Part shown: in pieces, positions 1 through 64,000 of the stretch
How positions within the stretch are numbered: position 1 is the first letter of the stretch
Layout: each line of letters starts with the position of its first letter
Origin: Myxococcota bacterium
GTDB taxonomy: Bacteria; Myxococcota_A; UBA9160; UBA4427
DNA: 64,000 bases
NCBI GenBank assembly: GCA_030748735.1
Contig: JASMLK010000058.1
Coordinates: forward strand, 1-64,000
Direction: 5' to 3'
The notes under the pieces: generated by a model
What the model saw: the letters and a program-made list of their open reading frames with translations, nothing else
What the model was told of the DNA's origin: nothing
Databases searched by the model: none
Program-made: the position numbers and the translations under genes

Positions 1-805
1 TGCGCGCGAAGAGGTGCAGGCTCGTGACCGCGTCTGCGAACTGCTTCGCTTCGTCGAGGCTGATATCCATGTTCTCCATGGCGGAGACGATCTGCGGGTC
101 GTCGAAGTCGATCGAACCGAGGAAACTCGACTCGCGGTCGATGCGTACTTCTGCGAAGCCGGCCGCCTCGATCGTGCGCAGATAGTCCGCGCGCAGGTTC
201 GCTCCGCTCACGCAGCCCACGTAGGCGTCGATGCTCTCGATCACCTTGTCGGGAAGCGGGCGTTCGAGCACGATGTCGCTCACCATCACGCGGCCACCGG
301 GTTTGAGCACGCGGAAGGCTTCGGCGTAGACCTTGTCCTTTTCCGGTGACAGGTTGATCACACAGTTCGACAGGATGACGTCGACGCTCGCGTCCTCGAT
401 TGGAAGCGCTTCGATCTGCCCCTTGCGGAATTCGACGCGATCTTCGAGCCCGACCTGCTTTGCGTTGGCACGGGCCTTTTCGAGCATGGCGTCCGTCATG
501 TCGACGCCGATCACATGGCCTTCGGGCCCAACCTGGCGTGCGGCGAGAAAGGAATCCATGCCGGCGCCCGAGCCGAGATCGACGACGGTTTCGCCCGGGC
601 GTAGCGCGTCGATCGCCGTCGGGTTGCCGCACCCGACACCGAGGTTGGCGCCTTCGGGTACCTGCTCGAGCTGTTCGTCGCTGTAACCGATGCGCCGCGC
701 CGCGTCGTCTGCGCGCGCTGTGTCGGGGGTGTTGGTGACGATCTGCGTGTAGCCCTCGCGCACCTGGTCGCGAAGGATGTCGGGGTCGTGGGATCGCTGG
801 GTCAT
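1..805 (-). CDS. arsM: Arsenite methyltransferase-like SAM methyltransferase (3' end outside window)
   Basis: Minus-strand translation from ATG at 805: MTQRSHDPDILRDQVREGYTQIV...EGANLGVGCGNPTAIDALRPGETVVDLGSGAGMDSFLAARQVGPEGHVIGVDMT; GCGNP plus VVDLGSGAGMD is typical of ArsM. Absent from the ORF track because no stop codon lies in the window. Confidence 0.82.
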   Translation of the reverse strand, partial: MTQRSHDPDILRDQVREGYTQIVTNTPDTARADDAARRIGYSDEQLEQVPEGANLGVGCGNPTAIDALRPGETVVDLGSGAGMDSFLAARQVGPEGHVIGVDMTDAMLEKARANAKQVGLEDRVEFRKGQIEALPIEDASVDVILSNCVINLSPEKDKVYAEAFRVLKPGGRVMVSDIVLERPLPDKVIESIDAYVGCVSGANLRADYLRTIEAAGFAEVRIDRESSFLGSIDFDDPQIVSAMENMDISLDEAKQFADAVTSLHLFAR

Positions 806-820
806 CTCTGCCTCCTTTTG

Positions 821-844
821 ATATTTCCACAGTTATAGAAATAT
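821..844. promoter_or_regulatory. Inverted repeat ATATTTC-N10-GAAATAT upstream of arsM-like gene (possible ArsR/SmtB-type operator)
   Basis: ATATTTCCACAGTTATAGAAATAT, perfect 7-bp arms, just upstream of the start codon at 805; AT-rich island in GC-rich DNA. Confidence 0.5.
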
Positions 845-1099
845 CGAGATGAGTCAACCCCGAAATCGAAAATCGGGCCGAAACCAGGGGGAGAGCGGTT
901 GCGAGGCCCTCCGTCAGTCGATGTCGAAGTAGGGATCGGACCTGCACTGCGGGTGTTTTGGTGGAGCGGGATCTTTCGAACCCAGCTGTACGGTGAGTGC
1001 TGGTTCGAGCGGCCGGGCTGATCGATGGCGTGAGTCCCGCATCCTACGGGTTCGGGAACTCGACCCGGTGGCGTTCTCGACGCCGATGGCGAGGTGTGG

Positions 1100-2278
1100 C
1101 TAACCGTCCGCCAGCCCCAGCCGATTGGCGATGTTGTTCTTCTGCATGTTCGAAGAACCGCCCACGATCGGCATGCCGAGGATGTCGCGCACGTGTCGCT
1201 CCATGTCGTAACCCTCGGAAAGACCGTAGGCGCCCATCACCCGCTGGCAGGCCAGTACCACCTCGACAGCGGTGTCGGCGACGAAGAGCTTCGCCATCGA
1301 CGTTTCGACGCTGCAGGGGCGGCCTTCTTGTGCGAGCCAGGCGCCGTGATAGAGCATGTGGCGACAGGCTTCGAGTTTCGTGCGCGCTTCGACCAGGGCG
1401 TGTCGCACGGCTTGATGGCCGCTGATCGGTTTTCCGAACTGTTGGCGTTCTTGCGCGTACTGCCAGGCCTCTTCGACCGCGGCTTGTGCAATGCCGAACG
1501 TGACGGCCGTGATCTCGATCTTTTCGACATCGAGGGCCGGCCCGGCGAGCATGTTCCAGCCCCGGTTCCATCCCGCTTCACCCCCGACCACGCGATCGAT
1601 CGGCACGTGCACGTCGTCGAACATCACGTCACTCGAAAGCGTGTAGCGGAGGTTCATGTGGTCGATCGGTGCGATCGTGATGCCCGGCAGGTCCGTCGGA
1701 ACGAGGACCAGCGTGAGGTTGCGATAGCGGTTGGACGAATCGTCGCTGCGGACCAGGCAGTAGATGAAGTCCGCGAACTCGGCTCCGGTGCACCATCGCT
1801 TCGAGCCGTTGAGGATGACGGCGCTGCCGTCGTCGCTGCGCTGTGCCGTGGTTCGGACACTCGCGAGATCGCCGCCGACATCGGGTTCGGAGAGTCCGTA
1901 GGCGAAGAGCAGGTCGCCATTGGCGAGCTTGGGCAATAGCTCGGCTTTCTGCTCCGGCGAGCCGTTCTCCGAGACGTTCATGCCCCCGTAGAAGGCACAG
2001 TGGATGAAGGGCCCCGCCGCGAAGCTCCCGCCGCGGCAGAGCTCTTCGATCACGGCGACGGCGGCCACCAGGTCGCGCCCCTGACCGCCGAATTCCTCGT
2101 CGATCGTGAGGCCACAGACACCGAGATCCGCGAGTTTGCGAAACAGCTCACGGGGGAAGCGGTGCTCGCGGTCCCATTCGCGCACCTGTTCCGGCTTCAT
2201 CTCCTCGTCTACGAAGCGGCGCATCGTTTCGCGCAGCAGGCCGATGTGTTCGGGTTCGTCGGCAAAGTGCGAAGGCAT
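1100..2278 (-). CDS. Acyl-CoA dehydrogenase family protein
   Basis: MPSHFADEPEHIGLLRETMRRFVDEEM...YGLSEPDVGGDLASVRTTA...RWCTGAEFADF...QFGKPISGHQAVRHALVE; ACAD fold motifs. Start set at the ATG at 2278 rather than the upstream-extended ORF. Confidence 0.88.
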   Translation of the reverse strand: MPSHFADEPEHIGLLRETMRRFVDEEMKPEQVREWDREHRFPRELFRKLADLGVCGLTIDEEFGGQGRDLVAAVAVIEELCRGGSFAAGPFIHCAFYGGMNVSENGSPEQKAELLPKLANGDLLFAYGLSEPDVGGDLASVRTTAQRSDDGSAVILNGSKRWCTGAEFADFIYCLVRSDDSSNRYRNLTLVLVPTDLPGITIAPIDHMNLRYTLSSDVMFDDVHVPIDRVVGGEAGWNRGWNMLAGPALDVEKIEITAVTFGIAQAAVEEAWQYAQERQQFGKPISGHQAVRHALVEARTKLEACRHMLYHGAWLAQEGRPCSVETSMAKLFVADTAVEVVLACQRVMGAYGLSEGYDMERHVRDILGMPIVGGSSNMQKNNIANRLGLADG

Positions 2279-2280
2279 GG

Positions 2281-2928
2281 CTAGTAGGGTGCTCCCCAGG
2301 TGTCGGTGAAGACGAGTTTTTCGACGGGCCGCCGCGAGATCGGGCCGTGCCCGCCGAGCACCGGATAACCGATCGGAATCGCGGCAGCCGTGTACCAGGG
2401 CGCGGGAATCTCCAGCAGTTCGCAGACCACCGGCTCGACTTCGCACAGCAGTGTGGTCAAGACGCAACCCAGCCCCTCGTTGCGACATGCGAGGAGCAGG
2501 TTCTCGACCGCGGGGTAGACGGATGCACCGCCTACCACCGACACGCGATCCAGTGCCGCGTCGGTAATCGCCATGATCTCGGGGTTGAAGCAGGGAATCA
2601 CCACCGCCGGGGTGTCGACGAAGTGTTCCGCGAGGTAGTCCCCGGCGTCGAGCATGCGCTCGTTCTTCTTTCGCACTTCGTCGGGCGCGGTCTCGAGCAT
2701 CTTGCGGTGGCCGGCGGAGTAGGCCGCCCAGCGTTTGGCGTAGAGGGCGCCAAGCCGCGCCTTCTTGTCGCGGTCGCGCACGACCAGCATGCGCCAGGGT
2801 TGGACGTTGCCGCCGGTGGGTGCCCAGGTCGCGGCTTCGAGCACGCGGCGCATCACGTCGTCGGGGATCGGGTCGGGCCGCAGGCGTCGAACGGCCCGCA
2901 ACGTCTTCATCGCATCGTAGAGTTCCAT
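2281..2928 (-). CDS. Nitroreductase family protein
   Basis: MELYDAMKTLRAVRRLRPDPIPDDVMRRVLEAATWAPTGGNVQPWRMLVVRD; FMN nitroreductase N-terminus. Confidence 0.88.
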   Translation of the reverse strand: MELYDAMKTLRAVRRLRPDPIPDDVMRRVLEAATWAPTGGNVQPWRMLVVRDRDKKARLGALYAKRWAAYSAGHRKMLETAPDEVRKKNERMLDAGDYLAEHFVDTPAVVIPCFNPEIMAITDAALDRVSVVGGASVYPAVENLLLACRNEGLGCVLTTLLCEVEPVVCELLEIPAPWYTAAAIPIGYPVLGGHGPISRRPVEKLVFTDTWGAPY

Positions 2929-2968
2929 CGTGGCTCCCGAGGTGGGTGGTGGTGGGGGCGAGCGCTTT

Positions 2969-3778
2969 CTAGCGGCCCTTGAATTGGGGTGGTCGCTTCT
3001 CGCGGATTGCGGCCAGCGCTTCGTCGTGGTCTTCGCTTTGGAGCGTGACGATTTCGAGCGCGGTCGAGGTGTCGAAGGCGACGTTCAAGGCGTCCTTCAC
3101 GAGTTTGTTGACCGACAGCTTCGTGTAGCGAAGTGCGAGGGGCGCGCCGGCGGCGAGCCGCTGGGCAAACGCCAACGCTTCTTCCTGCAGGCGGTCGGCC
3201 GGCAGCACCTCGTTGACCAGGCCCATGCTCTGCGCGTCGTCGGCGCGAAGGGGGTCGCCCGTCAGCAGGTATCGCTTCGCACGCGCGGGCCCGAGTACGA
3301 GGGGCCAGATCACGGCCCCGCCGTCACCGGCAACGATGCCGACGCTGACGTGTGGGTCGGCGATCGTCGCGGTTTCGGCCATGTAGATCGTGTCGCAGAG
3401 CAGGGAGATGGATGCGCCGAGCCCGATCGCGTGTCCGTTGACCGCGGCAACGATCGGGACTTCGACGTCGAGTAGATCCCAGATCAGTTGCTTCGCGTCG
3501 CGCCGCAGGTGATCGAGCTTGGCCGTGTCGTCGAGGGAGGGGAACCAGTCGAAGTCGCCGCCAGCACTGAAGGCCGGGCCGCTTCCCGTGATCACGATGG
3601 CCCGTGCTTCTTCTTCGCACTTGAGTTCGCGGAAGAGCTGAGCGAGTTCGGCGTGGAGGACGGCGTCGACGGCGTTCAACTTGCTCTTCGGGTGATCGAT
3701 CGTGATGCGAAGCACGTCGCCCAGGCGCTCGAAGCGAAGGGTTTCGTAACGGTCTGGGTCGAGATGAGCGGTGGACAT
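2969..3778 (-). CDS. Enoyl-CoA hydratase/isomerase family protein
   Basis: Crotonase motifs: AIVITGSGPAFSAGGDFDWF, PIVAAVNGHAIGLGASISLLCDTIYMAETATIADPHVSVGIVAGDGG. Confidence 0.88.
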   Translation of the reverse strand: MSTAHLDPDRYETLRFERLGDVLRITIDHPKSKLNAVDAVLHAELAQLFRELKCEEEARAIVITGSGPAFSAGGDFDWFPSLDDTAKLDHLRRDAKQLIWDLLDVEVPIVAAVNGHAIGLGASISLLCDTIYMAETATIADPHVSVGIVAGDGGAVIWPLVLGPARAKRYLLTGDPLRADDAQSMGLVNEVLPADRLQEEALAFAQRLAAGAPLALRYTKLSVNKLVKDALNVAFDTSTALEIVTLQSEDHDEALAAIREKRPPQFKGR

Positions 3779-3887
3779 CTGGGGAGTCTCCTGAGCTGGC
3801 AGATCGAGAGGAGTGTTTTCTAGAGTAATCGTCCAGTTCTGTAAATCACTCTTCTAGCATGCCGCTAGGTCGGGAAACGGTTTTGTC

Positions 3888-4496
3888 ATGGGCATCGATG
3901 TTCCCGCTGGCGGAAAAGCGCGACGTACCTACGAAAACCTGCTCGAAGCCATTCGCAGCGAGATCGCGGCCACCGGTTCATTCACCGCCGAGCGCGCAGC
4001 CGCGCGCGGGGGCAGCTCGCTCGCGACCTTCTACACGTACTTCCCTTCGAAAGAAGATGCGCTGACGGCTGCGTTCGCGCGCGCGCTGGATCGTCTCGCA
4101 GCGTGGGTGGAGGAGGAACTTCGCATCGAGCGGTTGCTCGAGTTGGGGCTTGCGAAGTTCTGCGCCGACTTCGTTCGCGGCTGCCTGGGCTTCTTCGCCG
4201 AGGAATCGCCGGTTTTTCGGCTCGCTCTGTCGGGCTTGTCCGAGAGTCGCGACTTGCGCGTGTTGTATCGCGATAGCGAAGACCGGGTCTTTCAGCTCTA
4301 TCACCGCTTCATCGAGCTGGGGCAGGCCGCGGGGAAACTGCGCGAGGGCGACCCGCACACGATGGCGCGCGCCATGCTCGTCGTGACCCAGGGGTTCAAC
4401 AACCCGACGCTCCTGGCGCTCGATCCCGCGGATCCGCTGCACCCGGAACTTCGGGATGTTCTGGTCCGGCTGCTGGCGCCGGTGTCGGCCGCGTAG
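3888..4496 (+). CDS. TetR/AcrR family transcriptional regulator
   Basis: N-terminal HTH: ARRTYENLLEAIRSEIAATGSFTAERAAARGGSSLATFYTYFPSKEDALTAAFARAL; divergent from the crotonase gene. Confidence 0.87.
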   Translation: MGIDVPAGGKARRTYENLLEAIRSEIAATGSFTAERAAARGGSSLATFYTYFPSKEDALTAAFARALDRLAAWVEEELRIERLLELGLAKFCADFVRGCLGFFAEESPVFRLALSGLSESRDLRVLYRDSEDRVFQLYHRFIELGQAAGKLREGDPHTMARAMLVVTQGFNNPTLLALDPADPLHPELRDVLVRLLAPVSAA

Positions 4497-4589
4497 GCCC
4501 GCAGGTCTGGGTCGGATCATGGAATTGGAGTTGCGGGCTGGAAGTCTCTAGAAAAATTGGAGTATATATCCAGTTTTCGAGAATCGTCC

Positions 4590-5759
4590 ATGCAGGAGAC
4601 CCCGATGACGACACCTGCGCTCCAGTTCGCGCGCGAGATGGCAGCCAAGCTCGAACCCCGCGGCCCCGAAATCGAGGCGGCCCGGCGGGTGCCCGACGAC
4701 ATCATCGCGGAGCTTCGCCAGCAGGGGATTTTTCGTCTTTGTATTACCAAGTCGCTCGGCGGCACGGAGGCGCCGGCACTCGAAACACTTCGCGTGATCG
4801 AAGAGATTTCACGCGGTGATGGGTCGACGGGATGGGTCGTCATGGTGGGTTGCACCACGGCGCTGTTCTCCGGGTACTTCGAGGAGTCCGTTGCGCGCGA
4901 GATCTACGGGACCGACCCCGAAGTCATCACCGTCGGCGCGACCGCACCGACGGGGCGAGCCCGGCGCGTCGAGGGGGGCGTCGAAGTCACGGGGCGTTGG
5001 CAGTGGGGCAGTGGCTCGCATCACGCCAACTGGTTGATCGGCGGCTCACTACTGGTCGATGACGACGGCGAACTCGTGCTGGATGAGGACGGCACCCCGC
5101 ATCATCTGCTGCCGCTCTTCTCGGCCGATCAGGTCGAACTCCTCGACACCTGGTACGTGCATGGCATGAGCGGGTCGGGCAGCACCGACTTCCAGGTCGA
5201 GAAGGCCTTCGTGCCGGACGAACGTTGCCTTCGCTTTGGCGTCGATGGTCCCCGGTTGAAGGGTCTCTATCAATTCCCGCTGCTCGGCTTCCTTGGCCTC
5301 GGTGTGTGTTCGATCTCGCTTGGGGTTGCGCGCCGTGCGATCGATGAACTCGTTGCGTTGGCGGGCACCAAGGTTCCAACCGCCAGCCAGCGCAACCTGG
5401 CCAGCCGCGCCTATGTCCAGTCTGCCGTGGCCGAAGCGGAGGCGGCGCTGCGTTCTTCGCGCGCGCTGCTTGCCGAGGCGGTGGAGAGTGCTTCCGAAGC
5501 TGCACGCAGCGACGCGCTGACGCTCGACCATCGGCTCGCTCTCAGGCTTGCCACGACGAATGCTTCGCGGCAGTCCGCAAAGGTGGTGGACCTGATGTAC
5601 AACGCGGCCGGGGGCACGTCGGTCTACGACCGAAGTCCGCTCTCGCGGATCTTCCGGGACATGCACGTCGCCACGCAGCACATCATGGTCGGGCCGCCGA
5701 CCTACGAGCTCTGCGGCCGTGTCCTGCTCGGGATGGACACAGACACCAGCTCGCTTTAG
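4590..5759 (+). CDS. Acyl-CoA dehydrogenase-fold protein (HsaA-like flavin-dependent hydroxylase/dehydrogenase)
   Basis: ALQFAREMAAKLEPRGPEIEAARRVPDDIIAELRQQGIFRLCITKSLGGTEAP...GDGSTGWVVMVGCTTALFSGYF...GRWQWGSGSHHANWLIGGS; resembles ACAD-type group D monooxygenases. Confidence 0.82.
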   Translation: MQETPMTTPALQFAREMAAKLEPRGPEIEAARRVPDDIIAELRQQGIFRLCITKSLGGTEAPALETLRVIEEISRGDGSTGWVVMVGCTTALFSGYFEESVAREIYGTDPEVITVGATAPTGRARRVEGGVEVTGRWQWGSGSHHANWLIGGSLLVDDDGELVLDEDGTPHHLLPLFSADQVELLDTWYVHGMSGSGSTDFQVEKAFVPDERCLRFGVDGPRLKGLYQFPLLGFLGLGVCSISLGVARRAIDELVALAGTKVPTASQRNLASRAYVQSAVAEAEAALRSSRALLAEAVESASEAARSDALTLDHRLALRLATTNASRQSAKVVDLMYNAAGGTSVYDRSPLSRIFRDMHVATQHIMVGPPTYELCGRVLLGMDTDTSSL

Positions 5760-5851
5760 GCGAGACCGCTGGCCTCGCCGCGCGCACCCGCTCCAGCTCC
5801 TCGCTAGTATCGACCTCATCGGCAATCCGCTTTCCTTTCGAGGTCTTCGCC

Positions 5852-8203
5852 GTGAGTTCCGAACCCGCCACTGTGATCCCCTGGAAGCCTTCGGCACGCA
5901 TCCAGCGGCTCTACGAAGACCATTCGCGCGCCACGCCTTCGATCGGAGCCGAGCGCGCGCTGCACTACACCGAGTTCTACAAGCGTTTGGCGTCGCCGGA
6001 TGCGTCGCCGCTGTTGCTGAACGCGCAGAGCCTGGCCCATCACCTCGATCATCGTTCGATTCGCATCCATGACGACGAGTTGATCGTGGGGTCCCACACC
6101 GAGCACCGGGTGGGCGCGATCTGTCACGTCGAAAAGGCTGGCTCGGCGATGCTCGAAGACGTGTTCCATTTCGAGACGCGCGAGGTCAATCCCCTCGCGG
6201 TGGCCAAGGGCGTGAAATGGAAACTTTTGCGAGAGGTCGCTCCTTATTGGCTGGGTCGCAGCCTGCCGATGCGGGCGTTTTCGCTGCGAAAGAAGGTCGA
6301 GTACGCAGCCGAGCAGCTGACCGCGGCGCACTTCGTCATCAATGAAGTCGCCGGCGTCGCGCACTTCCTGCCCGACTACGGTGGGCTCGTTGAGCTCGGT
6401 ACGAACGGACTGCGCGAAAAGGTCGAAGCCCGACTCGCCGCCGGCGAACTACCGGAAGACGGACGCGACTTCCTCGCCGCGTGCCTGTTGTGTATCGATG
6501 CGGTCGAGCGTTTTTCCGACCGCTACCGCGACGAAGCACGGCGCATCGGGCGAGACGACATCGCTGAGGTGCTCGAATGGGTGCCCCGCAACCCTCCGCG
6601 CAGCCTGCGCGAAGCCCTGCAGTTGATCTGGTTCTTCCAGTTGATCATCCAGATCGAATCGATCGACCAGGGCATCAGCCTCGGCCGGATGGATCAGTAC
6701 CTCTACCCGATCTACCTCGAGCAGAAGCGCCGGGGTGAGGTCGACGACGACGAAGCGCGCGAGTTGTTCGCCGCCTTCTGCATCAAGCTTTCGGAAGTGA
6801 TTCCGATGTTCTCGGCGCGAGCGACAGAGTACTTCGCGGGGCTCCCGAGCGGTCAGGCGCTCACGATCGGAGGCATCGACGAAGCGGGGCGATGCGCGAG
6901 CAACGAACTCACTGGACTTCTGCTCGACGTGATGGAGGGCTTCAAGACGCGCCAGCCCAACTGGCATGCCCGGATCAGCAAGGCGTCGGTCCCCGACTAC
7001 CTGCGGCGCGTCGTGTCGGTGGTGGCCGGCGGCGGCGGTAGCCCGGCGCTCTACAACGACGACGTGATCATGCCCGCGATGGTCGAACGGCACGTCGCGA
7101 AGGAAAAGGTCTGGAACTACGCGACCGTGGGCTGTGTCGAGCCCGCGCTGTCTCGAGAGAGCTTCACCTCCTCCGATGCCGCGATCTTCAACCTCGCGAT
7201 CGCCCTGGAATGGCTATTCGCTGGTGAAAAGCGGATGGCCCAGGGCAAGACGTGTCGGCGCCCCTGGCTTTCGGACCTCACGTCGATGGACCAATTGATC
7301 GACCGTCTCGAAGCGCAGACCCGGGGGCGTCTGCTTCATATGAAGGGCTCGCTGGATGCGATCGAGCAGTCGGGGGCGAAGTACTTTCCGACGCCGCTTT
7401 CTTCTCTGACGATCGGAGGCTGCATCGAGAACGCCACCGATTCCACCCGGGGCGGTGCCTGGTACAACGCGTCGGGGATCCAGGCGGTTGGCATTGCGGA
7501 TCTCGCAAATTCGCTAGCCGTCGTCGACGAACTGGTCTTCGAGCGAGAACTCTGTTCCCTCGAAGAGATCGCCAACGCCTGTGCGGCGAACTTCGAAGGA
7601 GAAGACCTCCTGCTCGCCCGCGCGCGAAAGATCGCGGCCTTCGGCAACGACGATGCCCGGGTCGACGCGTTGGCGAACCGCGTGGCTCTGCTCTTCGATC
7701 GCTGCGTGTCGAGCCTGACCAATACGCGCGGTGGCGAGTACATGCCGGGCTTCTATTCGATGACCTGCCATCAGGGTTTCGGACGCAAGATGGCCGCGAT
7801 GCCCTCGGGCCGCCTTGCCGGCGCACCGCTGGCGGATGGGCTGGCGCCGGTGGACGGTTCGGATCTTCTCGGACCGACCGCGTCCCTGAATTCGGTCGCA
7901 CGTCTCGATCACACGCGCTTCGCGAACGGCATCAACCTCAACATCAAGTTCGATGCCGCCACCGTCGAGGGGGCCGAGGGTAGGGCGGCCCTCGAAGCGC
8001 TGGTTCGCGGCTACTTCGCGCAGGGTGGCATGCAGGTGCAGATCAACGTGCTCGACCCCGACGTCCTCGAAGAAGCGATGCGCGACCCCGACAGCCACCG
8101 CAATCTTCTGGTGCGGATCTCGGGCTACTGCGCGTACTTCGTCGACTTGACCCCGGCCATGCAGCGCGAACTGATCGACCGTACCCGCCAGCGAGCAAGA
8201 TGA
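5852..8203 (+). CDS. Glycyl radical enzyme (pyruvate formate-lyase superfamily; substrate unknown)
   Basis: 783 aa; thiyl-radical motif NYATVGCVEPALSRESF; C-terminal glycyl radical motif NLLVRISGYCAYFVDLTPAMQRELIDRT; overlaps the activase by 4 bp (ATGA). Confidence 0.93.
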   Translation: MSSEPATVIPWKPSARIQRLYEDHSRATPSIGAERALHYTEFYKRLASPDASPLLLNAQSLAHHLDHRSIRIHDDELIVGSHTEHRVGAICHVEKAGSAMLEDVFHFETREVNPLAVAKGVKWKLLREVAPYWLGRSLPMRAFSLRKKVEYAAEQLTAAHFVINEVAGVAHFLPDYGGLVELGTNGLREKVEARLAAGELPEDGRDFLAACLLCIDAVERFSDRYRDEARRIGRDDIAEVLEWVPRNPPRSLREALQLIWFFQLIIQIESIDQGISLGRMDQYLYPIYLEQKRRGEVDDDEARELFAAFCIKLSEVIPMFSARATEYFAGLPSGQALTIGGIDEAGRCASNELTGLLLDVMEGFKTRQPNWHARISKASVPDYLRRVVSVVAGGGGSPALYNDDVIMPAMVERHVAKEKVWNYATVGCVEPALSRESFTSSDAAIFNLAIALEWLFAGEKRMAQGKTCRRPWLSDLTSMDQLIDRLEAQTRGRLLHMKGSLDAIEQSGAKYFPTPLSSLTIGGCIENATDSTRGGAWYNASGIQAVGIADLANSLAVVDELVFERELCSLEEIANACAANFEGEDLLLARARKIAAFGNDDARVDALANRVALLFDRCVSSLTNTRGGEYMPGFYSMTCHQGFGRKMAAMPSGRLAGAPLADGLAPVDGSDLLGPTASLNSVARLDHTRFANGINLNIKFDAATVEGAEGRAALEALVRGYFAQGGMQVQINVLDPDVLEEAMRDPDSHRNLLVRISGYCAYFVDLTPAMQRELIDRTRQRAR

Positions 8204-9096
8204 CGGTTAGCGCGCCGGTCTTCGATATCCAGCGCTTCACCCTGCACGATGGGCCGGGGATCCGCACCCTGGTCTTCTTGAAGGGCTGCGCGCTGCATTG
8301 CCCCTGGTGCCAGAACCCCGAATCCCAGGACCACCGCCCCGTCATCGCCTTCTACCGCGAGCGTTGTGTCGAACGCTTCGATTGCCGAGGGGTTTGTCCG
8401 GAAGATGCGATTCGCAGTGAGGGCTTTCGGGTCGATCAGGGCAAGTGCACGGTCTGCGGGCTGTGCGTCGAAGCCTGCGCTTCTGGCGCGCTGCGTCTGG
8501 TCGGCGAGGCACATACACCCGAAGAGCTGATGGAAAAGGTGCGTGCCGACCTTCCGTACTATGAGAGTTCGGGCGGCGGGGTCACCTTTACGGGCGGGGA
8601 GCCGACGCTGCATCCGCATTTCCTCGGACGGGTCATCGAGATGTGCGCGGCCGAGTCGATCCACACGAACCTCGAAACCGCGGGTGTCTTTTCACTGGAG
8701 AAGTGGGCCGAGATCCTCGAGAAGCTCGACCTCATCTACTTCGATCTCAAGATCATGGACGCCGAGCAGCACGAGCGAGAACTCGGGGCGAGCTTCGACA
8801 CCATCCAGAAGAACGCCACGGCTCTCGTGGAGTTGGGGCTCCCGGTCGAATTCCGGATGCCCGTGATCCCCGACTACACCGACACGCAGGACAACATCGA
8901 ACGGGTGGCCGCATTCCTCCGCAAACTCGGGCAGACGGGGATCCACCTGCTCGCCTATCACAACATGGGCGAGGCGAAGATCGACATCATTTCGGGCGCG
9001 CAACCGCGACTTGGTAGGGCGCGACTCAGTGACGAACGCCTCGCCGAAGTGCGCGACGAGTTTCGACGGCGCGGGATCGAGATCTTGAACCCGTAG
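8200..9096 (+). CDS. Glycyl-radical-enzyme activating enzyme (radical SAM)
   Basis: FDIQRFTLHDGPGIRTLVFLKGCALHCPWCQNPESQ (CX3CX2C) followed by a ferredoxin-like insert ERCVERFDCRGVCPEDAI...CTVCGLCVEACASGALR and YYESSGGGVTFTGGEPTLHP. Confidence 0.95.
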   Translation: MTVSAPVFDIQRFTLHDGPGIRTLVFLKGCALHCPWCQNPESQDHRPVIAFYRERCVERFDCRGVCPEDAIRSEGFRVDQGKCTVCGLCVEACASGALRLVGEAHTPEELMEKVRADLPYYESSGGGVTFTGGEPTLHPHFLGRVIEMCAAESIHTNLETAGVFSLEKWAEILEKLDLIYFDLKIMDAEQHERELGASFDTIQKNATALVELGLPVEFRMPVIPDYTDTQDNIERVAAFLRKLGQTGIHLLAYHNMGEAKIDIISGAQPRLGRARLSDERLAEVRDEFRRRGIEILNP

Positions 9097-9118
9097 TCGC
9101 GGGCGATTCCCGCGCTAC
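9093..9118. terminator. Bidirectional hairpin terminator between convergent genes
   Basis: GTAGTCGCGGG-CGATT-CCCGCGCTAC; the stem contains the TAG stop codons of both flanking genes. Confidence 0.6.
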
Positions 9119-9576
9119 GACGCCTCTTGTGACTCGATCGTTTCTGGCGGAACGATCGAGTCTGCACTCTTGCCGGGAAGCTCGGCCACCATCAACTCGG
9201 CCAGGTATCGCAGCAGTTCGCGCCAGCTGTTCTCGAGTTCGGGGCTCCACTGGTCCCCCGACAGTTCGCTCATCGCCGTCAACATCGCGTCGATGAACTG
9301 CTCGTACATGGCCTCGACGACTTCGTACTCGACGTGCTTCGAGCCGAGCGACGACATGTTGATCGGGACCCAGGTGGCGCCGTCCACGTAGTCGAAGGCG
9401 TATACCAGGCTCTCGCGAACCATCTGGGAACTGGCGGCCGAATGGCGCGCGGTGAAGAGGTCTTCCAGCTCGGGGTCGGCATCGAAGAGGAGGGCATACA
9501 CCTTGTGGCAGAGTTCTACCTCGTGCTGGGTCAGGTATTCGAAACTGTTTCGGATGAGGTCCGCATCGACGGGCAT
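9115..9576 (-). CDS. Globin-family protein
   Basis: MPVDADLIRNSFEYLTQHEVELCHKVYALLFDADPELEDLFTARHSAASSQMVRESLVYAFDYVD...VVEAMYEQFIDAMLTAMSELSGDQWSPELENSWRELLRYLAELMV; microbial globin pattern. Confidence 0.75.
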   Translation of the reverse strand: MPVDADLIRNSFEYLTQHEVELCHKVYALLFDADPELEDLFTARHSAASSQMVRESLVYAFDYVDGATWVPINMSSLGSKHVEYEVVEAMYEQFIDAMLTAMSELSGDQWSPELENSWRELLRYLAELMVAELPGKSADSIVPPETIESQEAS

Positions 9577-9612
9577 TGGGGTTCCGGAGCACTGGTCAGC
9601 GAGTGGGCCGGT

Positions 9613-9945
9613 TCAACCTTGCGCATCGTGCCACGGTCCGGGCAGTTTCGCAGCAGTCGCGAACACGCCCCAGGCCCCGCAGCGGTCGCAGTCGACGTTG
9701 TTGCCGTAGCAGCAGAAGGGCGTCGTGAAGTCGTTGCCCTCGATGTAGGGGGGCAGGGTCGTCGAGAGCAGGGGCAGTTGTCGGTGACGAGGTTGCAGCG
9801 ATTGGTGACGTTCACCATGGCGCTCGGGTACGCCGCCGGCGGTTCCATGGTCAGGCGGCCTGCTCCGAGCGACACGGAGCCCGAGTCGGCCGACGCGTTG
9901 TCGTCGTGGTTGTTCGATGAGGGGGGGGCGGATCGCACTCGTCAT
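9613..9945 (-). pseudogene. Remnant of a radical SAM protein gene (N- and C-terminal pieces joined, frame shifted)
   Basis: One frame reads GAGRLTMEPPAAYPSAMVNVTNRCNL (radical SAM N-terminus); the adjacent frame continues LLSTTLPPYIEGNDFTTPFCCYGNNVDCDRCGAWGVFATAAKLPGPWHDAQG* (Cys-rich C-terminus). The core is missing. Confidence 0.65.
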
Positions 9946-10862
9946 GCCGACTCCAGGTGTCGCTTCAGGAAGTCGCGCATCGCCACGGCGGCGTGCTCGA
10001 ACGCTTCGCCCTCGTACGGGTTGAAGTGGTGGCCATCGATCATCACCAGTTCCTTCGGTTCGCCCGCGCGCTCGAATGCGGCGCAGGTAACCGCGGCCTC
10101 CGCGAGGCGGTCCTCGGTCGCCACGACGAGCAGCAAAGGCCGCGGGGCTACGTGTGCGATGCAGGCACCGGGATCCCATGCGGGTTCGGTGCCCGCCGCG
10201 TTCTCGAGCGCGACGGAGTTGAACCAGTTGGGCGCGCGCGATCCCGCCTCCCCGAACCATTCGGTCGATTCCGGCTGATCGAGAATGACGGGCCCCTCGA
10301 TCCCTTCACTCTGGATCACGGGGATCGGCCCCATCAAGGTGTGTTGCGTGTCCGCCAGCGAAGTGCCGCTCTCGTCGTAGAGCTGTTCTCGAATCGCGGC
10401 GTAGTGTTTGGCGGTGTCGCTGTAGTCCGCCTCGGCATAACCCGCGAAGGGTACGTTCGCGATCACCGCCTTCACGCGATCGTCGCAAGCCCCCACCACG
10501 ATGACTTCACCGCCGCTGTAACTGCTGCCCCAGATCGCGATGCGGTCGGCGTCGGTCCTCGGTTGATCGGACAGCCAGGTGATTGCGTGGCGATAGTCAC
10601 GTGCCTGGGCCCACGGGTTGATCTGCTGCCGCGGTTCTCCATCGCTGGCGCCGAGGTTGCGATGGTCATAGACGAGGACCGTCATCCCGGCATCGCACAG
10701 GGCCTCGGCGAAGCGGTCGAGCGCCATTTCCTTCACGGCTGAAAGACCGTGGGCCATCACGACGCCCGGCACCTCGGCATCGCCACGCGGCAGGTAGAGC
10801 CAACCCCGTAGCAGCGTTCCGCCGTGACCTTCGAAAGCGACGTCCTTGCGCTCGTTCACCAA
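9942..10862 (-). CDS. Alpha/beta hydrolase (dienelactone hydrolase/acetyl xylan esterase-like)
   Basis: GVVMAHGLSAVKEMALDRFAEALCDAGMTVLVYDHRNLGASDGEPRQQINPWAQARDYRHAITWL...IAIWGSSYSGGEVI (GxSxSGG nucleophile elbow). Confidence 0.85.
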   Translation of the reverse strand: MVNERKDVAFEGHGGTLLRGWLYLPRGDAEVPGVVMAHGLSAVKEMALDRFAEALCDAGMTVLVYDHRNLGASDGEPRQQINPWAQARDYRHAITWLSDQPRTDADRIAIWGSSYSGGEVIVVGACDDRVKAVIANVPFAGYAEADYSDTAKHYAAIREQLYDESGTSLADTQHTLMGPIPVIQSEGIEGPVILDQPESTEWFGEAGSRAPNWFNSVALENAAGTEPAWDPGACIAHVAPRPLLLVVATEDRLAEAAVTCAAFERAGEPKELVMIDGHHFNPYEGEAFEHAAVAMRDFLKRHLESA

Positions 10863-11225
10863 CTAGCCGCCGAGCACTTTCTTCGATCGGTCCTGGAAGG
10901 TGCAGTCGTTGGTGCGCACGTGTCCGGGGTACTGCTGCTCGAACGCCCGGCAGATGTTCGGTCGCATTCGCCAGGTGCCGTCTTCTTCTGCGTAGAGCGA
11001 CTGCTCGATGAGCGTTTCGCTTGCTTCCCGGATCTCCCGGATTTCGACGTCTCTCGCTTCGACGCCATCGCCCTTCAGGTGTTCCACGAGACCGCAGACC
11101 GTGTCCGAAACGAGCGTGAACTTGACGTCCAGTTCCTCGTTCGTCGTGACGGTTGCTTCATAGGTATAAGGAAGGTCCTTGATGTACTTCGACCTCGGCC
11201 CGACGATGCGACGAACGATCCCCAT
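10863..11225 (-). CDS. Conserved-looking hypothetical protein, 120 aa
   Basis: MGIVRRIVGPRSKYIKDLPYTYEATVTTNEELDVKFTLVSDTVCGLVEHLKGDGVEARDVEIREI...; uninterrupted ORF abutting the hydrolase gene. Confidence 0.6.
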   Translation of the reverse strand: MGIVRRIVGPRSKYIKDLPYTYEATVTTNEELDVKFTLVSDTVCGLVEHLKGDGVEARDVEIREIREASETLIEQSLYAEEDGTWRMRPNICRAFEQQYPGHVRTNDCTFQDRSKKVLGG

Positions 11226-11364
11226 TTGAAGCCCCCTGGCGGAAAGACGAAAGAATAGTGCGCTGAATCGCTCTCCAGTATGTGCGCGGTCAGTTTGCTG
11301 CGGCGGGGTTCGAGCCAGGGTCGCGCCAAGGAGCGGGAATCCTCTGGTTTGCCGGCGGTCTCTG

Positions 11365-12012
11365 ATGGCGAGTCGCGAAGTCACACTTTCTGTACTCCGC
11401 CACGTGACACGTGCAACAGCCGCGCAGTCATGCGCGGAGGGCGAACGGTTGCGCGCGTGTCTGGACTCGATTCCCGAAGCGGTCGGTCGCGTCGTCTACG
11501 TCGACTCAGGCTCCACCGACGGCAGCGTCGAACTGGCGCAGTCGTACGGGGTTTCGGTCGTGAACCTCGACATGTCACGCCCATTCACCGCAGCCCGTGC
11601 GCGCAACGCAGGCTTCGAGCGACTGATGCGCGTGCACAATGGGCTCGTCTATGTCCAGTTCCTGGATGGCGATTGCAGTCTCGTCGAAGGATGGCTTGAA
11701 GAGGCCCTCGACTTGCTGGGCAACCATCCCGACTGGCTCGCCGTTTGTGGATGGCGACGAGAGCGACACCCCGCGGCCCTGGTCACGGCCTTGTTCACCA
11801 GCCCGCTTATGTTGACGCTGGTACTGGGGCTCTATGGCCTTCAGATCGTTCGGATCGCACGACGGTTGAACCCGGATCGCTTCCCCCTGCGACAACGCTT
11901 GCTCTGGGGTGTTTCGTGCCTGGTATCGCAGGTCCCGAAGATCCAGGGCCTGCTCACCTACCTGCGCAATCGGCGCCGCGGCACACAGCAGCAGCCCATC
12001 GAGTACAAGTAG
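11365..12012 (+). pseudogene. Glycosyltransferase family 2 remnant with apparent in-frame internal deletion
   Basis: N-part: VVYVDSGSTDGSVELAQSYGVSVVNLDMSRPFTAARARNAGF...VYVQFLDGDCSLVEGWLEEA...CGWRRERHP. This jumps straight to a membrane C-terminus (AALVTALFTSPLMLTLVLGLYGLQIVRIARR...PIEYK), lacking the mid-domain expected in GT2. Confidence 0.6.
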
Positions 12013-12320
12013 GGCGCGTCTCCTTCTGCCTCACCCCTCTGTAGCCCGATCGTCTTGGAAACGTGCGGTCCGATCGCGCGCTCATCGAGCCGCAGCGATT
12101 CCGCAACTCTCGCCCACCAGGAGTCTTGGGTCGAAATCTGTCGAAAACAATTGCGCGCAGGCAGGCGGCATCTTGCCCCATAGGCATTCGCCAGATCACG
12201 TTCATTCGCGCATTCGATCCGGAGGATCGATGCGCCGTCCGCCCATGATCCCCGTCATAGGACGCTGTCGGGGTTCACTGATAAGTTGGATGGCCACTTG
12301 GACACGACCAGAGGAATGTC

Positions 12321-13268
12321 ATGAAATCCCCCAGTAACAACGAGCCGAGCCCCACCGAAACCGACCTTCAGGCCATTGCGAAGACACTCAAGCCTTTGTC
12401 GTTTCCCACCAGGTTCGCAGTCGAACTCTGCGCGGACTGCAACATGGCCTGCGCCATGTGCCATCACCCGCAGATGCGTCGACCCAAGGGTGTCATGCCG
12501 ATGGCGCTGTGGCAGAAGTGCGCCGACGAGATCGGCAAGCTGAAGCCCAAGACCGAAGTCTGGTTCTCGTTCTGTGGTGAACCGTTGCTCGAGCCGGACC
12601 TCCTCATCGAGATGCTCCAGTACGGGAAGGCCGCCGGGCTCGAGGCGATCAACATCAATACGAACGGGATGTACCTCACGCCACGCGTCGCGAAGGGGCT
12701 CCTCGAAGCGGGGGTCGACCTGATCGTGATCGGAATCGATGGTTTCGAAAAGAAGACGTACGAGTCGATCCGCATCGGCGGCGTGCGCGAAACGCTCTAC
12801 GAAAACGTCGAGACGCTCCTCGCGATCCGCGACGCGGGAAACTACGACACGGACGTCATGTGCCAGTTCATCGAAATGGACTCCAACGCCCACGAGTTCG
12901 AGGACTTCAGGCGCCATTGGCACGCCCACGGTGCCAGCGTAAAGGTGCGCAAGCAGCTGAGCTGGGGCGGGAAGTTCGAGAACAACCTCCAGATCCCAAC
13001 CGACGACCGCATCCCCTGCCCCTGGGCGATCACCATGATGCACGTCTTCTGGGACGGACGCGTGCCGCGGTGCCCCGGTGACACGGAAGGCGACGAGGGC
13101 GTGGGCAATGCCTGGCACGATTCGCTCGAGGATCTGTGGGCGCGGCTCGACCAGTACCGCTCGCTCCACATCGCTCGCGACTTCGAAGCGCTGCCCGAAC
13201 GCTGCCACACCTGTAAGGACTGGATGACCGGGGCAGCCAATCGACTTCGACCGCGGGCGGAGGGCTGA
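12321..13268 (+). CDS. Radical SAM/SPASM domain protein
   Basis: FAVELCADCNMACAMCHHPQMRR (CX3CX2C), FSFCGEPLLEPDL, and SPASM-like C-terminus HVFWDGRVPRCPGDTEGDEGVGNAWHDSLEDLWARLDQYRSLH...CHTCKDW. Confidence 0.9.
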   Translation: MKSPSNNEPSPTETDLQAIAKTLKPLSFPTRFAVELCADCNMACAMCHHPQMRRPKGVMPMALWQKCADEIGKLKPKTEVWFSFCGEPLLEPDLLIEMLQYGKAAGLEAININTNGMYLTPRVAKGLLEAGVDLIVIGIDGFEKKTYESIRIGGVRETLYENVETLLAIRDAGNYDTDVMCQFIEMDSNAHEFEDFRRHWHAHGASVKVRKQLSWGGKFENNLQIPTDDRIPCPWAITMMHVFWDGRVPRCPGDTEGDEGVGNAWHDSLEDLWARLDQYRSLHIARDFEALPERCHTCKDWMTGAANRLRPRAEG

Positions 13269-13272
13269 GTCG

Positions 13273-14256
13273 ATGAAATCGCTCTACTTCTGTGGGGCCG
13301 GCAACTCCGAAGGGATTCGCCTGGCCCAGACGATCAACCGCGAAGAGCAACGTTGGAGCGAGATGTTCGTGCTCGACGACGATGCGTCGAGACACGGTAC
13401 GAAGCTGCTGGGTTGCGAGATCATCGGTGGCTTCGACGTACTCGCTGACGTCGACCCCGAGACTTCGGAGGTCGTCAACCTGGTGGCACGCCAGACGCGA
13501 GGCCGCAGCGCAGCGCGCAAGAAGATCGCGTCATATGGCGTGCCCTTCACGCGACTGGTGAGTCCGAACGTCGATACCTACGGTGCCGAGGTCGCGCATG
13601 ACGCGATCGTCTACCACAACGCGACCATTGGTCCCGAAACCGTCGTCGGCGAAGGAAGTGTCGTCTTCATGGGGGCGGTCGTGGGACATGAGGCAATCGT
13701 CGGCAAGAGTTGCGTCATGGCCGCCAACTCGGTGCTCAACGCACGCGTGGAACTGGGGGAAGGCGTCTATGTCGGGACGAACGCGACGATCTTGCCGGAG
13801 ACCAAGGTCGGGGCCTTCGCAACGATCGGTGCTGGTTCGGTCGTGCTCGAAGACGTACCCGCAGGTGCGACGGTGATCGGCGTGCCGGGTGAGGTATTGA
13901 GCAGTCCGGCAGCCAATCGTGCGGCGACGGAAGAACCCGAAGTGCAGATCGATCACGAACTCGAGAAGACGATCTGCAAGATCTGGCAGGACGTCCTCGC
14001 TGTCCCCGTGGTCGAAGTGGGACACAACTTCTTCGATGTCGGTGGGAGTTCGCTGCTCGCAGTACGCATGCGCGACCACCTGCACGAGGAAACGGGAAAC
14101 AAGATCTCACTCACCGATGTCTTCCGTTTTCCGACGGTGCGCTCGCTCGCGGCCCACGTGGTTTCGAACCGCGGCAACGCGGCTCCACCCAAGGCCGCCC
14201 CCTCGCGCGCGGCCATCCGCCGCGAGTTCCACGCACGCTGGCGCAAGACGCACTAA
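13273..14256 (+). CDS. NeuD-like hexapeptide-repeat acyltransferase fused to a C-terminal phosphopantetheine carrier domain
   Basis: Hexapeptide repeats (AIVYHNATIGPETVVGEGSVVFMGAVVGHEAIVGKSCVMAANSVLNARVELGEGVYVGTNATILPETKVGAFATIGAGSVV) followed by LEKTICKIWQDVLAVPVVEVGHNFFDVGGSSLLAVRMRDHL...FRFPTVRSLAAHV (carrier GGSS site). Confidence 0.87.
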   Translation: MKSLYFCGAGNSEGIRLAQTINREEQRWSEMFVLDDDASRHGTKLLGCEIIGGFDVLADVDPETSEVVNLVARQTRGRSAARKKIASYGVPFTRLVSPNVDTYGAEVAHDAIVYHNATIGPETVVGEGSVVFMGAVVGHEAIVGKSCVMAANSVLNARVELGEGVYVGTNATILPETKVGAFATIGAGSVVLEDVPAGATVIGVPGEVLSSPAANRAATEEPEVQIDHELEKTICKIWQDVLAVPVVEVGHNFFDVGGSSLLAVRMRDHLHEETGNKISLTDVFRFPTVRSLAAHVVSNRGNAAPPKAAPSRAAIRREFHARWRKTH

Positions 14257-14260
14257 CAGT

Positions 14261-14277
14261 CCGGGCTAGAGGCCCGG
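14261..14277 (+). terminator. Hairpin CCGGGC-TAGAG-GCCCGG downstream of the NeuD-carrier gene
   Basis: Perfect 6-bp GC stem shortly after the stop codon at 14256; no clear U-tract. Confidence 0.4.
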
Positions 14278-14401
14278 CCGGTCCGGAACGTCACAGACCG
14301 GCTCGCAACCGAAGTCCCAGGATCGCCCACCGGGTGCGGAGGTGTCATGACGAATGTCATGCAAGTCGCGCGCAGCGGAAAGCGGCGTGCGAACGCTTGC
14401 G

Positions 14402-15067
14402 TCAGGCTTCGCTGGATGCGATGTGCTCGAGTTCTTCTCGGTCCTGGATCTCGATATGGCCCTTCACGGTACGGAGCAGGCCGTCGCGTTCGAAGCGCCT
14501 CAGAACGCGAATCGCGGTCTCTACGGTCGTACCCGCCAATTCTGCGAGGTCTCGTCGCGTGAGATCGGCTTCGCCGTCGGGACTCGCTCTGAGTAGCGCG
14601 CGTGCAAGTCGAGCGGGAACGCGCTCGTATGCGAACACCGGCAACTGTGCCTGGGCGTCCCGAAGCCTACGTGCAACGACGCGCAGGACATCCATCGCGG
14701 CCGCGGGTTCTTCTTCGATGAGCTGCTGGAAGGTCGAGCGCGGGAGCCACCAGGCGGCCCCCTCGGTCGTGGCTTCGGCGCTCGACGGATAGGTGTCCTG
14801 GCCGATGGTCGCGAGCGCGCCGAAGACCTCGCCGGGTCCGAGTACATCGAGCGTCGTGATCTGGCCGCGCGACGAAGACTTGTACAGCCTTACCTGCCCC
14901 TGCTTCACGATCCACAGTCGCTCGGCGTCTTCCCCTTCGAAGTAGAGCACTCGGCGTGCTTCGAAGGGGCAGCTTCGAAGCAGGGGGGCGAGGCGCGCAC
15001 GGCGCTCGCGTGAAAGAGCGCGAAAGACTTCGGCCGATTCCAGTTCCGCGTTTGTTTCAGCGTGCAA
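14402..15067 (-). CDS. Crp/Fnr family transcriptional regulator
   Basis: Cyclic-nucleotide-binding fold (LYFEGEDAERLWIVKQGQVRLYKSSSRGQITTLDVLGPGEVFGALATI) plus HTH LTRRDLAELAGTTVETAIRVLRRFERDGLLRT. Confidence 0.9.
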   Translation of the reverse strand: MHAETNAELESAEVFRALSRERRARLAPLLRSCPFEARRVLYFEGEDAERLWIVKQGQVRLYKSSSRGQITTLDVLGPGEVFGALATIGQDTYPSSAEATTEGAAWWLPRSTFQQLIEEEPAAAMDVLRVVARRLRDAQAQLPVFAYERVPARLARALLRASPDGEADLTRRDLAELAGTTVETAIRVLRRFERDGLLRTVKGHIEIQDREELEHIASSEA

Positions 15068-15093
15068 GGCGCGAGGCCTCCGTGGTTGCTGCT

Positions 15094-15543
15094 ATGTTGC
15101 AGCACGTTGTCGAGTTTGCCCAGCGAGACCGCGGAGAATCGCACGTGAGTCATCAAGCGATCAGTGAACATCGTCGCCTCGAAAGGCTGCTTGCGGCCCT
15201 GACTCAGGCCTTCGAAGACGGCGATTCCAGCGAAGACCTCTGGAGTGCGTTCGAATCGGTATCGAATGAGTTGGATACCCACTTCGAGCGCGAAGATGGC
15301 TTGTACTTTCCCGCGATCCTGGCCCTGCGGCCCGACCTCAAGTCAGCCTTCGAGGGGGCCAGTCGCCGCCACGTCTGGTTTCGGGAGCAACTCCGGTTGA
15401 TTGGCGATCACCTCAGGCACGATGACGAAGAAGGGGCGTCGGGGATCTTCAAAGTCTTCTACGAGTCCTTCCATTCGCACGAAGCGTTGGAGGAGCGGCT
15501 TCTCTCCGAAGTCACGGAACTCGACGAGGACGCGCAGGACTGA
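15094..15543 (+). CDS. Hemerythrin HHE-like domain protein
   Basis: SHQAISEHRRLERLLAALTQAFEDGD...ELDTHFEREDGLYFPAILAL...RRHVWFREQLRLIGDHL...FYESFHSHEALEERLLSEV; His/Glu pattern of HHE domains. Alternative GTG start at 15145. Confidence 0.75.
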   Translation: MLQHVVEFAQRDRGESHVSHQAISEHRRLERLLAALTQAFEDGDSSEDLWSAFESVSNELDTHFEREDGLYFPAILALRPDLKSAFEGASRRHVWFREQLRLIGDHLRHDDEEGASGIFKVFYESFHSHEALEERLLSEVTELDEDAQD

Positions 15544-15555
15544 TCCGCTTCCTCT

Positions 15556-16503
15556 CTAGGCATTCTGTGCTCGCTTCACACCGGTCGCTCCCACGAGCGG
15601 CGTGTACACCCCGGCCTTCACGACGCAGTACTTGACGTAGAAGTCGCCGATCAACGACGTCACGCCGATCGCGCCGAGCACGACGAGTTCCGGGATGGCC
15701 AGTGTCTCGCGAAATGCCGTGAGTGCGATGGGCAGCGCGATCCCGACGATCATCGTGCCGCCGTAGAAGGCGGCAGAGACCCGCCCCATCACGAGCGCCG
15801 AAACGGATTCCCTGGCAGCGCCCCCCGCACGCCTGCCGGAAACGAGATAGAGCAGGATCAGCACGGCGGTCGACACGATGGCCCAGAGCTTCACGGCTTC
15901 GACAGCGGCCACGTCGAACTGTCCAGCGCCGAGGGCCGCTGCGATGAGGAGAAGTGCGGCACCACCGCGCAATCCATACGCGACGTAGAGCACTGGAAGC
16001 AGGCTCGTGTTCCAGAACGGGATGGCTTTGGAAGCCGCGTAGACGAACCCTTCGTACGCGAGGATCGCGCAAGCGGCCAGCACCGAAGCAAACACCAATG
16101 GTTTGGCCGCGGCGCTGTCGGCGATCGCCGGGATCTCCGACGCCACCGCGAGCAAGCTGAACAAGCCGATCGACCAGATGCCCCGGCTGATCCAGCTCTT
16201 GTGGGGACGCTTCAGCATGCGCCAGAAACGATTCCAACGGCCGAGAAAGGCAAGGTGGGCGATGCCCGACAACCCGACCACGCAGCCGAAGGCGATCCAG
16301 CGGCCGATGTCGAAGTCATAGAGCGTCGACCAGAGCCAGGCTCCGGCACCGATGCCCGAAAAGAAGTGGGCCACGACGATCAGAAGCCCCCGTCCATCGA
16401 TCCACTCGCGCTGGGGTCGGTACACCTGCGCGAGGTCTTGCCGCCTGAGGTCGAGGGTGTCGTTGCGTAGGTCGAGTTGGGTCGAGATATCCATGGCGTT
16501 CAC
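15556..16503 (-). CDS. NrfD/PsrC/DmsC-like polytopic membrane subunit
   Basis: Many hydrophobic helices (LLIVVAHFFSGIGAGAWLWSTLYDF...), operonic with FeS and Mo subunits, 4-bp overlap with the upstream gene. Confidence 0.82.
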   Translation of the reverse strand: MNAMDISTQLDLRNDTLDLRRQDLAQVYRPQREWIDGRGLLIVVAHFFSGIGAGAWLWSTLYDFDIGRWIAFGCVVGLSGIAHLAFLGRWNRFWRMLKRPHKSWISRGIWSIGLFSLLAVASEIPAIADSAAAKPLVFASVLAACAILAYEGFVYAASKAIPFWNTSLLPVLYVAYGLRGGAALLLIAAALGAGQFDVAAVEAVKLWAIVSTAVLILLYLVSGRRAGGAARESVSALVMGRVSAAFYGGTMIVGIALPIALTAFRETLAIPELVVLGAIGVTSLIGDFYVKYCVVKAGVYTPLVGATGVKRAQNA

Positions 16504-17111
16504 CGTTCCGGTGGCAGGTAATAGACGGAGGGATCGGTTCCGAGTTCGGGGTTCAGCTGGAAGCCCCCGTGTTCGTCGATCAATCGCCTCACTTCACTGT
16601 CTGGATCGTCGAGGTCCCCGAAGATCCGCGCCTTGCACATGCAGTTGGCCGAGCAGGCGGGCTCTTCACCCTGTGCGAGACGGCTGCGGCAGAAGTCGCA
16701 TTTCTCGACGACCCCGCGCTCATGGGCGGAATAAGCCGCCTGCTCGTATGCGTTTTCACCGACTTCGAAGTAGTCGCGGGTTTCGTCCTGGAAGTAACGG
16801 GCCCCATACGGGCAACCCATCATGCATGCCCTGCACCCCACGCACGCTTCGCGATCGATGAAGACGACGCCGTCCTCGTCGCGCTTCTGGCTCGCACCGG
16901 TGGGGCAGACATCGACACAGGGTGGGTCATTGCAGTGCATGCATAGAACCGGGATCGAGAGCTTCTTCACGTTCGGAAACTCTCCCCATTCGCGCTTCAC
17001 GACGCGGGCATAGGTGGTGCCGGGCCGCGTTCCGTTTTCGGACTTGCATGCGATCTGGCACCCGTAGCAGCCGATGCACCGTTTCAGGTCGATCACCATT
17101 CCGAGTCGCAT
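16500..17111 (-). CDS. 4Fe-4S ferredoxin-type electron transfer subunit (DmsB/PsrB-like)
   Basis: MRLGMVIDLKRCIGCYGCQIACKSENGTRPG...CMHCNDPPCVDVCPTGA...REACVGCRACMMGCPYGARYF...KCDFCRSRLAQGEEPACSANC. Confidence 0.94.
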   Translation of the reverse strand: MRLGMVIDLKRCIGCYGCQIACKSENGTRPGTTYARVVKREWGEFPNVKKLSIPVLCMHCNDPPCVDVCPTGASQKRDEDGVVFIDREACVGCRACMMGCPYGARYFQDETRDYFEVGENAYEQAAYSAHERGVVEKCDFCRSRLAQGEEPACSANCMCKARIFGDLDDPDSEVRRLIDEHGGFQLNPELGTDPSVYYLPPER

Positions 17112-17112
17112 C

Positions 17113-19722
17113 TCAAGCCCCTTCGGCCATGCGCGTCACGCGCACTCGTGCATCGCAGTCCATCGAAAGTGAAACCAGGTCGCTGTGCTCGAGGTCCATG
17201 GGGAGGAGCTGGTTGAAGAACACCCCTTTGCCACGAGCAAAGGGCATGCCCTTTGCCCAATGGCCTCCGTTGTTGGCGACGGCCAGCACTTCGGGATGCA
17301 CGCCTTCGGTCAGGCGCGCGCGTCCGCGAATGGTTCCGCCGTCTGCGCCTTCGACTTCGATCGGATCGCCGTCGGTGATGTTCTTGGCGCGCGCAGTCTT
17401 GGTGTTGATGCAGATGAAGTAGCTATACGGCTCGCCACGCGAGATCTCATCGAGCCAGGGGTTTTCGTACGTCATTGAAAACGTATGCCACGGCACCCGG
17501 TAGTAGATGGCTTGCATGTCGTACCCCTCTCGCGCACGGTGCGCACGACAGGGGCGCCAGTCGGGGAGTGGGAAGAAGCCCGAAGTATCGACTCCCTTGA
17601 TCCCCTTCTTCTCTACGATCTCGTCGACCTGCTCACCCGCGCGTTTCAGCCACTCGTTGTAGAGCGGTGCGCGCGCGTGAACGAAGGGTTTCCAGAAGAC
17701 CTCTTCGACCTTCTTGGGCCAGCGCATCACACCGTTGGTCTCGAACCAGTCGAGCCCGTGTTCGTCGCCGAACCAACTCCTGTAGGCCTGGTCGGAGATC
17801 TCTCGCCAGCTGTAGGTACGCTCGGGGTCGAGCGCGTGGGGCGCTACCAGGCCGTACAGATTGTTGGTGAGGAGGTTCATCGTCTCCGTCAAACCCAGGC
17901 GCTGGCCGAGTTCGAGCAGGACCTCCGTGAAGTGGCGCCTTTCATGCAGCGGCTCGACCAGGGGCTGTCGAATCGTGTGTCCCCAGTTTCCCAGACCAAC
18001 CGGATGATGGTGCCGCGTGAAGTTCGGAAGCGGATCGAGACGTTCCATGTAGCTCGTGTCCGGCAACACGATGTCCGAAAGCGCTTCTGCCGTTTCGTCG
18101 CTGTGCAGGTTGAACGAAACGACGAACGTGTCCTTGAAGGCTTCGAAGGTCACCTCCGGTCGCGCGGCGCTCATCAACAGGTTCGATCCGTAGTTGAGCA
18201 GCAATTCGGGCTTGTGGTCGAAGGAGAAGTTCTCCTTGTCGGTCAGCGCGGCGGGGGTGAAGCAGGTGGTGATGGGCCAGCCGATGAGGTCGCGCAGGTT
18301 GGGGAGTTCGGTGTCGGTTGGCGGCGGTGGCCAGCCGGGGACGACCCCATAGGGATCGTTGTAGAGGAGCATGCCTGCATCGAGCAGACCGTCTTCATTC
18401 GCACCGGGCTTCCAACGCGGGAAGCCGGTGTCGGGATGTCCGTCACAGACGGGCGTGGTGCCGAGCAGTCCGCCGGGGACGTTGCTCGCGCCGACGACTT
18501 CGTTGAGCAGTTCGATCGCCATCGACGTCGGCCACGCGTTGTCGTGCCCGTGGGCGCCTTTGAAGTACAGCGCTGCGGCGGGGCGATGGGGCAGTTCGCG
18601 GCCGTCGATCTCGATGGTTCGTTCGATGCAGGCGGCTTCGCCGAAGTCGCGCGCGATCTTTCGGATCATGTCGGGCGGGATCGTCGTGACTTCGGAGGCC
18701 GCCTCCGGTGTCCACTTCGCAACCGTCCCTTTCAACGTCTCGAATACGGTTCGGCAGGTCTGGCCTTCCACCTGGTAGGCGCCTTCGAGGGCGACCTGGC
18801 CCAACTCCGGGTCGTCGAAAGGCCGCGGTTTGCCGGCGTCGATGTCCCAGACGAGGGGCCGGTTGCTCCCCGGGTCGCGCGCATACCAACCGTCTTCGGT
18901 CAGCAGATAGGGGCCGTCCGCATGCTCGAGCAGATAGTCGGCGTCGAAGATGCGGTACTCGTTCACGAGCAGGTTCAGGATCGCGCAGGCGAGTGCGCCA
19001 TCGCTGCCGGGTTTGATGGGGACCCACTCGTCTGCCTTTTCAGCTGCCGACGAGAGGAAGGGGTCCACGACGACGAGCTTCATGCCGCGGTCGCGTGCGT
19101 CGGCCACGTCCTGCGCCATTGTGGTCAAGGCGTAGTAGGTGCCGAGGCCGGCCTGACAACCGAAGAGAAGTAGATAGTCGCAGTGCTCGACGTCGGGGTT
19201 CGTCGTCACCGAGCCGTGCAGGGTGCGCGCGAGGATGTGCTCCGCGTTGCCGCATTGGTGACCGTCGGACACGAACGAATTGGGTGTTCCGAACGCAGGC
19301 AGGAAGGTCGCAAGTGCGTGTGAAAGCGGAGCAAGGCAGATCACCGTGCCACTGAAGTACAGACCGCGGGGATCGTTCTCTTTGATCGTTGCGAGACGCT
19401 CGGTGATCTCGTCGAGCGCGTCGTCCCAGCTGATCCGTTCCCACTTCGGGTCGACGCCGATCCCCTTCTCGGGGTTCGTGCGACGAAGGGGATAGTCGAT
19501 GCGATGGGGATCGTAGAGGAGCTGGATCCCTGCGAGGCCGCGTGCGCAAAGACGACCGCGTCCGATCGGGTTGTCGGGATTGCCCTCGATCTTGATGAGC
19601 GTTCCGTCGACGCGATGACCGCGAATGCCGCATTGGTTGTAACACATGCCGCAAGCACTCTGGATCCAGACGTCTTCGTTGTCGTTCTGGCTCGCCTGGT
19701 CGATCGCCTCGTGCTTCGGCAT
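17113..19722 (-). CDS. Molybdopterin-dependent oxidoreductase catalytic subunit (DMSOR superfamily)
   Basis: 869 aa: VWIQSACGMCYNQCGIRGHRVDGTLIKIEGNPDNPIGRGRLCARGLAGIQLLYDPHRIDYPLRR...WDDALDEITERL. No obvious Tat signal before the FeS motif. Confidence 0.93.
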   Translation of the reverse strand: MPKHEAIDQASQNDNEDVWIQSACGMCYNQCGIRGHRVDGTLIKIEGNPDNPIGRGRLCARGLAGIQLLYDPHRIDYPLRRTNPEKGIGVDPKWERISWDDALDEITERLATIKENDPRGLYFSGTVICLAPLSHALATFLPAFGTPNSFVSDGHQCGNAEHILARTLHGSVTTNPDVEHCDYLLLFGCQAGLGTYYALTTMAQDVADARDRGMKLVVVDPFLSSAAEKADEWVPIKPGSDGALACAILNLLVNEYRIFDADYLLEHADGPYLLTEDGWYARDPGSNRPLVWDIDAGKPRPFDDPELGQVALEGAYQVEGQTCRTVFETLKGTVAKWTPEAASEVTTIPPDMIRKIARDFGEAACIERTIEIDGRELPHRPAAALYFKGAHGHDNAWPTSMAIELLNEVVGASNVPGGLLGTTPVCDGHPDTGFPRWKPGANEDGLLDAGMLLYNDPYGVVPGWPPPPTDTELPNLRDLIGWPITTCFTPAALTDKENFSFDHKPELLLNYGSNLLMSAARPEVTFEAFKDTFVVSFNLHSDETAEALSDIVLPDTSYMERLDPLPNFTRHHHPVGLGNWGHTIRQPLVEPLHERRHFTEVLLELGQRLGLTETMNLLTNNLYGLVAPHALDPERTYSWREISDQAYRSWFGDEHGLDWFETNGVMRWPKKVEEVFWKPFVHARAPLYNEWLKRAGEQVDEIVEKKGIKGVDTSGFFPLPDWRPCRAHRAREGYDMQAIYYRVPWHTFSMTYENPWLDEISRGEPYSYFICINTKTARAKNITDGDPIEVEGADGGTIRGRARLTEGVHPEVLAVANNGGHWAKGMPFARGKGVFFNQLLPMDLEHSDLVSLSMDCDARVRVTRMAEGA

Positions 19723-19800
19723 GGTCGCCTCCCTATGGCCTGCGCCGGATGCTGGCTTCAGGTCTCTCGCAGTTCGCGAATACGGCAGCCCACGAAAGCG

Positions 19801-20100
19801 CTAGCCGCCCATCATCGGGTTCAAGATGACGATGTTCACGTTGACTCCCAGGCCGTCTTGCCGGACCAGGGGTTGACCCAACGTCGAGAGCATTTCGCCG
19901 TTGGAGAACATGCGGATGTGACGCGGGAAGCGGGTTTGCCCGGGATCGATCGCGTCGCGAAGCGGCGCGTCGGGTTGCTCGGCGAGTCGTCCGATCAAGT
20001 CGCCGGCTGTCGCGTCGTTGGGCAAGGTCAGGTCGAACTGGTTCTTGCAGCCGGCCAGGGACCGGTCCAGAACACCTTGGATCTTCACGGCAACGTCCAT
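19801..20100 (-). CDS. MoaD/ThiS-like beta-grasp protein ending in GG
   Basis: 99 aa: MDVAVKIQGVLDRSLAGCKNQFDLTLPNDATAGDLIGRLAEQ...LGVNVNIVILNPMMGG*; layout and terminal Gly-Gly like sulfur-carrier proteins; same strand as and immediately upstream of the Mo oxidoreductase. Confidence 0.6.
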   Translation of the reverse strand: MDVAVKIQGVLDRSLAGCKNQFDLTLPNDATAGDLIGRLAEQPDAPLRDAIDPGQTRFPRHIRMFSNGEMLSTLGQPLVRQDGLGVNVNIVILNPMMGG

Positions 20101-20243
20101 CAGGAGTCGCACCTCGGGGCAGCGCTTCCGTCGTGAAGATGCAAGCGCTATGCCCGCCGCTGAGATGCGACGTACGGCCGGTTGCCTCGAACGGCGCACC
20201 AATTGATCGCGCCGAACGGGCGAATTGCCCCGCCAAGAGACTT

Positions 20244-20957
20244 TCAGGCGGAGAGGGGAGGGGCCTGTGCCGACCGAAGCTGTTCGTATACCGGTGGTGC
20301 ACCCACGCCGAGCCGCTCGCGTGCGACATCGATCGGGAGTTCGAACAGCGCTTCCCAGTCCTGGTCGAGCAGCCACTTCGCACGCAAGCCGCGCCAGAAG
20401 CCCTGGCGAATGAGGCGCCCCGGTTCGGAGAACCAACCGTTGCGCCCGAGCGCCCGCCACACGAGGTATGCGATGCCGGTGTTCCAGGTCTGCGGGATCG
20501 TAAACGCGAGCACGCCCATCTCACCGCGCATGTCGCGGTCGTAGCCCGTCAAGACGTGGAAGACGTCGTGAAGCGCGAGCAAGCGCGAACCGAAGAGTTT
20601 GCTCGCTTCGCTGTCGTTCATTGCGCGGTCGGGAAACTGCTCGGAGGCTTCTTCACTCGCTCCTACGAGCCCCTCTGCGCTGATCCCCTCTTTGATGAAC
20701 CACTCGCAGATCGTTCGGCCAAGCGTTCCTTCGGGCAACGCGAGAAGCCGCTCGCGATCGCAGAGCAGGCGACCGATGTCGCGTCGCTCCTGCAGGATGC
20801 GCCCCCCAGCCGGCGACTTCTTGAACCTGGCGAAGAGCCGGTCGTTCGAGTTGCCCGCCATGGCGGCAATCACCACGATGGCCTGCGCGGTGTCGTCGGG
20901 GTTGTCGGCGAGGGTCTTCATCGCCTGCCTGGCCAGCTTGATGTCGCGAGAGGGCAT
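20244..20957 (-). CDS. Coq4-like protein
   Basis: HDVFHVLTGYDRDMRGE matches the Coq4 HDxxHx11E metal-ligand signature; FTIPQTWNTGIAYLVWRALGRNGWFSEPGRLIRQGFWRGLRAKWLLDQDWEALFELPIDVARERLGV. Confidence 0.78.
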   Translation of the reverse strand: MPSRDIKLARQAMKTLADNPDDTAQAIVVIAAMAGNSNDRLFARFKKSPAGGRILQERRDIGRLLCDRERLLALPEGTLGRTICEWFIKEGISAEGLVGASEEASEQFPDRAMNDSEASKLFGSRLLALHDVFHVLTGYDRDMRGEMGVLAFTIPQTWNTGIAYLVWRALGRNGWFSEPGRLIRQGFWRGLRAKWLLDQDWEALFELPIDVARERLGVGAPPVYEQLRSAQAPPLSA

Positions 20958-21331
20958 GGTCCAACCTCCTTCGCAAGACGGATACCCGGTATGAACAGGA
21001 GCCGCGCGCCTCGCGCTGCTTGGATGGAATGTACAGCGCATGAGGAAGATCGGTACGACGGCTGGGCGTTTGCGAGCAACTGCAACCGAAAAGGGCGCCG
21101 GCCAGGTGATAGGCAGCGTGATGATCGCGCTCCCTGTGACCGCGTGCCCCACCCCGAGGCAGCATCAGGCTTCACGCGAGCGCACGAGGAGCGAGTTGCG
21201 GGACCGAGCGGTTCGAATCGAACTCGCTAGCGTTGCTCGCCGACCGAAATCGGAGCTTTCGGACCGAGGATGCACGATCCCGATGGCGGCAACCGCCTCA
21301 TCCTTTCACGATCAACGAGGAACCCACCGCA

Positions 21332-22531
21332 ATGACCGCCGCGAAGAAGCTCCTGCACGACATCGTCATCGCCTTCGTCGGCATCATTTCGAAGTTCTTG
21401 CCCGACAAGGTGCCGGTCACCTTCATTGGTCCCCAGGCGCTGACCGAGCTGACCGAGTCGATCGCACATGCGGGTCCCGACAAGGTCCTCATCGTGACCG
21501 ACGGTGTGCTGGTCGAGATCGGGTTGATCGACCGCGTGACCGAAGCGTTGCATGCCGCAGGCCTCGGCTGGTCGATCTATTCGGGTGTCGAGCCCGACCC
21601 GACCCTCGACCAGGTGGAAGCCGGCTACGAGCAGCTGAAGCGCGATGGATGCCAGGCCGTGCTCGCCGTTGGAGGCGGATCGCCGATGGACGCTGCGAAA
21701 CTGATCGCTGCGATGGCTACGAACCCGGGGCCCCTTTCGAAACTCGAAGGCCCGATGAAGGTGAAGCGTGCTCCGATGCCGCTGTTCGCCGTGCCGACGA
21801 CCGCGGGGACCGGCTCGGAAGTCACGATCGTAGCCGTCGTTTCGGACCCGCAAACCCACACGAAGAAGTTCTTCATGGACGCGAAGTTGCTCCCCATCAT
21901 GACGGCGCTCGACCCGAGCCTGATGACGGGCCTACCCGCGCCGATCACCGCAGCGACCGGCATGGATGCGCTCACTCACGCGGTCGAGTCCTATCTCTCG
22001 CGCACGGCAACGCCCACGACGCAGCAATACGCGACAACGAGCGTAAGGCTGGTCTTCGATCACCTGCCGGCGGCCTGTGCGGACGGCGGGAATCTCGGCG
22101 CCCGCAAGGCGATGAGTCTGGCGTCCTACTACGGCGGGCTCGCCTTCACGCGAACGAGCGTCGGCTACGTGCACGCCATCGCGCACACCTTCGGCGCCTT
22201 CTATCGAACCCCTCACGGGCTAGCGAACGCAATCGCACTGCCCCACGTGCTCGAATTTTCGAAGCCGCAGGCCGAAGACCGATTGGCGAGACTCGCGGAA
22301 TTGATCGGATGCGAAGGTGCGAGCGATCGCGACAAGGCCGACAAGTTCATCGCGGCCGTGCGTGGCTTGATGTCGAAGATCGACATTCCCGACAAGCTCG
22401 ACGTGCTCGAGGAGAAGGACATCAGCGCCATCGCGGCCCAGGCGGTCGGGGAAGCCCACCTCAACTATCCGGTGCCGCGCTACATGAACCAGGTGGAATG
22501 CGAGGCGCTGCTGCGGCGGATGATCGCCTGA
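21332..22531 (+). CDS. Iron-containing alcohol dehydrogenase
   Basis: DKVLIVTDGVLVEIGLIDRVTEAL...AVLAVGGGSPMDAAKLIAAM...PMPLFAVPTTAGTGSEVT...GMDALTHAVESYLS...GYVHAIAHTFGAFYRTPHGLANAIALPHV. Confidence 0.95.
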   Translation: MTAAKKLLHDIVIAFVGIISKFLPDKVPVTFIGPQALTELTESIAHAGPDKVLIVTDGVLVEIGLIDRVTEALHAAGLGWSIYSGVEPDPTLDQVEAGYEQLKRDGCQAVLAVGGGSPMDAAKLIAAMATNPGPLSKLEGPMKVKRAPMPLFAVPTTAGTGSEVTIVAVVSDPQTHTKKFFMDAKLLPIMTALDPSLMTGLPAPITAATGMDALTHAVESYLSRTATPTTQQYATTSVRLVFDHLPAACADGGNLGARKAMSLASYYGGLAFTRTSVGYVHAIAHTFGAFYRTPHGLANAIALPHVLEFSKPQAEDRLARLAELIGCEGASDRDKADKFIAAVRGLMSKIDIPDKLDVLEEKDISAIAAQAVGEAHLNYPVPRYMNQVECEALLRRMIA

Positions 22532-22625
22532 GCGGTTGCGAGGTCGGGGGTACGGGTAGCGTGTTGCTACAGGCAGTTGCTGATCAACAGAAACGCCGAC
22601 CCGTAGACGGGATGGCGCAAGCTGC

Positions 22626-24296
22626 CTATTCCAGCCCGGTGATCCGCCCATCTTGTACGTCGATCCTCTCCGCGAGCGGCTTGCTCGGGAGCCCGGGCAT
22701 GCGGAGGATGTCGCCCGTCAGCACGACGAGGAAGCCCGCGCCCGCGTTGATCTGGATGCCGCGAACCGTGATCTCGAAGTCGCGGGGGCGTCCGCGCAAC
22801 TTGGGGTCGTCGGACAGCGAGCCGGGAATCTTCGCGATACAGACGGGCAGGTCGCTGAAGCCGAGTTTCTCGATTTGCTTGAGGTCTCGCTTCGCGGCCT
22901 TGGTGAGCACCACCGCATCCGCACCGTAGATCTTCGTGGCGACGGTTTCGATCTTCGCGACCACCGGGTCGGTGCGCTGGTAGAGCGGGTGGAAGGGGTG
23001 CGATCCGTGTTCGGCATGCTCGCGTAACACTTGCGCCAGCTCGACGGCGCCGTCTCCGCCTCGTGCGTGGTGATCCGATGTCGCGAAGGGAACGCCGAGT
23101 TCCGCGCAACGCGCGCGCACGATCTCGACTTCTGAATCTGCATCGCTCGCGAAGCGGTTGAGTGCGACCACGGGCGTTTCGCCGAAGTGCCGAATGTTCT
23201 CGATGTGCTTCTCGAGGTTCGGAAGGCCCTTCGCGACGGCGTCGGGGTCGGTTTCAGAGAGCCTCGACTTCGCATGTCCACCGTGCATCTTCAAGGCCCG
23301 AGCGGTTGCGACCAGCACGACCGCCGCCGTGTCGAGCCCCGCGCCGGCGCACTTGATGTCGAAGAACTTCTCGGCGCCGAGGTCGAAACCGAAACCGGCT
23401 TCGGTGATGACCCAGTCGGCCTGGTGCATCGCCAGGCGCGTCGCGAGCACGCTATTGCAGCCGTGGGCGATGTTTGCGAACGGCCCCCCGTGAACGAGGG
23501 CAGGCGTTCCTTCGAGGGTTTGCACGAGGTTGGGCTGCAGCGCTTCCTGCAGCAGCGCGAGCATCGCCCCGGTGCCTGCGAGCGCACTCGCGGTGATGGG
23601 GTCCCCCTTGCGATCGAACGCCACGAGAATGCGATCGAGTCGCGCGCGAAGGTCTTCGGCACCCTCCGCAAGACAGAGGATCGCCATGATTTCCGAAGCG
23701 GCCGTGATGTCGAACCCGCCTTCGCGCGGAATGCCACCGCCCGGCCCGCCGAGCCCAACGATGATCTGACGTAGCGCGCGATCGTTCATGTCCATCACGC
23801 GTCGCCACAGGATGCGTCGCGGGTCGATGTCCAGGGCGTTGCCGTGATGGAGATGGTTGTCGATCAGCGCAGCGAGGAGATTGTTCGCCGACGTGATCGC
23901 ATGGAAGTCACCGGTGAAATGAAGATTGATCTTCTCCATCGGAAGCAGCTGTGCGTAGCCGCCACCGGCAGCACCTCCTTTCATCCCGAGCGACGGGCCA
24001 AGGGAGGGCTCGCGCAACGCGAGGCAGACCGACTCGCCGATCTTCGAAAGCCCGTCCGCGAGCCCGATGCTCGTGGTCGTCTTGCCTTCTCCGGCTGGCG
24101 TCGGTGTGATGGCCGAAACCAGGACGAGCCGCGACTCCCGCTTGCGGGTGCGGGGGCGGTCGAGGGCGGCGAGCGAGACCTTGGCAATGTCGCGTCCGAA
24201 GGGCAGCAGGTCGGCGCTGTCGAGCCCGAGGGTGTCGGCGATTTCGCTAATCGGCTGGGACGAGGAAGACTGCGCGATCTCGACATCGGTCGGCAT
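22626..24296 (-). CDS. fhs: Formate--tetrahydrofolate ligase
   Basis: ALDRPRTRKRESRLVLVSAITPTPAGEGKTTTSIGLADGL...SLGPSLGMKGGAAGGGYAQLLPMEKINLHFTGDFHAITSANNLLAALIDNHLHHGN. Confidence 0.97.
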   Translation of the reverse strand: MPTDVEIAQSSSSQPISEIADTLGLDSADLLPFGRDIAKVSLAALDRPRTRKRESRLVLVSAITPTPAGEGKTTTSIGLADGLSKIGESVCLALREPSLGPSLGMKGGAAGGGYAQLLPMEKINLHFTGDFHAITSANNLLAALIDNHLHHGNALDIDPRRILWRRVMDMNDRALRQIIVGLGGPGGGIPREGGFDITAASEIMAILCLAEGAEDLRARLDRILVAFDRKGDPITASALAGTGAMLALLQEALQPNLVQTLEGTPALVHGGPFANIAHGCNSVLATRLAMHQADWVITEAGFGFDLGAEKFFDIKCAGAGLDTAAVVLVATARALKMHGGHAKSRLSETDPDAVAKGLPNLEKHIENIRHFGETPVVALNRFASDADSEVEIVRARCAELGVPFATSDHHARGGDGAVELAQVLREHAEHGSHPFHPLYQRTDPVVAKIETVATKIYGADAVVLTKAAKRDLKQIEKLGFSDLPVCIAKIPGSLSDDPKLRGRPRDFEITVRGIQINAGAGFLVVLTGDILRMPGLPSKPLAERIDVQDGRITGLE

Positions 24297-24380
24297 CTCG
24301 TGCTCCTTGTATTCGGGTTCTCTGCGGTTCGGCTCCCGGGTGCGGTCGGCTCGAAGTGGCCAGAGCACGAATCTGCACCG

Positions 24381-24415
24381 TCTCGCTACGGATGTTCATG
24401 AATAATCCGGGCTAG
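24381..24415 (+). repeat. Short intergenic repeat copy (TCTCGCTACGG...CATGAATAATCCGGGCTAG)
   Basis: Matches 27630..27662 and the reverse complement of 27567..27594 by eye; consensus about TTCATGAATRATSCGGGCTAS. Confidence 0.6.
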
Positions 24416-26208
24416 CGCTGAAAGACGCGTCCCTCATGCACGGTTCCGAGTACGCGAATGCTCTTGATCGTTTCGGGGGAAACCGTGAGTGGGTTTTCTG
24501 CCAGCACGGTGAAGTTGGCGAGCTTGCCTGCTTCGATGCTCCCGACTTCGTTCTCGAGCTGGAGCGAATAGGCTGCGTCGATCGTGATCGCGCGAAAGGC
24601 CTGCTCGGGGGAAAGGCGCTGGTCTGGACCGACGACGTTGCCGTTGACGGTCCTGCGATTGACGGCGCTCCACATCAGGAGCAAAGGCTGCCCCGGCGCC
24701 ATCGGCATGTCGGCGTGGAGCGACACCGGAATGCCCGCACGGACGACGTCGCCCAGGCGCACCATCTCTCGTGCGCGCTCGGGGCCGATGCCGACCTCGC
24801 TGTATCGATCCGCCAGCACGATCGTGTAGAAGGGGTTTGCGCTGACGATCGCGCCCAGCTCAGCGATGCGGTCGACTTGTTCGCGCCGCGAAAAACCGAA
24901 GTGGACGATGACCGTCCGATGATCTTCACGCGGGTTGCGCGACATGTTCGACTCGAGTGTAGCGAGCACCATGTCGAGCCCCGCGTCTCCGTTCTGATGC
25001 ACGTGGATCTGGTAGCCCGCGTCCCAGTAGATGCGGAACGCCTTCTCGAACACCTCGGGGTCCATGATCCACTCGCCGTGGTGACCGTCGAGGTAGCCGT
25101 CGCGCATCTTCATGAGCTGGCTGAACATCGCGCCGTCGGCGAAGAGCTTCACCTGCTTCGGCAAGAAACGGGAAGTGCCGTCGGCCGAGTCGGCGAGGGC
25201 GTTCGTTGCAGGAATGACCTCGGCTTCGGGTAGTCCTGCGACCATCGTCTTACCGTCTGCGATGTAGTGCATGCGAAACGGAGCGGAAGGGGCGCCGAGG
25301 ATCTTGTTCTGGATGGCCATCAGCGCGGGCGCAACGAGACCGCCGGGTTCGGCCACGAGGGTGCTGCCGGCCGCATGCCAGTAGTCCTTGACTCGTTCGA
25401 GAGCCGGGATGTAGCGCTCCGGGGTGAGCAAGTCGGGGAAGACCACGGGTGCGACCGCCATCAGTCCCTGCTCCCAGAAATGCCCACGGGCGAGGTCGCT
25501 CTGGGCGCGTGCGCTGCCGGGCAGGGCGTCGACCCGGGCCTGGTCGATGCCGAAAAGCTCGAGGGCACGCGACTTGAAGATCATCTCGTGCATCGATCGC
25601 TGCAGTACGACGATTGGGATGTTCGGGCCGAGCGCGTCGAGGTCGGTACGCGAGAGATCGCCGTGGAAGAGCTGGTGGTAGCCCCAGGTGTAGAGCACTG
25701 TGTCCGGGTCGCCGTGAGCTTCGACGAGCGCCTTTACGCGACGCCGGTAGTCGGCGTCGTCGATCGCGCGTGGTTTCGTGCTCGTGGGCATGACCCAGTC
25801 TTCGATCGAAACGATCTCGGCGATCATCGCGATGGCCGCTAGCCACGGATGTTCGTGCTGGTTGATGAAGCCGGGGACCAGGACCGCGTCTTCGAAGCGC
25901 CGATCGACGCGGTAGGGCCGATCCGCGAGCTCGCGCTCGACGTCCACGAGGCGTCCCGTCGCCAGGATCCGGTCGCCTTCGACGGCTACGGCTTCGACGC
26001 TCGGTCGGCGCGCATCGAGCGTCACGATCTCACGAGCGGTGTAGACGACGACCGCCGATTCAGCGAGTCGTGCGTCCGGTACCCGCGGCGAACCAGGCGC
26101 GCCCGCCATGCTGCAACCCAGCATCGCGCTCGCGACGATCAACGAAAACGAAAGAACGAAGCAACGGCGTCGTTGCACGAAACCCCTCCACACTCGAGTG
26201 CTGGCCAA
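24412..26208 (-). CDS. Amidohydrolase family lipoprotein (YtcJ/metal-dependent hydrolase type)
   Basis: Lipobox-like VASAMLGCSMAG; VVYTAREIVTLDARRPSVEAVAVEGDRILATGRL...DAVLVPGFINQHEHPWL...QIHVHQNGDAGLDMVLATLE...GSIEAGKLANFTVLAENPLTV. Confidence 0.87.
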   Translation of the reverse strand: MASTRVWRGFVQRRRCFVLSFSLIVASAMLGCSMAGAPGSPRVPDARLAESAVVVYTAREIVTLDARRPSVEAVAVEGDRILATGRLVDVERELADRPYRVDRRFEDAVLVPGFINQHEHPWLAAIAMIAEIVSIEDWVMPTSTKPRAIDDADYRRRVKALVEAHGDPDTVLYTWGYHQLFHGDLSRTDLDALGPNIPIVVLQRSMHEMIFKSRALELFGIDQARVDALPGSARAQSDLARGHFWEQGLMAVAPVVFPDLLTPERYIPALERVKDYWHAAGSTLVAEPGGLVAPALMAIQNKILGAPSAPFRMHYIADGKTMVAGLPEAEVIPATNALADSADGTSRFLPKQVKLFADGAMFSQLMKMRDGYLDGHHGEWIMDPEVFEKAFRIYWDAGYQIHVHQNGDAGLDMVLATLESNMSRNPREDHRTVIVHFGFSRREQVDRIAELGAIVSANPFYTIVLADRYSEVGIGPERAREMVRLGDVVRAGIPVSLHADMPMAPGQPLLLMWSAVNRRTVNGNVVGPDQRLSPEQAFRAITIDAAYSLQLENEVGSIEAGKLANFTVLAENPLTVSPETIKSIRVLGTVHEGRVFQR

Positions 26209-26269
26209 AGATGATCCAACGGCGACGCTAACTCAATGGAGGACTTCCGCGCCTCGTGCCCGTGTTTTG

Positions 26270-26620
26270 CTACCCGCCCCGCACGATGCGCATGATTGCG
26301 TCGCGTTCATAGCCGGCGATGTACGTGACGTTGATGTCGAGCAGTGGGATCTTGAAGGCCTCTGAATCGATGTCATTCAGGGCATCGGGAAACCAGGTTC
26401 GAGTCGTATTGGACAAGGGCGCGTCTCGGCTTCGACTGTGGGATCGGGTGGTTCTTTGGTTGGTGTCGGAGGAGCAGGGTAGCCGCGCAAACATGCGTCG
26501 ACGATGCGCACAAGCGAGAACGACTGGCACAGCAAGGCTGGCGAGTCGCTATTCGTGCTTCAACGTTTCGAAAATCTCGATCTCTCGCGATGCAAAGGTC
26601 CCGAAGCTGAGGTCGTTGCG
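26270..26620 (-). pseudogene. Probable coding debris of unidentified gene(s)
   Basis: Short protein-like tails on the minus strand (FPDALNDIDSEAFKIPLLDINVTYIAGYERDAIMRIVRGG* and NDLSFGTFASREIEIFETLKHE*) in an otherwise gene-free gap. Confidence 0.3.
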
Positions 26621-26627
26621 TCCCGCC

Positions 26628-27527
26628 TCAGTAGTGCCAGGGAAAGCGCGCGAAATCGCGATCACGCTTTTCGAGAAAGGCATCGCGCCCCTCTTCGGCT
26701 TCATCCGTCATGTACGCCAGCCGGGTCGCTTCGCCTGCGAACACCTGCTGGCCGACGAGCCCGTCGTCGACGAGGTTCATGGCGAACTTGGCCATGCGCT
26801 GCGCGGTGGGGCTCTTCGAATTGATCTCGGCCGCCCACTCGAGCGCCGTGGCCTCGAGTTCGGCGTGCGGAACGACCGCATTCACCATGCCCATCATGTG
26901 GGCTTCCTCGGCAGAATAGCTGCGTCCAAGAAAGAAGATTTCACGCGCGAACTTCTGTCCGATCTGCTTCGCCAGGTAGGCCGAGCCATAGCCGCCGTCG
27001 AAACTCGCGACGTCCGTATCGGTCTGCTTGAAGACGGCGTGCTCCTTGCTGGCCAGGGTCAGGTCGCATGTCACGTGGAGACTGTGTCCACCGCCAACCG
27101 CGAAGCCGGGCACCACGGCCACGACCACCTTGGGCATGAAGCGAATGAGGCGCTGTACTTCCAGGATGTGCAGTCGACCCGTGCGACCCGGGTCGATCGA
27201 CTCGGCCGATTCGCCCTCGGCATATTTGTAACCATCGCGACCGCGAATACGCTGGTCGCCACCGCTGCAAAAGGCCCAACCGCCATCGCGAGGCGAGGGT
27301 CCATTGCCCGTCAACAAGATCACGCCGACGTCTGTCGTGCGGCGTGCGTGATCGAGCGCGCGGTCCAACTCGTCGACCGTCTGCGGCCGAAAGGCGTTGC
27401 GCACCTCGGGTCGGTTGAAGGCGATCCGCACCGTGCCCTGGTCGACCGCGCGGTGGTAGGTGATGTCCTCGAGTGCGAAACCCGCCACCGCTTCCCAGCG
27501 TGAGGGATCGAATGTCTCCGAAACCAT
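26628..27527 (-). CDS. menB: 1,4-dihydroxy-2-naphthoyl-CoA synthase (MenB)-like crotonase
   Basis: ITYHRAVDQGTVRIAFNRPEVRNAFRPQTVDELDRALDHARRTTDVGVILLTGNGPSPRDGGWAFCSGGDQRIRGRDGYKYA...VVAVVPGFAVGGGHSLHVTCDLTLAS...FKQTDTDVASFDGGYGSAYLAKQIGQKFAREIFFLGR; diagnostic MenB motifs. Confidence 0.93.
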   Translation of the reverse strand: MVSETFDPSRWEAVAGFALEDITYHRAVDQGTVRIAFNRPEVRNAFRPQTVDELDRALDHARRTTDVGVILLTGNGPSPRDGGWAFCSGGDQRIRGRDGYKYAEGESAESIDPGRTGRLHILEVQRLIRFMPKVVVAVVPGFAVGGGHSLHVTCDLTLASKEHAVFKQTDTDVASFDGGYGSAYLAKQIGQKFAREIFFLGRSYSAEEAHMMGMVNAVVPHAELEATALEWAAEINSKSPTAQRMAKFAMNLVDDGLVGQQVFAGEATRLAYMTDEAEEGRDAFLEKRDRDFARFPWHY

Positions 27528-27566
27528 GCCGCTCTCTCCTCGTGTTCCGTGGCGCAGCGCGCGCCT

Positions 27567-27662
27567 GTAGTCCGCATTATTCATGAAGCCCTACTACGAA
27601 GCCCGCAAGCACTGCCATTTCACGGCCTTCTCGCTACGGGCTCCATGAATGATGCGGGCTAC
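27567..27662. repeat. Imperfect inverted repeat, arms about 28 bp, built from two copies of the short intergenic repeat
   Basis: Left arm GTAGTCCGCATTATTCATGAAGCCCTAC (27567-27594); right arm CTACGGGCTCCATGAATGATGCGGGCTAC (27634-27662), near reverse complements. Confidence 0.65.
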
Positions 27663-27770
27663 GGGCGGCCGAGCATAGCCGCCCGCACACCCATGAGCGC
27701 CAGCCCGTTCGCTTCCGTGGCGGCTGCGTCGAGCGCCCCGACCGACTGTCCGTGATAGCATCCGCGCGCC

Positions 27771-28724
27771 GTGAATCATCACATCGTCGCGATTGCATTC
27801 GTTCTGGGGATCATTCTCTTCGCCTGTGGCGACGCGAAGGAAAACCAGCCTCCGCCGGATGCCTCACGACCTGCCGAGGCCACGCAGGCGCACGACCTGA
27901 GCAAGCCGGTCGCGTTGCAGGTCGAGGGCGTTGGCGAGATCCGACTCTTCCTCAACCCCGCCGACGGCATGATCACCCCCTGGCTCCTCGGGAAGAAGGT
28001 CTGGGAGGAAACCGAAACCCATTGGCTCGCAAACAGCATCCGGCCGGGCGACACGGTCGCGGATATCGGTGCGAACATCGGATACTACTCGGTGGTCGCG
28101 GGCAGACTCGTGGGCGAGAAAGGGCGTGTCGTCGCCTTCGAACCCGACCCGATCGCGGCTTCCTTCATCCGGAGGAACGTCGAACTCAATGGGCTCAGCA
28201 ACGTCACGGTCGAGCAAAAGGCGGTTTCCAACGAGCCGGGCTCGATTCGGCTCTTCCTTTCCGAAGAGAACAAAGGCGACCATCGGATCTATCAGCCGGA
28301 AGGCGAAGCGCGTCCCTTCGTCGACGTCGAAGCCGTGACCCTCGATGACTACTTCGCGGGGACCGATCCACCGAGTGTCGTCAAGGTCGATACGCAGGGT
28401 GCCGAACTCGCGATCTTTCGCGGGATGGCGGGCACGGTGAAAGACGCAGACGACTTCGTGATCACGGTCGAGTATTCGCCCCATCATCTCGCGGGCTTCG
28501 GCGGTACGGGAAAGCAGCTGCTCGATGAGATCGACGCATTCGAACTCGAGATGTTCGACCTGGGCGGAGGTGGCCCCGGGCTTCAGCCGCTCGGGCGCAC
28601 CAGCCGTGAAGCATTGCTCGAGCGCTTCACCCCGGACAAGAAGCGGTTTACGAACCTGCTTCTCGTCAAGGGACGCCCACAGCTACGGGCGGAGATCGAG
28701 GCGCAGCTTCCGCCGCTTCGCTGA
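27771..28724 (+). CDS. FkbM family methyltransferase-like protein with N-terminal lipoprotein-type signal
   Basis: MNHHIVAIAFVLGIILFACGDAKEN (lipobox-like FACG) then GDTVADIGANIGYYSVVAGRLVGEKGRVVAFEPDPIAASFIRRNVELNGLSNV...PSVVKVDTQGAELAIFRGM. Confidence 0.87.
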   Translation: MNHHIVAIAFVLGIILFACGDAKENQPPPDASRPAEATQAHDLSKPVALQVEGVGEIRLFLNPADGMITPWLLGKKVWEETETHWLANSIRPGDTVADIGANIGYYSVVAGRLVGEKGRVVAFEPDPIAASFIRRNVELNGLSNVTVEQKAVSNEPGSIRLFLSEENKGDHRIYQPEGEARPFVDVEAVTLDDYFAGTDPPSVVKVDTQGAELAIFRGMAGTVKDADDFVITVEYSPHHLAGFGGTGKQLLDEIDAFELEMFDLGGGGPGLQPLGRTSREALLERFTPDKKRFTNLLLVKGRPQLRAEIEAQLPPLR

Positions 28725-28766
28725 AACCAGCGGTGCCCGCCCGGGTCCCTTCGCGACGACCCGAAG

Positions 28767-29495
28767 CTATTCGAGAATGATCGAACCGCGCGCCGTCACC
28801 TGCACCCGGCTGCTGCCGCCTTCGACGGCGGGAGGTGCGGGCGCGGCCTCCGCCGCCATGGCACGCATCCTCATCGGTCGGGGGCCGCCCCCACCGTGGG
28901 TGTCGAGGTGGAGATCGTCGATCGCATAGCTCCTGGCAGCAATGCCCTGCCGGATGAGTTCTGCGCGAGCCTTGAAAGCGGCGAGGGCCTCGCTGACGAG
29001 TTCTCCTTCGACCGCTTCGCGCGTCTTGCGAGCGACGCTGAACTGAAAGGACTGCAGCTGCACGCGCGCCTGGAGAACGCCAACCAGCTTCGTCACCGCG
29101 TCGACGTCTGCGCTCTCGATGATCAAGTCCTGATGGGCGCGCCAGCGGCGGATCCTGCCCTTGTCGTGCACCGGATAGGTGTTGTAGCCGCCGCTCTTCG
29201 ACTTGACACTCGCTTCGGCCCGGACCTTTTCGAGCGCCCACGCCATGGTGCGGTTCACCGTGTCGGCGGCGCCTGCAGCGTCTGCATCCTCGGCGGTAGT
29301 TCCCACCACGGCAGTGACCCAATCGTTGGCTACGTCGCGGCCGCTGGTGATGCTGAAGTGGATGCGATTCGCCGCTTCGTTGGAAGGCTCGGTCGCGATG
29401 GCTTCGGGAGCGGTGCAGCCGAGTGCCAGAAGCCAGAGCATCAAGAACACCGCGCGGCCGGCGGCCAGTGGAGTCGCAAGGTGACGCTTGTCCAT
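28767..29495 (-). CDS. SIMPL (DUF541)-like periplasmic protein
   Basis: Signal-like N-terminus; TEDADAAGAADTVNRTMAWALEKVRAEASVKSKSGGYNTYPVHDKGRIRRWRAHQDLIIESADVDAVTKLVGVLQARVQLQSFQFSVARKTREAVEGELVSEALAAFKARAELI. Confidence 0.8.
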   Translation of the reverse strand: MDKRHLATPLAAGRAVFLMLWLLALGCTAPEAIATEPSNEAANRIHFSITSGRDVANDWVTAVVGTTAEDADAAGAADTVNRTMAWALEKVRAEASVKSKSGGYNTYPVHDKGRIRRWRAHQDLIIESADVDAVTKLVGVLQARVQLQSFQFSVARKTREAVEGELVSEALAAFKARAELIRQGIAARSYAIDDLHLDTHGGGGPRPMRMRAMAAEAAPAPPAVEGGSSRVQVTARGSIILE

Positions 29496-29608
29496 GTAGG
29501 TCTCCCGATGTGGAGCCGCATGCTACCGCGAGAGGGCCGGGTTGCGATTGGAAAACTTCCGCAACACGTGCAGCACGGCGGTACGACGAGCCTCGGGCCC
29601 TGTCGTAT

Positions 29609-30088
29609 TCAAGCCTTTCGCGAGCCCTCGAACAGCGCCGCCGGCACGTCGAAGGTCGACCGCTCATTGGGGTCGCCGAGTTCGTCGAGGAGCTTGCGGA
29701 TGGCCGGGCCGGCGCCCGCGAGGGCGCCCGAATCGAGCTGGTCCCCGACCGACGCGTAGCCACCCTCGGCGAGTAACTCGGCTGCGCGGGTGGTGATCGC
29801 GTCCACACCCCATTCGAGGTTCTTTCCGTCGCCGGCTTCGATGCGCGTCTCTTCCTGCTTCTCGGCCGGCGCGTGGTAGTGCGGCCGCTTTCGAAAGAGG
29901 TCGATGCGCAGCAGGTCGCGCGGCTCTCCTTCGCTCGGGTCGTCCCGGACGTAGAGCGTCACACCACCGTCGATCGTCTCGATCTCGCGCCGACAGGCGA
30001 CCAGGCGAAGCCCACCGACGCGAAGCTCGGCGTCGGGCCCCTTCCAGATCTCGAGGGTCACCATCTTGCTGGGGGCGTTGCTCGTCAT
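29609..30088 (-). CDS. Hypothetical protein, 159 aa
   Basis: Continuous ORF MTSNAPSKMVTLEIWKGPDAELRVGGLRLVACRREIETIDGGVTLYVRDDPSEGEPRDLLRIDLFRKRPHYHAPAEKQEE...; family not recognised. Confidence 0.55.
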   Translation of the reverse strand: MTSNAPSKMVTLEIWKGPDAELRVGGLRLVACRREIETIDGGVTLYVRDDPSEGEPRDLLRIDLFRKRPHYHAPAEKQEETRIEAGDGKNLEWGVDAITTRAAELLAEGGYASVGDQLDSGALAGAGPAIRKLLDELGDPNERSTFDVPAALFEGSRKA

Positions 30089-30102
30089 CTCATCCGCTCC
30101 GA

Positions 30103-31623
30103 CTAGACCTCTTCGATGCAGCGGTACTCCGAGAAGTCGGGCCGTTTCATCTCCTTGCGGAACCGGCTCGCCGACCAGGGATATAGATTCGGCAGGCCCG
30201 TCTTGTCGAGGTACCAGCTGTTGCAGCCGCCCGTAACCCAGATCGTGTTGGGCACCGCTTCACGCATGGCTGCGTTGTAGACGTCGAAGGCTTCCTGCTT
30301 CGGTGCGATCGCCTCGAGGCCCTGGCGCTTCATCTCGTCGAGGCATTGGATCACGTAGCCGATCTGCCATTCGCTGATCGTGATGAGCGAGAGATTGCCG
30401 ATCGGGCCGGTCGGCCCCTCGATCATCCAGAGGTTCGGAAAGGCCGGAACGCTCATCGCCCGGTGGGCGCGCGGCATGTCGTCCCAGAGTTTTTCGAGAT
30501 CGACTCCGCCTTCACCGACCACCCGGGTTGGCAGGATGAACCGCGTGGGGTCGAAGCCCGTGGCGACGACGAGCACGTCGAGGTCGTGATGGCGTCCGTC
30601 GGCGGTGACGATGCCGCTGGCGTCGATGTGCTCGATGCCTTCGGTCACGAGTTCGGTCGTGTCGCGCGTGATTGCGGGATAGAAGTCCGAACACAGAACC
30701 AGCCGCTTGCATGCGGCCTTGTAGTCGGGGGTGAGCTTCTCGAGCAGCTCCGGGTCCTTCACGTGATCGTGGAGGTTCTTCTCGCACATGTCTTGAATGC
30801 GCTGTTGCGACTTCGGGTCGCCCAGCACCGCGCCGCCGATCCCGCGCGTCATGAGGACGTAGTAGAAGCTGTAGAGGAGCTTGTGGAGGAAGGGGAAGGT
30901 CCGCAGGGTGCGCTTCCAGGGTTCCGAGTACGCCTTCTGCGACAGCGGAACCATCCACTGCGCCGTGCGCTGGAAGACCGACAGGTGCTCCACCTCGTCG
31001 GCGATCGCACCGACGATCTGCGCGGCCGTCGAACCGGTGCCGATCACGCCGACGCGCTTGCCTTCGAGGCTGCACGAGTGGTCCCAGCGTGCCGAGTGGA
31101 AGGAGTCGCCCTCGAAGTCGTCGAGGCCCGGAATGTCGGGCATGACGGGATGATGGAGGACGCCCGTGGCCGAGATCACGATGTCGTAGATCTCTTCGTC
31201 GCCATTCCCCGTGGTCAGCCGCCAACGCGGCGCTTCGTAGACGAGGTCGGTGACCGGCGTGTTGAACTGAACGATGTCCGTGACACCGAAGTCGCGGGCC
31301 GTCTTCTCCATGTAGGCCTGGATCTCGGGGCCATAGGAGAAGCGATGTGACCAGTCGGGGTTCGGCGCGAAGGTGAACGAGTACCAGTAGGAAGGCACGT
31401 CGCAGGAAAGACCGGGGTAGGTGTTTTCGCGCCAGGTCCCCCCGACGCGATCGGTCTTTTCGTAGACGGTGAGGTCCGTGTAGCCGGCTTCGCGAAGCTT
31501 CACGACGGACGCGATGCCCGACATGCCGGCACCAATGATGGCGATCCGTGGCATGTGGCCGGTGCGTGCCCAGCCGTCGGCCTGCGAGGTTTCTTCGATC
31601 TGGATCGTGTTTGCTGCGCTCAT
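30103..31623 (-). CDS. Flavin-containing monooxygenase (Baeyer-Villiger type)
   Basis: IAIIGAGMSGIASVVKLREAGYTDLTVYEKTDRVGGTWRENTYPGLSCDVPSYWYSFTFAPNPDWSHRFSYGPEIQAYMEKTARDFGV...FHSARWDHSCSLEGKRVGVIGTGSTAAQIV. Confidence 0.93.
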   Translation of the reverse strand: MSAANTIQIEETSQADGWARTGHMPRIAIIGAGMSGIASVVKLREAGYTDLTVYEKTDRVGGTWRENTYPGLSCDVPSYWYSFTFAPNPDWSHRFSYGPEIQAYMEKTARDFGVTDIVQFNTPVTDLVYEAPRWRLTTGNGDEEIYDIVISATGVLHHPVMPDIPGLDDFEGDSFHSARWDHSCSLEGKRVGVIGTGSTAAQIVGAIADEVEHLSVFQRTAQWMVPLSQKAYSEPWKRTLRTFPFLHKLLYSFYYVLMTRGIGGAVLGDPKSQQRIQDMCEKNLHDHVKDPELLEKLTPDYKAACKRLVLCSDFYPAITRDTTELVTEGIEHIDASGIVTADGRHHDLDVLVVATGFDPTRFILPTRVVGEGGVDLEKLWDDMPRAHRAMSVPAFPNLWMIEGPTGPIGNLSLITISEWQIGYVIQCLDEMKRQGLEAIAPKQEAFDVYNAAMREAVPNTIWVTGGCNSWYLDKTGLPNLYPWSASRFRKEMKRPDFSEYRCIEEV

Positions 31624-31675
31624 GGAAAACCTCCTGATGCTCTTCGCGGGAGCCTGGGAATCTGTCGACGAGGCA

Positions 31676-31996
31676 TCAATAATGCCCATAAGCCGAAGCA
31701 TTCCAGACCCTTGCGACGGTTTCCCCCACACGCGTGGGAGATTCGGGCTCGAGCTTCGTGACGTGGTCGGTGGCCACCGCGGTGTTCATCAGGATCACTT
31801 GTGCGAAGAGAGCCATCGTCACGTCTTCGAGGCTCTTGAAGTAGTGATAGAACGACGAGCGGGTCATCCCGGTGCGTTTCATCAGGTGCTCGACGGTGAG
31901 CTGGTTGAACTCCACTTCGGCAAGGGCGGCTTCACCCGCTTCGAGGATCTCGTTGCGGGCCTCTTCGGGGGATCGTCGGAGTCGTTGCTTGGCCAC
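31676..31996 (-). pseudogene. TetR-family regulator remnant with apparent in-frame internal deletion
   Basis: 106 aa: complete HTH (RNEILEAGEAALAEVEFNQLTVEHLMKRTGMTRSSFYHYFKSLEDVTMALFAQV) directly followed by a TetR C-terminus-like tail (LMNTAVATDHVTKLEPESPTRVGETVARVWNASAYGHY). Confidence 0.6.
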
Positions 31997-32026
31997 GCCC
32001 GCGAGTCTACCGCGCGCGAGCTGCCG

Positions 32027-32614
32027 TCAACGCGGATCGACCCGATACAAGCGGTCTCCTGGCTCGGGACGCTTCGACCTTCCCGTGAGCACTTCGCCCA
32101 CCTCGACCACGGCGCCGTGTGCCGCGGCCGAGGTGGCGGCGTAGACGCCTTCTTCTCCGGAGTACTTGCGCTCGCGCCCGGCTCGAACGGCTTCGTATTC
32201 TGGAGTGCCGTGAGGGACGAGGGTGAGGCGGCCTTCGGCGCGCTGCGCGTCGATGCGCAGCACCACGCGATCGTCGCGTTCGATCTGTTGTGGCCAACGC
32301 GTGAGCTCGCCGTCGACGCAGTCGAGATCGCAGGCGACGTAGGGGATACGCTCGTGGACGCTGAACCAGAGCGTGCGCGACGTTGCGGTGCCGACGATTT
32401 CCATCTCGAGTTCGTGCACTGCGTCGAGGGTGCTCCAATCGATGTCACCGAGTTCCACCATCTTGCCGGAGGTCAGCGGCCCGCCGGCGAACACGAACAC
32501 CGGTCCATCGGCGCGGGACACCAGGTGCGCACCCCCCAGAGCCGCGGCGCAGAGCAGGGCGATCAGCATGGCGATGCGAATCGGCCGTCTCTGGCTTTGC
32601 GTCGTCTGTTCCAC
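32027..32614 (-). CDS. Hypothetical secreted protein
   Basis: GTG start, hydrophobic leader RIAMLIALLCAAALGGAHLVSRA, then VFVFAGGPLTSGKMVELGDIDWSTLDAVHELEMEIVGTATSRTLWFSVHERIPYVACDLDCVDGELTRWPQQIERDDRVVLRIDAQR. Confidence 0.6.
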   Translation of the reverse strand: MEQTTQSQRRPIRIAMLIALLCAAALGGAHLVSRADGPVFVFAGGPLTSGKMVELGDIDWSTLDAVHELEMEIVGTATSRTLWFSVHERIPYVACDLDCVDGELTRWPQQIERDDRVVLRIDAQRAEGRLTLVPHGTPEYEAVRAGRERKYSGEEGVYAATSAAAHGAVVEVGEVLTGRSKRPEPGDRLYRVDPR

Positions 32615-32690
32615 GATCTCCCCCTCCTGAGTGGTCGAACAGGTGATGTAGCATCGTGCAGCGCCGAACCAACGGGAGCCGCCAGCACCC

Positions 32691-34442
32691 ATGAAAGCCT
32701 TCCTGAACACGGGCATCCTCATCGTCGTCTCGTGTCTTGCGGTCCTGACCTGGGTCTGGCCGCCCGCGCTGTTCGCGTTCCTGCTCGTGGGGCCGCTTGC
32801 TGCGCTCAGCGTGTGGGGTCTTTCGGGCGGTGAACTCTCGGCGAGAGACATCTTCGTCTGGACGGCCGTGGCGGCGATCACGTCCGTCGTCGTCGTGGGC
32901 TACTTCTGGCCGGTTGCCCTGCTCGGGATGCTGCTGATCGGGCCCATCATCTTCCTGGGCGCCTGGGACATGTCCCAGACCCGCAGCTCGGTTCGCCGGA
33001 ACTTCCCGGTGATCGGGCACATGCGTTACCTGCTCGAGGAGATCCGCCCGGAGATCCAGCAGTACTTCATCGAATCGAATACGGACGGACGCCCGTTCGC
33101 GCGTGAAGATCGCAACGTGGTGTACCAGCGTTCGAAGGGGGCGTTGGACACCCTGCCGTTCGGAACGCAACGCGACGTCTACGCCACCGGCTACGAATGG
33201 ATCAACCACTCGATGGCTCCGTGCGAACCCGACGACATGAATCCCCGGGTGATGATCGGTGAAGGGACGTGCGAGCAACCCTACGACGCGTCGATCCTGA
33301 ACATCTCCGCAATGAGTTTCGGAGCGCTGAGTGGCAACGCGATCGAAGCACTCAACATAGGCGCGCGCGAAGGGGGCTTTGCGCACAACACGGGCGAAGG
33401 CGCGATCAGTCCGCACCACCTGCAGGGCGGCGATCTCATCTGGCAGATCGGTACGGGTTACTTTGGATGCCGTACTCAGGATGGTCGCTTCGACGCCGAG
33501 CGGTTCGTCGCGAACGCCACCCGCGACGCAGTCAAGATGATCGAGATCAAGATCTCCCAGGGCGCCAAGCCGGGGCACGGCGGGATCCTGCCCGCCGCCA
33601 AGATCACACCCGAGATCGCCGAGATTCGCGGAGTCCCTCTCGGCGCAGACGTGATCTCACCCCCTGCGCACACGGCCTTCACCACGCCGACCGGCCTGCT
33701 CGAATTCGTGGCGCGGTTGCGCGAGCTCTCGGGTGGCAAACCGGTGGGCTTCAAGCTGTGCGTCGGCAAACGCCGTGAGTTCCTGGCGGTTTGCAAGGCC
33801 ATGATCGAGACCGGTCTGCATCCGGACTTCATTGCGGTCGATGGTGGAGAAGGGGGGACGGGGGCCGCGCCGGTCGAGTTCTCCAACTCGTTGGGGTGTC
33901 CGCTCGTCGAAGGTCTCACCTTCGTTCATAGCGCCCTGCTTGGGGCGGGCGTGCGCGACAAGATCAAGATCATCGCTTCAGGCAAGGTCGCGAGCGGCTT
34001 CGGTGTGGTGAAACGGTTGGCCCTGGGTGCCGACCTCCTCTACGCAGCCCGCTCGATGATGATGTCCATGGGCTGCATCCAGGCGCGGCAATGCAACGCG
34101 AACACCTGCCCGGTCGGGATCGCGACCCAGAACCCGAATCTGACCAAGGGGTTGGTCGTGAGCAGGAAGTCGGCGCGGGTCGCCCTTTATCACGAAGAAA
34201 CGGTGGGGGCCGCGATGGAACTGATCGCGGCTGCAGGACTCACGTCTCCTTCGGCACTCGAGCCGTGGTACATCATGCGGCGGGTCTCGCCTTTCGAGAC
34301 GCGGCACTACGGCGAGATCATCCACTTCCTCGACGACGGCGCGTTATTGGGCGACGACCTTCCGCTGGAATACGAGCGCGCCTGGGTTGCAGCGACGGCG
34401 TCGTCCTTCGAACACGCTGCTGACGACGACGTTCACGCGTAG
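32691..34442 (+). CDS. FMN-binding glutamate synthase-domain family protein with N-terminal membrane helices
   Basis: ILNISAMSFGALSGNAIEALNIGAREGGFAHNTGEGAISPHHLQGGDLIWQIGTGYFGCRTQDGRFD...EIKISQGAKPGHGGILPAAKIT...FIAVDGGEGGTGAAPVEF...CNANTCPVGIATQNPNLTKGL. Confidence 0.93.
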   Translation: MKAFLNTGILIVVSCLAVLTWVWPPALFAFLLVGPLAALSVWGLSGGELSARDIFVWTAVAAITSVVVVGYFWPVALLGMLLIGPIIFLGAWDMSQTRSSVRRNFPVIGHMRYLLEEIRPEIQQYFIESNTDGRPFAREDRNVVYQRSKGALDTLPFGTQRDVYATGYEWINHSMAPCEPDDMNPRVMIGEGTCEQPYDASILNISAMSFGALSGNAIEALNIGAREGGFAHNTGEGAISPHHLQGGDLIWQIGTGYFGCRTQDGRFDAERFVANATRDAVKMIEIKISQGAKPGHGGILPAAKITPEIAEIRGVPLGADVISPPAHTAFTTPTGLLEFVARLRELSGGKPVGFKLCVGKRREFLAVCKAMIETGLHPDFIAVDGGEGGTGAAPVEFSNSLGCPLVEGLTFVHSALLGAGVRDKIKIIASGKVASGFGVVKRLALGADLLYAARSMMMSMGCIQARQCNANTCPVGIATQNPNLTKGLVVSRKSARVALYHEETVGAAMELIAAAGLTSPSALEPWYIMRRVSPFETRHYGEIIHFLDDGALLGDDLPLEYERAWVAATASSFEHAADDDVHA

Positions 34443-34457
34443 ACCGGCCGGCCGGTC
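34442..34457. terminator. Perfect 16-bp palindrome GACCGGCCGGCCGGTC between convergent genes
   Basis: Starts at the last base of the upstream stop codon; 24 bp gap between convergent coding ends. Confidence 0.45.
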
Positions 34458-34465
34458 ACAGAGCC

Positions 34466-35338
34466 TCACATGTCGTCGAGGAACTTCTTCTCGATGACGA
34501 GGTTCTTCCACCGGAGGGTTTCCTTGCCTTTCGGCCATGGCACGCCGTTGCGACCCCAGTTGGCATTCGGTCGCTCGAAGACTTCCGCCGGCGGTGGGCG
34601 GTAGATCGCTTCGGGTGAGTTGTCCTCGATGCCGAAGAGGGGGAAGTACTCCTTCGCGACGAAGAAGACGTTCGGGCCCCAGGACATCTGGTACAGCAGC
34701 TCGTAGCCCTTCTTCTTGCCCAGGTTCACCAGCGACTGCATGCTTGCGCCGATGTAGTAGGTCTGGTCCCAATAGTTCATCGGGTGAAAATCGATCACCA
34801 TCAGCTCGGGCGGCGGGAAGACGAGGTTCGTTTCGATCATCACGACCTTCGGCCGAAAGTCGTGGATCGCGCGCCAGACGTAGTAGTCGTTGCTGTCGAT
34901 GTCGATGACGAGAAAGTCGAGATCCTTCGGTACCCCCGCGCGTTCGAACAGGACCTCGATGTTTCCCGGCCAGACCCAGGCCTGCTCGGTCTTCGTGCCG
35001 GGGTAGTCGGCGTAGTTCTTCGCGAGCTGTCGCGCGCGCCCCTTGTTGCCCTCGATCTGGTAGCTCTTCCAGCCGTGATTCACGACCAGGTTGCGCATGT
35101 TGCTGTTGTTGATGCCGTCGTACGCACCGAACTCGACTGCGAACTTCGGCCCCGGTTCGATGATCTCGAAGATCTTCTCGACCACGCCGTCTTCACCGAA
35201 CTGCGAGAACCCCTTTCGCTCGGCTGCTTTCAGATCGACGGGTTCTACCCGGGGCTCGTCTGCAGCGGCGGGCGCCGACACAAGCAGAACGACTGCGGCT
35301 GCGAGCAGGGCGAGCGGGATCGTGGATCGAACAACCAT
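34466..35338 (-). CDS. FkbM-like methyltransferase-fold protein with signal peptide
   Basis: MVVRSTIPLALLAAAVVLLVSAPAAADEPR then FSQFGEDGVVEKIFEIIEPGPKFAVEFGAYDGINNSNMRNLVVNHGWKSYQIEGNKGRARQLAKNYAD...KDLDFLVIDIDSNDYYVWRAIHDFRPKVVMIETNLVF. Confidence 0.78.
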   Translation of the reverse strand: MVVRSTIPLALLAAAVVLLVSAPAAADEPRVEPVDLKAAERKGFSQFGEDGVVEKIFEIIEPGPKFAVEFGAYDGINNSNMRNLVVNHGWKSYQIEGNKGRARQLAKNYADYPGTKTEQAWVWPGNIEVLFERAGVPKDLDFLVIDIDSNDYYVWRAIHDFRPKVVMIETNLVFPPPELMVIDFHPMNYWDQTYYIGASMQSLVNLGKKKGYELLYQMSWGPNVFFVAKEYFPLFGIEDNSPEAIYRPPPAEVFERPNANWGRNGVPWPKGKETLRWKNLVIEKKFLDDM

Positions 35339-35501
35339 GGGTGTTCCTTCAGCAATCGTCGTGAGGCCTTCGAAGTGTACGTCTTGCACTCCGCGGACAG
35401 CAAACCAGGCTTCTCCACCGTAGGGGACCAGCCGGCGCGCGTTCGCCGTATGACGCCGGCCACCCGGTAGACTACGCGCGCGCGATCGCGAGGAGGCAGT
35501 G

Positions 35502-35597
35502 ATGGGTATCCCGGTGCAGGGTCATTGCGACAACAGCTTTGGCGAGATCCGCGAGATCTTCGAGAGGTGCTTCGATGGCGACGAAGAGATCGGGGCG
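35502..35597 (+). pseudogene. N-terminal remnant of serine beta-lactamase/EstB-like hydrolase
   Basis: MGIPVQGHCDNSFGEIREIFERCFDGDEEIGAAICAHQ resembles the start of beta-lactamase-family esterases (VxGxcdxrFxxvrexFxxnFxxxxExGAAvcv); the rest of the domain is absent. Confidence 0.5.
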
Positions 35598-35713
35598 GCC
35601 ATCTGCGCCCATCAAGCGACCGAGCGTTCCCGGGTCGCTCCGTGCGCAGGGTGTTGCCCTCGACTTCGTGGGTTCATAATCTCAACGTGACTTCAGTCTA
35701 AAGGAGGTGTGCG

Positions 35714-36373
35714 ATGCGCTCGGGAATGGTCGTGGCAGCGCTCATCTTTTCGATCGCGCTGCAGAGTGCCGCGTCTGCAGAAACTCCGTCGAGCTACGAG
35801 GGGCGGCTTCTATTCAACTCCTATTGCCTGCTCTGTCACGGTCCCGACGGAAAGGGAGGAGGCCCGCTCGCGAGGAAGATGGAGGTCGAGCCGGCGGACC
35901 TGACCCGCACCATTCGCACGAGAAGTGATGTGGCGCTCAAAAAGATCATCTCGGGCGAGGGGCGCCAATTCATCTCTGGCCGCGACCGGCACAACATCAT
36001 CAGCGACGCCATGCCCGAATGGAAGGACGTCTTCAGCGACGAGGAGATCGCCTCTCTGATCGCGTACTTGCGTTTTCTGAACGCCTCGAAGCACCCGCTC
36101 ATGGCCGACCCCGAAAAGGGACACGAGCTGTACCAGAAGTACTGCCGAGCATGCCATGGACTCGACGGGGAGGGTGACGGCGTGATGACTTCCCTGATCG
36201 ACATCGAGCCGATGGACCACACCAACAGCCTGAGCATGAACGAGATCAGCAACCTCGAGATGATCCGGGTCATCAAGAACGGCAAGGGTGACTACATGCC
36301 GGGCTGGAAGGACATCATCAGCGACGAGGACGTCAAAGCACTCGTGAGTTACATCCGCTTGCTGAGTCACTGA
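35714..36373 (+). CDS. Secreted di-heme c-type cytochrome
   Basis: Signal peptide MRSGMVVAALIFSIALQSAASA; two CxxCH motifs (CLLCH, CRACH); both halves end alike (MPEWKDVFSDEEIASLIAYLRFL / MPGWKDIISDEDVKALVSYIRLL). Confidence 0.93.
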   Translation: MRSGMVVAALIFSIALQSAASAETPSSYEGRLLFNSYCLLCHGPDGKGGGPLARKMEVEPADLTRTIRTRSDVALKKIISGEGRQFISGRDRHNIISDAMPEWKDVFSDEEIASLIAYLRFLNASKHPLMADPEKGHELYQKYCRACHGLDGEGDGVMTSLIDIEPMDHTNSLSMNEISNLEMIRVIKNGKGDYMPGWKDIISDEDVKALVSYIRLLSH

Positions 36374-36423
36374 TCGGACGAGCTTGGCTACGTTGCGGTG
36401 CGACCGAAGCGCCCAGGAGACGA

Positions 36424-38055
36424 TTGATGGAATGCGATGTGAAGCTCAGCGGAGGCCAGGTGATCGACGGCACGGGCGCGCCCGCGTCGGTTGCAGACGT
36501 GGCGATCACCGGCGGTTCGATCCAGGCCGTTGGAGACCTGTCCGACCTGTCCGCGGCACGTGAGGTCGACTGTACGGGGAGCTTCGTGGTGCCCGGGTTC
36601 ATCGACATCCATTCCCATTCAGACTGGATCGTGCCCGGCCGCGATTGTGGAGCACTCGTCGAACCGTTCATTCGTCAGGGCATGACGAGCCTCGTCGGTG
36701 GCAATTGCGGCTTCAGTCCTGCGCCGGTCAGCGACCGCAGTCGCTCCTCGGCCCGCAAGAGCAGTCTGCTCATGGTCGACGAGCCGGTCGAACCACGCTG
36801 GGACACCATGGCGCAGTTCCTCGACGGCCTGGAAGAGACGGGGGTTCCGTTGAACGTCGCGGAGCTGGTGGGCCACGGTGCGGTTCGCAGTGCAGTCAGT
36901 GGTGCGCTCGATCCGGCCGAACCCGACGACGATGCTCTGCGCGAAATGGAGCGCTTGTTTCGCGAATCCCTCGATGCGGGTTGTGTGGGGATCAGTACGG
37001 GCCTCGGCTACGCGCCCGGCATCTTCGCGGGCGCGCGGGAACTGGCTGCGGTAGCCGGCTTTGCGGCCGCTGCCGATGTCCTCTTTACCTCTCACGTGAA
37101 GGCGTATAGCTGGGTGAGCCCGGTCTTCCAGACCGACCCCGGCGAGATGCCCCACAACATCGCCGCGCTCCACGAAGTGATGAATGCGGCTCGCGAGGGT
37201 GGGGCGCGCCTGCAGCTTTCGCATCTCATCTTCGTCGGGCGCGAGACGTGGAAGACCTGCGGTCAGGCGATCGCGGCCGTCGAAGCCGAGCGGGAGCGCG
37301 GGCTCGACGTGGCCTTCGATGCCTTTCCCTACACGGCGGGCAACACGACGGCGGCGGTGCTCTTTCCGCCGGAGATGCTGCCTCATCTCGAATCGATCCT
37401 GCAGGACCCGGAAGCGCTCGAAGGCGTGAAGGCGTTGGGGCACGACGTATTCTCGAAGATCGGCTTCTTCCTGGAAGACATCCAGATCATGAACGCCAAC
37501 GCGGCGCGCTTCGACGAATACAACGGGCTCTTTGTGGGGGAAGCAGCGAAACGCGCGGGGATGGATGCGTGGGAGTTCTACGCGCGCATGGTCGTGGATA
37601 GCCAGCGCAACGCCCGCGTCTTGAATCACACCTACAGCGGACACGAAGGTGAAGAGGCCGCGCTACGCGCAGTGCTCGCTCACCCCCTCTGCACGATCGA
37701 GACCGACACCATCCTCACCGAGAACGGCCACCAGAACCCTGCGAGCTTCGGCACCTTCCCGCGCGTGCTCCACACCTACGTGCGCGAGGGGCTCTTCTCA
37801 CTCGAAGAGGCGGTGCGAAAGATGACCGGAGCGCCGGCCGAACGTCTCGGTTGGACCGACCGCGGCTTCGTGCGCGAAGGAGCCGCGGCGGACATCGTCG
37901 TCTTCGACGACGAGCGCCTGCGCGACACCGCCACCTTCGAGACGCCCGATCGTTTTCCCACAGGCATCGATCACGTGTTCATCAACGGCGCCCACGTAGT
38001 CGATGGCGACACCTATGATGCCGGAGCTTCCGCGGGCCGCGTTCTGCGCGGATAG
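36424..38055 (+). CDS. N-acyl-D-amino-acid deacylase-type amidohydrolase
   Basis: KLSGGQVIDGTGAPASVADVAITGGSIQAVGDL...DCTGSFVVPGFIDIHSHSDWIV...QGMTSLVGGNCGFSPAPV...CVGISTGLGYAPGIFAG. Confidence 0.87.
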   Translation: MMECDVKLSGGQVIDGTGAPASVADVAITGGSIQAVGDLSDLSAAREVDCTGSFVVPGFIDIHSHSDWIVPGRDCGALVEPFIRQGMTSLVGGNCGFSPAPVSDRSRSSARKSSLLMVDEPVEPRWDTMAQFLDGLEETGVPLNVAELVGHGAVRSAVSGALDPAEPDDDALREMERLFRESLDAGCVGISTGLGYAPGIFAGARELAAVAGFAAAADVLFTSHVKAYSWVSPVFQTDPGEMPHNIAALHEVMNAAREGGARLQLSHLIFVGRETWKTCGQAIAAVEAERERGLDVAFDAFPYTAGNTTAAVLFPPEMLPHLESILQDPEALEGVKALGHDVFSKIGFFLEDIQIMNANAARFDEYNGLFVGEAAKRAGMDAWEFYARMVVDSQRNARVLNHTYSGHEGEEAALRAVLAHPLCTIETDTILTENGHQNPASFGTFPRVLHTYVREGLFSLEEAVRKMTGAPAERLGWTDRGFVREGAAADIVVFDDERLRDTATFETPDRFPTGIDHVFINGAHVVDGDTYDAGASAGRVLRG

Positions 38056-38090
38056 GTGGTACGTCGAACGCGGGTGTCTCGATTTGGAGA

Positions 38091-39272
38091 TCAGGATGCT
38101 GTCGGTGCGGCGCCTGCGACGGCTGCCCGCCAGCGTGGAGCCACGATGCCGTTGAGGATCGCCAATGCGATCAGCGACATCGCTCCCGCCGTCAGGAAGG
38201 CGGCGCGATAGTCGATACCGCTCGCGATCAATCCAAAGAGCGGGCCGATCACCGCGTTGGCGATGTCGAAGAAGCCCGTGTAGGTCGCCATCGCCGCACC
38301 CCGTTCGTTCGGGGGCACCCCCGCTACTGCGACCGCGATGAACGAGGGCGACTGCAGTGAGAGCCCACAGGCCAGCATCGCAGCACCGACGAACAAGCCG
38401 GCGGGTGCTTTCCAGAACGCCACCACGAGCGCCGCGACTACGGTGAGGCCGAGTGCGAGCGAGCCGGCGCGGATCGGTCCGATCTGGTCGGGGACACGAC
38501 CGAAGGCGATACGCACGATCACGATGGTGATCGACGACACGAGGAAGATGGCCCCCACATCGTCGAGTCCAACTTCGCGCGCGTAGAGGGGAACGAACAT
38601 CATGAAACCATTGAAGGCGAAGACCCCGAACAGCGACACCGAACCCGGCCAAAGCGCATTGGGGTGCACCAGCGGCGCCGGGACGGCGTGGGGATCGCCG
38701 GGACGATGGGAAAGCTGCGTGGCGATCAACCCGGCGCTCAGTGTGGCTCCGGCGGCCACGAACCAGATCCACCCATAGCCCAACAGTGCGAGCAGGGCCT
38801 CGGCCGCCGAAGGCCCGAGCCCCATCCCGATGTGAAACGAAATGAGAATGTAGGAAGCAGCCTCGCTGCGTCGCGATTCGGGAGCCAGTTCGATCGAGAG
38901 CATCGTCGACGCGGTCATCACCGCAGCATTGCCGCACCCCAGGATGAGACGTGCCGCGATCGCACCGGGCACCGATGGAATCGCCGCCAGGACACACATT
39001 GCCAGCGTTGCGAATGCCGAGCCGACGACGAGTACGCGCCTCGCACCGCGCATGTCGCCGAGCCTGCCGAACCACATGCGGGTGAATAGGGCCGAGACCG
39101 CCATCGAGCCCATCACCACGCCCGCCGTCACCTCGGTCCCACCGAGTTCGTCGACGACGTAGCGCGGCAAGAGCGCATTGAGCGCACCGTTGCCGAGGAA
39201 GTACACGCTCGCGCACGCCATCAACGTCCAGAACTCGGGCGTGAGCAGGGACTCGGGTCGGGGCTTCGTCAA
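38091..39272 (-). CDS. MFS transporter
   Basis: 12-TM-like hydrophobic pattern with LFTRMWFGRLGDMRGARRVLVVGSAF and VPDQIGPIRAGSLAL loops; 393 aa. Confidence 0.87.
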   Translation of the reverse strand: MTKPRPESLLTPEFWTLMACASVYFLGNGALNALLPRYVVDELGGTEVTAGVVMGSMAVSALFTRMWFGRLGDMRGARRVLVVGSAFATLAMCVLAAIPSVPGAIAARLILGCGNAAVMTASTMLSIELAPESRRSEAASYILISFHIGMGLGPSAAEALLALLGYGWIWFVAAGATLSAGLIATQLSHRPGDPHAVPAPLVHPNALWPGSVSLFGVFAFNGFMMFVPLYAREVGLDDVGAIFLVSSITIVIVRIAFGRVPDQIGPIRAGSLALGLTVVAALVVAFWKAPAGLFVGAAMLACGLSLQSPSFIAVAVAGVPPNERGAAMATYTGFFDIANAVIGPLFGLIASGIDYRAAFLTAGAMSLIALAILNGIVAPRWRAAVAGAAPTAS

Positions 39273-39574
39273 TCTTCCGTATCCGAGGACTTCATCCAGG
39301 CGTGGGCATAGCGATCGCCCACGATTCGATCGGGTGTGAAGAGCGCGTCGAGGTGGTCGATCCGTTCAGCGTCGAGCTCGATTTCGGCTGCGGCCGCGTT
39401 CTCTTCGAGGCCGTAGGCGTTCGCCGTGTCGAAGAAGGTGACGCCGATTTCGATCGCGCGGTGCAGCGTCTTTTCCGCTTCGTCGGGGTCGGCCTTGCCG
39501 TAGCTGTCCGTCATGCTCATGCAGCCGAGGCCAATGGCGCTGACATCGAGCGCGCCGAGGGTGCGTCGCTTCAT
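39269..39574 (-). pseudogene. Aldo/keto reductase remnant with apparent in-frame internal deletion
   Basis: 101 aa: N-terminus MKRRTLGALDVSAIGLGCMSMTDSYGKADPDEAEKTLHRAIEIGVTFFDTANAYGLEEN joined to C-terminus AAAAEIELDAERIDHLDALFTPDRIVGDRYAHAWMKSSDTED; the whole barrel core is absent. Confidence 0.72.
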
Positions 39575-39726
39575 GGGTTCGTCCTTGGAGTTGAAGATTC
39601 GACTGTATCAGGGTCAGGAGGCCGCCGAACGCATCGGGGTGTCGTGGGTGAAGCGTCGCAGCCACCCGCGCGAGGATCCGCTATCACAAGTCCACCCGAT
39701 AGCCCATCCGGGAGAGGAGCACAGAC

Positions 39727-40368
39727 ATGCCCAGACTGCGACAGGTGTCCCGCAAGGACGCCCACCCGACTGCCATCACCATCTACGACATGCTCTTCGC
39801 TGACCGCGACCCGGTGGCAGAGCCCGGCACGGCCACTGGCACGCCGGGCAATTGGTGGACCGTCTTCGCTGGTGTGCCCGACGCCTTCGATCACACGACG
39901 TCGGGCTTTGCGTTCTACCGCAGTCCGAACCGCGAACTCTCAGCGCAACTACGCGAACTCGGTCAGCTCCGTGCGGGTTACGTGGTGGGCAGCAAGTTCG
40001 TCTTCTCGCAGCACTGCAAGGCCTCGCGTGATGTCGGCCTCAGCGAAGAGAAGATCGAGGCCATCCGCGCGTGGCCGGTAGCCGACTGCTACTCGCCCGT
40101 CGAGCGCGCGGTTCTGGCGTACACCGACTGCCTGGTACTCGAGAACGGGCGCGTACCCGACGCCGTCTTCGATGCCCTGCGCGCAGAACTCAACGACACC
40201 GAGATTCTCGAGTTCACCTACATCACGTGCACGTACGCGATGCACGCGACGATGAGCCGGGCACTCCGCCTCGAATACGACGACGTCGACGACCCGATCG
40301 TCGAGGTCGCGGCCCCCGAAGGCGCGTCGGCGGACGTGATGGCGGCGGTGGACGCGGCGGACGAGTAG
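39727..40368 (+). CDS. Carboxymuconolactone decarboxylase (AhpD-like) family protein
   Basis: FAFYRSPNRELSAQLRELGQLRAGYVVGSKFVFSQHCKASRDVGLSEEKIEAIRAWPVADCYSPVERAVLAYTDCLVLENGRVPDAVFDALRAELNDTEILEFTYITCTYAMHATMSRAL (Cys replaced by Ser in the usual CxxC: SKFVFSQHCKA). Confidence 0.8.
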   Translation: MPRLRQVSRKDAHPTAITIYDMLFADRDPVAEPGTATGTPGNWWTVFAGVPDAFDHTTSGFAFYRSPNRELSAQLRELGQLRAGYVVGSKFVFSQHCKASRDVGLSEEKIEAIRAWPVADCYSPVERAVLAYTDCLVLENGRVPDAVFDALRAELNDTEILEFTYITCTYAMHATMSRALRLEYDDVDDPIVEVAAPEGASADVMAAVDAADE

Positions 40369-40395
40369 CCCGCCGCGAGCCGCTCGCGTCTTCGC

Positions 40396-41637
40396 TCAGA
40401 CCCGTTCGATGATGATCGCCGGCGCCATGCCGCCGCCGGCACACATCGTGATCAGGCCGCGTTGCTGGTCGGTGCGTTCCAATTCGTCGAGCACCGTGCC
40501 GATCAGGATCGAACCCGTTGCACCGATCGGGTGACCGAGCGCCATCGCGCCGCCGTTCACGTTGACCTTTTCGCGGTCGAGGTCGAGGTCGCGGATGAAC
40601 TTCTCGGCCACCACCGAAAACGCCTCGTTGATCTCGAACAGATCGATGTCTTCCTTCTTCAGCCCCGCCCTGGCGAGCACCTTCTTCGCGGCGGGAACCG
40701 GAGCGTTGAGCATCAGGGTCGGACAGTCGCCCATGTTGGCGGTCGCCACGATGCGCGCGCGGGCCTTCATGCCGGTGCGCTTCATGTAGTCCTCTGAAGC
40801 CAGTAGCAGTGCGGCCGCACCATCTACGACACCCGAAGAGTTGCCCGCGTGATGGATGTGGTCGAACTCGGTGATCTGCGGGTACTTCTGACGGATCAAG
40901 TCGCCGTAGGTCGTCCCGGCTTCGTCGACCGGGATGTCGGCCCAGGCGCTGAACACGGGCTTGAGCTTCGCGAGACCTTCCATCGTCGTGCCGCCGCGCG
41001 GGAACTCTTCGTGATCGAGCGCGAGGGAACCGTCGAGGTTGTAGACGGGAACGAGCGACTTGTCGAAGCGCTTCTCTTCGATCGCGCGAGCGGCGCGGTC
41101 CTGGGAAACCACGGCGAGTTCGTCGACGGCCTGGCGGTCGATCCCTTCGAGGGTCGCGATCGCGTCGGCGCAAACACCCTGCTGCGATTGCGGGTGCTTT
41201 TCGCGCAAGCGGAGGTTGCCGTTGTCCATCATCGGGGGCTTCGTGGGGTCAGCCGTGGCCGCCGTGTAACTCATCATCTCGGTGCCACCGGCGATCACGA
41301 GATCTTCCATGCCCGACATGACTTCGGCTGCGGCGAGGTTCACGGCCGTGATGCCCGAACCACAGAAGCGGTCGAGAGTCACGCCCGAAGCCTTCACGTC
41401 ATAGCCGGCGTCGAGTGCGGCCATGCGGCCGAGGTCGCCACTCTGGTCGCCACGTTGCGAACTGGTTCCCCAGATGATGTCGTCGACCTCCGAAGTATCG
41501 AGGCTGTTTCGATCGGCGATCGCTTTCAAGACCGTTGCGCCGAGATGCTGGGGGTGAAAGTGCGCGAGTGCGCCCTTGCCGACCTTTCCGATGCCGCGGG
41601 GCGTGCGACATGCGTCGACGATGAATGCTTCTGCCAT
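40396..41637 (-). CDS. Acetyl-CoA C-acyltransferase (thiolase)
   Basis: AEAFIVDACRTPRGIGKVGKGALAHFHPQHLGATVLKAI...VTLDRFCGSGITAVNLAAAEVMSGMEDLVIAGGTEMMS...INEAFSVVAEKFIRDL...NVNGGAMALGHPIGATGSILI...ITMCAGGGMAPAIIIERV. Confidence 0.95.
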   Translation of the reverse strand: MAEAFIVDACRTPRGIGKVGKGALAHFHPQHLGATVLKAIADRNSLDTSEVDDIIWGTSSQRGDQSGDLGRMAALDAGYDVKASGVTLDRFCGSGITAVNLAAAEVMSGMEDLVIAGGTEMMSYTAATADPTKPPMMDNGNLRLREKHPQSQQGVCADAIATLEGIDRQAVDELAVVSQDRAARAIEEKRFDKSLVPVYNLDGSLALDHEEFPRGGTTMEGLAKLKPVFSAWADIPVDEAGTTYGDLIRQKYPQITEFDHIHHAGNSSGVVDGAAALLLASEDYMKRTGMKARARIVATANMGDCPTLMLNAPVPAAKKVLARAGLKKEDIDLFEINEAFSVVAEKFIRDLDLDREKVNVNGGAMALGHPIGATGSILIGTVLDELERTDQQRGLITMCAGGGMAPAIIIERV

Positions 41638-41695
41638 GGGGGTCTCCTTGTCCTGGGGCAGCTTGGTGAAGGCGAAGGGTGTATCTCGCGCGGCG

Positions 41696-42127
41696 TCATG
41701 TCAACGCAATGCCATCTGCCTTTACGAAAGTCCCACCCTTCACGATGACGTCGACTGCGCTCAGTGCGTGCAGGTCGACGAGCGGGTCTCCCTTCACGGC
41801 GATGAGATCGGCGCGTTTGCCCTTCGCGATGGAGCCGATCTCGTCCTGCATGTCGATGATCTGGGCGTTCAGCGACGTCGCCCTGCGAAGGATGTCGGCA
41901 TTGGGAATGCCGGCGTTCGCGAAGTGCTGGAGTTCATCCTTGTAGCGCCCGAAGAACTGGGTCCATGGATTCCCGATGTCGGATCCGATCCCGACGTTCG
42001 CACCCATGCGGTAGAGGTTCTTCAGGTTCTCCATCACGTTGACGGCCAGCGATTGTTCGTCGATCCAGCCGACGACGAGGTGTCGCGGGATGGTGCCTGT
42101 GGTGGCGATGCCCGGGCCGATACGCAT
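41696..42127 (-). pseudogene. C-terminal remnant of an amidohydrolase
   Basis: IATTGTIPRHLVVGWIDEQSLAVNVMENLKNLYRMGANVGIGSDIGNPWTQFFGRYKDELQHFANAGIPNADILRRATSLNAQIIDMQDEIGSIAKGKRADLIAVKGDPLVDLHALSAVDVIVKGGTFVKADG; lacks the N-terminal metal-binding HxH half; frame closed upstream by an in-frame stop. Confidence 0.68.
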
Positions 42128-42151
42128 GAAGAATTGCAGTCGAAGGAGCGA

Positions 42152-42970
42152 TCAGCGCCCCTTGAAGACCGGCTTGCGCTTTTCGATCCACCAGGCACGG
42201 GCCCCCTCGGTGTAGTCTTCGGTCTTGAAGCCGTGCACGAGGGCGGCGTGTTCGCGTTCGACCTGGGTGGCGATGTTGTCTTCGCGCAGTCCGCGGTAGA
42301 TCAGCTGTTTGGTGAGTTCCATGCCGACCGGGCCATTGCCCGCGATCTTCTCGGCGTAGGTCATTGCGGTGGGCATCACTTCTTCGCGGGGTACCGAGCG
42401 GGTGACCAGGCCGATGCGTTCGGCTTCGTCTCCTTCGAGCAGGTCGCCCGTCAAGAGGAGCTCGGACGCCTTGGTGAGTCCGACGATGCGAGGCAGGAGC
42501 CAGGTCAGACCGCCTTCGGGCGGCAACGCGTAGCGATGGGTCGAAGCCATTCCGATCTTCGCGTCGCTGGCGATCACCCGTAGGTCACACGCCATTGCGA
42601 TCGCGAAACCACCCCCGACCGCGGGACCATTGATTGCCGCGATGGTGGGCTTTTCCAGCTGACTCACTTCGACCCCGAACCAGCCGATCGGCTCGAGGTC
42701 CTTGCGCCGACTCTCGATCTCGACCGCGCCGGGCACGGGTTTCCCCATGGCCAACGCGATCAGCATTTCGGTGTCTGCGCCCGTGTTGAAACCGCGCCCA
42801 CGTCCCGTAAAGACGACGCAACGGACGTCGTCGTCCTGGCGTGCCTTGTCGATGGCTGCGGGAAGGGCCTCGACCATGCGCCCCGTCATCGCGTTCAGCT
42901 TTTCGGGGTTGTCGAAGGTGATCTTCGCGATGTGGTTGGCCTTCTCGTAGAGAAGGTCGTCGAATTCCAT
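42152..42970 (-). CDS. Enoyl-CoA hydratase/isomerase family protein
   Basis: LLYEKANHIAKITFDNPEKLNAMTGRMVEALPAAIDKARQDDDVRCVVFTGRGRGFNTGADTEML...PTIAAINGPAVGGGFAIAMACDLRVIASDAKIGMAST. Confidence 0.93.
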   Translation of the reverse strand: MEFDDLLYEKANHIAKITFDNPEKLNAMTGRMVEALPAAIDKARQDDDVRCVVFTGRGRGFNTGADTEMLIALAMGKPVPGAVEIESRRKDLEPIGWFGVEVSQLEKPTIAAINGPAVGGGFAIAMACDLRVIASDAKIGMASTHRYALPPEGGLTWLLPRIVGLTKASELLLTGDLLEGDEAERIGLVTRSVPREEVMPTAMTYAEKIAGNGPVGMELTKQLIYRGLREDNIATQVEREHAALVHGFKTEDYTEGARAWWIEKRKPVFKGR

Positions 42971-43010
42971 CTTCGGTTCCTTGTTCGTGTCCGCGAGATG
43001 CTTTGCGGCC

Positions 43011-44081
43011 TCAGCCGTGGTTTTCGAGGATCGTGCCCAGCAACCCCTTGGCGACGTTCACCTCGTACGGGTCGGTGTCTTCGGGGAGCAGCCCGAGCCT
43101 CTTGTAGATGCACATGATGCGCTGAATGATGACGGCGAGGCGCCAGGACGAGAACAGCTCCCACCACTCGACGTCGCACAGTTCGTGGCCGCTCAGCTCC
43201 TCGTAGCGTGTATAGGTGTCTTCTCGCCCGGGTAGGTGGGGCAAGCGCTCCACCCCCAGCCCCTCGGAGAGAAAGCGATCCATGAAGAGCCAGTGGGCGA
43301 TGTCCTCTTCGGGTGGTCCCAGGCTAGCGAGTTCCCAGTCGAGCAGAGCTGTGGCCCGGGTGCCCTGAAAGATGATGTTGCCGGGCTTGGCGTCGCCCCA
43401 GGTGATCCCCGTTGGCCCTTCGGCCGGCATTCGCTTTCGCAGCCGGGTCAGGCCTTCCTCGAGCAGGGGCGCTTGCTGGTCTTCACCCAATACGCCACGC
43501 ATGAAGACCTCCCACGAGTCGAGCTTGGTCTCCACACCCGGCTTGTGCCAACCCTTCGCGAGGAAGGAAAGGTCTATGGTCTGCGGATCGATCGTGCGCA
43601 GCTTCACCATCGCATCGACACCGCTCCACCAGACCGCCGCCTGGTCTTCGGGCGAAGCATCGTGGAGCCAGCCTTCGGCGTGGTAGGAGGGATTGTCGAT
43701 CGGCACCCATCCGTCCACGCGCTCCATCAGGTAGAAGGGAGCTCCCAGGAGATCGGAGTCGGTGTGGCAGGCCACCATGCGGGCGATCGGTACTTCGGAT
43801 CGTTCGCTGATCAGCTTCTGCAACTCGAACATGCGCGGCATGTCGTATTCGGGGAAGAGTCCCTCGCCGAGCGGAGCGGCCTGCATAGCAAAGCCGCGGG
43901 TGCGCTCCCCGTCGGCGGTCTGGCACTGCACGTCGAACACGAAGGTCTCGTTGGAAAAACCGCTGCCCGAGGGTTTTGCCAGTTCGACGATCGATGCTAT
44001 CTCGACGCCCAGGGCCTCGGGCAGCCAGCGTTCGAGGGCGTCTTTCACCGTTTCGATGTCGCGAGTCTTGCCGCTCGTCAC
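43011..44081 (-). CDS. Phosphotransferase (APH) family protein
   Basis: SGFSNETFVFDVQCQ...PIARMVACHTDSDLLGAPFYLMERVDGWVP...GITWGDAKPGNIIFQGTRATALLDWELASLGPPEEDIAHWLF; APH catalytic region with D-A-K-P-G-N variant. Confidence 0.88.
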   Translation of the reverse strand: MTSGKTRDIETVKDALERWLPEALGVEIASIVELAKPSGSGFSNETFVFDVQCQTADGERTRGFAMQAAPLGEGLFPEYDMPRMFELQKLISERSEVPIARMVACHTDSDLLGAPFYLMERVDGWVPIDNPSYHAEGWLHDASPEDQAAVWWSGVDAMVKLRTIDPQTIDLSFLAKGWHKPGVETKLDSWEVFMRGVLGEDQQAPLLEEGLTRLRKRMPAEGPTGITWGDAKPGNIIFQGTRATALLDWELASLGPPEEDIAHWLFMDRFLSEGLGVERLPHLPGREDTYTRYEELSGHELCDVEWWELFSSWRLAVIIQRIMCIYKRLGLLPEDTDPYEVNVAKGLLGTILENHG

Positions 44082-45070
44082 GGCGTTGAGGCCTTGGGAG
44101 CAAAACGGCGGCGGGCCGCCGAGGCGCTCCAGTTGTCGTGGTCTTCACCGTATGCGGTCATGCCGTCGAAGCTCCACTCGGTGAGACAGTTCCAGCTGAA
44201 GAGATTGGGGTTGAGGTGCAGGCCGATGCGGTTCTGGCAGCGCCCTTCGGCGACGAGTTCGCGGCCGAGTTCGTCTTCGAGATCGAGGCGAACGCGAGTG
44301 GGCGCGCCGTCTTCCCGTTCGAGGACGGTGCGCCCGCCCTTCGCCGGGACGAGTTTCGAGTAGACCCCGTCGCGCAGCAGGAAGCCGTGGATCGGGATGC
44401 ACTGGTCGTCCTGGAAGGCCATCGTGATCGCGTGGAAGGCCTCGCTCGGGGACGCCGTCGCGTAGCTGTATCCACCGCGAATGGCACCCGAGTTGTGGAT
44501 GTCGTGGCCGATCTGGGAGCGCACGCCCCACGAGCGATCACGCATCCCATGAGCGTCGACCGTGATCTCCTCGTCGTGCAGGCGAATCGTTCCCGTGTAG
44601 TGGCCCGGTTGGTCGAGGTGTGAGCCAGCCAGGTAGTTGGGCGGGCAGACCGCCTCGAACGTGAGGTCGATCTCGAGTGCCCCTTCGTCGAGGTCGCGAT
44701 AGCGGACACGATAACGCTTCAGCGGTTCGAGGTTCTGGTAGTGAAGGCCACTGGCCAGCTCGATGTCGTCGAGGTCTGCATCCTTGGGGATGGGAATGTG
44801 CCAGAGGTTCTTCGCATAGTGGCAGCTCCAGAGGTCGCTCGCCGTATCGTCCCAGAGGTAGACACCGCTCGAACACACGCCCTGGTTCGGTCGAAAGAAC
44901 GGGTAGAGCTGTCCCGACAACTTCCGCTCGGGTACCGCAAAGGTGAACCAGCAGGTTTCGGTCCAGAAGGGATCGTCGTTGGTCGGGGGGTGGAACAGGT
45001 CGTCGGGGTGCAAGGGGCCTCCGCTTCGAGGGTCAGCGCATGTAGCGATCGTATTCGCCGAAGAACGCAA
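44078..45070 (-). CDS. Unknown-function protein A of a paralogous pair (DUF7064/7065-like; hedged family call)
   Basis: [59 protein letters not shown]...[31 protein letters not shown]; 4-bp overlap with the phosphotransferase gene. The true start is probably internal to this ORF. Confidence 0.65.
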
Positions 45071-46115
45071 ATTCCATCATGCCGTAGCCGGTCTGGTCAC
45101 CCATCTCGAACTTCGCCGGGGCTTCGACCAGCCCGAGCATCTTGTCTGCGTCCTTGTTCACGTCCCAGTGGATGTTCTGAAGAACGAGATCACCCTGGTA
45201 CATGCCGTGGCGCCAGTCTTGTTCGAGGCCATACCCGGTGCCGGCCGTCAGGTAGGTTTGCGACAGCGGGGTGCCGCGAATCTCGAGCGGCCCGCCGGGT
45301 GCATCGGGCAAACGAATCACGCCTTCCTGGATGTTCGCCTTGTAGGGAGCCGCCAGGTTGAACTTGTGATCGTGCTCGGGGCGTCCCAGCCATTCGGGTT
45401 CGCGCCCCGGTTCCTTCCAGATGCGAACGGCTTCGTCGGTGGTGCGCGTGCCGTTGTTGTTTTCGTTGATCAGGTAGAGGATTGCGAAGTCGTCGAAGAG
45501 CATGGGGAAGTAGTTCCACATTCCCTCCATCGAAGGCGTGCCCGTATGGATGCCCGCAGGTTCTGCTTCGCCAACCGGGCGAATCCCCCAGGACCGGTCT
45601 CGGCTGCCGATCCACTGGTCGGGGCTGACGGTCCACTCCTCGTCGCCCACGCGTAGACGCCCCTCCCAGCGCCCCATCTGCGCGAAGCGCATGCTGTCGA
45701 AGAGCACGCGCCCCTGCTTGCGGATGTAGTGGCGCGGTTCGAGAAAGGCGTCGTGCTCACCCGACCAGGTGACGTCCATTTCGATCCCGTGCTCGTTCGG
45801 CTCCACGACGACGCGCAGCTTGCGGAGTCCTTCGATCACTTCGATCCGCATCGGGCCGACGGAAATGTCGGCGCGGTCGTCGAGCGTGCGCGAGCCGCGA
45901 AGTACCCGGTGGTCGTCGCCGTGCCGAACCAGCAGGAAGGCGTCCTGTACGCCCAGGGTGGGGTACTGCCCGAGCCCGAAGACGACGAAGAGCTCATCGC
46001 TGCAATTGTGCATGTTGAAGTAGTAGCGATCGTAGAAGTTGCGGTCGCTCGTCGCAGTGAAGCGCATGACGTCCGAGATCTGATGCAGCGGATAGTCGTC
46101 CATTGATGACAGCAT
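45033..46115 (-). CDS. Unknown-function protein B of the same paralogous pair
   Basis: [44 protein letters not shown]...[37 protein letters not shown]; shares the GxRDRSWG motif with the neighbour. Confidence 0.7.
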
Positions 46116-46169
46116 GGTGTCGTCTCCTCGAGATGGATGGTTTCGGGCCGCGATTCGCTGCCCCTGGTT

Positions 46170-46439
46170 CTATACCGGCCCCGTTTCGAACGAAGAAAGA
46201 TCGTCCTTGGCGGCTCTTTCCTGGTAGACGGCGAAACCGTGGGGCCACTGGGTGACGTTGTGGCCCGACGCGTTTCGATAGTAGTCGCTGGTGTTGCCCT
46301 GCCAGGTCCCGCCCACACGCGGTTCGCGATCGAAGATCAGGAAGTCGTTCTCGCCGCCCTCGAACAGCTGGATCCCGGCACACAGCCCACCGGCGCCTGC
46401 GCCGATGATCGTGAATCGGGTCTTCGTGGGTTGGGACAT
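46170..46439 (-). pseudogene. Flavin monooxygenase remnant with apparent in-frame internal deletion
   Basis: 89 aa: N-terminus TRFTIIGAGAGGLCAGIQLFEGGENDFLIFDREPRVGGTWQGNT joined to C-terminal FMO signature SDYYRNASGHNVTQWPHGFAVYQERAAKDDLSSFE. Confidence 0.7.
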
Positions 46440-46664
46440 GGATCGGGCTCTCCTGTGTTTTCGGTGCGTGGAGCGAGTTCGGTGCGCGCAATCTCGAGAC
46501 CCGCACCGGGCCCGGGGAGGAAGGAGTAGCGGTCGCTCATGCTCCTATTATGGAGCACTTCGCCCCAAGGGTCCGCGACCTGCCGCGAGACGCGAGCCGT
46601 GCGGATCGCAGGCCCATCACGTCCGTGAGGGACTAGTATCCGCCGCATTCAGCGAGGAGTAGCC

Positions 46665-47150
46665 ATGAGCGCGGCGAAGCGGAGCGGCGACCGGCAGGCC
46701 ATCTTCATCACGGGCGGCGCGAGCGGGATCGGACGTGCGGCCGCGCAGCCGTTCTGCCAGCGCGGTTGGTTCGTGGGCGCATACGACATCGACGAAGCCG
46801 GCCTGGTTTCGCTCGAAAGCGAGCTCGGTCCTTCGAATTGTGTGACGCGAAGACTCGATGTCAGCGACAAGGGTGAATACGAGCAGGCGATGGCCGGGTT
46901 TTCCGCCGCCACGCTCGACTACTCCGACGGCGAACGCCCGGGTGTTGCGATGCGTAAGACCGCCACACCCGACGGTCCCATGCGGCTGGTTCAGCCAGAA
47001 GAGGTCGCAGAACTCGTGTGGACGGCCTATGGCTCCGACCGGGTGCACTGGAACATCGCCGAAGAGATGGAAAACGTCGAACGCGGTCGCGCCGGTGGCG
47101 TCGAGGGAATGCGCGACCAGTTCAAGAAGACGATACTCGCCGATGCCTAG
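46665..47150 (+). pseudogene. SDR family oxidoreductase remnant with apparent in-frame internal deletion
   Basis: N-terminus IFITGGASGIGRAAAQPFCQRGWFVGAYDIDEAGLVSLESELG...RLDVSDKGEYEQAMAGFSAAT, then directly MRKTATPDGPMRLVQPEEVAELVWTAYGSDRVHWNIAEEMENVERGRAGG; NNAG and YxxxK regions absent. Confidence 0.68.
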
Positions 47151-47174
47151 CGCCCGGCCTCGAGAGGAACACCG

Positions 47175-48245
47175 TTGCGTGCATACCTGATCGCCATCCT
47201 TCTGCTCATCGCGATCCTCGGCTCCATTGCGGGTTATCGATCCTGGCAGAACGCCGCCGGCTCTGGCGGCCACTTCGGTCCGCCGCCGGTGACGATCGCA
47301 GCGGCGACTGCGGCGGCCGAAGTCTGGAACACCGAACTCGAGGCGGTCGGTACCGTTCGAGCGGTTCGAGGCGTCGAGCTCAGCGTCGAGGTCAGCGGCG
47401 AAGTGATCGCCCTTGCGGTTTCGTCGGCCGACCAGGTCGAAGCCGGCCAACTCTTGCTGACCCTCGACGACAAAGTCGAGCAGGCCAGCAGCGAAAGCCA
47501 GAGCGCCAGCCTGGAACTCGCGCGCCTCATGTACGAACGCGACGACCAACTGCTGAAGCAGAAGTCGATCTCCCAGACCCAGTATGACCGTTCGAAGGCG
47601 GACTACGACCGCGCCGTCGCCCTGCTCGCGGAAACGCGTGCGCGGCTCGAAAACAGACGCATCCACGCGCCGTTCACTGGAACGGTGGGCATCGTTCACG
47701 TGAGCACCGGCGACTATGTCGAGCCGGGTGATCGGATCACGACGCTGCAGGACCTGAGCGAACTCGAGGTCGACTTCACCGTTCCCGCGCGCCACTACCC
47801 GAAACTGCGCCCCGGCCTCAGCATCGAAGTGCGCGCAGCTGCCTTTCCCGGCAAGTCGTTTCCCGCCACGTTGCAGGCGGTGGACACGCGCGTCGACGCC
47901 GGAACGCGCAACTTGTTGCTTCGCGCGAAGCTCGCGGAGGGCAGCGGGTTGCTGCCTGGGATGTTCGCCCAACTCACGATCGACCTCGCGAAGCCGACCG
48001 AACTGCTGACCTTGCCCGAAACCGCCGTGACGTACTCGCTCCATGGCGACACCGTGTTCGTCATCGAAGGGGAAGGGGACGAACTGGTGGCCAGCCCGCG
48101 GGTCGTGCGTACGGGTGATTCGCGAGAGGGTCGTATCGCCATTCTCGATGGCCTGCGCGAAGGGGAACGCGTGGCATCGGTTGGCCAGAACAAGCTCTAT
48201 CGCGGCGCGAAGGTCGTGATCGACCCGGCGGTGCAGCTCGAATGA
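47175..48245 (+). CDS. RND efflux periplasmic adaptor (membrane fusion protein)
   Basis: EAVGTVRAVRGVELSVEVSGEVIALAVSSADQVEAGQLLLTLDDKVEQASSESQSASLELARLMYERDDQLLKQKSISQTQYDRSKADYDRAVALLAETRARLENRRIHAPFTGTVGIVHVSTGDYVEPGDRIT. Confidence 0.95.
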   Translation: MRAYLIAILLLIAILGSIAGYRSWQNAAGSGGHFGPPPVTIAAATAAAEVWNTELEAVGTVRAVRGVELSVEVSGEVIALAVSSADQVEAGQLLLTLDDKVEQASSESQSASLELARLMYERDDQLLKQKSISQTQYDRSKADYDRAVALLAETRARLENRRIHAPFTGTVGIVHVSTGDYVEPGDRITTLQDLSELEVDFTVPARHYPKLRPGLSIEVRAAAFPGKSFPATLQAVDTRVDAGTRNLLLRAKLAEGSGLLPGMFAQLTIDLAKPTELLTLPETAVTYSLHGDTVFVIEGEGDELVASPRVVRTGDSREGRIAILDGLREGERVASVGQNKLYRGAKVVIDPAVQLE

Positions 48246-51200
48246 GGTTCACGGATCTCTTCATTCGGCGCCCGGTGCTTGCGATCGTCGTGAGCGCGCT
48301 TCTGCTGCTACTGGGAACGGCTTCCGCCTTTCGCGTGGGTGTGCGCGAATTTCCCGAACTCGAGCGCAGCGTGATCAACGTGCGGACGACCTACCGGGGG
48401 GCCAGCGCGCGCACCGTGCAGGGGTTCGTCACGAATCCGCTGCAGCTGAGCATCGCCGGTGCGCGCGGCATCGAGTACATGACGTCGACCAGCAACCCCG
48501 GGCGCTCCGAGATCAAGGTGCACGCACGACTCGGTGAGAACAGCAGCGATGTCTTGTCGGAGGTCATCGCAAAGGTGCGTGAGGCGCGCGGCGATCTCCC
48601 GCGCGAAATCGAAAGCCCCGTCGTTTCCACCACGACGAGCGGCGACGCGCTGATGTACGTCGCCTTCTACAGCGAGCAGATGGCGATCGCCCAGGTGACC
48701 GACTACCTCGCCCGCAACGTGCAGCCGGAACTCGCGACCCTTCCCGGCGTGGGGAAGGCGCGTATCCTCGGTGGCAAGTTCCTCGCGATGCGGATCTGGC
48801 TGGATCCCGTGCGCATGGCCGCCTATGGCGTCACGACGCAGGACGTCAATGGCGCGATCCGTCGCGACAACTACATCGCTACGGCGGGCTCCACCGAGGG
48901 CGAGTTCGTTCGGGCCACCGTCGATGCCCGAACGGACATGCAAACCCCCGAGGCTTTCGAGCAACTCATCGTTCGCCAGGTGGGGGAGGAGCGTGTCCGC
49001 CTGGGCGACGTCTCGACGGTCGAGTTGTCCGAAGAGAACACGCAGTTCAGTTCTTTCTCGAGCGGTCGCGATGCCGTCTTTGTTTCCATTACCCCTACGC
49101 CGGACGCCAACCCCCTCGAGGTCGCCAACGCGGTGAAGGCAGCGTTGCCGCGGATCGAGGCCGCGCTGCCCGCGGACCTGGAGTTGTTGCTCGACTGGGA
49201 CGGTTCGATCCCGATCGACGCGGCGCTCGAAGAGGTCGTGACCACGCTGCTCGAGGCCGGGGCCATCGTGATCCTCGTGATCTACCTCTTCCTCGGTTCT
49301 TTGCGCGTGGTGCTGGTGCCCCTGGTTGCGATTCCATTGTCACTGATCGGCGTGGTCTTCCTGATCCTCACCATGGGCTTCTCGCTCAACCTGCTGACCC
49401 TGCTCGCGATGGTGATTGCGATCGGCCTCGTCGTGGACGACGCGATCGTGGTGGTGGAAAACGTCCACCGGCACATCGAAGAAGGCGCGTCGCCCATGCA
49501 GGCGGCGATTACCGGTGCGCGCGAAGTGGCGCTGCCCGTGATCGCCATGACGTTGACGCTGGCCGCGGTGTACGCGCCGATCGCCTTCATCGGTGGCCTC
49601 ACCGGCGCGCTCTTCAGCGAGTTCGCCCTGACGCTCGCTGGTGCCGTACTCGTTTCGGGCGTCGTCGCACTCACGCTGAGCCCGATGATGTGCTCCCGTG
49701 TGCTGAGCGACCTCGACCACCAGGGGCGCTTCGCCAATTGGCTCGACCGTCGCTTCGAGATGTTGATCGAGCGCTATCAGCTCGTGCTGGGGCACTGCCT
49801 GAACAACCGGGGTGCGGTGCTTCTCTTTACAAGCGGGATCCTGGTCAGCCTTCCGGTCCTGTTCACGGCCGGTGAACGCGAACTCGCACCCGCCGAGGAC
49901 TCGGGCAGCCTGTTCGTCGTCGCGAGCCCACCGAAGTACGCCAACCTGCAGTACATCAACCACTTCCTCGACGAGGTCGTGAAGATCTGGAAGGCGGAGA
50001 TCCCCGAAGTCGACCATTCCTGGCAGGTGAGTTCGCCGAGTTTCAACATCGGCGGGCTCGTGTTCGACCATTGGGACGAGCGCGAGCGAAGTCAGCAGGA
50101 GATCCAGGCCCAGCTTCAGCGGCGGCTTTCGAGCGTCAGCGGGATGGAGTTGTTCAGCTTCGGGTCGTCGCCTCTGCCTGGCTCGGACGCCGGCCTGCCG
50201 GTGAGCTTCGTGGTTGCTTCGACGGCCAGCTATCAGGAGGTGCTGGACGTCGGGAACCAGTTGCTCCAGAAGGCACGCGAGTCGGGTTTGTTCATTTTCG
50301 TGACCCAGAGCCTCGATTTCAATCGCCCCGAGATCTCCGTGCAGATCGATCGCGAACGCGCGGCTCGGCTCGGGATCTCGATGCAGGCGATCGGCGACAC
50401 GCTGGGTGTCATGCTCGGTGAGGCCGAGGTCAATCGCTTCACCCTGGCCGGCCGCAGCTACAAGGTGATCCCGCAGGCGGCGCGCGGCTTCCGCCTCACC
50501 AAGAGCGAACTCGAAAAGTACTACCTGCGCACGGTGAGCGACGACCTGGTGCCGCTGTCGACCGTGATATCCCTCGACTCACGCGTCGAACCCAACGAGT
50601 TGACGCAGTACCAGCAGCTGAACGCGACCACGATCAAGGGCATGATGAGGCCGCCCAACAGTCTGGGGACCGGCCTGGCCTTCCTGAAGGAAGAACTCGC
50701 CCGCATCGCACCCCCGAGCTTCCGCGATGGTTACACCGGTGGGTCGCGTCGCTTCGTTCAGGAAACCGCGTCGTTTCCGGTGCTCTTCACGCTCTCGCTG
50801 CTGCTCATCTTCCTCGTGCTGGCGGCGCAGTTCAATAGCTTTCGCGATCCCATCGTGGTGCTCGTGACGGTGCCGCTTTCGATCTTCGGGGCCACCGTGC
50901 CCATCGCCCTCGGCTTCGCGACCCTCAACATCTACACACAGATCGGTCTGCTGACCCTGATCGGTTTGATCAGCAAGCACGGCATCCTGATCGTCGAGTT
51001 TGCCAACCAGCTGGGGAGGACGGGGCTCGAGCGGCGGGAGGCGGTGCTGCAATCCGCGGCCTTGCGGTTGCGCCCCATCCTGATGACCACCTTCGCCACC
51101 GTACTCGGGGTCTGGCCCTTGTTGGTCGCGGCGGGGGCGGGCGCCAACAGCCGCTTCAGCATCGGCCTGATGATCACGGCCGGGATGCTCGTCGGCACGC

Positions 51201-51313
51201 TCTTTACCCTGTTCGTCGTGCCTGTGTTCTATCTACCTTTCTTGCGTCGGTTCACCCCCGGCGAGTCGAACGAACCTGCCGCTGTCCACGCCGCGCTCCC
51301 CGACGTGTCTTGA
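48242..51313 (+). CDS. HAE1-type RND multidrug efflux permease
   Basis: 1023 aa: MRFTDLFIRRPVLAIVVSALLLLLGTASAFRVGVREFPELE...VDDAIVVVENVHRHIEEG...RLRPILMTTFATVLGVWPLL; 4-bp overlap with the adaptor gene. Confidence 0.97.
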   Translation: MRFTDLFIRRPVLAIVVSALLLLLGTASAFRVGVREFPELERSVINVRTTYRGASARTVQGFVTNPLQLSIAGARGIEYMTSTSNPGRSEIKVHARLGENSSDVLSEVIAKVREARGDLPREIESPVVSTTTSGDALMYVAFYSEQMAIAQVTDYLARNVQPELATLPGVGKARILGGKFLAMRIWLDPVRMAAYGVTTQDVNGAIRRDNYIATAGSTEGEFVRATVDARTDMQTPEAFEQLIVRQVGEERVRLGDVSTVELSEENTQFSSFSSGRDAVFVSITPTPDANPLEVANAVKAALPRIEAALPADLELLLDWDGSIPIDAALEEVVTTLLEAGAIVILVIYLFLGSLRVVLVPLVAIPLSLIGVVFLILTMGFSLNLLTLLAMVIAIGLVVDDAIVVVENVHRHIEEGASPMQAAITGAREVALPVIAMTLTLAAVYAPIAFIGGLTGALFSEFALTLAGAVLVSGVVALTLSPMMCSRVLSDLDHQGRFANWLDRRFEMLIERYQLVLGHCLNNRGAVLLFTSGILVSLPVLFTAGERELAPAEDSGSLFVVASPPKYANLQYINHFLDEVVKIWKAEIPEVDHSWQVSSPSFNIGGLVFDHWDERERSQQEIQAQLQRRLSSVSGMELFSFGSSPLPGSDAGLPVSFVVASTASYQEVLDVGNQLLQKARESGLFIFVTQSLDFNRPEISVQIDRERAARLGISMQAIGDTLGVMLGEAEVNRFTLAGRSYKVIPQAARGFRLTKSELEKYYLRTVSDDLVPLSTVISLDSRVEPNELTQYQQLNATTIKGMMRPPNSLGTGLAFLKEELARIAPPSFRDGYTGGSRRFVQETASFPVLFTLSLLLIFLVLAAQFNSFRDPIVVLVTVPLSIFGATVPIALGFATLNIYTQIGLLTLIGLISKHGILIVEFANQLGRTGLERREAVLQSAALRLRPILMTTFATVLGVWPLLVAAGAGANSRFSIGLMITAGMLVGTLFTLFVVPVFYLPFLRRFTPGESNEPAAVHAALPDVS

Positions 51314-51360
51314 CAGCACTTCGCTGACAGCTCTTCCAGCTGCGAAAGTTCAACTACCCC

Positions 51361-53757
51361 GTGCACGCCCGAATCGAAGCGCTTCTCGAGACCTTGGGAC
51401 ATTTCGTCTATCGCCGGGCGTGGTGGATCCTCGTCCTGGCGCTGGCGGTGACTGTTGGTGTGGGCACGCAGCTGAAGCACTTCTACATAGATGCGTCTCT
51501 CGAGGGCTTCTTTCGCAAGGATGACCCCGTTCGCGTCCTCTACGACGAGTTTCGCGAGCAGTACGGTCGCGACACTTTCATCCTGATCGCACTCGAGCCA
51601 GGTACCTCGATCTTCGAGCGCGAGTTCCTCGAAACACTTCGCGAGTTGCACGAGCGGCTCGAGAACGAAGTTCCCCTGGTCGTCGAAGCGACGAGTCTGG
51701 TGAACGCCCGCGTGACCCGTGGCGTGGGGGACGAGCTGGTCGTCGGCGAGTTGATGGAAGACTGGCCCGAAGACGACGCGGCGATCCGGACCATCGAAGA
51801 ACAGGCGCGCGCCAACCCGCTCTACGAAAAGAACCTGATCTCTGGCGACGGCCGGTGGACCACGATCATGCTCGAACTCGAGGTCTATTCTCAACTCGGG
51901 GAAGTGACGGATGCACTCGAAGGCTTCGAGCCGGGTTCAGAAAGCGAAGGAGAGCCACCCGAGTACCTGACCGGCGCAGAAGAGAGCGAGGTGATCGCTA
52001 CGGTGTTCGCGATGCTCGACGAGTACCGTGGTGAAGGGCTGCGCATCGAAGTGGCCGGTACGCCCGTGCTCACGGATCAGTTTTCGCTGTTGATGCAGCG
52101 GGACATGGGGCGCTTCACCGTGATGGCGCTGCTCATCATCGTCGTCAGCCTGGCCACGCTCTTTCGCCGCTTCGGAGCGGTCTTCTTGCCGCTCGTCACC
52201 GTGATCTGCGCAGTCATCGTCACGATGTCGATCATGGCTGCGACGGGGACGCCGCTCACATCGCCCACGCAGATCATCCCGACGTTCCTGCTCGCCGTAG
52301 GGGTCGGGGGTTCCGTGCACATCATGACGATCTACTACCAGGCGCGGCGCCAGGGGCTTTCGAAGGAAGACGCGCTGGCGCACTCGCTCGGCCATTCCGG
52401 GCTTGCCGTCATCATGACGAGCCTGACCACAGCCGGTGGGTTGCTTTCCTTCATCGCGGCGGAGCTACTCCCGATCGGGCACTTCGGCGTTTTCGCACCC
52501 GTTGGCGTGATGGTGGCGCTCTTCTTCTCGCTCACGATGTTGCCCGCACTGGTTGCGGTTTCGCCTGGCCGGCGGCAGGGGCAGGGCGAGGCCAAACCAC
52601 TCTTCTTTACCCAGCAGTTGTTGGTCGATGTCGGTGTGTTCTCGGCGCGTCACAGCACAGCGATCCTGGTGGTTACGTCCCTGATCGTGGCCGCGGCTCT
52701 CTACGGAACCACCATGCTCCGCGTTGCACACAGTCCCTTCGATTGGTTCCCCGACGGCGACGCGACCCGGATCGGCATGGAAACCATGGACACCAACATG
52801 GGGGGCATGGGGAACATCGAGCTGATGGTCGACACGGGCGAGGTCAACGGCTTTCATGACCCCGCCTTTCTCGCGCAGGTCGATGTCCTGCGCGACTACG
52901 TCTACACCCTCGACGTGAACGACGTGCAGGCCGGTAAGGTTCTCTCGCTGACCGACGTGCTGAAGGAAACCCACCGCGCCCTCAACGAGAACCGCAGCGA
53001 CTTCTATCTGATTCCCACAGATCGCAACCTCGTCGCGCAGGAGTTGTTGCTCTTCGAGAATGCCGGGAGTGACGACGTCGAAGACCTCGTCGATTCGACG
53101 TTTCAGAGCGGACGTATCTCGGTGCGCGTACCCATCGGCGATGCGGTGGCGTATCCGCCGTTCATCAGCGCAGTGGTCGAAGGCGCAGAGCGGCTCTTCG
53201 GCCCGAACGTGGAGGTCCGGGCTTCGGGCATCGTGCACGTGATTGGCGCGACCATGACGGCCGTGCTCGAAACCATGCTGCGCAGCTACGGGATGGCACT
53301 TGCGATCATCACGCCGTTGATGGTGTTGCTGATCGGGAAGGTGCGGGTCGGCCTGCTGGCCATGATCCCGAACCTGACGCCGGTGCTGCTGGCCCTCGGC
53401 ATCATGGGCTGGGCCGATATCCCCCTCGACGCCTTCACGCTTCTCGTTGGAAGCATCGCCATGGGCCTCGCGGTCGACGACACCATCCACTTCATGCACA
53501 ACTTCCGTCGCTACTTCGACGAGGCCGCAAACGTCGAGGTCGCCGTGCGCAAGACCCTCGAAACGACCGGCCAGGCGCTCCTCTTTACGAGCATCGTCCT
53601 GTCTCTCGGCTTCGCGATCTACACCCAGGCCTACCTCACCAACCTCTTCTACTTCGGGTTGCTCACTTCGCTGACGATCGTGTTTGCCTTTCTTGCCGAC
53701 ATCGTTCTCGCCCCCGCGCTGCTCGTGAAGGTCTTTTCGGCCGAGAAGACCGCGTGA
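51361..53757 (+). CDS. MMPL/RND superfamily exporter (hydrophobe/lipid transporter type)
   Basis: 798 aa; IDASLEGFFRKDDPVRVLYDEFREQYGRDTFILIAL...GVGGSVHIMTIYYQARRQGLSKEDALAHSLGHSGLAVIMTSLTTAGGLLSF...GLAVDDTIHFMHNFRRYFDEA. Confidence 0.93.
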   Translation: MHARIEALLETLGHFVYRRAWWILVLALAVTVGVGTQLKHFYIDASLEGFFRKDDPVRVLYDEFREQYGRDTFILIALEPGTSIFEREFLETLRELHERLENEVPLVVEATSLVNARVTRGVGDELVVGELMEDWPEDDAAIRTIEEQARANPLYEKNLISGDGRWTTIMLELEVYSQLGEVTDALEGFEPGSESEGEPPEYLTGAEESEVIATVFAMLDEYRGEGLRIEVAGTPVLTDQFSLLMQRDMGRFTVMALLIIVVSLATLFRRFGAVFLPLVTVICAVIVTMSIMAATGTPLTSPTQIIPTFLLAVGVGGSVHIMTIYYQARRQGLSKEDALAHSLGHSGLAVIMTSLTTAGGLLSFIAAELLPIGHFGVFAPVGVMVALFFSLTMLPALVAVSPGRRQGQGEAKPLFFTQQLLVDVGVFSARHSTAILVVTSLIVAAALYGTTMLRVAHSPFDWFPDGDATRIGMETMDTNMGGMGNIELMVDTGEVNGFHDPAFLAQVDVLRDYVYTLDVNDVQAGKVLSLTDVLKETHRALNENRSDFYLIPTDRNLVAQELLLFENAGSDDVEDLVDSTFQSGRISVRVPIGDAVAYPPFISAVVEGAERLFGPNVEVRASGIVHVIGATMTAVLETMLRSYGMALAIITPLMVLLIGKVRVGLLAMIPNLTPVLLALGIMGWADIPLDAFTLLVGSIAMGLAVDDTIHFMHNFRRYFDEAANVEVAVRKTLETTGQALLFTSIVLSLGFAIYTQAYLTNLFYFGLLTSLTIVFAFLADIVLAPALLVKVFSAEKTA

Positions 53758-53890
53758 TCTTCGTCGGCGGGTTGGTGGACGGATCGAGCACGCAGATGCC
53801 ACCGACATGGCCCCACGTCTTGCCCGTGTCCATCGCGAGGAAGATGGCGTCACTTGCCGAAAGTTGGGTGACCTTGTGTTTGCGTTCCAT
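53757..53890 (-). pseudogene. N-terminal remnant of a wax ester synthase/diacylglycerol acyltransferase (WS/DGAT)-like gene
   Basis: MERKHKVTQLSASDAIFLAMDTGKTWGHVGGICVLDPSTNPPTKIT resembles the WS/DGAT start (xLsxxDaxFLxxExxxxxMHVGgxxxxd); the sequence then runs into the antisense of the RND gene end. Confidence 0.55.
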
Positions 53891-54086
53891 CGCCTGACCG
53901 AGCCTCCGGTTGGGGGGAGTGTCAGAATAGCGAGGGGGCGCGAGTTGCTCGATCCGCGAGCAGGGGCGATGCTGCACATGCGGGCGTCCGAACGGCCTGT
54001 CGAGCAGATCAGGAGCGAGTGCCCAGAATGCGTCCGAATCCACCGCGCGTTGTCGTCATGGCTTTCGGGCTGCCGACCGGCGAGGG

Positions 54087-55085
54087 GTGCCCGTGGACCC
54101 GGTGAGCCAGGGAGCGCTGGGGGCGGCTGCGGCCCTGATCGTGGCCAGGCCCGAGCATGCGCGCCCGGTCGCGTTGTTGGGCGCGCTTTCAGGCATGGCG
54201 CCGGACCTCGACGTCTTCATCCAGTCGCCGCGCGACCCCTTGTTCTTTCTCGAGTACCACCGGCAGTTCAGCCACGCCCTGGTCTTCATTCCCGTTGGTG
54301 CGTTGCTCTGCGCCCTGCTGGCCAGCCCACTGTTGCGTGGCAGGCTGTCGATTCGTGAGGTTTATCGAGCCTGCCTCCTCGGCTACGGGAGTCACGGTTT
54401 GCTGGACGCCTGTACGTCCTATGGCACGCAGCTGCTGTGGCCGTTCTCGGACCTGCGCATTGCCTGGAACAACGTGTCGGTGGTCGATCCGCTCTTCACG
54501 GTTCCTTTGTTGATCGGCATCGTCGTTGCTTCGATGCGAAAGACGCCGCGGTTCGCGCAAGTTGCGGCGGTCTGGGCCGTGGCCTACCTGCTCGTTGGCG
54601 CTGCGCAACGCGAGCGTGCCGAGATGGTGGGGGGTGAAATTGCGTCGAGTCGTGGGCATCAACCGATCGAGTTGGTTGCGAAGCCTGCGTTCGGGAGTCT
54701 GCTGCTCTGGAAGACCATCTATGAATACGAAGACCGCTACTACGTCGACGCCGTACGGTTGGGCTTGAGCGCCAGATCGTTTCCGGGACAGAGCACGAGT
54801 AAACTGGATCCACGCCGCGACCTGCGTTGGCTTTCGCCAGGGAGCCAGCAAGCTCGCGACATCGAACGCTTTCGTTGGTATTCGAGCGGGTATCTGGCCC
54901 TCGACCCCGCAAGCAGAAACCGCATCATCGACGTCCGCTATTCGATGGTGCCGGTTCGCATCGAGGCGTTGTGGGGGATCGTGCTGAACAGGGGGGCAGC
55001 CCGCGATGCCCACGCCGGCTTCTTCACTTCGCGAAAGCCGAGCGCAGAACATCGGAAAGAAACGCTGCGGCTCTTCTTCGACTAG
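54087..55085 (+). CDS. YdjM-like membrane metal-dependent hydrolase
   Basis: PVDPVSQGALGAAAALIVARPEHARPVALLGALSGMAPDLDVFIQSPRDPLFFLEYHRQFSHALVFIPVGALLCALL...GYGSHGLLDACTSYGTQLLWPFSDLRIAWNNVSVVDPLFT. Confidence 0.87.
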   Translation: MPVDPVSQGALGAAAALIVARPEHARPVALLGALSGMAPDLDVFIQSPRDPLFFLEYHRQFSHALVFIPVGALLCALLASPLLRGRLSIREVYRACLLGYGSHGLLDACTSYGTQLLWPFSDLRIAWNNVSVVDPLFTVPLLIGIVVASMRKTPRFAQVAAVWAVAYLLVGAAQRERAEMVGGEIASSRGHQPIELVAKPAFGSLLLWKTIYEYEDRYYVDAVRLGLSARSFPGQSTSKLDPRRDLRWLSPGSQQARDIERFRWYSSGYLALDPASRNRIIDVRYSMVPVRIEALWGIVLNRGAARDAHAGFFTSRKPSAEHRKETLRLFFD

Positions 55086-55116
55086 CAGGTCGTTGCGACA
55101 GACTGGAGTGCAACGA

Positions 55117-55977
55117 ATGAAGTCCGTCCTCGTAACCGGAGCAAACAAGGGCATCGGCCTGGCCGTCGTCGAGGCCATCCTGCGCGAACAGCCGGGGTAC
55201 CGGGTGATTCTGGGGTCCCGGAACTCCGACCGGGGAAAGGCCGCCAAAGAGGCCCTGCAAGCGAGCGATGAATCCTGGCCCGATCGAATCCATGTATTGG
55301 AGATCGATGTCGGCAGTGATCGGTCGGTGTCGGAAGCCGGGGCACGGCTGGCAGCGCAGATCGGCGAAGCGACTTCACCCCTGTATGGCGTCGTCAACAA
55401 TGCGGGCGCAATCACGGGGAGTGTGCGCGAAGTGCTGGATGTGAACGTCCGTGGCATTCACCGGGTATGCGAGGTCTTCGCGCCGCGGGTCGAGGCAGGC
55501 GGTCGGATCGTGAACGTCACTTCGGCTTCGGGCCCGAACTTCGTGACCCGATGTGACGCGCAGAGACACGCCTTCTTTACCGACGAGGACATGACCTGGG
55601 AGCGACTCGAGCGGTTCATGCAGGAATGCGCCGAACTCGATGACTTCGCGTCTCTCGGGATGGACAGCGACTCGGCCTACGGCTTGTCCAAAGCCTGCGC
55701 GAACGTGTTGACGATCTTTCTTGCCAGGCGTCATCCGGAACTGTTCGTCAACGCCTGCACACCCGGCTACATCAACACCGATCTCGGGAGGGAAACGCTC
55801 GGTACACGAACCCCCGAGGAAGCCGGCATGAAGACTCCCGCAGACGGCGCGCGGGTGATCATGAAACTGCTGTTCGATGCGCCTCGCGGAAGAGGTCACT
55901 ACTACGGCAGCGACGGTCTGCGTAGTCCGATCGACCACTACCGGGCGCCGGGGTCCCCCGAACACGCGGGCGACTGA
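55117..55977 (+). CDS. SDR family oxidoreductase (carbonyl-reductase-like)
   Basis: MKSVLVTGANKGIGLAVVEAIL...YGVVNNAGAITG...GGRIVNVTSASG...SAYGLSKACANVLTIFLARRHPELFVNACTPGYINTDLG. Confidence 0.92.
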   Translation: MKSVLVTGANKGIGLAVVEAILREQPGYRVILGSRNSDRGKAAKEALQASDESWPDRIHVLEIDVGSDRSVSEAGARLAAQIGEATSPLYGVVNNAGAITGSVREVLDVNVRGIHRVCEVFAPRVEAGGRIVNVTSASGPNFVTRCDAQRHAFFTDEDMTWERLERFMQECAELDDFASLGMDSDSAYGLSKACANVLTIFLARRHPELFVNACTPGYINTDLGRETLGTRTPEEAGMKTPADGARVIMKLLFDAPRGRGHYYGSDGLRSPIDHYRAPGSPEHAGD

Positions 55978-56084
55978 CGTCGCGCTTTCGAGTCCGGAAT
56001 CCGTGGTGCCGTGCCTCGGCCTCCGAAGTAGTATTGCGGTGCGATAGGGAACAGCGTTCACGAGCAATCGAGAGGGACCGTTCA

Positions 56085-57095
56085 ATGATTCGCCACGCCG
56101 CCTGTGATCGATCGATGAAGGGTAGAGTTCGACGACTGCACCACCGCGCAACCCTGCGCCCTGCGATTCTGCAGCTCGTCGGGTTCATCATGGTCGCGTT
56201 GACTCCGATCGCATGGAGCACGTCAGCCATTGCCGTGGACTGGCAGCCCTACGAGATCGGCATCGCGAACCGTGAAGCAGGGCGGATGCGCGCGCTAGCC
56301 GAGAGGTTGAGCAAGCAGAACGTCTTCTATCAGCGGCATCTCGCGGGCGTGCAGAAGCGCGACATGCACGGCCCGGTCAACGAGATCGACCGCATTCTGG
56401 AACAGCTCAACCGCGGCAGCACGTACTATTCCGTTGCGGGTCCCCCGAACGAGCAAGCAAGGCTAAAGCTCGCCGCAATCGATGAGGCCTGGATACCCGT
56501 ACGCAAGCTCGCACTCGCAAGCCCCTACGACTACCTGCGACGCGCCCAGCAGTTCGTCCCGCCCGAAAGCCCGCGCGGCGACCCGTTGGTTCTCGCCGGG
56601 TTCGACAAGCTGGCGGCCCGGTTCATCAGTCAGGTCGAAAAGTTGATGGACGTCTACTACGCGGAGTGTGTGAAGACGAACTACCAATTGTGCGATGTGT
56701 CGCGACGTTCGGGGCAGCCCACCATGCTGGCCGAGCGGGTGATGAAGGAAATCGTCTTCATCCACGCGGGCATCGAGCCCGAGAAGAGGGGGAAGCGACT
56801 CGCCGAATCGGTCGAGCTGTTCGATTCGAATTGGGTGGGTTTCGGCAAAGCCTCTCTGTACCAGGCGGCGGTCGACCCCTCGCGCGGGGAGGATGGACAG
56901 TTCATCGCAGGTCTGCGCAAGAGCATCGACCGTAACTGGACCACGCTCCGCGGAGAAGCCAACCTCGCGATGGAGGGGCGCGTAGACGAAGTCGATCTCG
57001 CCGCGATGCTGACGGTTCAACGCAGTGTGGTGGACGAGTTCGAACGATTCGTCGCGGTGATCGGCCGCTTCGCCGCGGGCGGATTCGGCCGCTAA
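56085..57095 (+). CDS. Hypothetical membrane-anchored/secreted helical protein (possible PilJ-type sensor-like repeats)
   Basis: Hydrophobic segment LQLVGFIMVALTPIAWSTSAIA then long helical region with NVFYQRHLAGVQ, LFDSNWVGFGKASLYQAA, VQRSVVDEFERFVAVI; no catalytic domain recognised. Confidence 0.55.
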   Translation: MIRHAACDRSMKGRVRRLHHRATLRPAILQLVGFIMVALTPIAWSTSAIAVDWQPYEIGIANREAGRMRALAERLSKQNVFYQRHLAGVQKRDMHGPVNEIDRILEQLNRGSTYYSVAGPPNEQARLKLAAIDEAWIPVRKLALASPYDYLRRAQQFVPPESPRGDPLVLAGFDKLAARFISQVEKLMDVYYAECVKTNYQLCDVSRRSGQPTMLAERVMKEIVFIHAGIEPEKRGKRLAESVELFDSNWVGFGKASLYQAAVDPSRGEDGQFIAGLRKSIDRNWTTLRGEANLAMEGRVDEVDLAAMLTVQRSVVDEFERFVAVIGRFAAGGFGR

Positions 57096-57124
57096 CGAAA
57101 ACCCGGACCCCACAGGAGAGATTC

Positions 57125-57493
57125 ATGTTCAGTCACGTGATGGTTGGCGTAAGCGACATCGAGGCATCCAAGCGGTTCTATGACGCCATCTTCGCGACCC
57201 TCGGCCTCGGTCCGGGCGTCGACAACAACGGGCGGTACTTCTACGTGAGCCCCGACGGCGTCTTCGCCATCACCATCCCCATCGACGGTGAGTCCGCGTC
57301 ACATGGCAACGGAAGCACGATCGGTTTCAGGGTGGAGTCCGCCAAGCAGGGCAACACCTGGCACGCGGCCGGTGTTGCGAATGGTGGAACGGCCGTCGAG
57401 GAGCCTCCGGGGCCGCGCGAGAGCGGGATGTATCTCGCCTACCTGCGGGACCCGGACGGGAACAAGCTCTGCGCTCTTTGTCCTCCGAGCTGA
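57125..57493 (+). CDS. VOC (glyoxalase/dioxygenase) superfamily protein
   Basis: MFSHVMVGVSDIEASKRFYDAIFATLGLGPGVDNNGRYFYVSPDGVFAITIPIDG...GMYLAYLRDPDGNKLCAL. Confidence 0.9.
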   Translation: MFSHVMVGVSDIEASKRFYDAIFATLGLGPGVDNNGRYFYVSPDGVFAITIPIDGESASHGNGSTIGFRVESAKQGNTWHAAGVANGGTAVEEPPGPRESGMYLAYLRDPDGNKLCALCPPS

Positions 57494-57538
57494 GGGCTTT
57501 GCCCAGCCGGCTGATGGCGCCTCGGTGAAGCAACTCGA

Positions 57539-58999
57539 TCAGTAGGCCCGCCAACGCCGCTTGATGTGTGCCTGGCGGATGGCGATTTCGGCTCGTCGTT
57601 GTTCGGGCGTGATTCGCGGTGTGTCTGCGGGCAGAACCTGATCCAGGCGTTTCAGCTTCGTCACGAAGGCTTCGGCGGTGGGCATCTTGTCGGCCGGCGG
57701 ATCCTCGCGAAAGACGAACCGCATCGCGTGTTGTCCGTAGTCGTAGCCGGTGGTCGCGACCCAACCCTGGTAGCCCGGATCGGCTATCGAAATGATGTAG
57801 TACCGCGAACCATCGCTCGATACCGGCAGTTGATGTCCCGACAAGCTGCTGACGTGATTCTGCTGGTCCGGCCCCTCGAACCAGAGGTTGCCCAGCTGCA
57901 TCCCGATGTAGTGAGGCTCTACTGGAGCCGTGACCTTGACGACCAGTGCTTCATCGGGGGCTAGCTGATACAAGCCGCTCGCGTAGAGCTGGCGCGAGCC
58001 CGCCACTCCCCCGGCCGTGAACGGCGGCGCCGGTTGATTGATGCCGTTGAGGGGCAGGTTGCGGCGGCCGTCTCCATTGGCGTCGTCCCGCATTTCGAGG
58101 GGGAACTTCTGCAGGAGGTTCCAGAAGCGGATCTGTTTCGGGAGTTCATCTCCGATTCGCTTCAAGCGTTTCGCAACGAAGGCGGCGTCGATCGGTGCCT
58201 TGGTTTCACCGATGGCGTCCTCGCGAACGATGTCCAACTCGAGTGCGGCTTCGAATTCCCAATCCGAAAAGATCTCTCGAACCGCCAGCCAGCGCGCTTC
58301 GGCCAACCCGGTTTCACCCGTGGACGCACAGGTCATGGTCTTGCGGGTCGGCAGGAAGTTGCCGCGATGGTCGGCCGGCTCTTCCGGACCGATCAGGATT
58401 TCGAACCGATTCCCCTCGAGCTTCAAATCGAACACGTTGATGAATGCGAGCGTCTGGCTCTTGCATTGCGCCATTTCCGCTAGCTCACCCGTCGCTCCGG
58501 GAACGTCGGTGATCGTCTGAAAGGTAACCATGCGCGGCGCCTTGGGGCCCGTGCGTCCGCGGGAGGAGTCGCGCCATTCGCGCGTGTCCGCGGCAGTCCC
58601 TCGCACCCGGTAGTAGGCGTTCGGATCCAGCGGCGCCTTCAGGTACATGGTGTCGGGGTTTTCGGCGGTCCACTTGCGCAACATGTCTATCGAGCGATGG
58701 AATTCGGGGAAGCGCGGGTCCATGCGCATCTCGAGTTCGATCATGCGCCCGATATGGCCGAGCGCATAGCGGTACCCCTCCGCCAGGTTGCGTTCGGTGG
58801 GGGCCGGTGGGAAATCCTTCGGGTCGGTGAGACTCGCCTGCGCGCGCTCGAGACCCGCGACGAACTCGCCCCAGGCTTCGCCCAACTGGGTGCGATGGTC
58901 GGAGGGTTCTGCGCCAACAGTCGGCACGGGGGCCACGAGGAAAGCCAGCAAGAGGGTCGGCACCAGAATCACTGCAATGCGCCACGCTACGTCGTTCAT
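57539..58999 (-). CDS. DUF1214-like secreted protein
   Basis: Signal-like leader ILVPTLLLAFLVAPVPTVGAEPSD; DPNAYYRVRGTAADTREWRDSSRGRTGPKAPRMVTFQTI...EALVVKVTAPVEPHYIGMQLGNLWFEGPDQQNHVSSLSGHQLPVSSDGSRYYIISIADPGYQGWVATTGYDYGQHAMRFVF. Confidence 0.7.
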   Translation of the reverse strand: MNDVAWRIAVILVPTLLLAFLVAPVPTVGAEPSDHRTQLGEAWGEFVAGLERAQASLTDPKDFPPAPTERNLAEGYRYALGHIGRMIELEMRMDPRFPEFHRSIDMLRKWTAENPDTMYLKAPLDPNAYYRVRGTAADTREWRDSSRGRTGPKAPRMVTFQTITDVPGATGELAEMAQCKSQTLAFINVFDLKLEGNRFEILIGPEEPADHRGNFLPTRKTMTCASTGETGLAEARWLAVREIFSDWEFEAALELDIVREDAIGETKAPIDAAFVAKRLKRIGDELPKQIRFWNLLQKFPLEMRDDANGDGRRNLPLNGINQPAPPFTAGGVAGSRQLYASGLYQLAPDEALVVKVTAPVEPHYIGMQLGNLWFEGPDQQNHVSSLSGHQLPVSSDGSRYYIISIADPGYQGWVATTGYDYGQHAMRFVFREDPPADKMPTAEAFVTKLKRLDQVLPADTPRITPEQRRAEIAIRQAHIKRRWRAY

Positions 59000-59065
59000 C
59001 GCGATCTTCTCCCAAGGCAGGCGCCTCCATTCACACGATGGGTGGAGACGACGCTTCTATGTATG

Positions 59066-61552
59066 TCACGCGTGTCGGGGCTGCTTGTCGAAGCGCACTC
59101 CGCACAATTCGAGCAGGGCCGGAAGCAAGAGGAGATCGGCGAGCAGGGCGGTGGTGAACGAGATCCCGATCAGGAAGCCGAAGTGGGCCATCCCCTGGTG
59201 TTTGGAGGTCGTGAGGATCAGGAACCCGAGCACGAGGATCACGGATGTGAAGGTGATGGCCTGTCCGACCTCCGAGATGGTCGACGCAATCGCACGTCGG
59301 GTGTCACCCGTTTCGAGCGCGAAGGCGCGGTAGTGGGTGATGAAGTGGATCGTGTCGTCCACCGCGATCCCGATGATCAACGGTGCGATGATCAGGGTGT
59401 CGGCATCGAGCGGGATTCCCGAGAGCCCCATGACACCAAAGGTGATCAGCACCGGATAGACGTTCGGGACCATGGCTACGAGCCCCGCCCGGGGTGAGCC
59501 GAAGACGATCAAGAGCAGCACCGTCACCACGACGAGCACGAGGCCGAAGCTCTGGATCTGTGCGCGACCGATGTAGTCCGCCATGCGCATGACGAGTGGC
59601 AGGCTCCCCGTGATCCCGACTTCGAGGTCCGGGTAGTCCTTCGAGAGCGAATCGAACACGCTTTGCGCACGCGCCTGAACGGTCTCGAAGAACTCGACGT
59701 ATTCCGACGACCCGTAGTTGAACATCCTTACGTTGATCCGCGCCTCGCTGTAGTCGTCGGGCACGAGCAGTTCGCGGTCTTCGGGGTTGGCGAGGTCGAA
59801 GAGCAGCAGCGTCTGGGCCAGCATCGGACGCTCCTGGGGGATGCGATACATCTCCTCGCGGTCCTCGTTGATGGCCTGGAAGGTGTTCTTGACCACGTCG
59901 GTGAGGGAGTCCGTGCGCACCACGAACTCGGGATGTTGTTCCTCGAGCAGCAGTTGCATCGCCTCCATCGCGTTCAGCACGCGTGGATCCTTCAACGCAT
60001 CCGTTTCGCCGAAGTCGAGGTAGATCTCCATGCCCTGGGTGCCACCCATCACGCGGTCGACCAGGTCGTGGGCCGCACGAATCGGCAGTCCGGGGCGGAT
60101 GATCTCGACGAGGTTCGAGTCGACCTGGACCCGGCTCACGCCATAGGCCCCAATCGCGCCGACGATCGCGAACACGACGACGATCGGTACGGGCCAGCGG
60201 CTCGGGACGGGCTCGAGGGTGCGGAGCATGCGTTGCACCCACGGTGTGCGGGTCGAATCTGCGGTCGACGCCTCGCGACGAACGGGGGCCCACGAGTCGA
60301 GCATGAGCGGCAGCAACACCATCGTGAAGGCGAAGGCGAACGTGACGCCCAGCGCCGCCGCCAGCCCGAAATTGCGAATCGGCGGGAGCGGAACGAAGGC
60401 GAGCGAGAGCATGCCGAGCGCAGTCGTCACGCTGGTCAGCAGGCAGGCCAGCCCGGACTTGCGGAACACGTGCTCGAGCGCCGAGGCGTGCTCCGCGCCT
60501 TTGCGGCGCCAATGCAGGTAGCCGGACATGATGTGCACCGAGTCCGCGATCCCCACGACGAGGACCAGGATCACGAGCACACTGATCATCAGGCTGAGCT
60601 TCAAGCCGAACCATCCCAGGAGACCGAGGGTGACGACGGTCGAGAAGCCCACGATGGCGATCGGCCAGACGACGCCGGAAAGCGATCGGAAGAGCACACC
60701 GAGAACCACCATCATGATCAGCAGTGCGCCCGAGAACAGGGCGTCGAGTTCGTCGACCAACACGTCGTTGAAGAAACCCATGATCATCGGGTTGCCAACG
60801 GCGTGGAAGTCGAGCGCTTGTGCGAACTGGGGGCTCGACGTCACCCCTGTGACGGCACGCGCGAATGCGGCGTACTCGACCATCGTGGTCGGCTTGCTGC
60901 TGGGGAGCGCGGTTTCACTCTCGTCCGCGTCGAAGGCTCCTTCGATCGCGTCCTCGCCATTGGATTCGGGTGGAAGGGCGCCGAGGTCGGTGCGGATCCA
61001 GATGCCTCCATAGCGCGAGTCGCCCGACATGTAGAAGCGCGGGTAGTCCTTGTGGGCGAGCGCTCGACGACGCAGCGCTTCGCGCTCTGTAGTCGATTCC
61101 GGGATGTGTTCGATGAAGTCGCGCGAGACGAGGGTGTCGCCCCGAACCTCGAGGTAGCTGGCATTGATGATCGTGGTGACGTCGAGGATGTGCTCGAGGG
61201 CGGCTGTGTCCGGCGAACTCGGCTCGTCACTTGCGTCGAGCAGGGCCTGCCCGACGCTGCGGACCGCTTCGAGGGAAGCCGGCGACAGCACGTCGCCATC
61301 CCGCGCTTCGTAGACGATGTAGACCCCCTCGTCGCTACCGAAGGTGTCCTTGAATCGCTCGTGGAGCAGGCGCACGGGGTCGTCCTCGAAGAAGAACGAC
61401 TCCATCGTCATGTCGATCTCGAGCCGGCCGAGACCGGCGCCCGTCACGACCGCGAGTGAGATCGCAACACTCCATACCACCAGGCGTCGTTCGAGAAGCC
61501 TGGCGGGCAGGGCGGCGAAGAAGCGGTTCAGGGCCTCGAGTGTGTCGTGCAC
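59066..61552 (-). CDS. MMPL/RND superfamily exporter (paralog of 51361..53757)
   Basis: 828 aa; LEIDMTMESFFFEDDPVRLLHERFKDTFGSDEGVYIVYEARDGD...GIADSVHIMSGYLHWRRKGAEHASALEHVFRKSGLACLLTSVTTALGMLSL...GIAVDDTIHFITHYRAFALETGDTRRAIASTISEVGQAITFTSVILVLGF. Confidence 0.94.
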   Translation of the reverse strand: MHDTLEALNRFFAALPARLLERRLVVWSVAISLAVVTGAGLGRLEIDMTMESFFFEDDPVRLLHERFKDTFGSDEGVYIVYEARDGDVLSPASLEAVRSVGQALLDASDEPSSPDTAALEHILDVTTIINASYLEVRGDTLVSRDFIEHIPESTTEREALRRRALAHKDYPRFYMSGDSRYGGIWIRTDLGALPPESNGEDAIEGAFDADESETALPSSKPTTMVEYAAFARAVTGVTSSPQFAQALDFHAVGNPMIMGFFNDVLVDELDALFSGALLIMMVVLGVLFRSLSGVVWPIAIVGFSTVVTLGLLGWFGLKLSLMISVLVILVLVVGIADSVHIMSGYLHWRRKGAEHASALEHVFRKSGLACLLTSVTTALGMLSLAFVPLPPIRNFGLAAALGVTFAFAFTMVLLPLMLDSWAPVRREASTADSTRTPWVQRMLRTLEPVPSRWPVPIVVVFAIVGAIGAYGVSRVQVDSNLVEIIRPGLPIRAAHDLVDRVMGGTQGMEIYLDFGETDALKDPRVLNAMEAMQLLLEEQHPEFVVRTDSLTDVVKNTFQAINEDREEMYRIPQERPMLAQTLLLFDLANPEDRELLVPDDYSEARINVRMFNYGSSEYVEFFETVQARAQSVFDSLSKDYPDLEVGITGSLPLVMRMADYIGRAQIQSFGLVLVVVTVLLLIVFGSPRAGLVAMVPNVYPVLITFGVMGLSGIPLDADTLIIAPLIIGIAVDDTIHFITHYRAFALETGDTRRAIASTISEVGQAITFTSVILVLGFLILTTSKHQGMAHFGFLIGISFTTALLADLLLLPALLELCGVRFDKQPRHA

Positions 61553-61561
61553 GACGACGCT

Positions 61562-61990
61562 TCAGCTTTCGTTGCCCAGGCCCTGCGCGACGATCGGGAT
61601 CATCACCGCCACTCCCGCGACCATCGAAAGCGCGCCGATGGGCGTGAAATTCATGGCCGCACCCAGCCCGGCCCCCGCGAGATAGATGGTTCCCGAGTGA
61701 AATGCGGCTCCGACGATCAGCAGGATCGAAGCAGCCTTGGTGAGCATTGCGGTTGGATCGCCAACACGGCAGATCAAGTAGCCGAGCACGATGTTGAGCA
61801 GCGCCTCGAGATTGCCGTGCGAGTGGGCCGTCGCGAGAAGATGCTTCGCCGTGCTCTGGGCCCAGTCCGGGTCCTGTGCCTGTCCCTTGTTCGCGAGGTA
61901 CATCCCGAGACCGAGGGTCGTCAGGAAGTAGACGAGACCGAAAAGGATGTTCTTCTTGCCGATGGTGTTCCGCATTGCTTTCGCCTCCAT
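61562..61990 (-). CDS. Small hypothetical membrane protein, 142 aa
   Basis: Four hydrophobic stretches (NILFGLVYFLTTLGLGMYLA, LLNIVLGYLICRVG, ASILLIVGAAFHSGTIYLAGAGLGAAM, GALSMVAGVAVMIPIVAQGL). Confidence 0.65.
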   Translation of the reverse strand: MEAKAMRNTIGKKNILFGLVYFLTTLGLGMYLANKGQAQDPDWAQSTAKHLLATAHSHGNLEALLNIVLGYLICRVGDPTAMLTKAASILLIVGAAFHSGTIYLAGAGLGAAMNFTPIGALSMVAGVAVMIPIVAQGLGNES

Positions 61991-62153
61991 GCCGGGACAG
62001 GTGCCGTGCTCTTCACGGCCACGGGTCGCGAGAATAGGACGTTCGAAGCCCTGCTCGCATGGGCCGTCTTTTCCTTGACGCGATAGACCGGATCATGTGT
62101 GATCGATCCCCCAGCCCGGAGCACCAGGAGAAGTAGATCGATGGAAGTGACCC

Positions 62154-63614
62154 ATGGAGCACTATGACGTCTGCGTGATCGGCGCCGGCTATGGCGGCGC
62201 TACCGTCGCGGCCCTGCTCGCCAAATCGGGGCGGCGTGTCGCGCTGATCGACAAGACCCCCGTCGCTGGCGGCAAGGTGCAGACGGTCGATCGCAAGGGA
62301 TACCGCTTCGAGATGTTCGGCGCGGTCGGCATCCCGGCACACGACTCGCGTTTTCACGAACTCGTCGAAGAACTCGACATCGGTGACCAGGTCGAGTTCC
62401 TCATCCCGGAAGGCGACGCCGCTTCGGTGCGCTACAAGACGCCGGCCGGTGAGTGGCGCGTCATGTACAGCCCCCTTCGCCAGACCGGTGCTCCCAAGGA
62501 AATGGAAGACCTGCGCCGCGTCTTCGACGCAACCGACGAAGACCTGGACGCGATGGCAAAGCTTTATGCGACCGCATTGTCACTCACCGACGACGAGATC
62601 GCGGCGCTCGACGACGTGGGCATGCTGGAATGGATGAAGCCGTTCGGTCTTCCGAGCGGGCTCGAGAGCCAGATCTGCATGAACCTGAACACGTTGTTCG
62701 TCGTGGCCGTCGATCGCCTCGCGGCCTCCGAGGCCATCCTTGCGATGCGGCAGCAAGTGCTCGGAGGTGCGGGGCGTTACAGCGTCGGTGGCTATGCGCG
62801 CCTGGCAGAAGCCTGCGCGAACTATGTCGTGAAGCAAGGGGGTGTGTTTCTCAGCCGTCAGCGTGTCAAGCGGATCGTCGTCGATGGCGGCCGTGTGGTG
62901 GGAGTCGAGACGGACCGCGGCGAACTGCGGGCCGATGCCATCGTGAGCAACGCCGGCATTCAACCCACGGTGCTCGCGCTTGCGGGTGCCGAACATTTCC
63001 CGAGCGACTACGTCGATCGCGTTACCGCACTCGAACCCAGCTGGGCGATCGCCGGCTATCGCTACGTGCTCGACGAGCGCATCTTCGACGCGGCGTTGAT
63101 CCCGATCTTCTCCGATCAGAGTTGGCTCGACGAAGCGCGTTATCAGGACATGGCGCGCGGTGTCTGGCCCGACGTCCCGTTGATCGCAGTCGACGTTCCG
63201 TCGGAATTCGATCCGAGTTTGTCTCCGGTGCCCGGTCATCAGATCGCAAACTGCCAGGTCTTCTGCTCGCCCGATCCCAGGTCCACACAGTGGAAGGAAG
63301 CGATCGAGCGCGCCGACGAGATCTTGAACGAGCTATGGCCCGACCTCGAAGATCACATCATCCGCAAGGAACCCTACGGCCCCAGAGCCATCTCGAGTCT
63401 GAGTCGCGACTCGGTGCTACCCGGTTGCGGCGGAGAAGCGGTCGGGCTGGCTCAAGTCGTGGGCCAGGTGGGCAGCATGAAGCCCGACCCCCGCACCCCG
63501 CTGCCGGGCTTGTATCTCGTAGGCTGCGATGCAGGCGGGCGAGGCGCTGGCACCCATCAAGCGGTGGATTCCGGCTTCAACGTCGCCGCGATGGTAGACG
63601 CGGACCTGGGCTGA
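62154..63614 (+). CDS. NAD(P)/FAD-dependent oxidoreductase, phytoene desaturase/CrtI-like
   Basis: MEHYDVCVIGAGYGGATVAALLAKSGRRVALIDKTPVAGGKVQTVDRKGYRFEMFGAVG...GGVFLSRQRVKRIVVDGGRVVGVETDRGELRADAIVSNAGIQPTVL...LPGLYLVGCDAGGRGAGTHQAVDSGFNVAAMV. Confidence 0.88.
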   Translation: MEHYDVCVIGAGYGGATVAALLAKSGRRVALIDKTPVAGGKVQTVDRKGYRFEMFGAVGIPAHDSRFHELVEELDIGDQVEFLIPEGDAASVRYKTPAGEWRVMYSPLRQTGAPKEMEDLRRVFDATDEDLDAMAKLYATALSLTDDEIAALDDVGMLEWMKPFGLPSGLESQICMNLNTLFVVAVDRLAASEAILAMRQQVLGGAGRYSVGGYARLAEACANYVVKQGGVFLSRQRVKRIVVDGGRVVGVETDRGELRADAIVSNAGIQPTVLALAGAEHFPSDYVDRVTALEPSWAIAGYRYVLDERIFDAALIPIFSDQSWLDEARYQDMARGVWPDVPLIAVDVPSEFDPSLSPVPGHQIANCQVFCSPDPRSTQWKEAIERADEILNELWPDLEDHIIRKEPYGPRAISSLSRDSVLPGCGGEAVGLAQVVGQVGSMKPDPRTPLPGLYLVGCDAGGRGAGTHQAVDSGFNVAAMVDADLG

Positions 63615-63624
63615 CTTCAGGGCA

Positions 63625-63765
63625 TCAGAGCGCACCGTTCTCGACGAACCCTCCTACGACCACGGCCCGCGGCACGATCTCGTGCAGTTCGTTGATCGGG
63701 ATTTCGAGCGGGCTGTCATCCAGCACGACGAAGTCCGCGCGCTCCCGTACTTGAAAGTGGGTTGT
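63625..63765 (-). pseudogene. C-terminal remnant of an amidohydrolase
   Basis: Translation RADFVVLDDSPLEIPINELHEIVPRAVVVGGFVENGAL* = typical amidohydrolase tail; no upstream catalytic domain, since another gene's end lies immediately upstream. Confidence 0.6.
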
Positions 63766-63778
63766 CGACCGTGGCCGG

Positions 63779-64000
63779 CTACTTCAACACTTCCCGCAAC
63801 GAGACGTTCTTCCCGCCCTTCAGCAACTTGATCTGTTGTTCCAGCCATCCTTCGAGCCAGAAGTTGCCGGTGGTACGGAAGGTGCGGGCGTCTTCGAGCA
63901 GCGATTCGTGCACGTCGATGGAAAGAGCGGTGGCGGCTTCGTTGCCGGGCTCGGCCGAGAGCGCGATGTCGAGCAGGTGGAGGGCTTCTTCGCGCTGGCC
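63779..64000 (-). CDS. C-terminal part of alkyl/aryl-sulfatase-type metallo-beta-lactamase-fold protein (continues beyond window)
   Basis: GQREEALHLLDIALSAEPGNEAATALSIDVHESLLEDARTFRTTGNFWLEGWLEQQIKLLKGGKNVSLREVLK*; resembles the alkylsulfatase dimerisation/SCP2-adjacent region (NFWxxGWL). Confidence 0.6.
   Translation of the reverse strand, partial: GQREEALHLLDIALSAEPGNEAATALSIDVHESLLEDARTFRTTGNFWLEGWLEQQIKLLKGGKNVSLREVLK

Follow-up and report, generated by a model that had tools for sequence, protein, structure and literature searches.

Gene remnants with apparent in-frame core losses in an operon-rich stretch of a Myxococcota draft genome

Deletional pseudogenes, in which accessory genes are inactivated by deletion, have previously been described in bacteria (Mira, Ochman and Moran 2001; Kuo and Ochman 2009, 2010). 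In Salmonella, pseudogene formation is dominated by short deletions, which remove 20% of the gene or less, and by premature stops; among single-event pseudogenes, such short deletions are found in 141 of 346 and premature stops in 131 cases (PMC2916853). The six gene remnants described here are deletion-type pseudogenes and as such of a known kind. As in the described bacterial cases, accessory genes are inactivated by deletion, the disabled forms are not common to close relatives, and the remnants adjoin intact genes. Unusual is their spectrum, dominated by large in-frame core losses: in contrast to the Salmonella pseudogenes (PMC2916853), large internal blocks are missing with the frame kept, and one small frameshift accompanies them. 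With both ends kept, the core removed and the frame preserved, the remnants also resemble engineered in-frame deletion mutants. However, they stem from a natural draft genome, carry no scar or marker, and have remnant ends of irregular length.

The window, i.e. the whole stretch of DNA analysed, comprises bases 1–64,000 of the 121,907-base contig JASMLK010000058.1 (C58). It belongs to a draft genome of 5.08 Mb (G000) with an estimated completeness of 94.8%, the fragmentation of which (160 contigs) suggests a metagenome-assembled genome; its closest matches among genome contigs are metagenome-assembled Deltaproteobacteria. Each of the six loci was searched against 24–40 related genomes (24 in the case of the radical SAM locus). 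Orthologs of window genes in the relative G002, 68–90% identical, are spread over contigs C213, C17, C95 and C258, and gene order within the genus is strongly rearranged.

Alignment to intact relatives revealed a missing internal block at each of six loci, i.e. radical SAM, GT2, TetR, aldo-keto reductase (AKR), FMO and SDR (Table 1), which the initial annotation had described as genes with both ends kept and the core lost. The relatives carry one longer gene, the two ends of which match two parts of each short open reading frame. Identity of the flanks to the intact genes amounts to 55–88% at the protein and 72–83% at the DNA level, and all six junctions, placed by alignment to these intact homologs, are abrupt. 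The lost lengths, measured relative to the closest intact gene of the relatives, span 291–1188 bp and are divisible by three in all six cases. Since the ends of the relatives' genes match and the lengths are multiples of three, the description holds for the deletion at all six loci, with reservations for radical SAM and GT2. Each locus combines an intact homolog in relatives with a defined part that is absent from G000, as characteristic of a deletion-type pseudogene. A match spanning the junction was found neither in 40 relatives (AKR, FMO, SDR, TetR and GT2) nor in 24 (radical SAM). The disabled forms are not common to the close relatives among the 24–40 genomes searched and thus appear young and lineage specific; natural families of small proteins, which would make short homologs common, are unlikely, since none of these relatives has the same short form. 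Judged from family knowledge, the catalytic motifs of the SDR, AKR, FMO and radical SAM remnants are presumably gone. As noted initially, normal-length genes surround the remnants: those window genes around them that have Pfam matches are full length.

Table 1. Coordinates of gene remnants in the window, with losses given relative to intact genes of related genomes (genome:contig, locus).
Feature	Position	Strand	Loss or structure	Intact relatives
Radical SAM remnant	9613..9945	-	about 627 bp lost near 9791, in frame, inside CxxxCxxC region	G014:C72 (L242; 335-aa frame), G006:C41 (L243)
GT2 remnant	11365..12012	+	about 375 bp lost at 11773-11784, in frame	G002:C258 (L058/L139), G007:C11 (L059/L212)
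TetR remnant	31676..31996	-	about 291 bp lost at about 31797, in frame	G024:C5 (L048)
AKR remnant	39269..39574	-	678 bp lost at 39406-39411, in frame	G016:C490 (L008), G002:C95 (L011/L140)
FMO remnant	46170..46439	-	1188 bp lost at 46289/46290, in frame	G024:C14 (L028), G001:C32 (L029), G002:C213 (L032)
SDR remnant	46665..47150	+	348 bp lost at 46912/46913, in frame	G030:C267 (L038)
In-frame fusion	41696..42127	-	piece of hydrolase, presumably MBL-fold, joined near 42035 to amidohydrolase C-terminus	G002:C248 (L155/L193)
WS/DGAT-like N-terminal piece, about 45 aa	53757..53890	-	runs into convergent MMPL gene end	
Amidohydrolase C-terminal piece, 46 aa	63625..63765	-	rest lost	

At the radical SAM locus, the deletion junction itself is in frame (NRCN joined to LVTDNCP). 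A separate 1-bp loss just downstream of the junction (GCCC-CTGC in the window versus GCCCGCTGC in the relative), however, shifts the frame. A possible further remnant of this family is located on contig C131 of G000 (20945–21100), where an 81-aa open frame matches the radical SAM C-terminus at 46% identity. The two GT2 pieces are 75% and 64% identical to the 405-aa frame of G002. Here homology begins abruptly at EGERL, with the DNA alignments to two relatives both beginning at base 11437; the sequence is GLVLIGRNEGERLR in the relatives versus ATAAQSCAEGERLR in the window. This abrupt beginning points to a second breakpoint near 11436 and to loss of the true N-terminus, so that both ends are not genuinely kept in this one case. 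The TetR remnant retains the complete DNA-binding domain plus the C-terminal ILMN..VATD..RVW. In the AKR remnant, residues 1–61 and 53–101 are 79% and 55% identical, respectively, to the 351-aa frame of G016, while the FMO pieces display 82% and 72% identity to the 517-aa frame of G024.

The SDR pieces share 78% and 88% of their residues with the 278-aa frame of G030, and 81% and 83% at the DNA level. Along window positions 46634–47143, compared with L087 from G030:C267, this identity of 78–88% includes about 30 bp of upstream sequence. Within the order, G030 and G000 fall into different families, and such identity to a genome of another family, extending upstream, suggests that the SDR gene was horizontally acquired before the deletion.

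Four one-ended remnants had been proposed as well, two of which could be retained. The piece at 63625 matches positions 435–468 of 472 in PF07969 (E=2e-4), and the piece at 53757 shows a weak match to positions 1–35 of 263 in PF03007 (E=0.0045, below cut-off). The frame at 41696–42127, in contrast, is a mosaic of two genes. Its residues 1–31 match residues 176–206 of a 332-residue G002 hydrolase, which we take from family knowledge to adopt a metallo-beta-lactamase fold, at 87% identity. The remaining piece, at 35502, gave no match in the family profile search. Three further candidates were rejected: 2281–2928 carries an entire nitroreductase domain, the relative being longer by an additional N-terminal half; 16500–17111 encodes a complete Fe-S subunit; and the SDR truncation at position 105582 of C58 is a start error of the gene caller, the family match covering positions 2–189.

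Deletion between short direct repeats of 4–15 bp had been suggested as a mechanism. Short-homology illegitimate deletion fits the junctions, but the homology is mostly shorter than such repeats would be: read from relatives of different species, which renders the exact extent inferred, it amounts by strict count to 0 bp for FMO and SDR, 1 bp for TetR, 0–2 bp for radical SAM, 3 bp for GT2 and 4 bp for AKR as well as for an AKR remnant on contig C129, and by looser count to 3–5 bp (CCT) for AKR and 0–2 bp for FMO, i.e. 0–5 bp overall. A match of 7–8 bp (CCACTGCA) at the radical SAM breakpoints exists only in the relative L243. No common motif or fixed homology length was found among the junctions, and a search of G000 for a Ku gene gave no PF02735 match. 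Illegitimate recombination or slippage during replication, acting at very short homologies and independently of a Ku pathway, may thus have given rise to the deletions and appears to be the most economical mechanism. In their junctions of 0–5 bp, the loss of hundreds of bases and the lack of Ku, they resemble products of microhomology-mediated illegitimate recombination or alternative end joining, but in contrast to these systems the homology is deduced from relatives of other species instead of an intact parental strain.

The rest of the genome was surveyed by a census of a 15% sample (747 kb) of G000 plus family searches, including a frame-agnostic comparison of the 747 kb with 1.5 Mb from five relatives. 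The first frame-agnostic screen returned many low-identity two-piece matches to a few, seemingly miscalled reference ORFs and was refiltered. In about 680 kb of this draft genome, a single comparable two-ended case was observed outside C58, a count that is not fully blind, as contig C129 and its reference were included after an AKR search had flagged them. This AKR gene (G000:C129 at about 26793; L085 6421–7239), 89% and 80% identical to G002, has suffered an internal loss of 364 bp that is out of frame. Twenty short ORFs sampled away from C58 included one partial domain. Among about 38 AMP-binding genes of G000 that were looked at, none had lost its core, the SDRs among the matches listed all comprise at least 248 residues, and 16 core genes are full length or nearly so. 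Since partial genes are rare elsewhere and the core, AMP-binding and listed SDR genes are unaffected, the deletion events look local to C58, although this contrast is approximate because reference sampling favoured the window.

Taken together, the remnants are best explained by deletions that are real and recent and that struck an accessory part of C58 rich in operons, with in-frame survivors preferred, a reading we put forward with moderate confidence. The pattern resembles normal gene loss in a part of the genome that is eroding fast locally, perhaps with a filter that spares neighbour genes. Frame-keeping deletions may have survived preferentially because most such genes are directly followed by another gene of their operon; a frameshift there would abolish expression of the downstream gene by polarity or yield an aberrant protein. 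A codirectional downstream gene is present within 66 bp at 6/7 remnants, and within 70 bp at 29/60 window genes, operon context being only suggestive at numbers this small. With close downstream genes at 6/7 remnants, selection against polar or aberrant products represents a reasonable, albeit unproven, filter, and the data are compatible with the selection for in-frame products proposed initially. The lost functions are accessory, with paralogs as a backup for several of them; paralogs of AKR, radical SAM and FMO are present in G000. The case on C129, the one comparable event outside C58, counts against this explanation by being out of frame. Moreover, it is unusual to find several deletions so recent and clean in 64 kb that shows hardly any decay by nonsense mutations or small indels.

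The best-surviving alternative is that genes here decay by ordinary random deletion and that the in-frame pattern arises only because in-frame products are what a reader notices among open reading frames. The initial annotation had five of six loci in frame, more than expected by chance. As deletion events all six are in frame (p=0.0014 against an expectation of 1/3), but the present radical SAM frame is broken by its separate 1-bp loss, and the true significance is lower than this value because the loci were picked by reading open frames. Losses that leave no two-ended in-frame product do exist, as shown by the one-ended pieces (53757, 63625) and by the out-of-frame AKR on C129, and once such one-ended cases and C129 are counted as out of frame, 7/11 remain in frame with a p of only 0.04. 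On the other hand, the radical SAM deletion kept the frame even though the locus is not open at present, which implies that not every in-frame case was picked as an open frame. Random decay is a serious possibility, albeit one we tend not to favour.

Rather unlikely is an assembly or consensus artefact, in which the cells carry intact genes and the junctions were created by the metagenome assembler, or by a mixture of strains, from sequence that is not adjacent. The contig number and completeness of G000, which suggest a metagenome-assembled draft, the clustering of events on one contig and the undecayed appearance of sequence flanking the junctions would be in line with such misjoining. However, an overlap of 0–5 bp would not suffice for k-mer or overlap collapse, and a misjoin has no cause to keep the frame. 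Base accuracy looks good, with 104 other regions compared and no clear frameshift among them, and the missing cores were not found elsewhere in the bin, where the best paralogs are at most 56% identical. Core and AMP-binding genes, finally, are unaffected, and the local clustering can also be read as speaking against an artefact.

That the shortened products are kept as functional mini-proteins is highly improbable. Open frames within operons make up most of the remnants, and TetR has a complete DNA-binding domain, but no similar short protein was found in the relatives searched, the catalytic motifs discussed above are presumably lost, radical SAM is frameshifted, and GT2 and the frame at 41696 start with sequence that is unrelated or internal. 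Despite the clustering and the repeated in-frame outcome, a dedicated mechanism or site-specific recombinase that excises gene cores is very unlikely in view of the absence of a junction motif, the variable homology length and losses that range over hundreds of bases.

It is conceivable, though less likely than not, that operon genes in this lineage are lost mainly via in-frame core deletions, out-of-frame ones being purged for polarity or toxicity, and that clusters of short in-frame remnants are a regular intermediate of genome turnover. Should the in-frame excess be real, selection would act on the manner of gene loss and not on loss alone, and the pattern would provide a simple test of whether rapid purging is driven by pseudogene products that are aberrant or polar. 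The remnants also caution against annotating a short in-frame ORF of a draft genome as a functional enzyme on account of its family domain, as such an ORF may be what a deletion left behind.

Partial genes were also observed at several positions outside the window. On contig C74 of G000 (1961–2083; L070), a C-terminal piece of a LysR-type regulator is 80% identical to G002, the remainder being missing. An AMP-binding gene on contig C66 (783–1281) has C-terminal parts split over two frames and lacks an N-terminal match, which could reflect a frameshift or the contig end. C58 itself carries a DUF3604 C-terminal piece at 68.8 kb (L067 8790–9029) and a piece of a glycosyltransferase family 4 gene at 72.7 kb (L067 12724–13209). 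At 113.5 kb (L069 13467–13706), an 80-aa ORF, which starts like a saccharopine dehydrogenase-type Rossmann N-terminus and weakly matches Epimerase (E=0.0055), is probably an N-terminal remnant.
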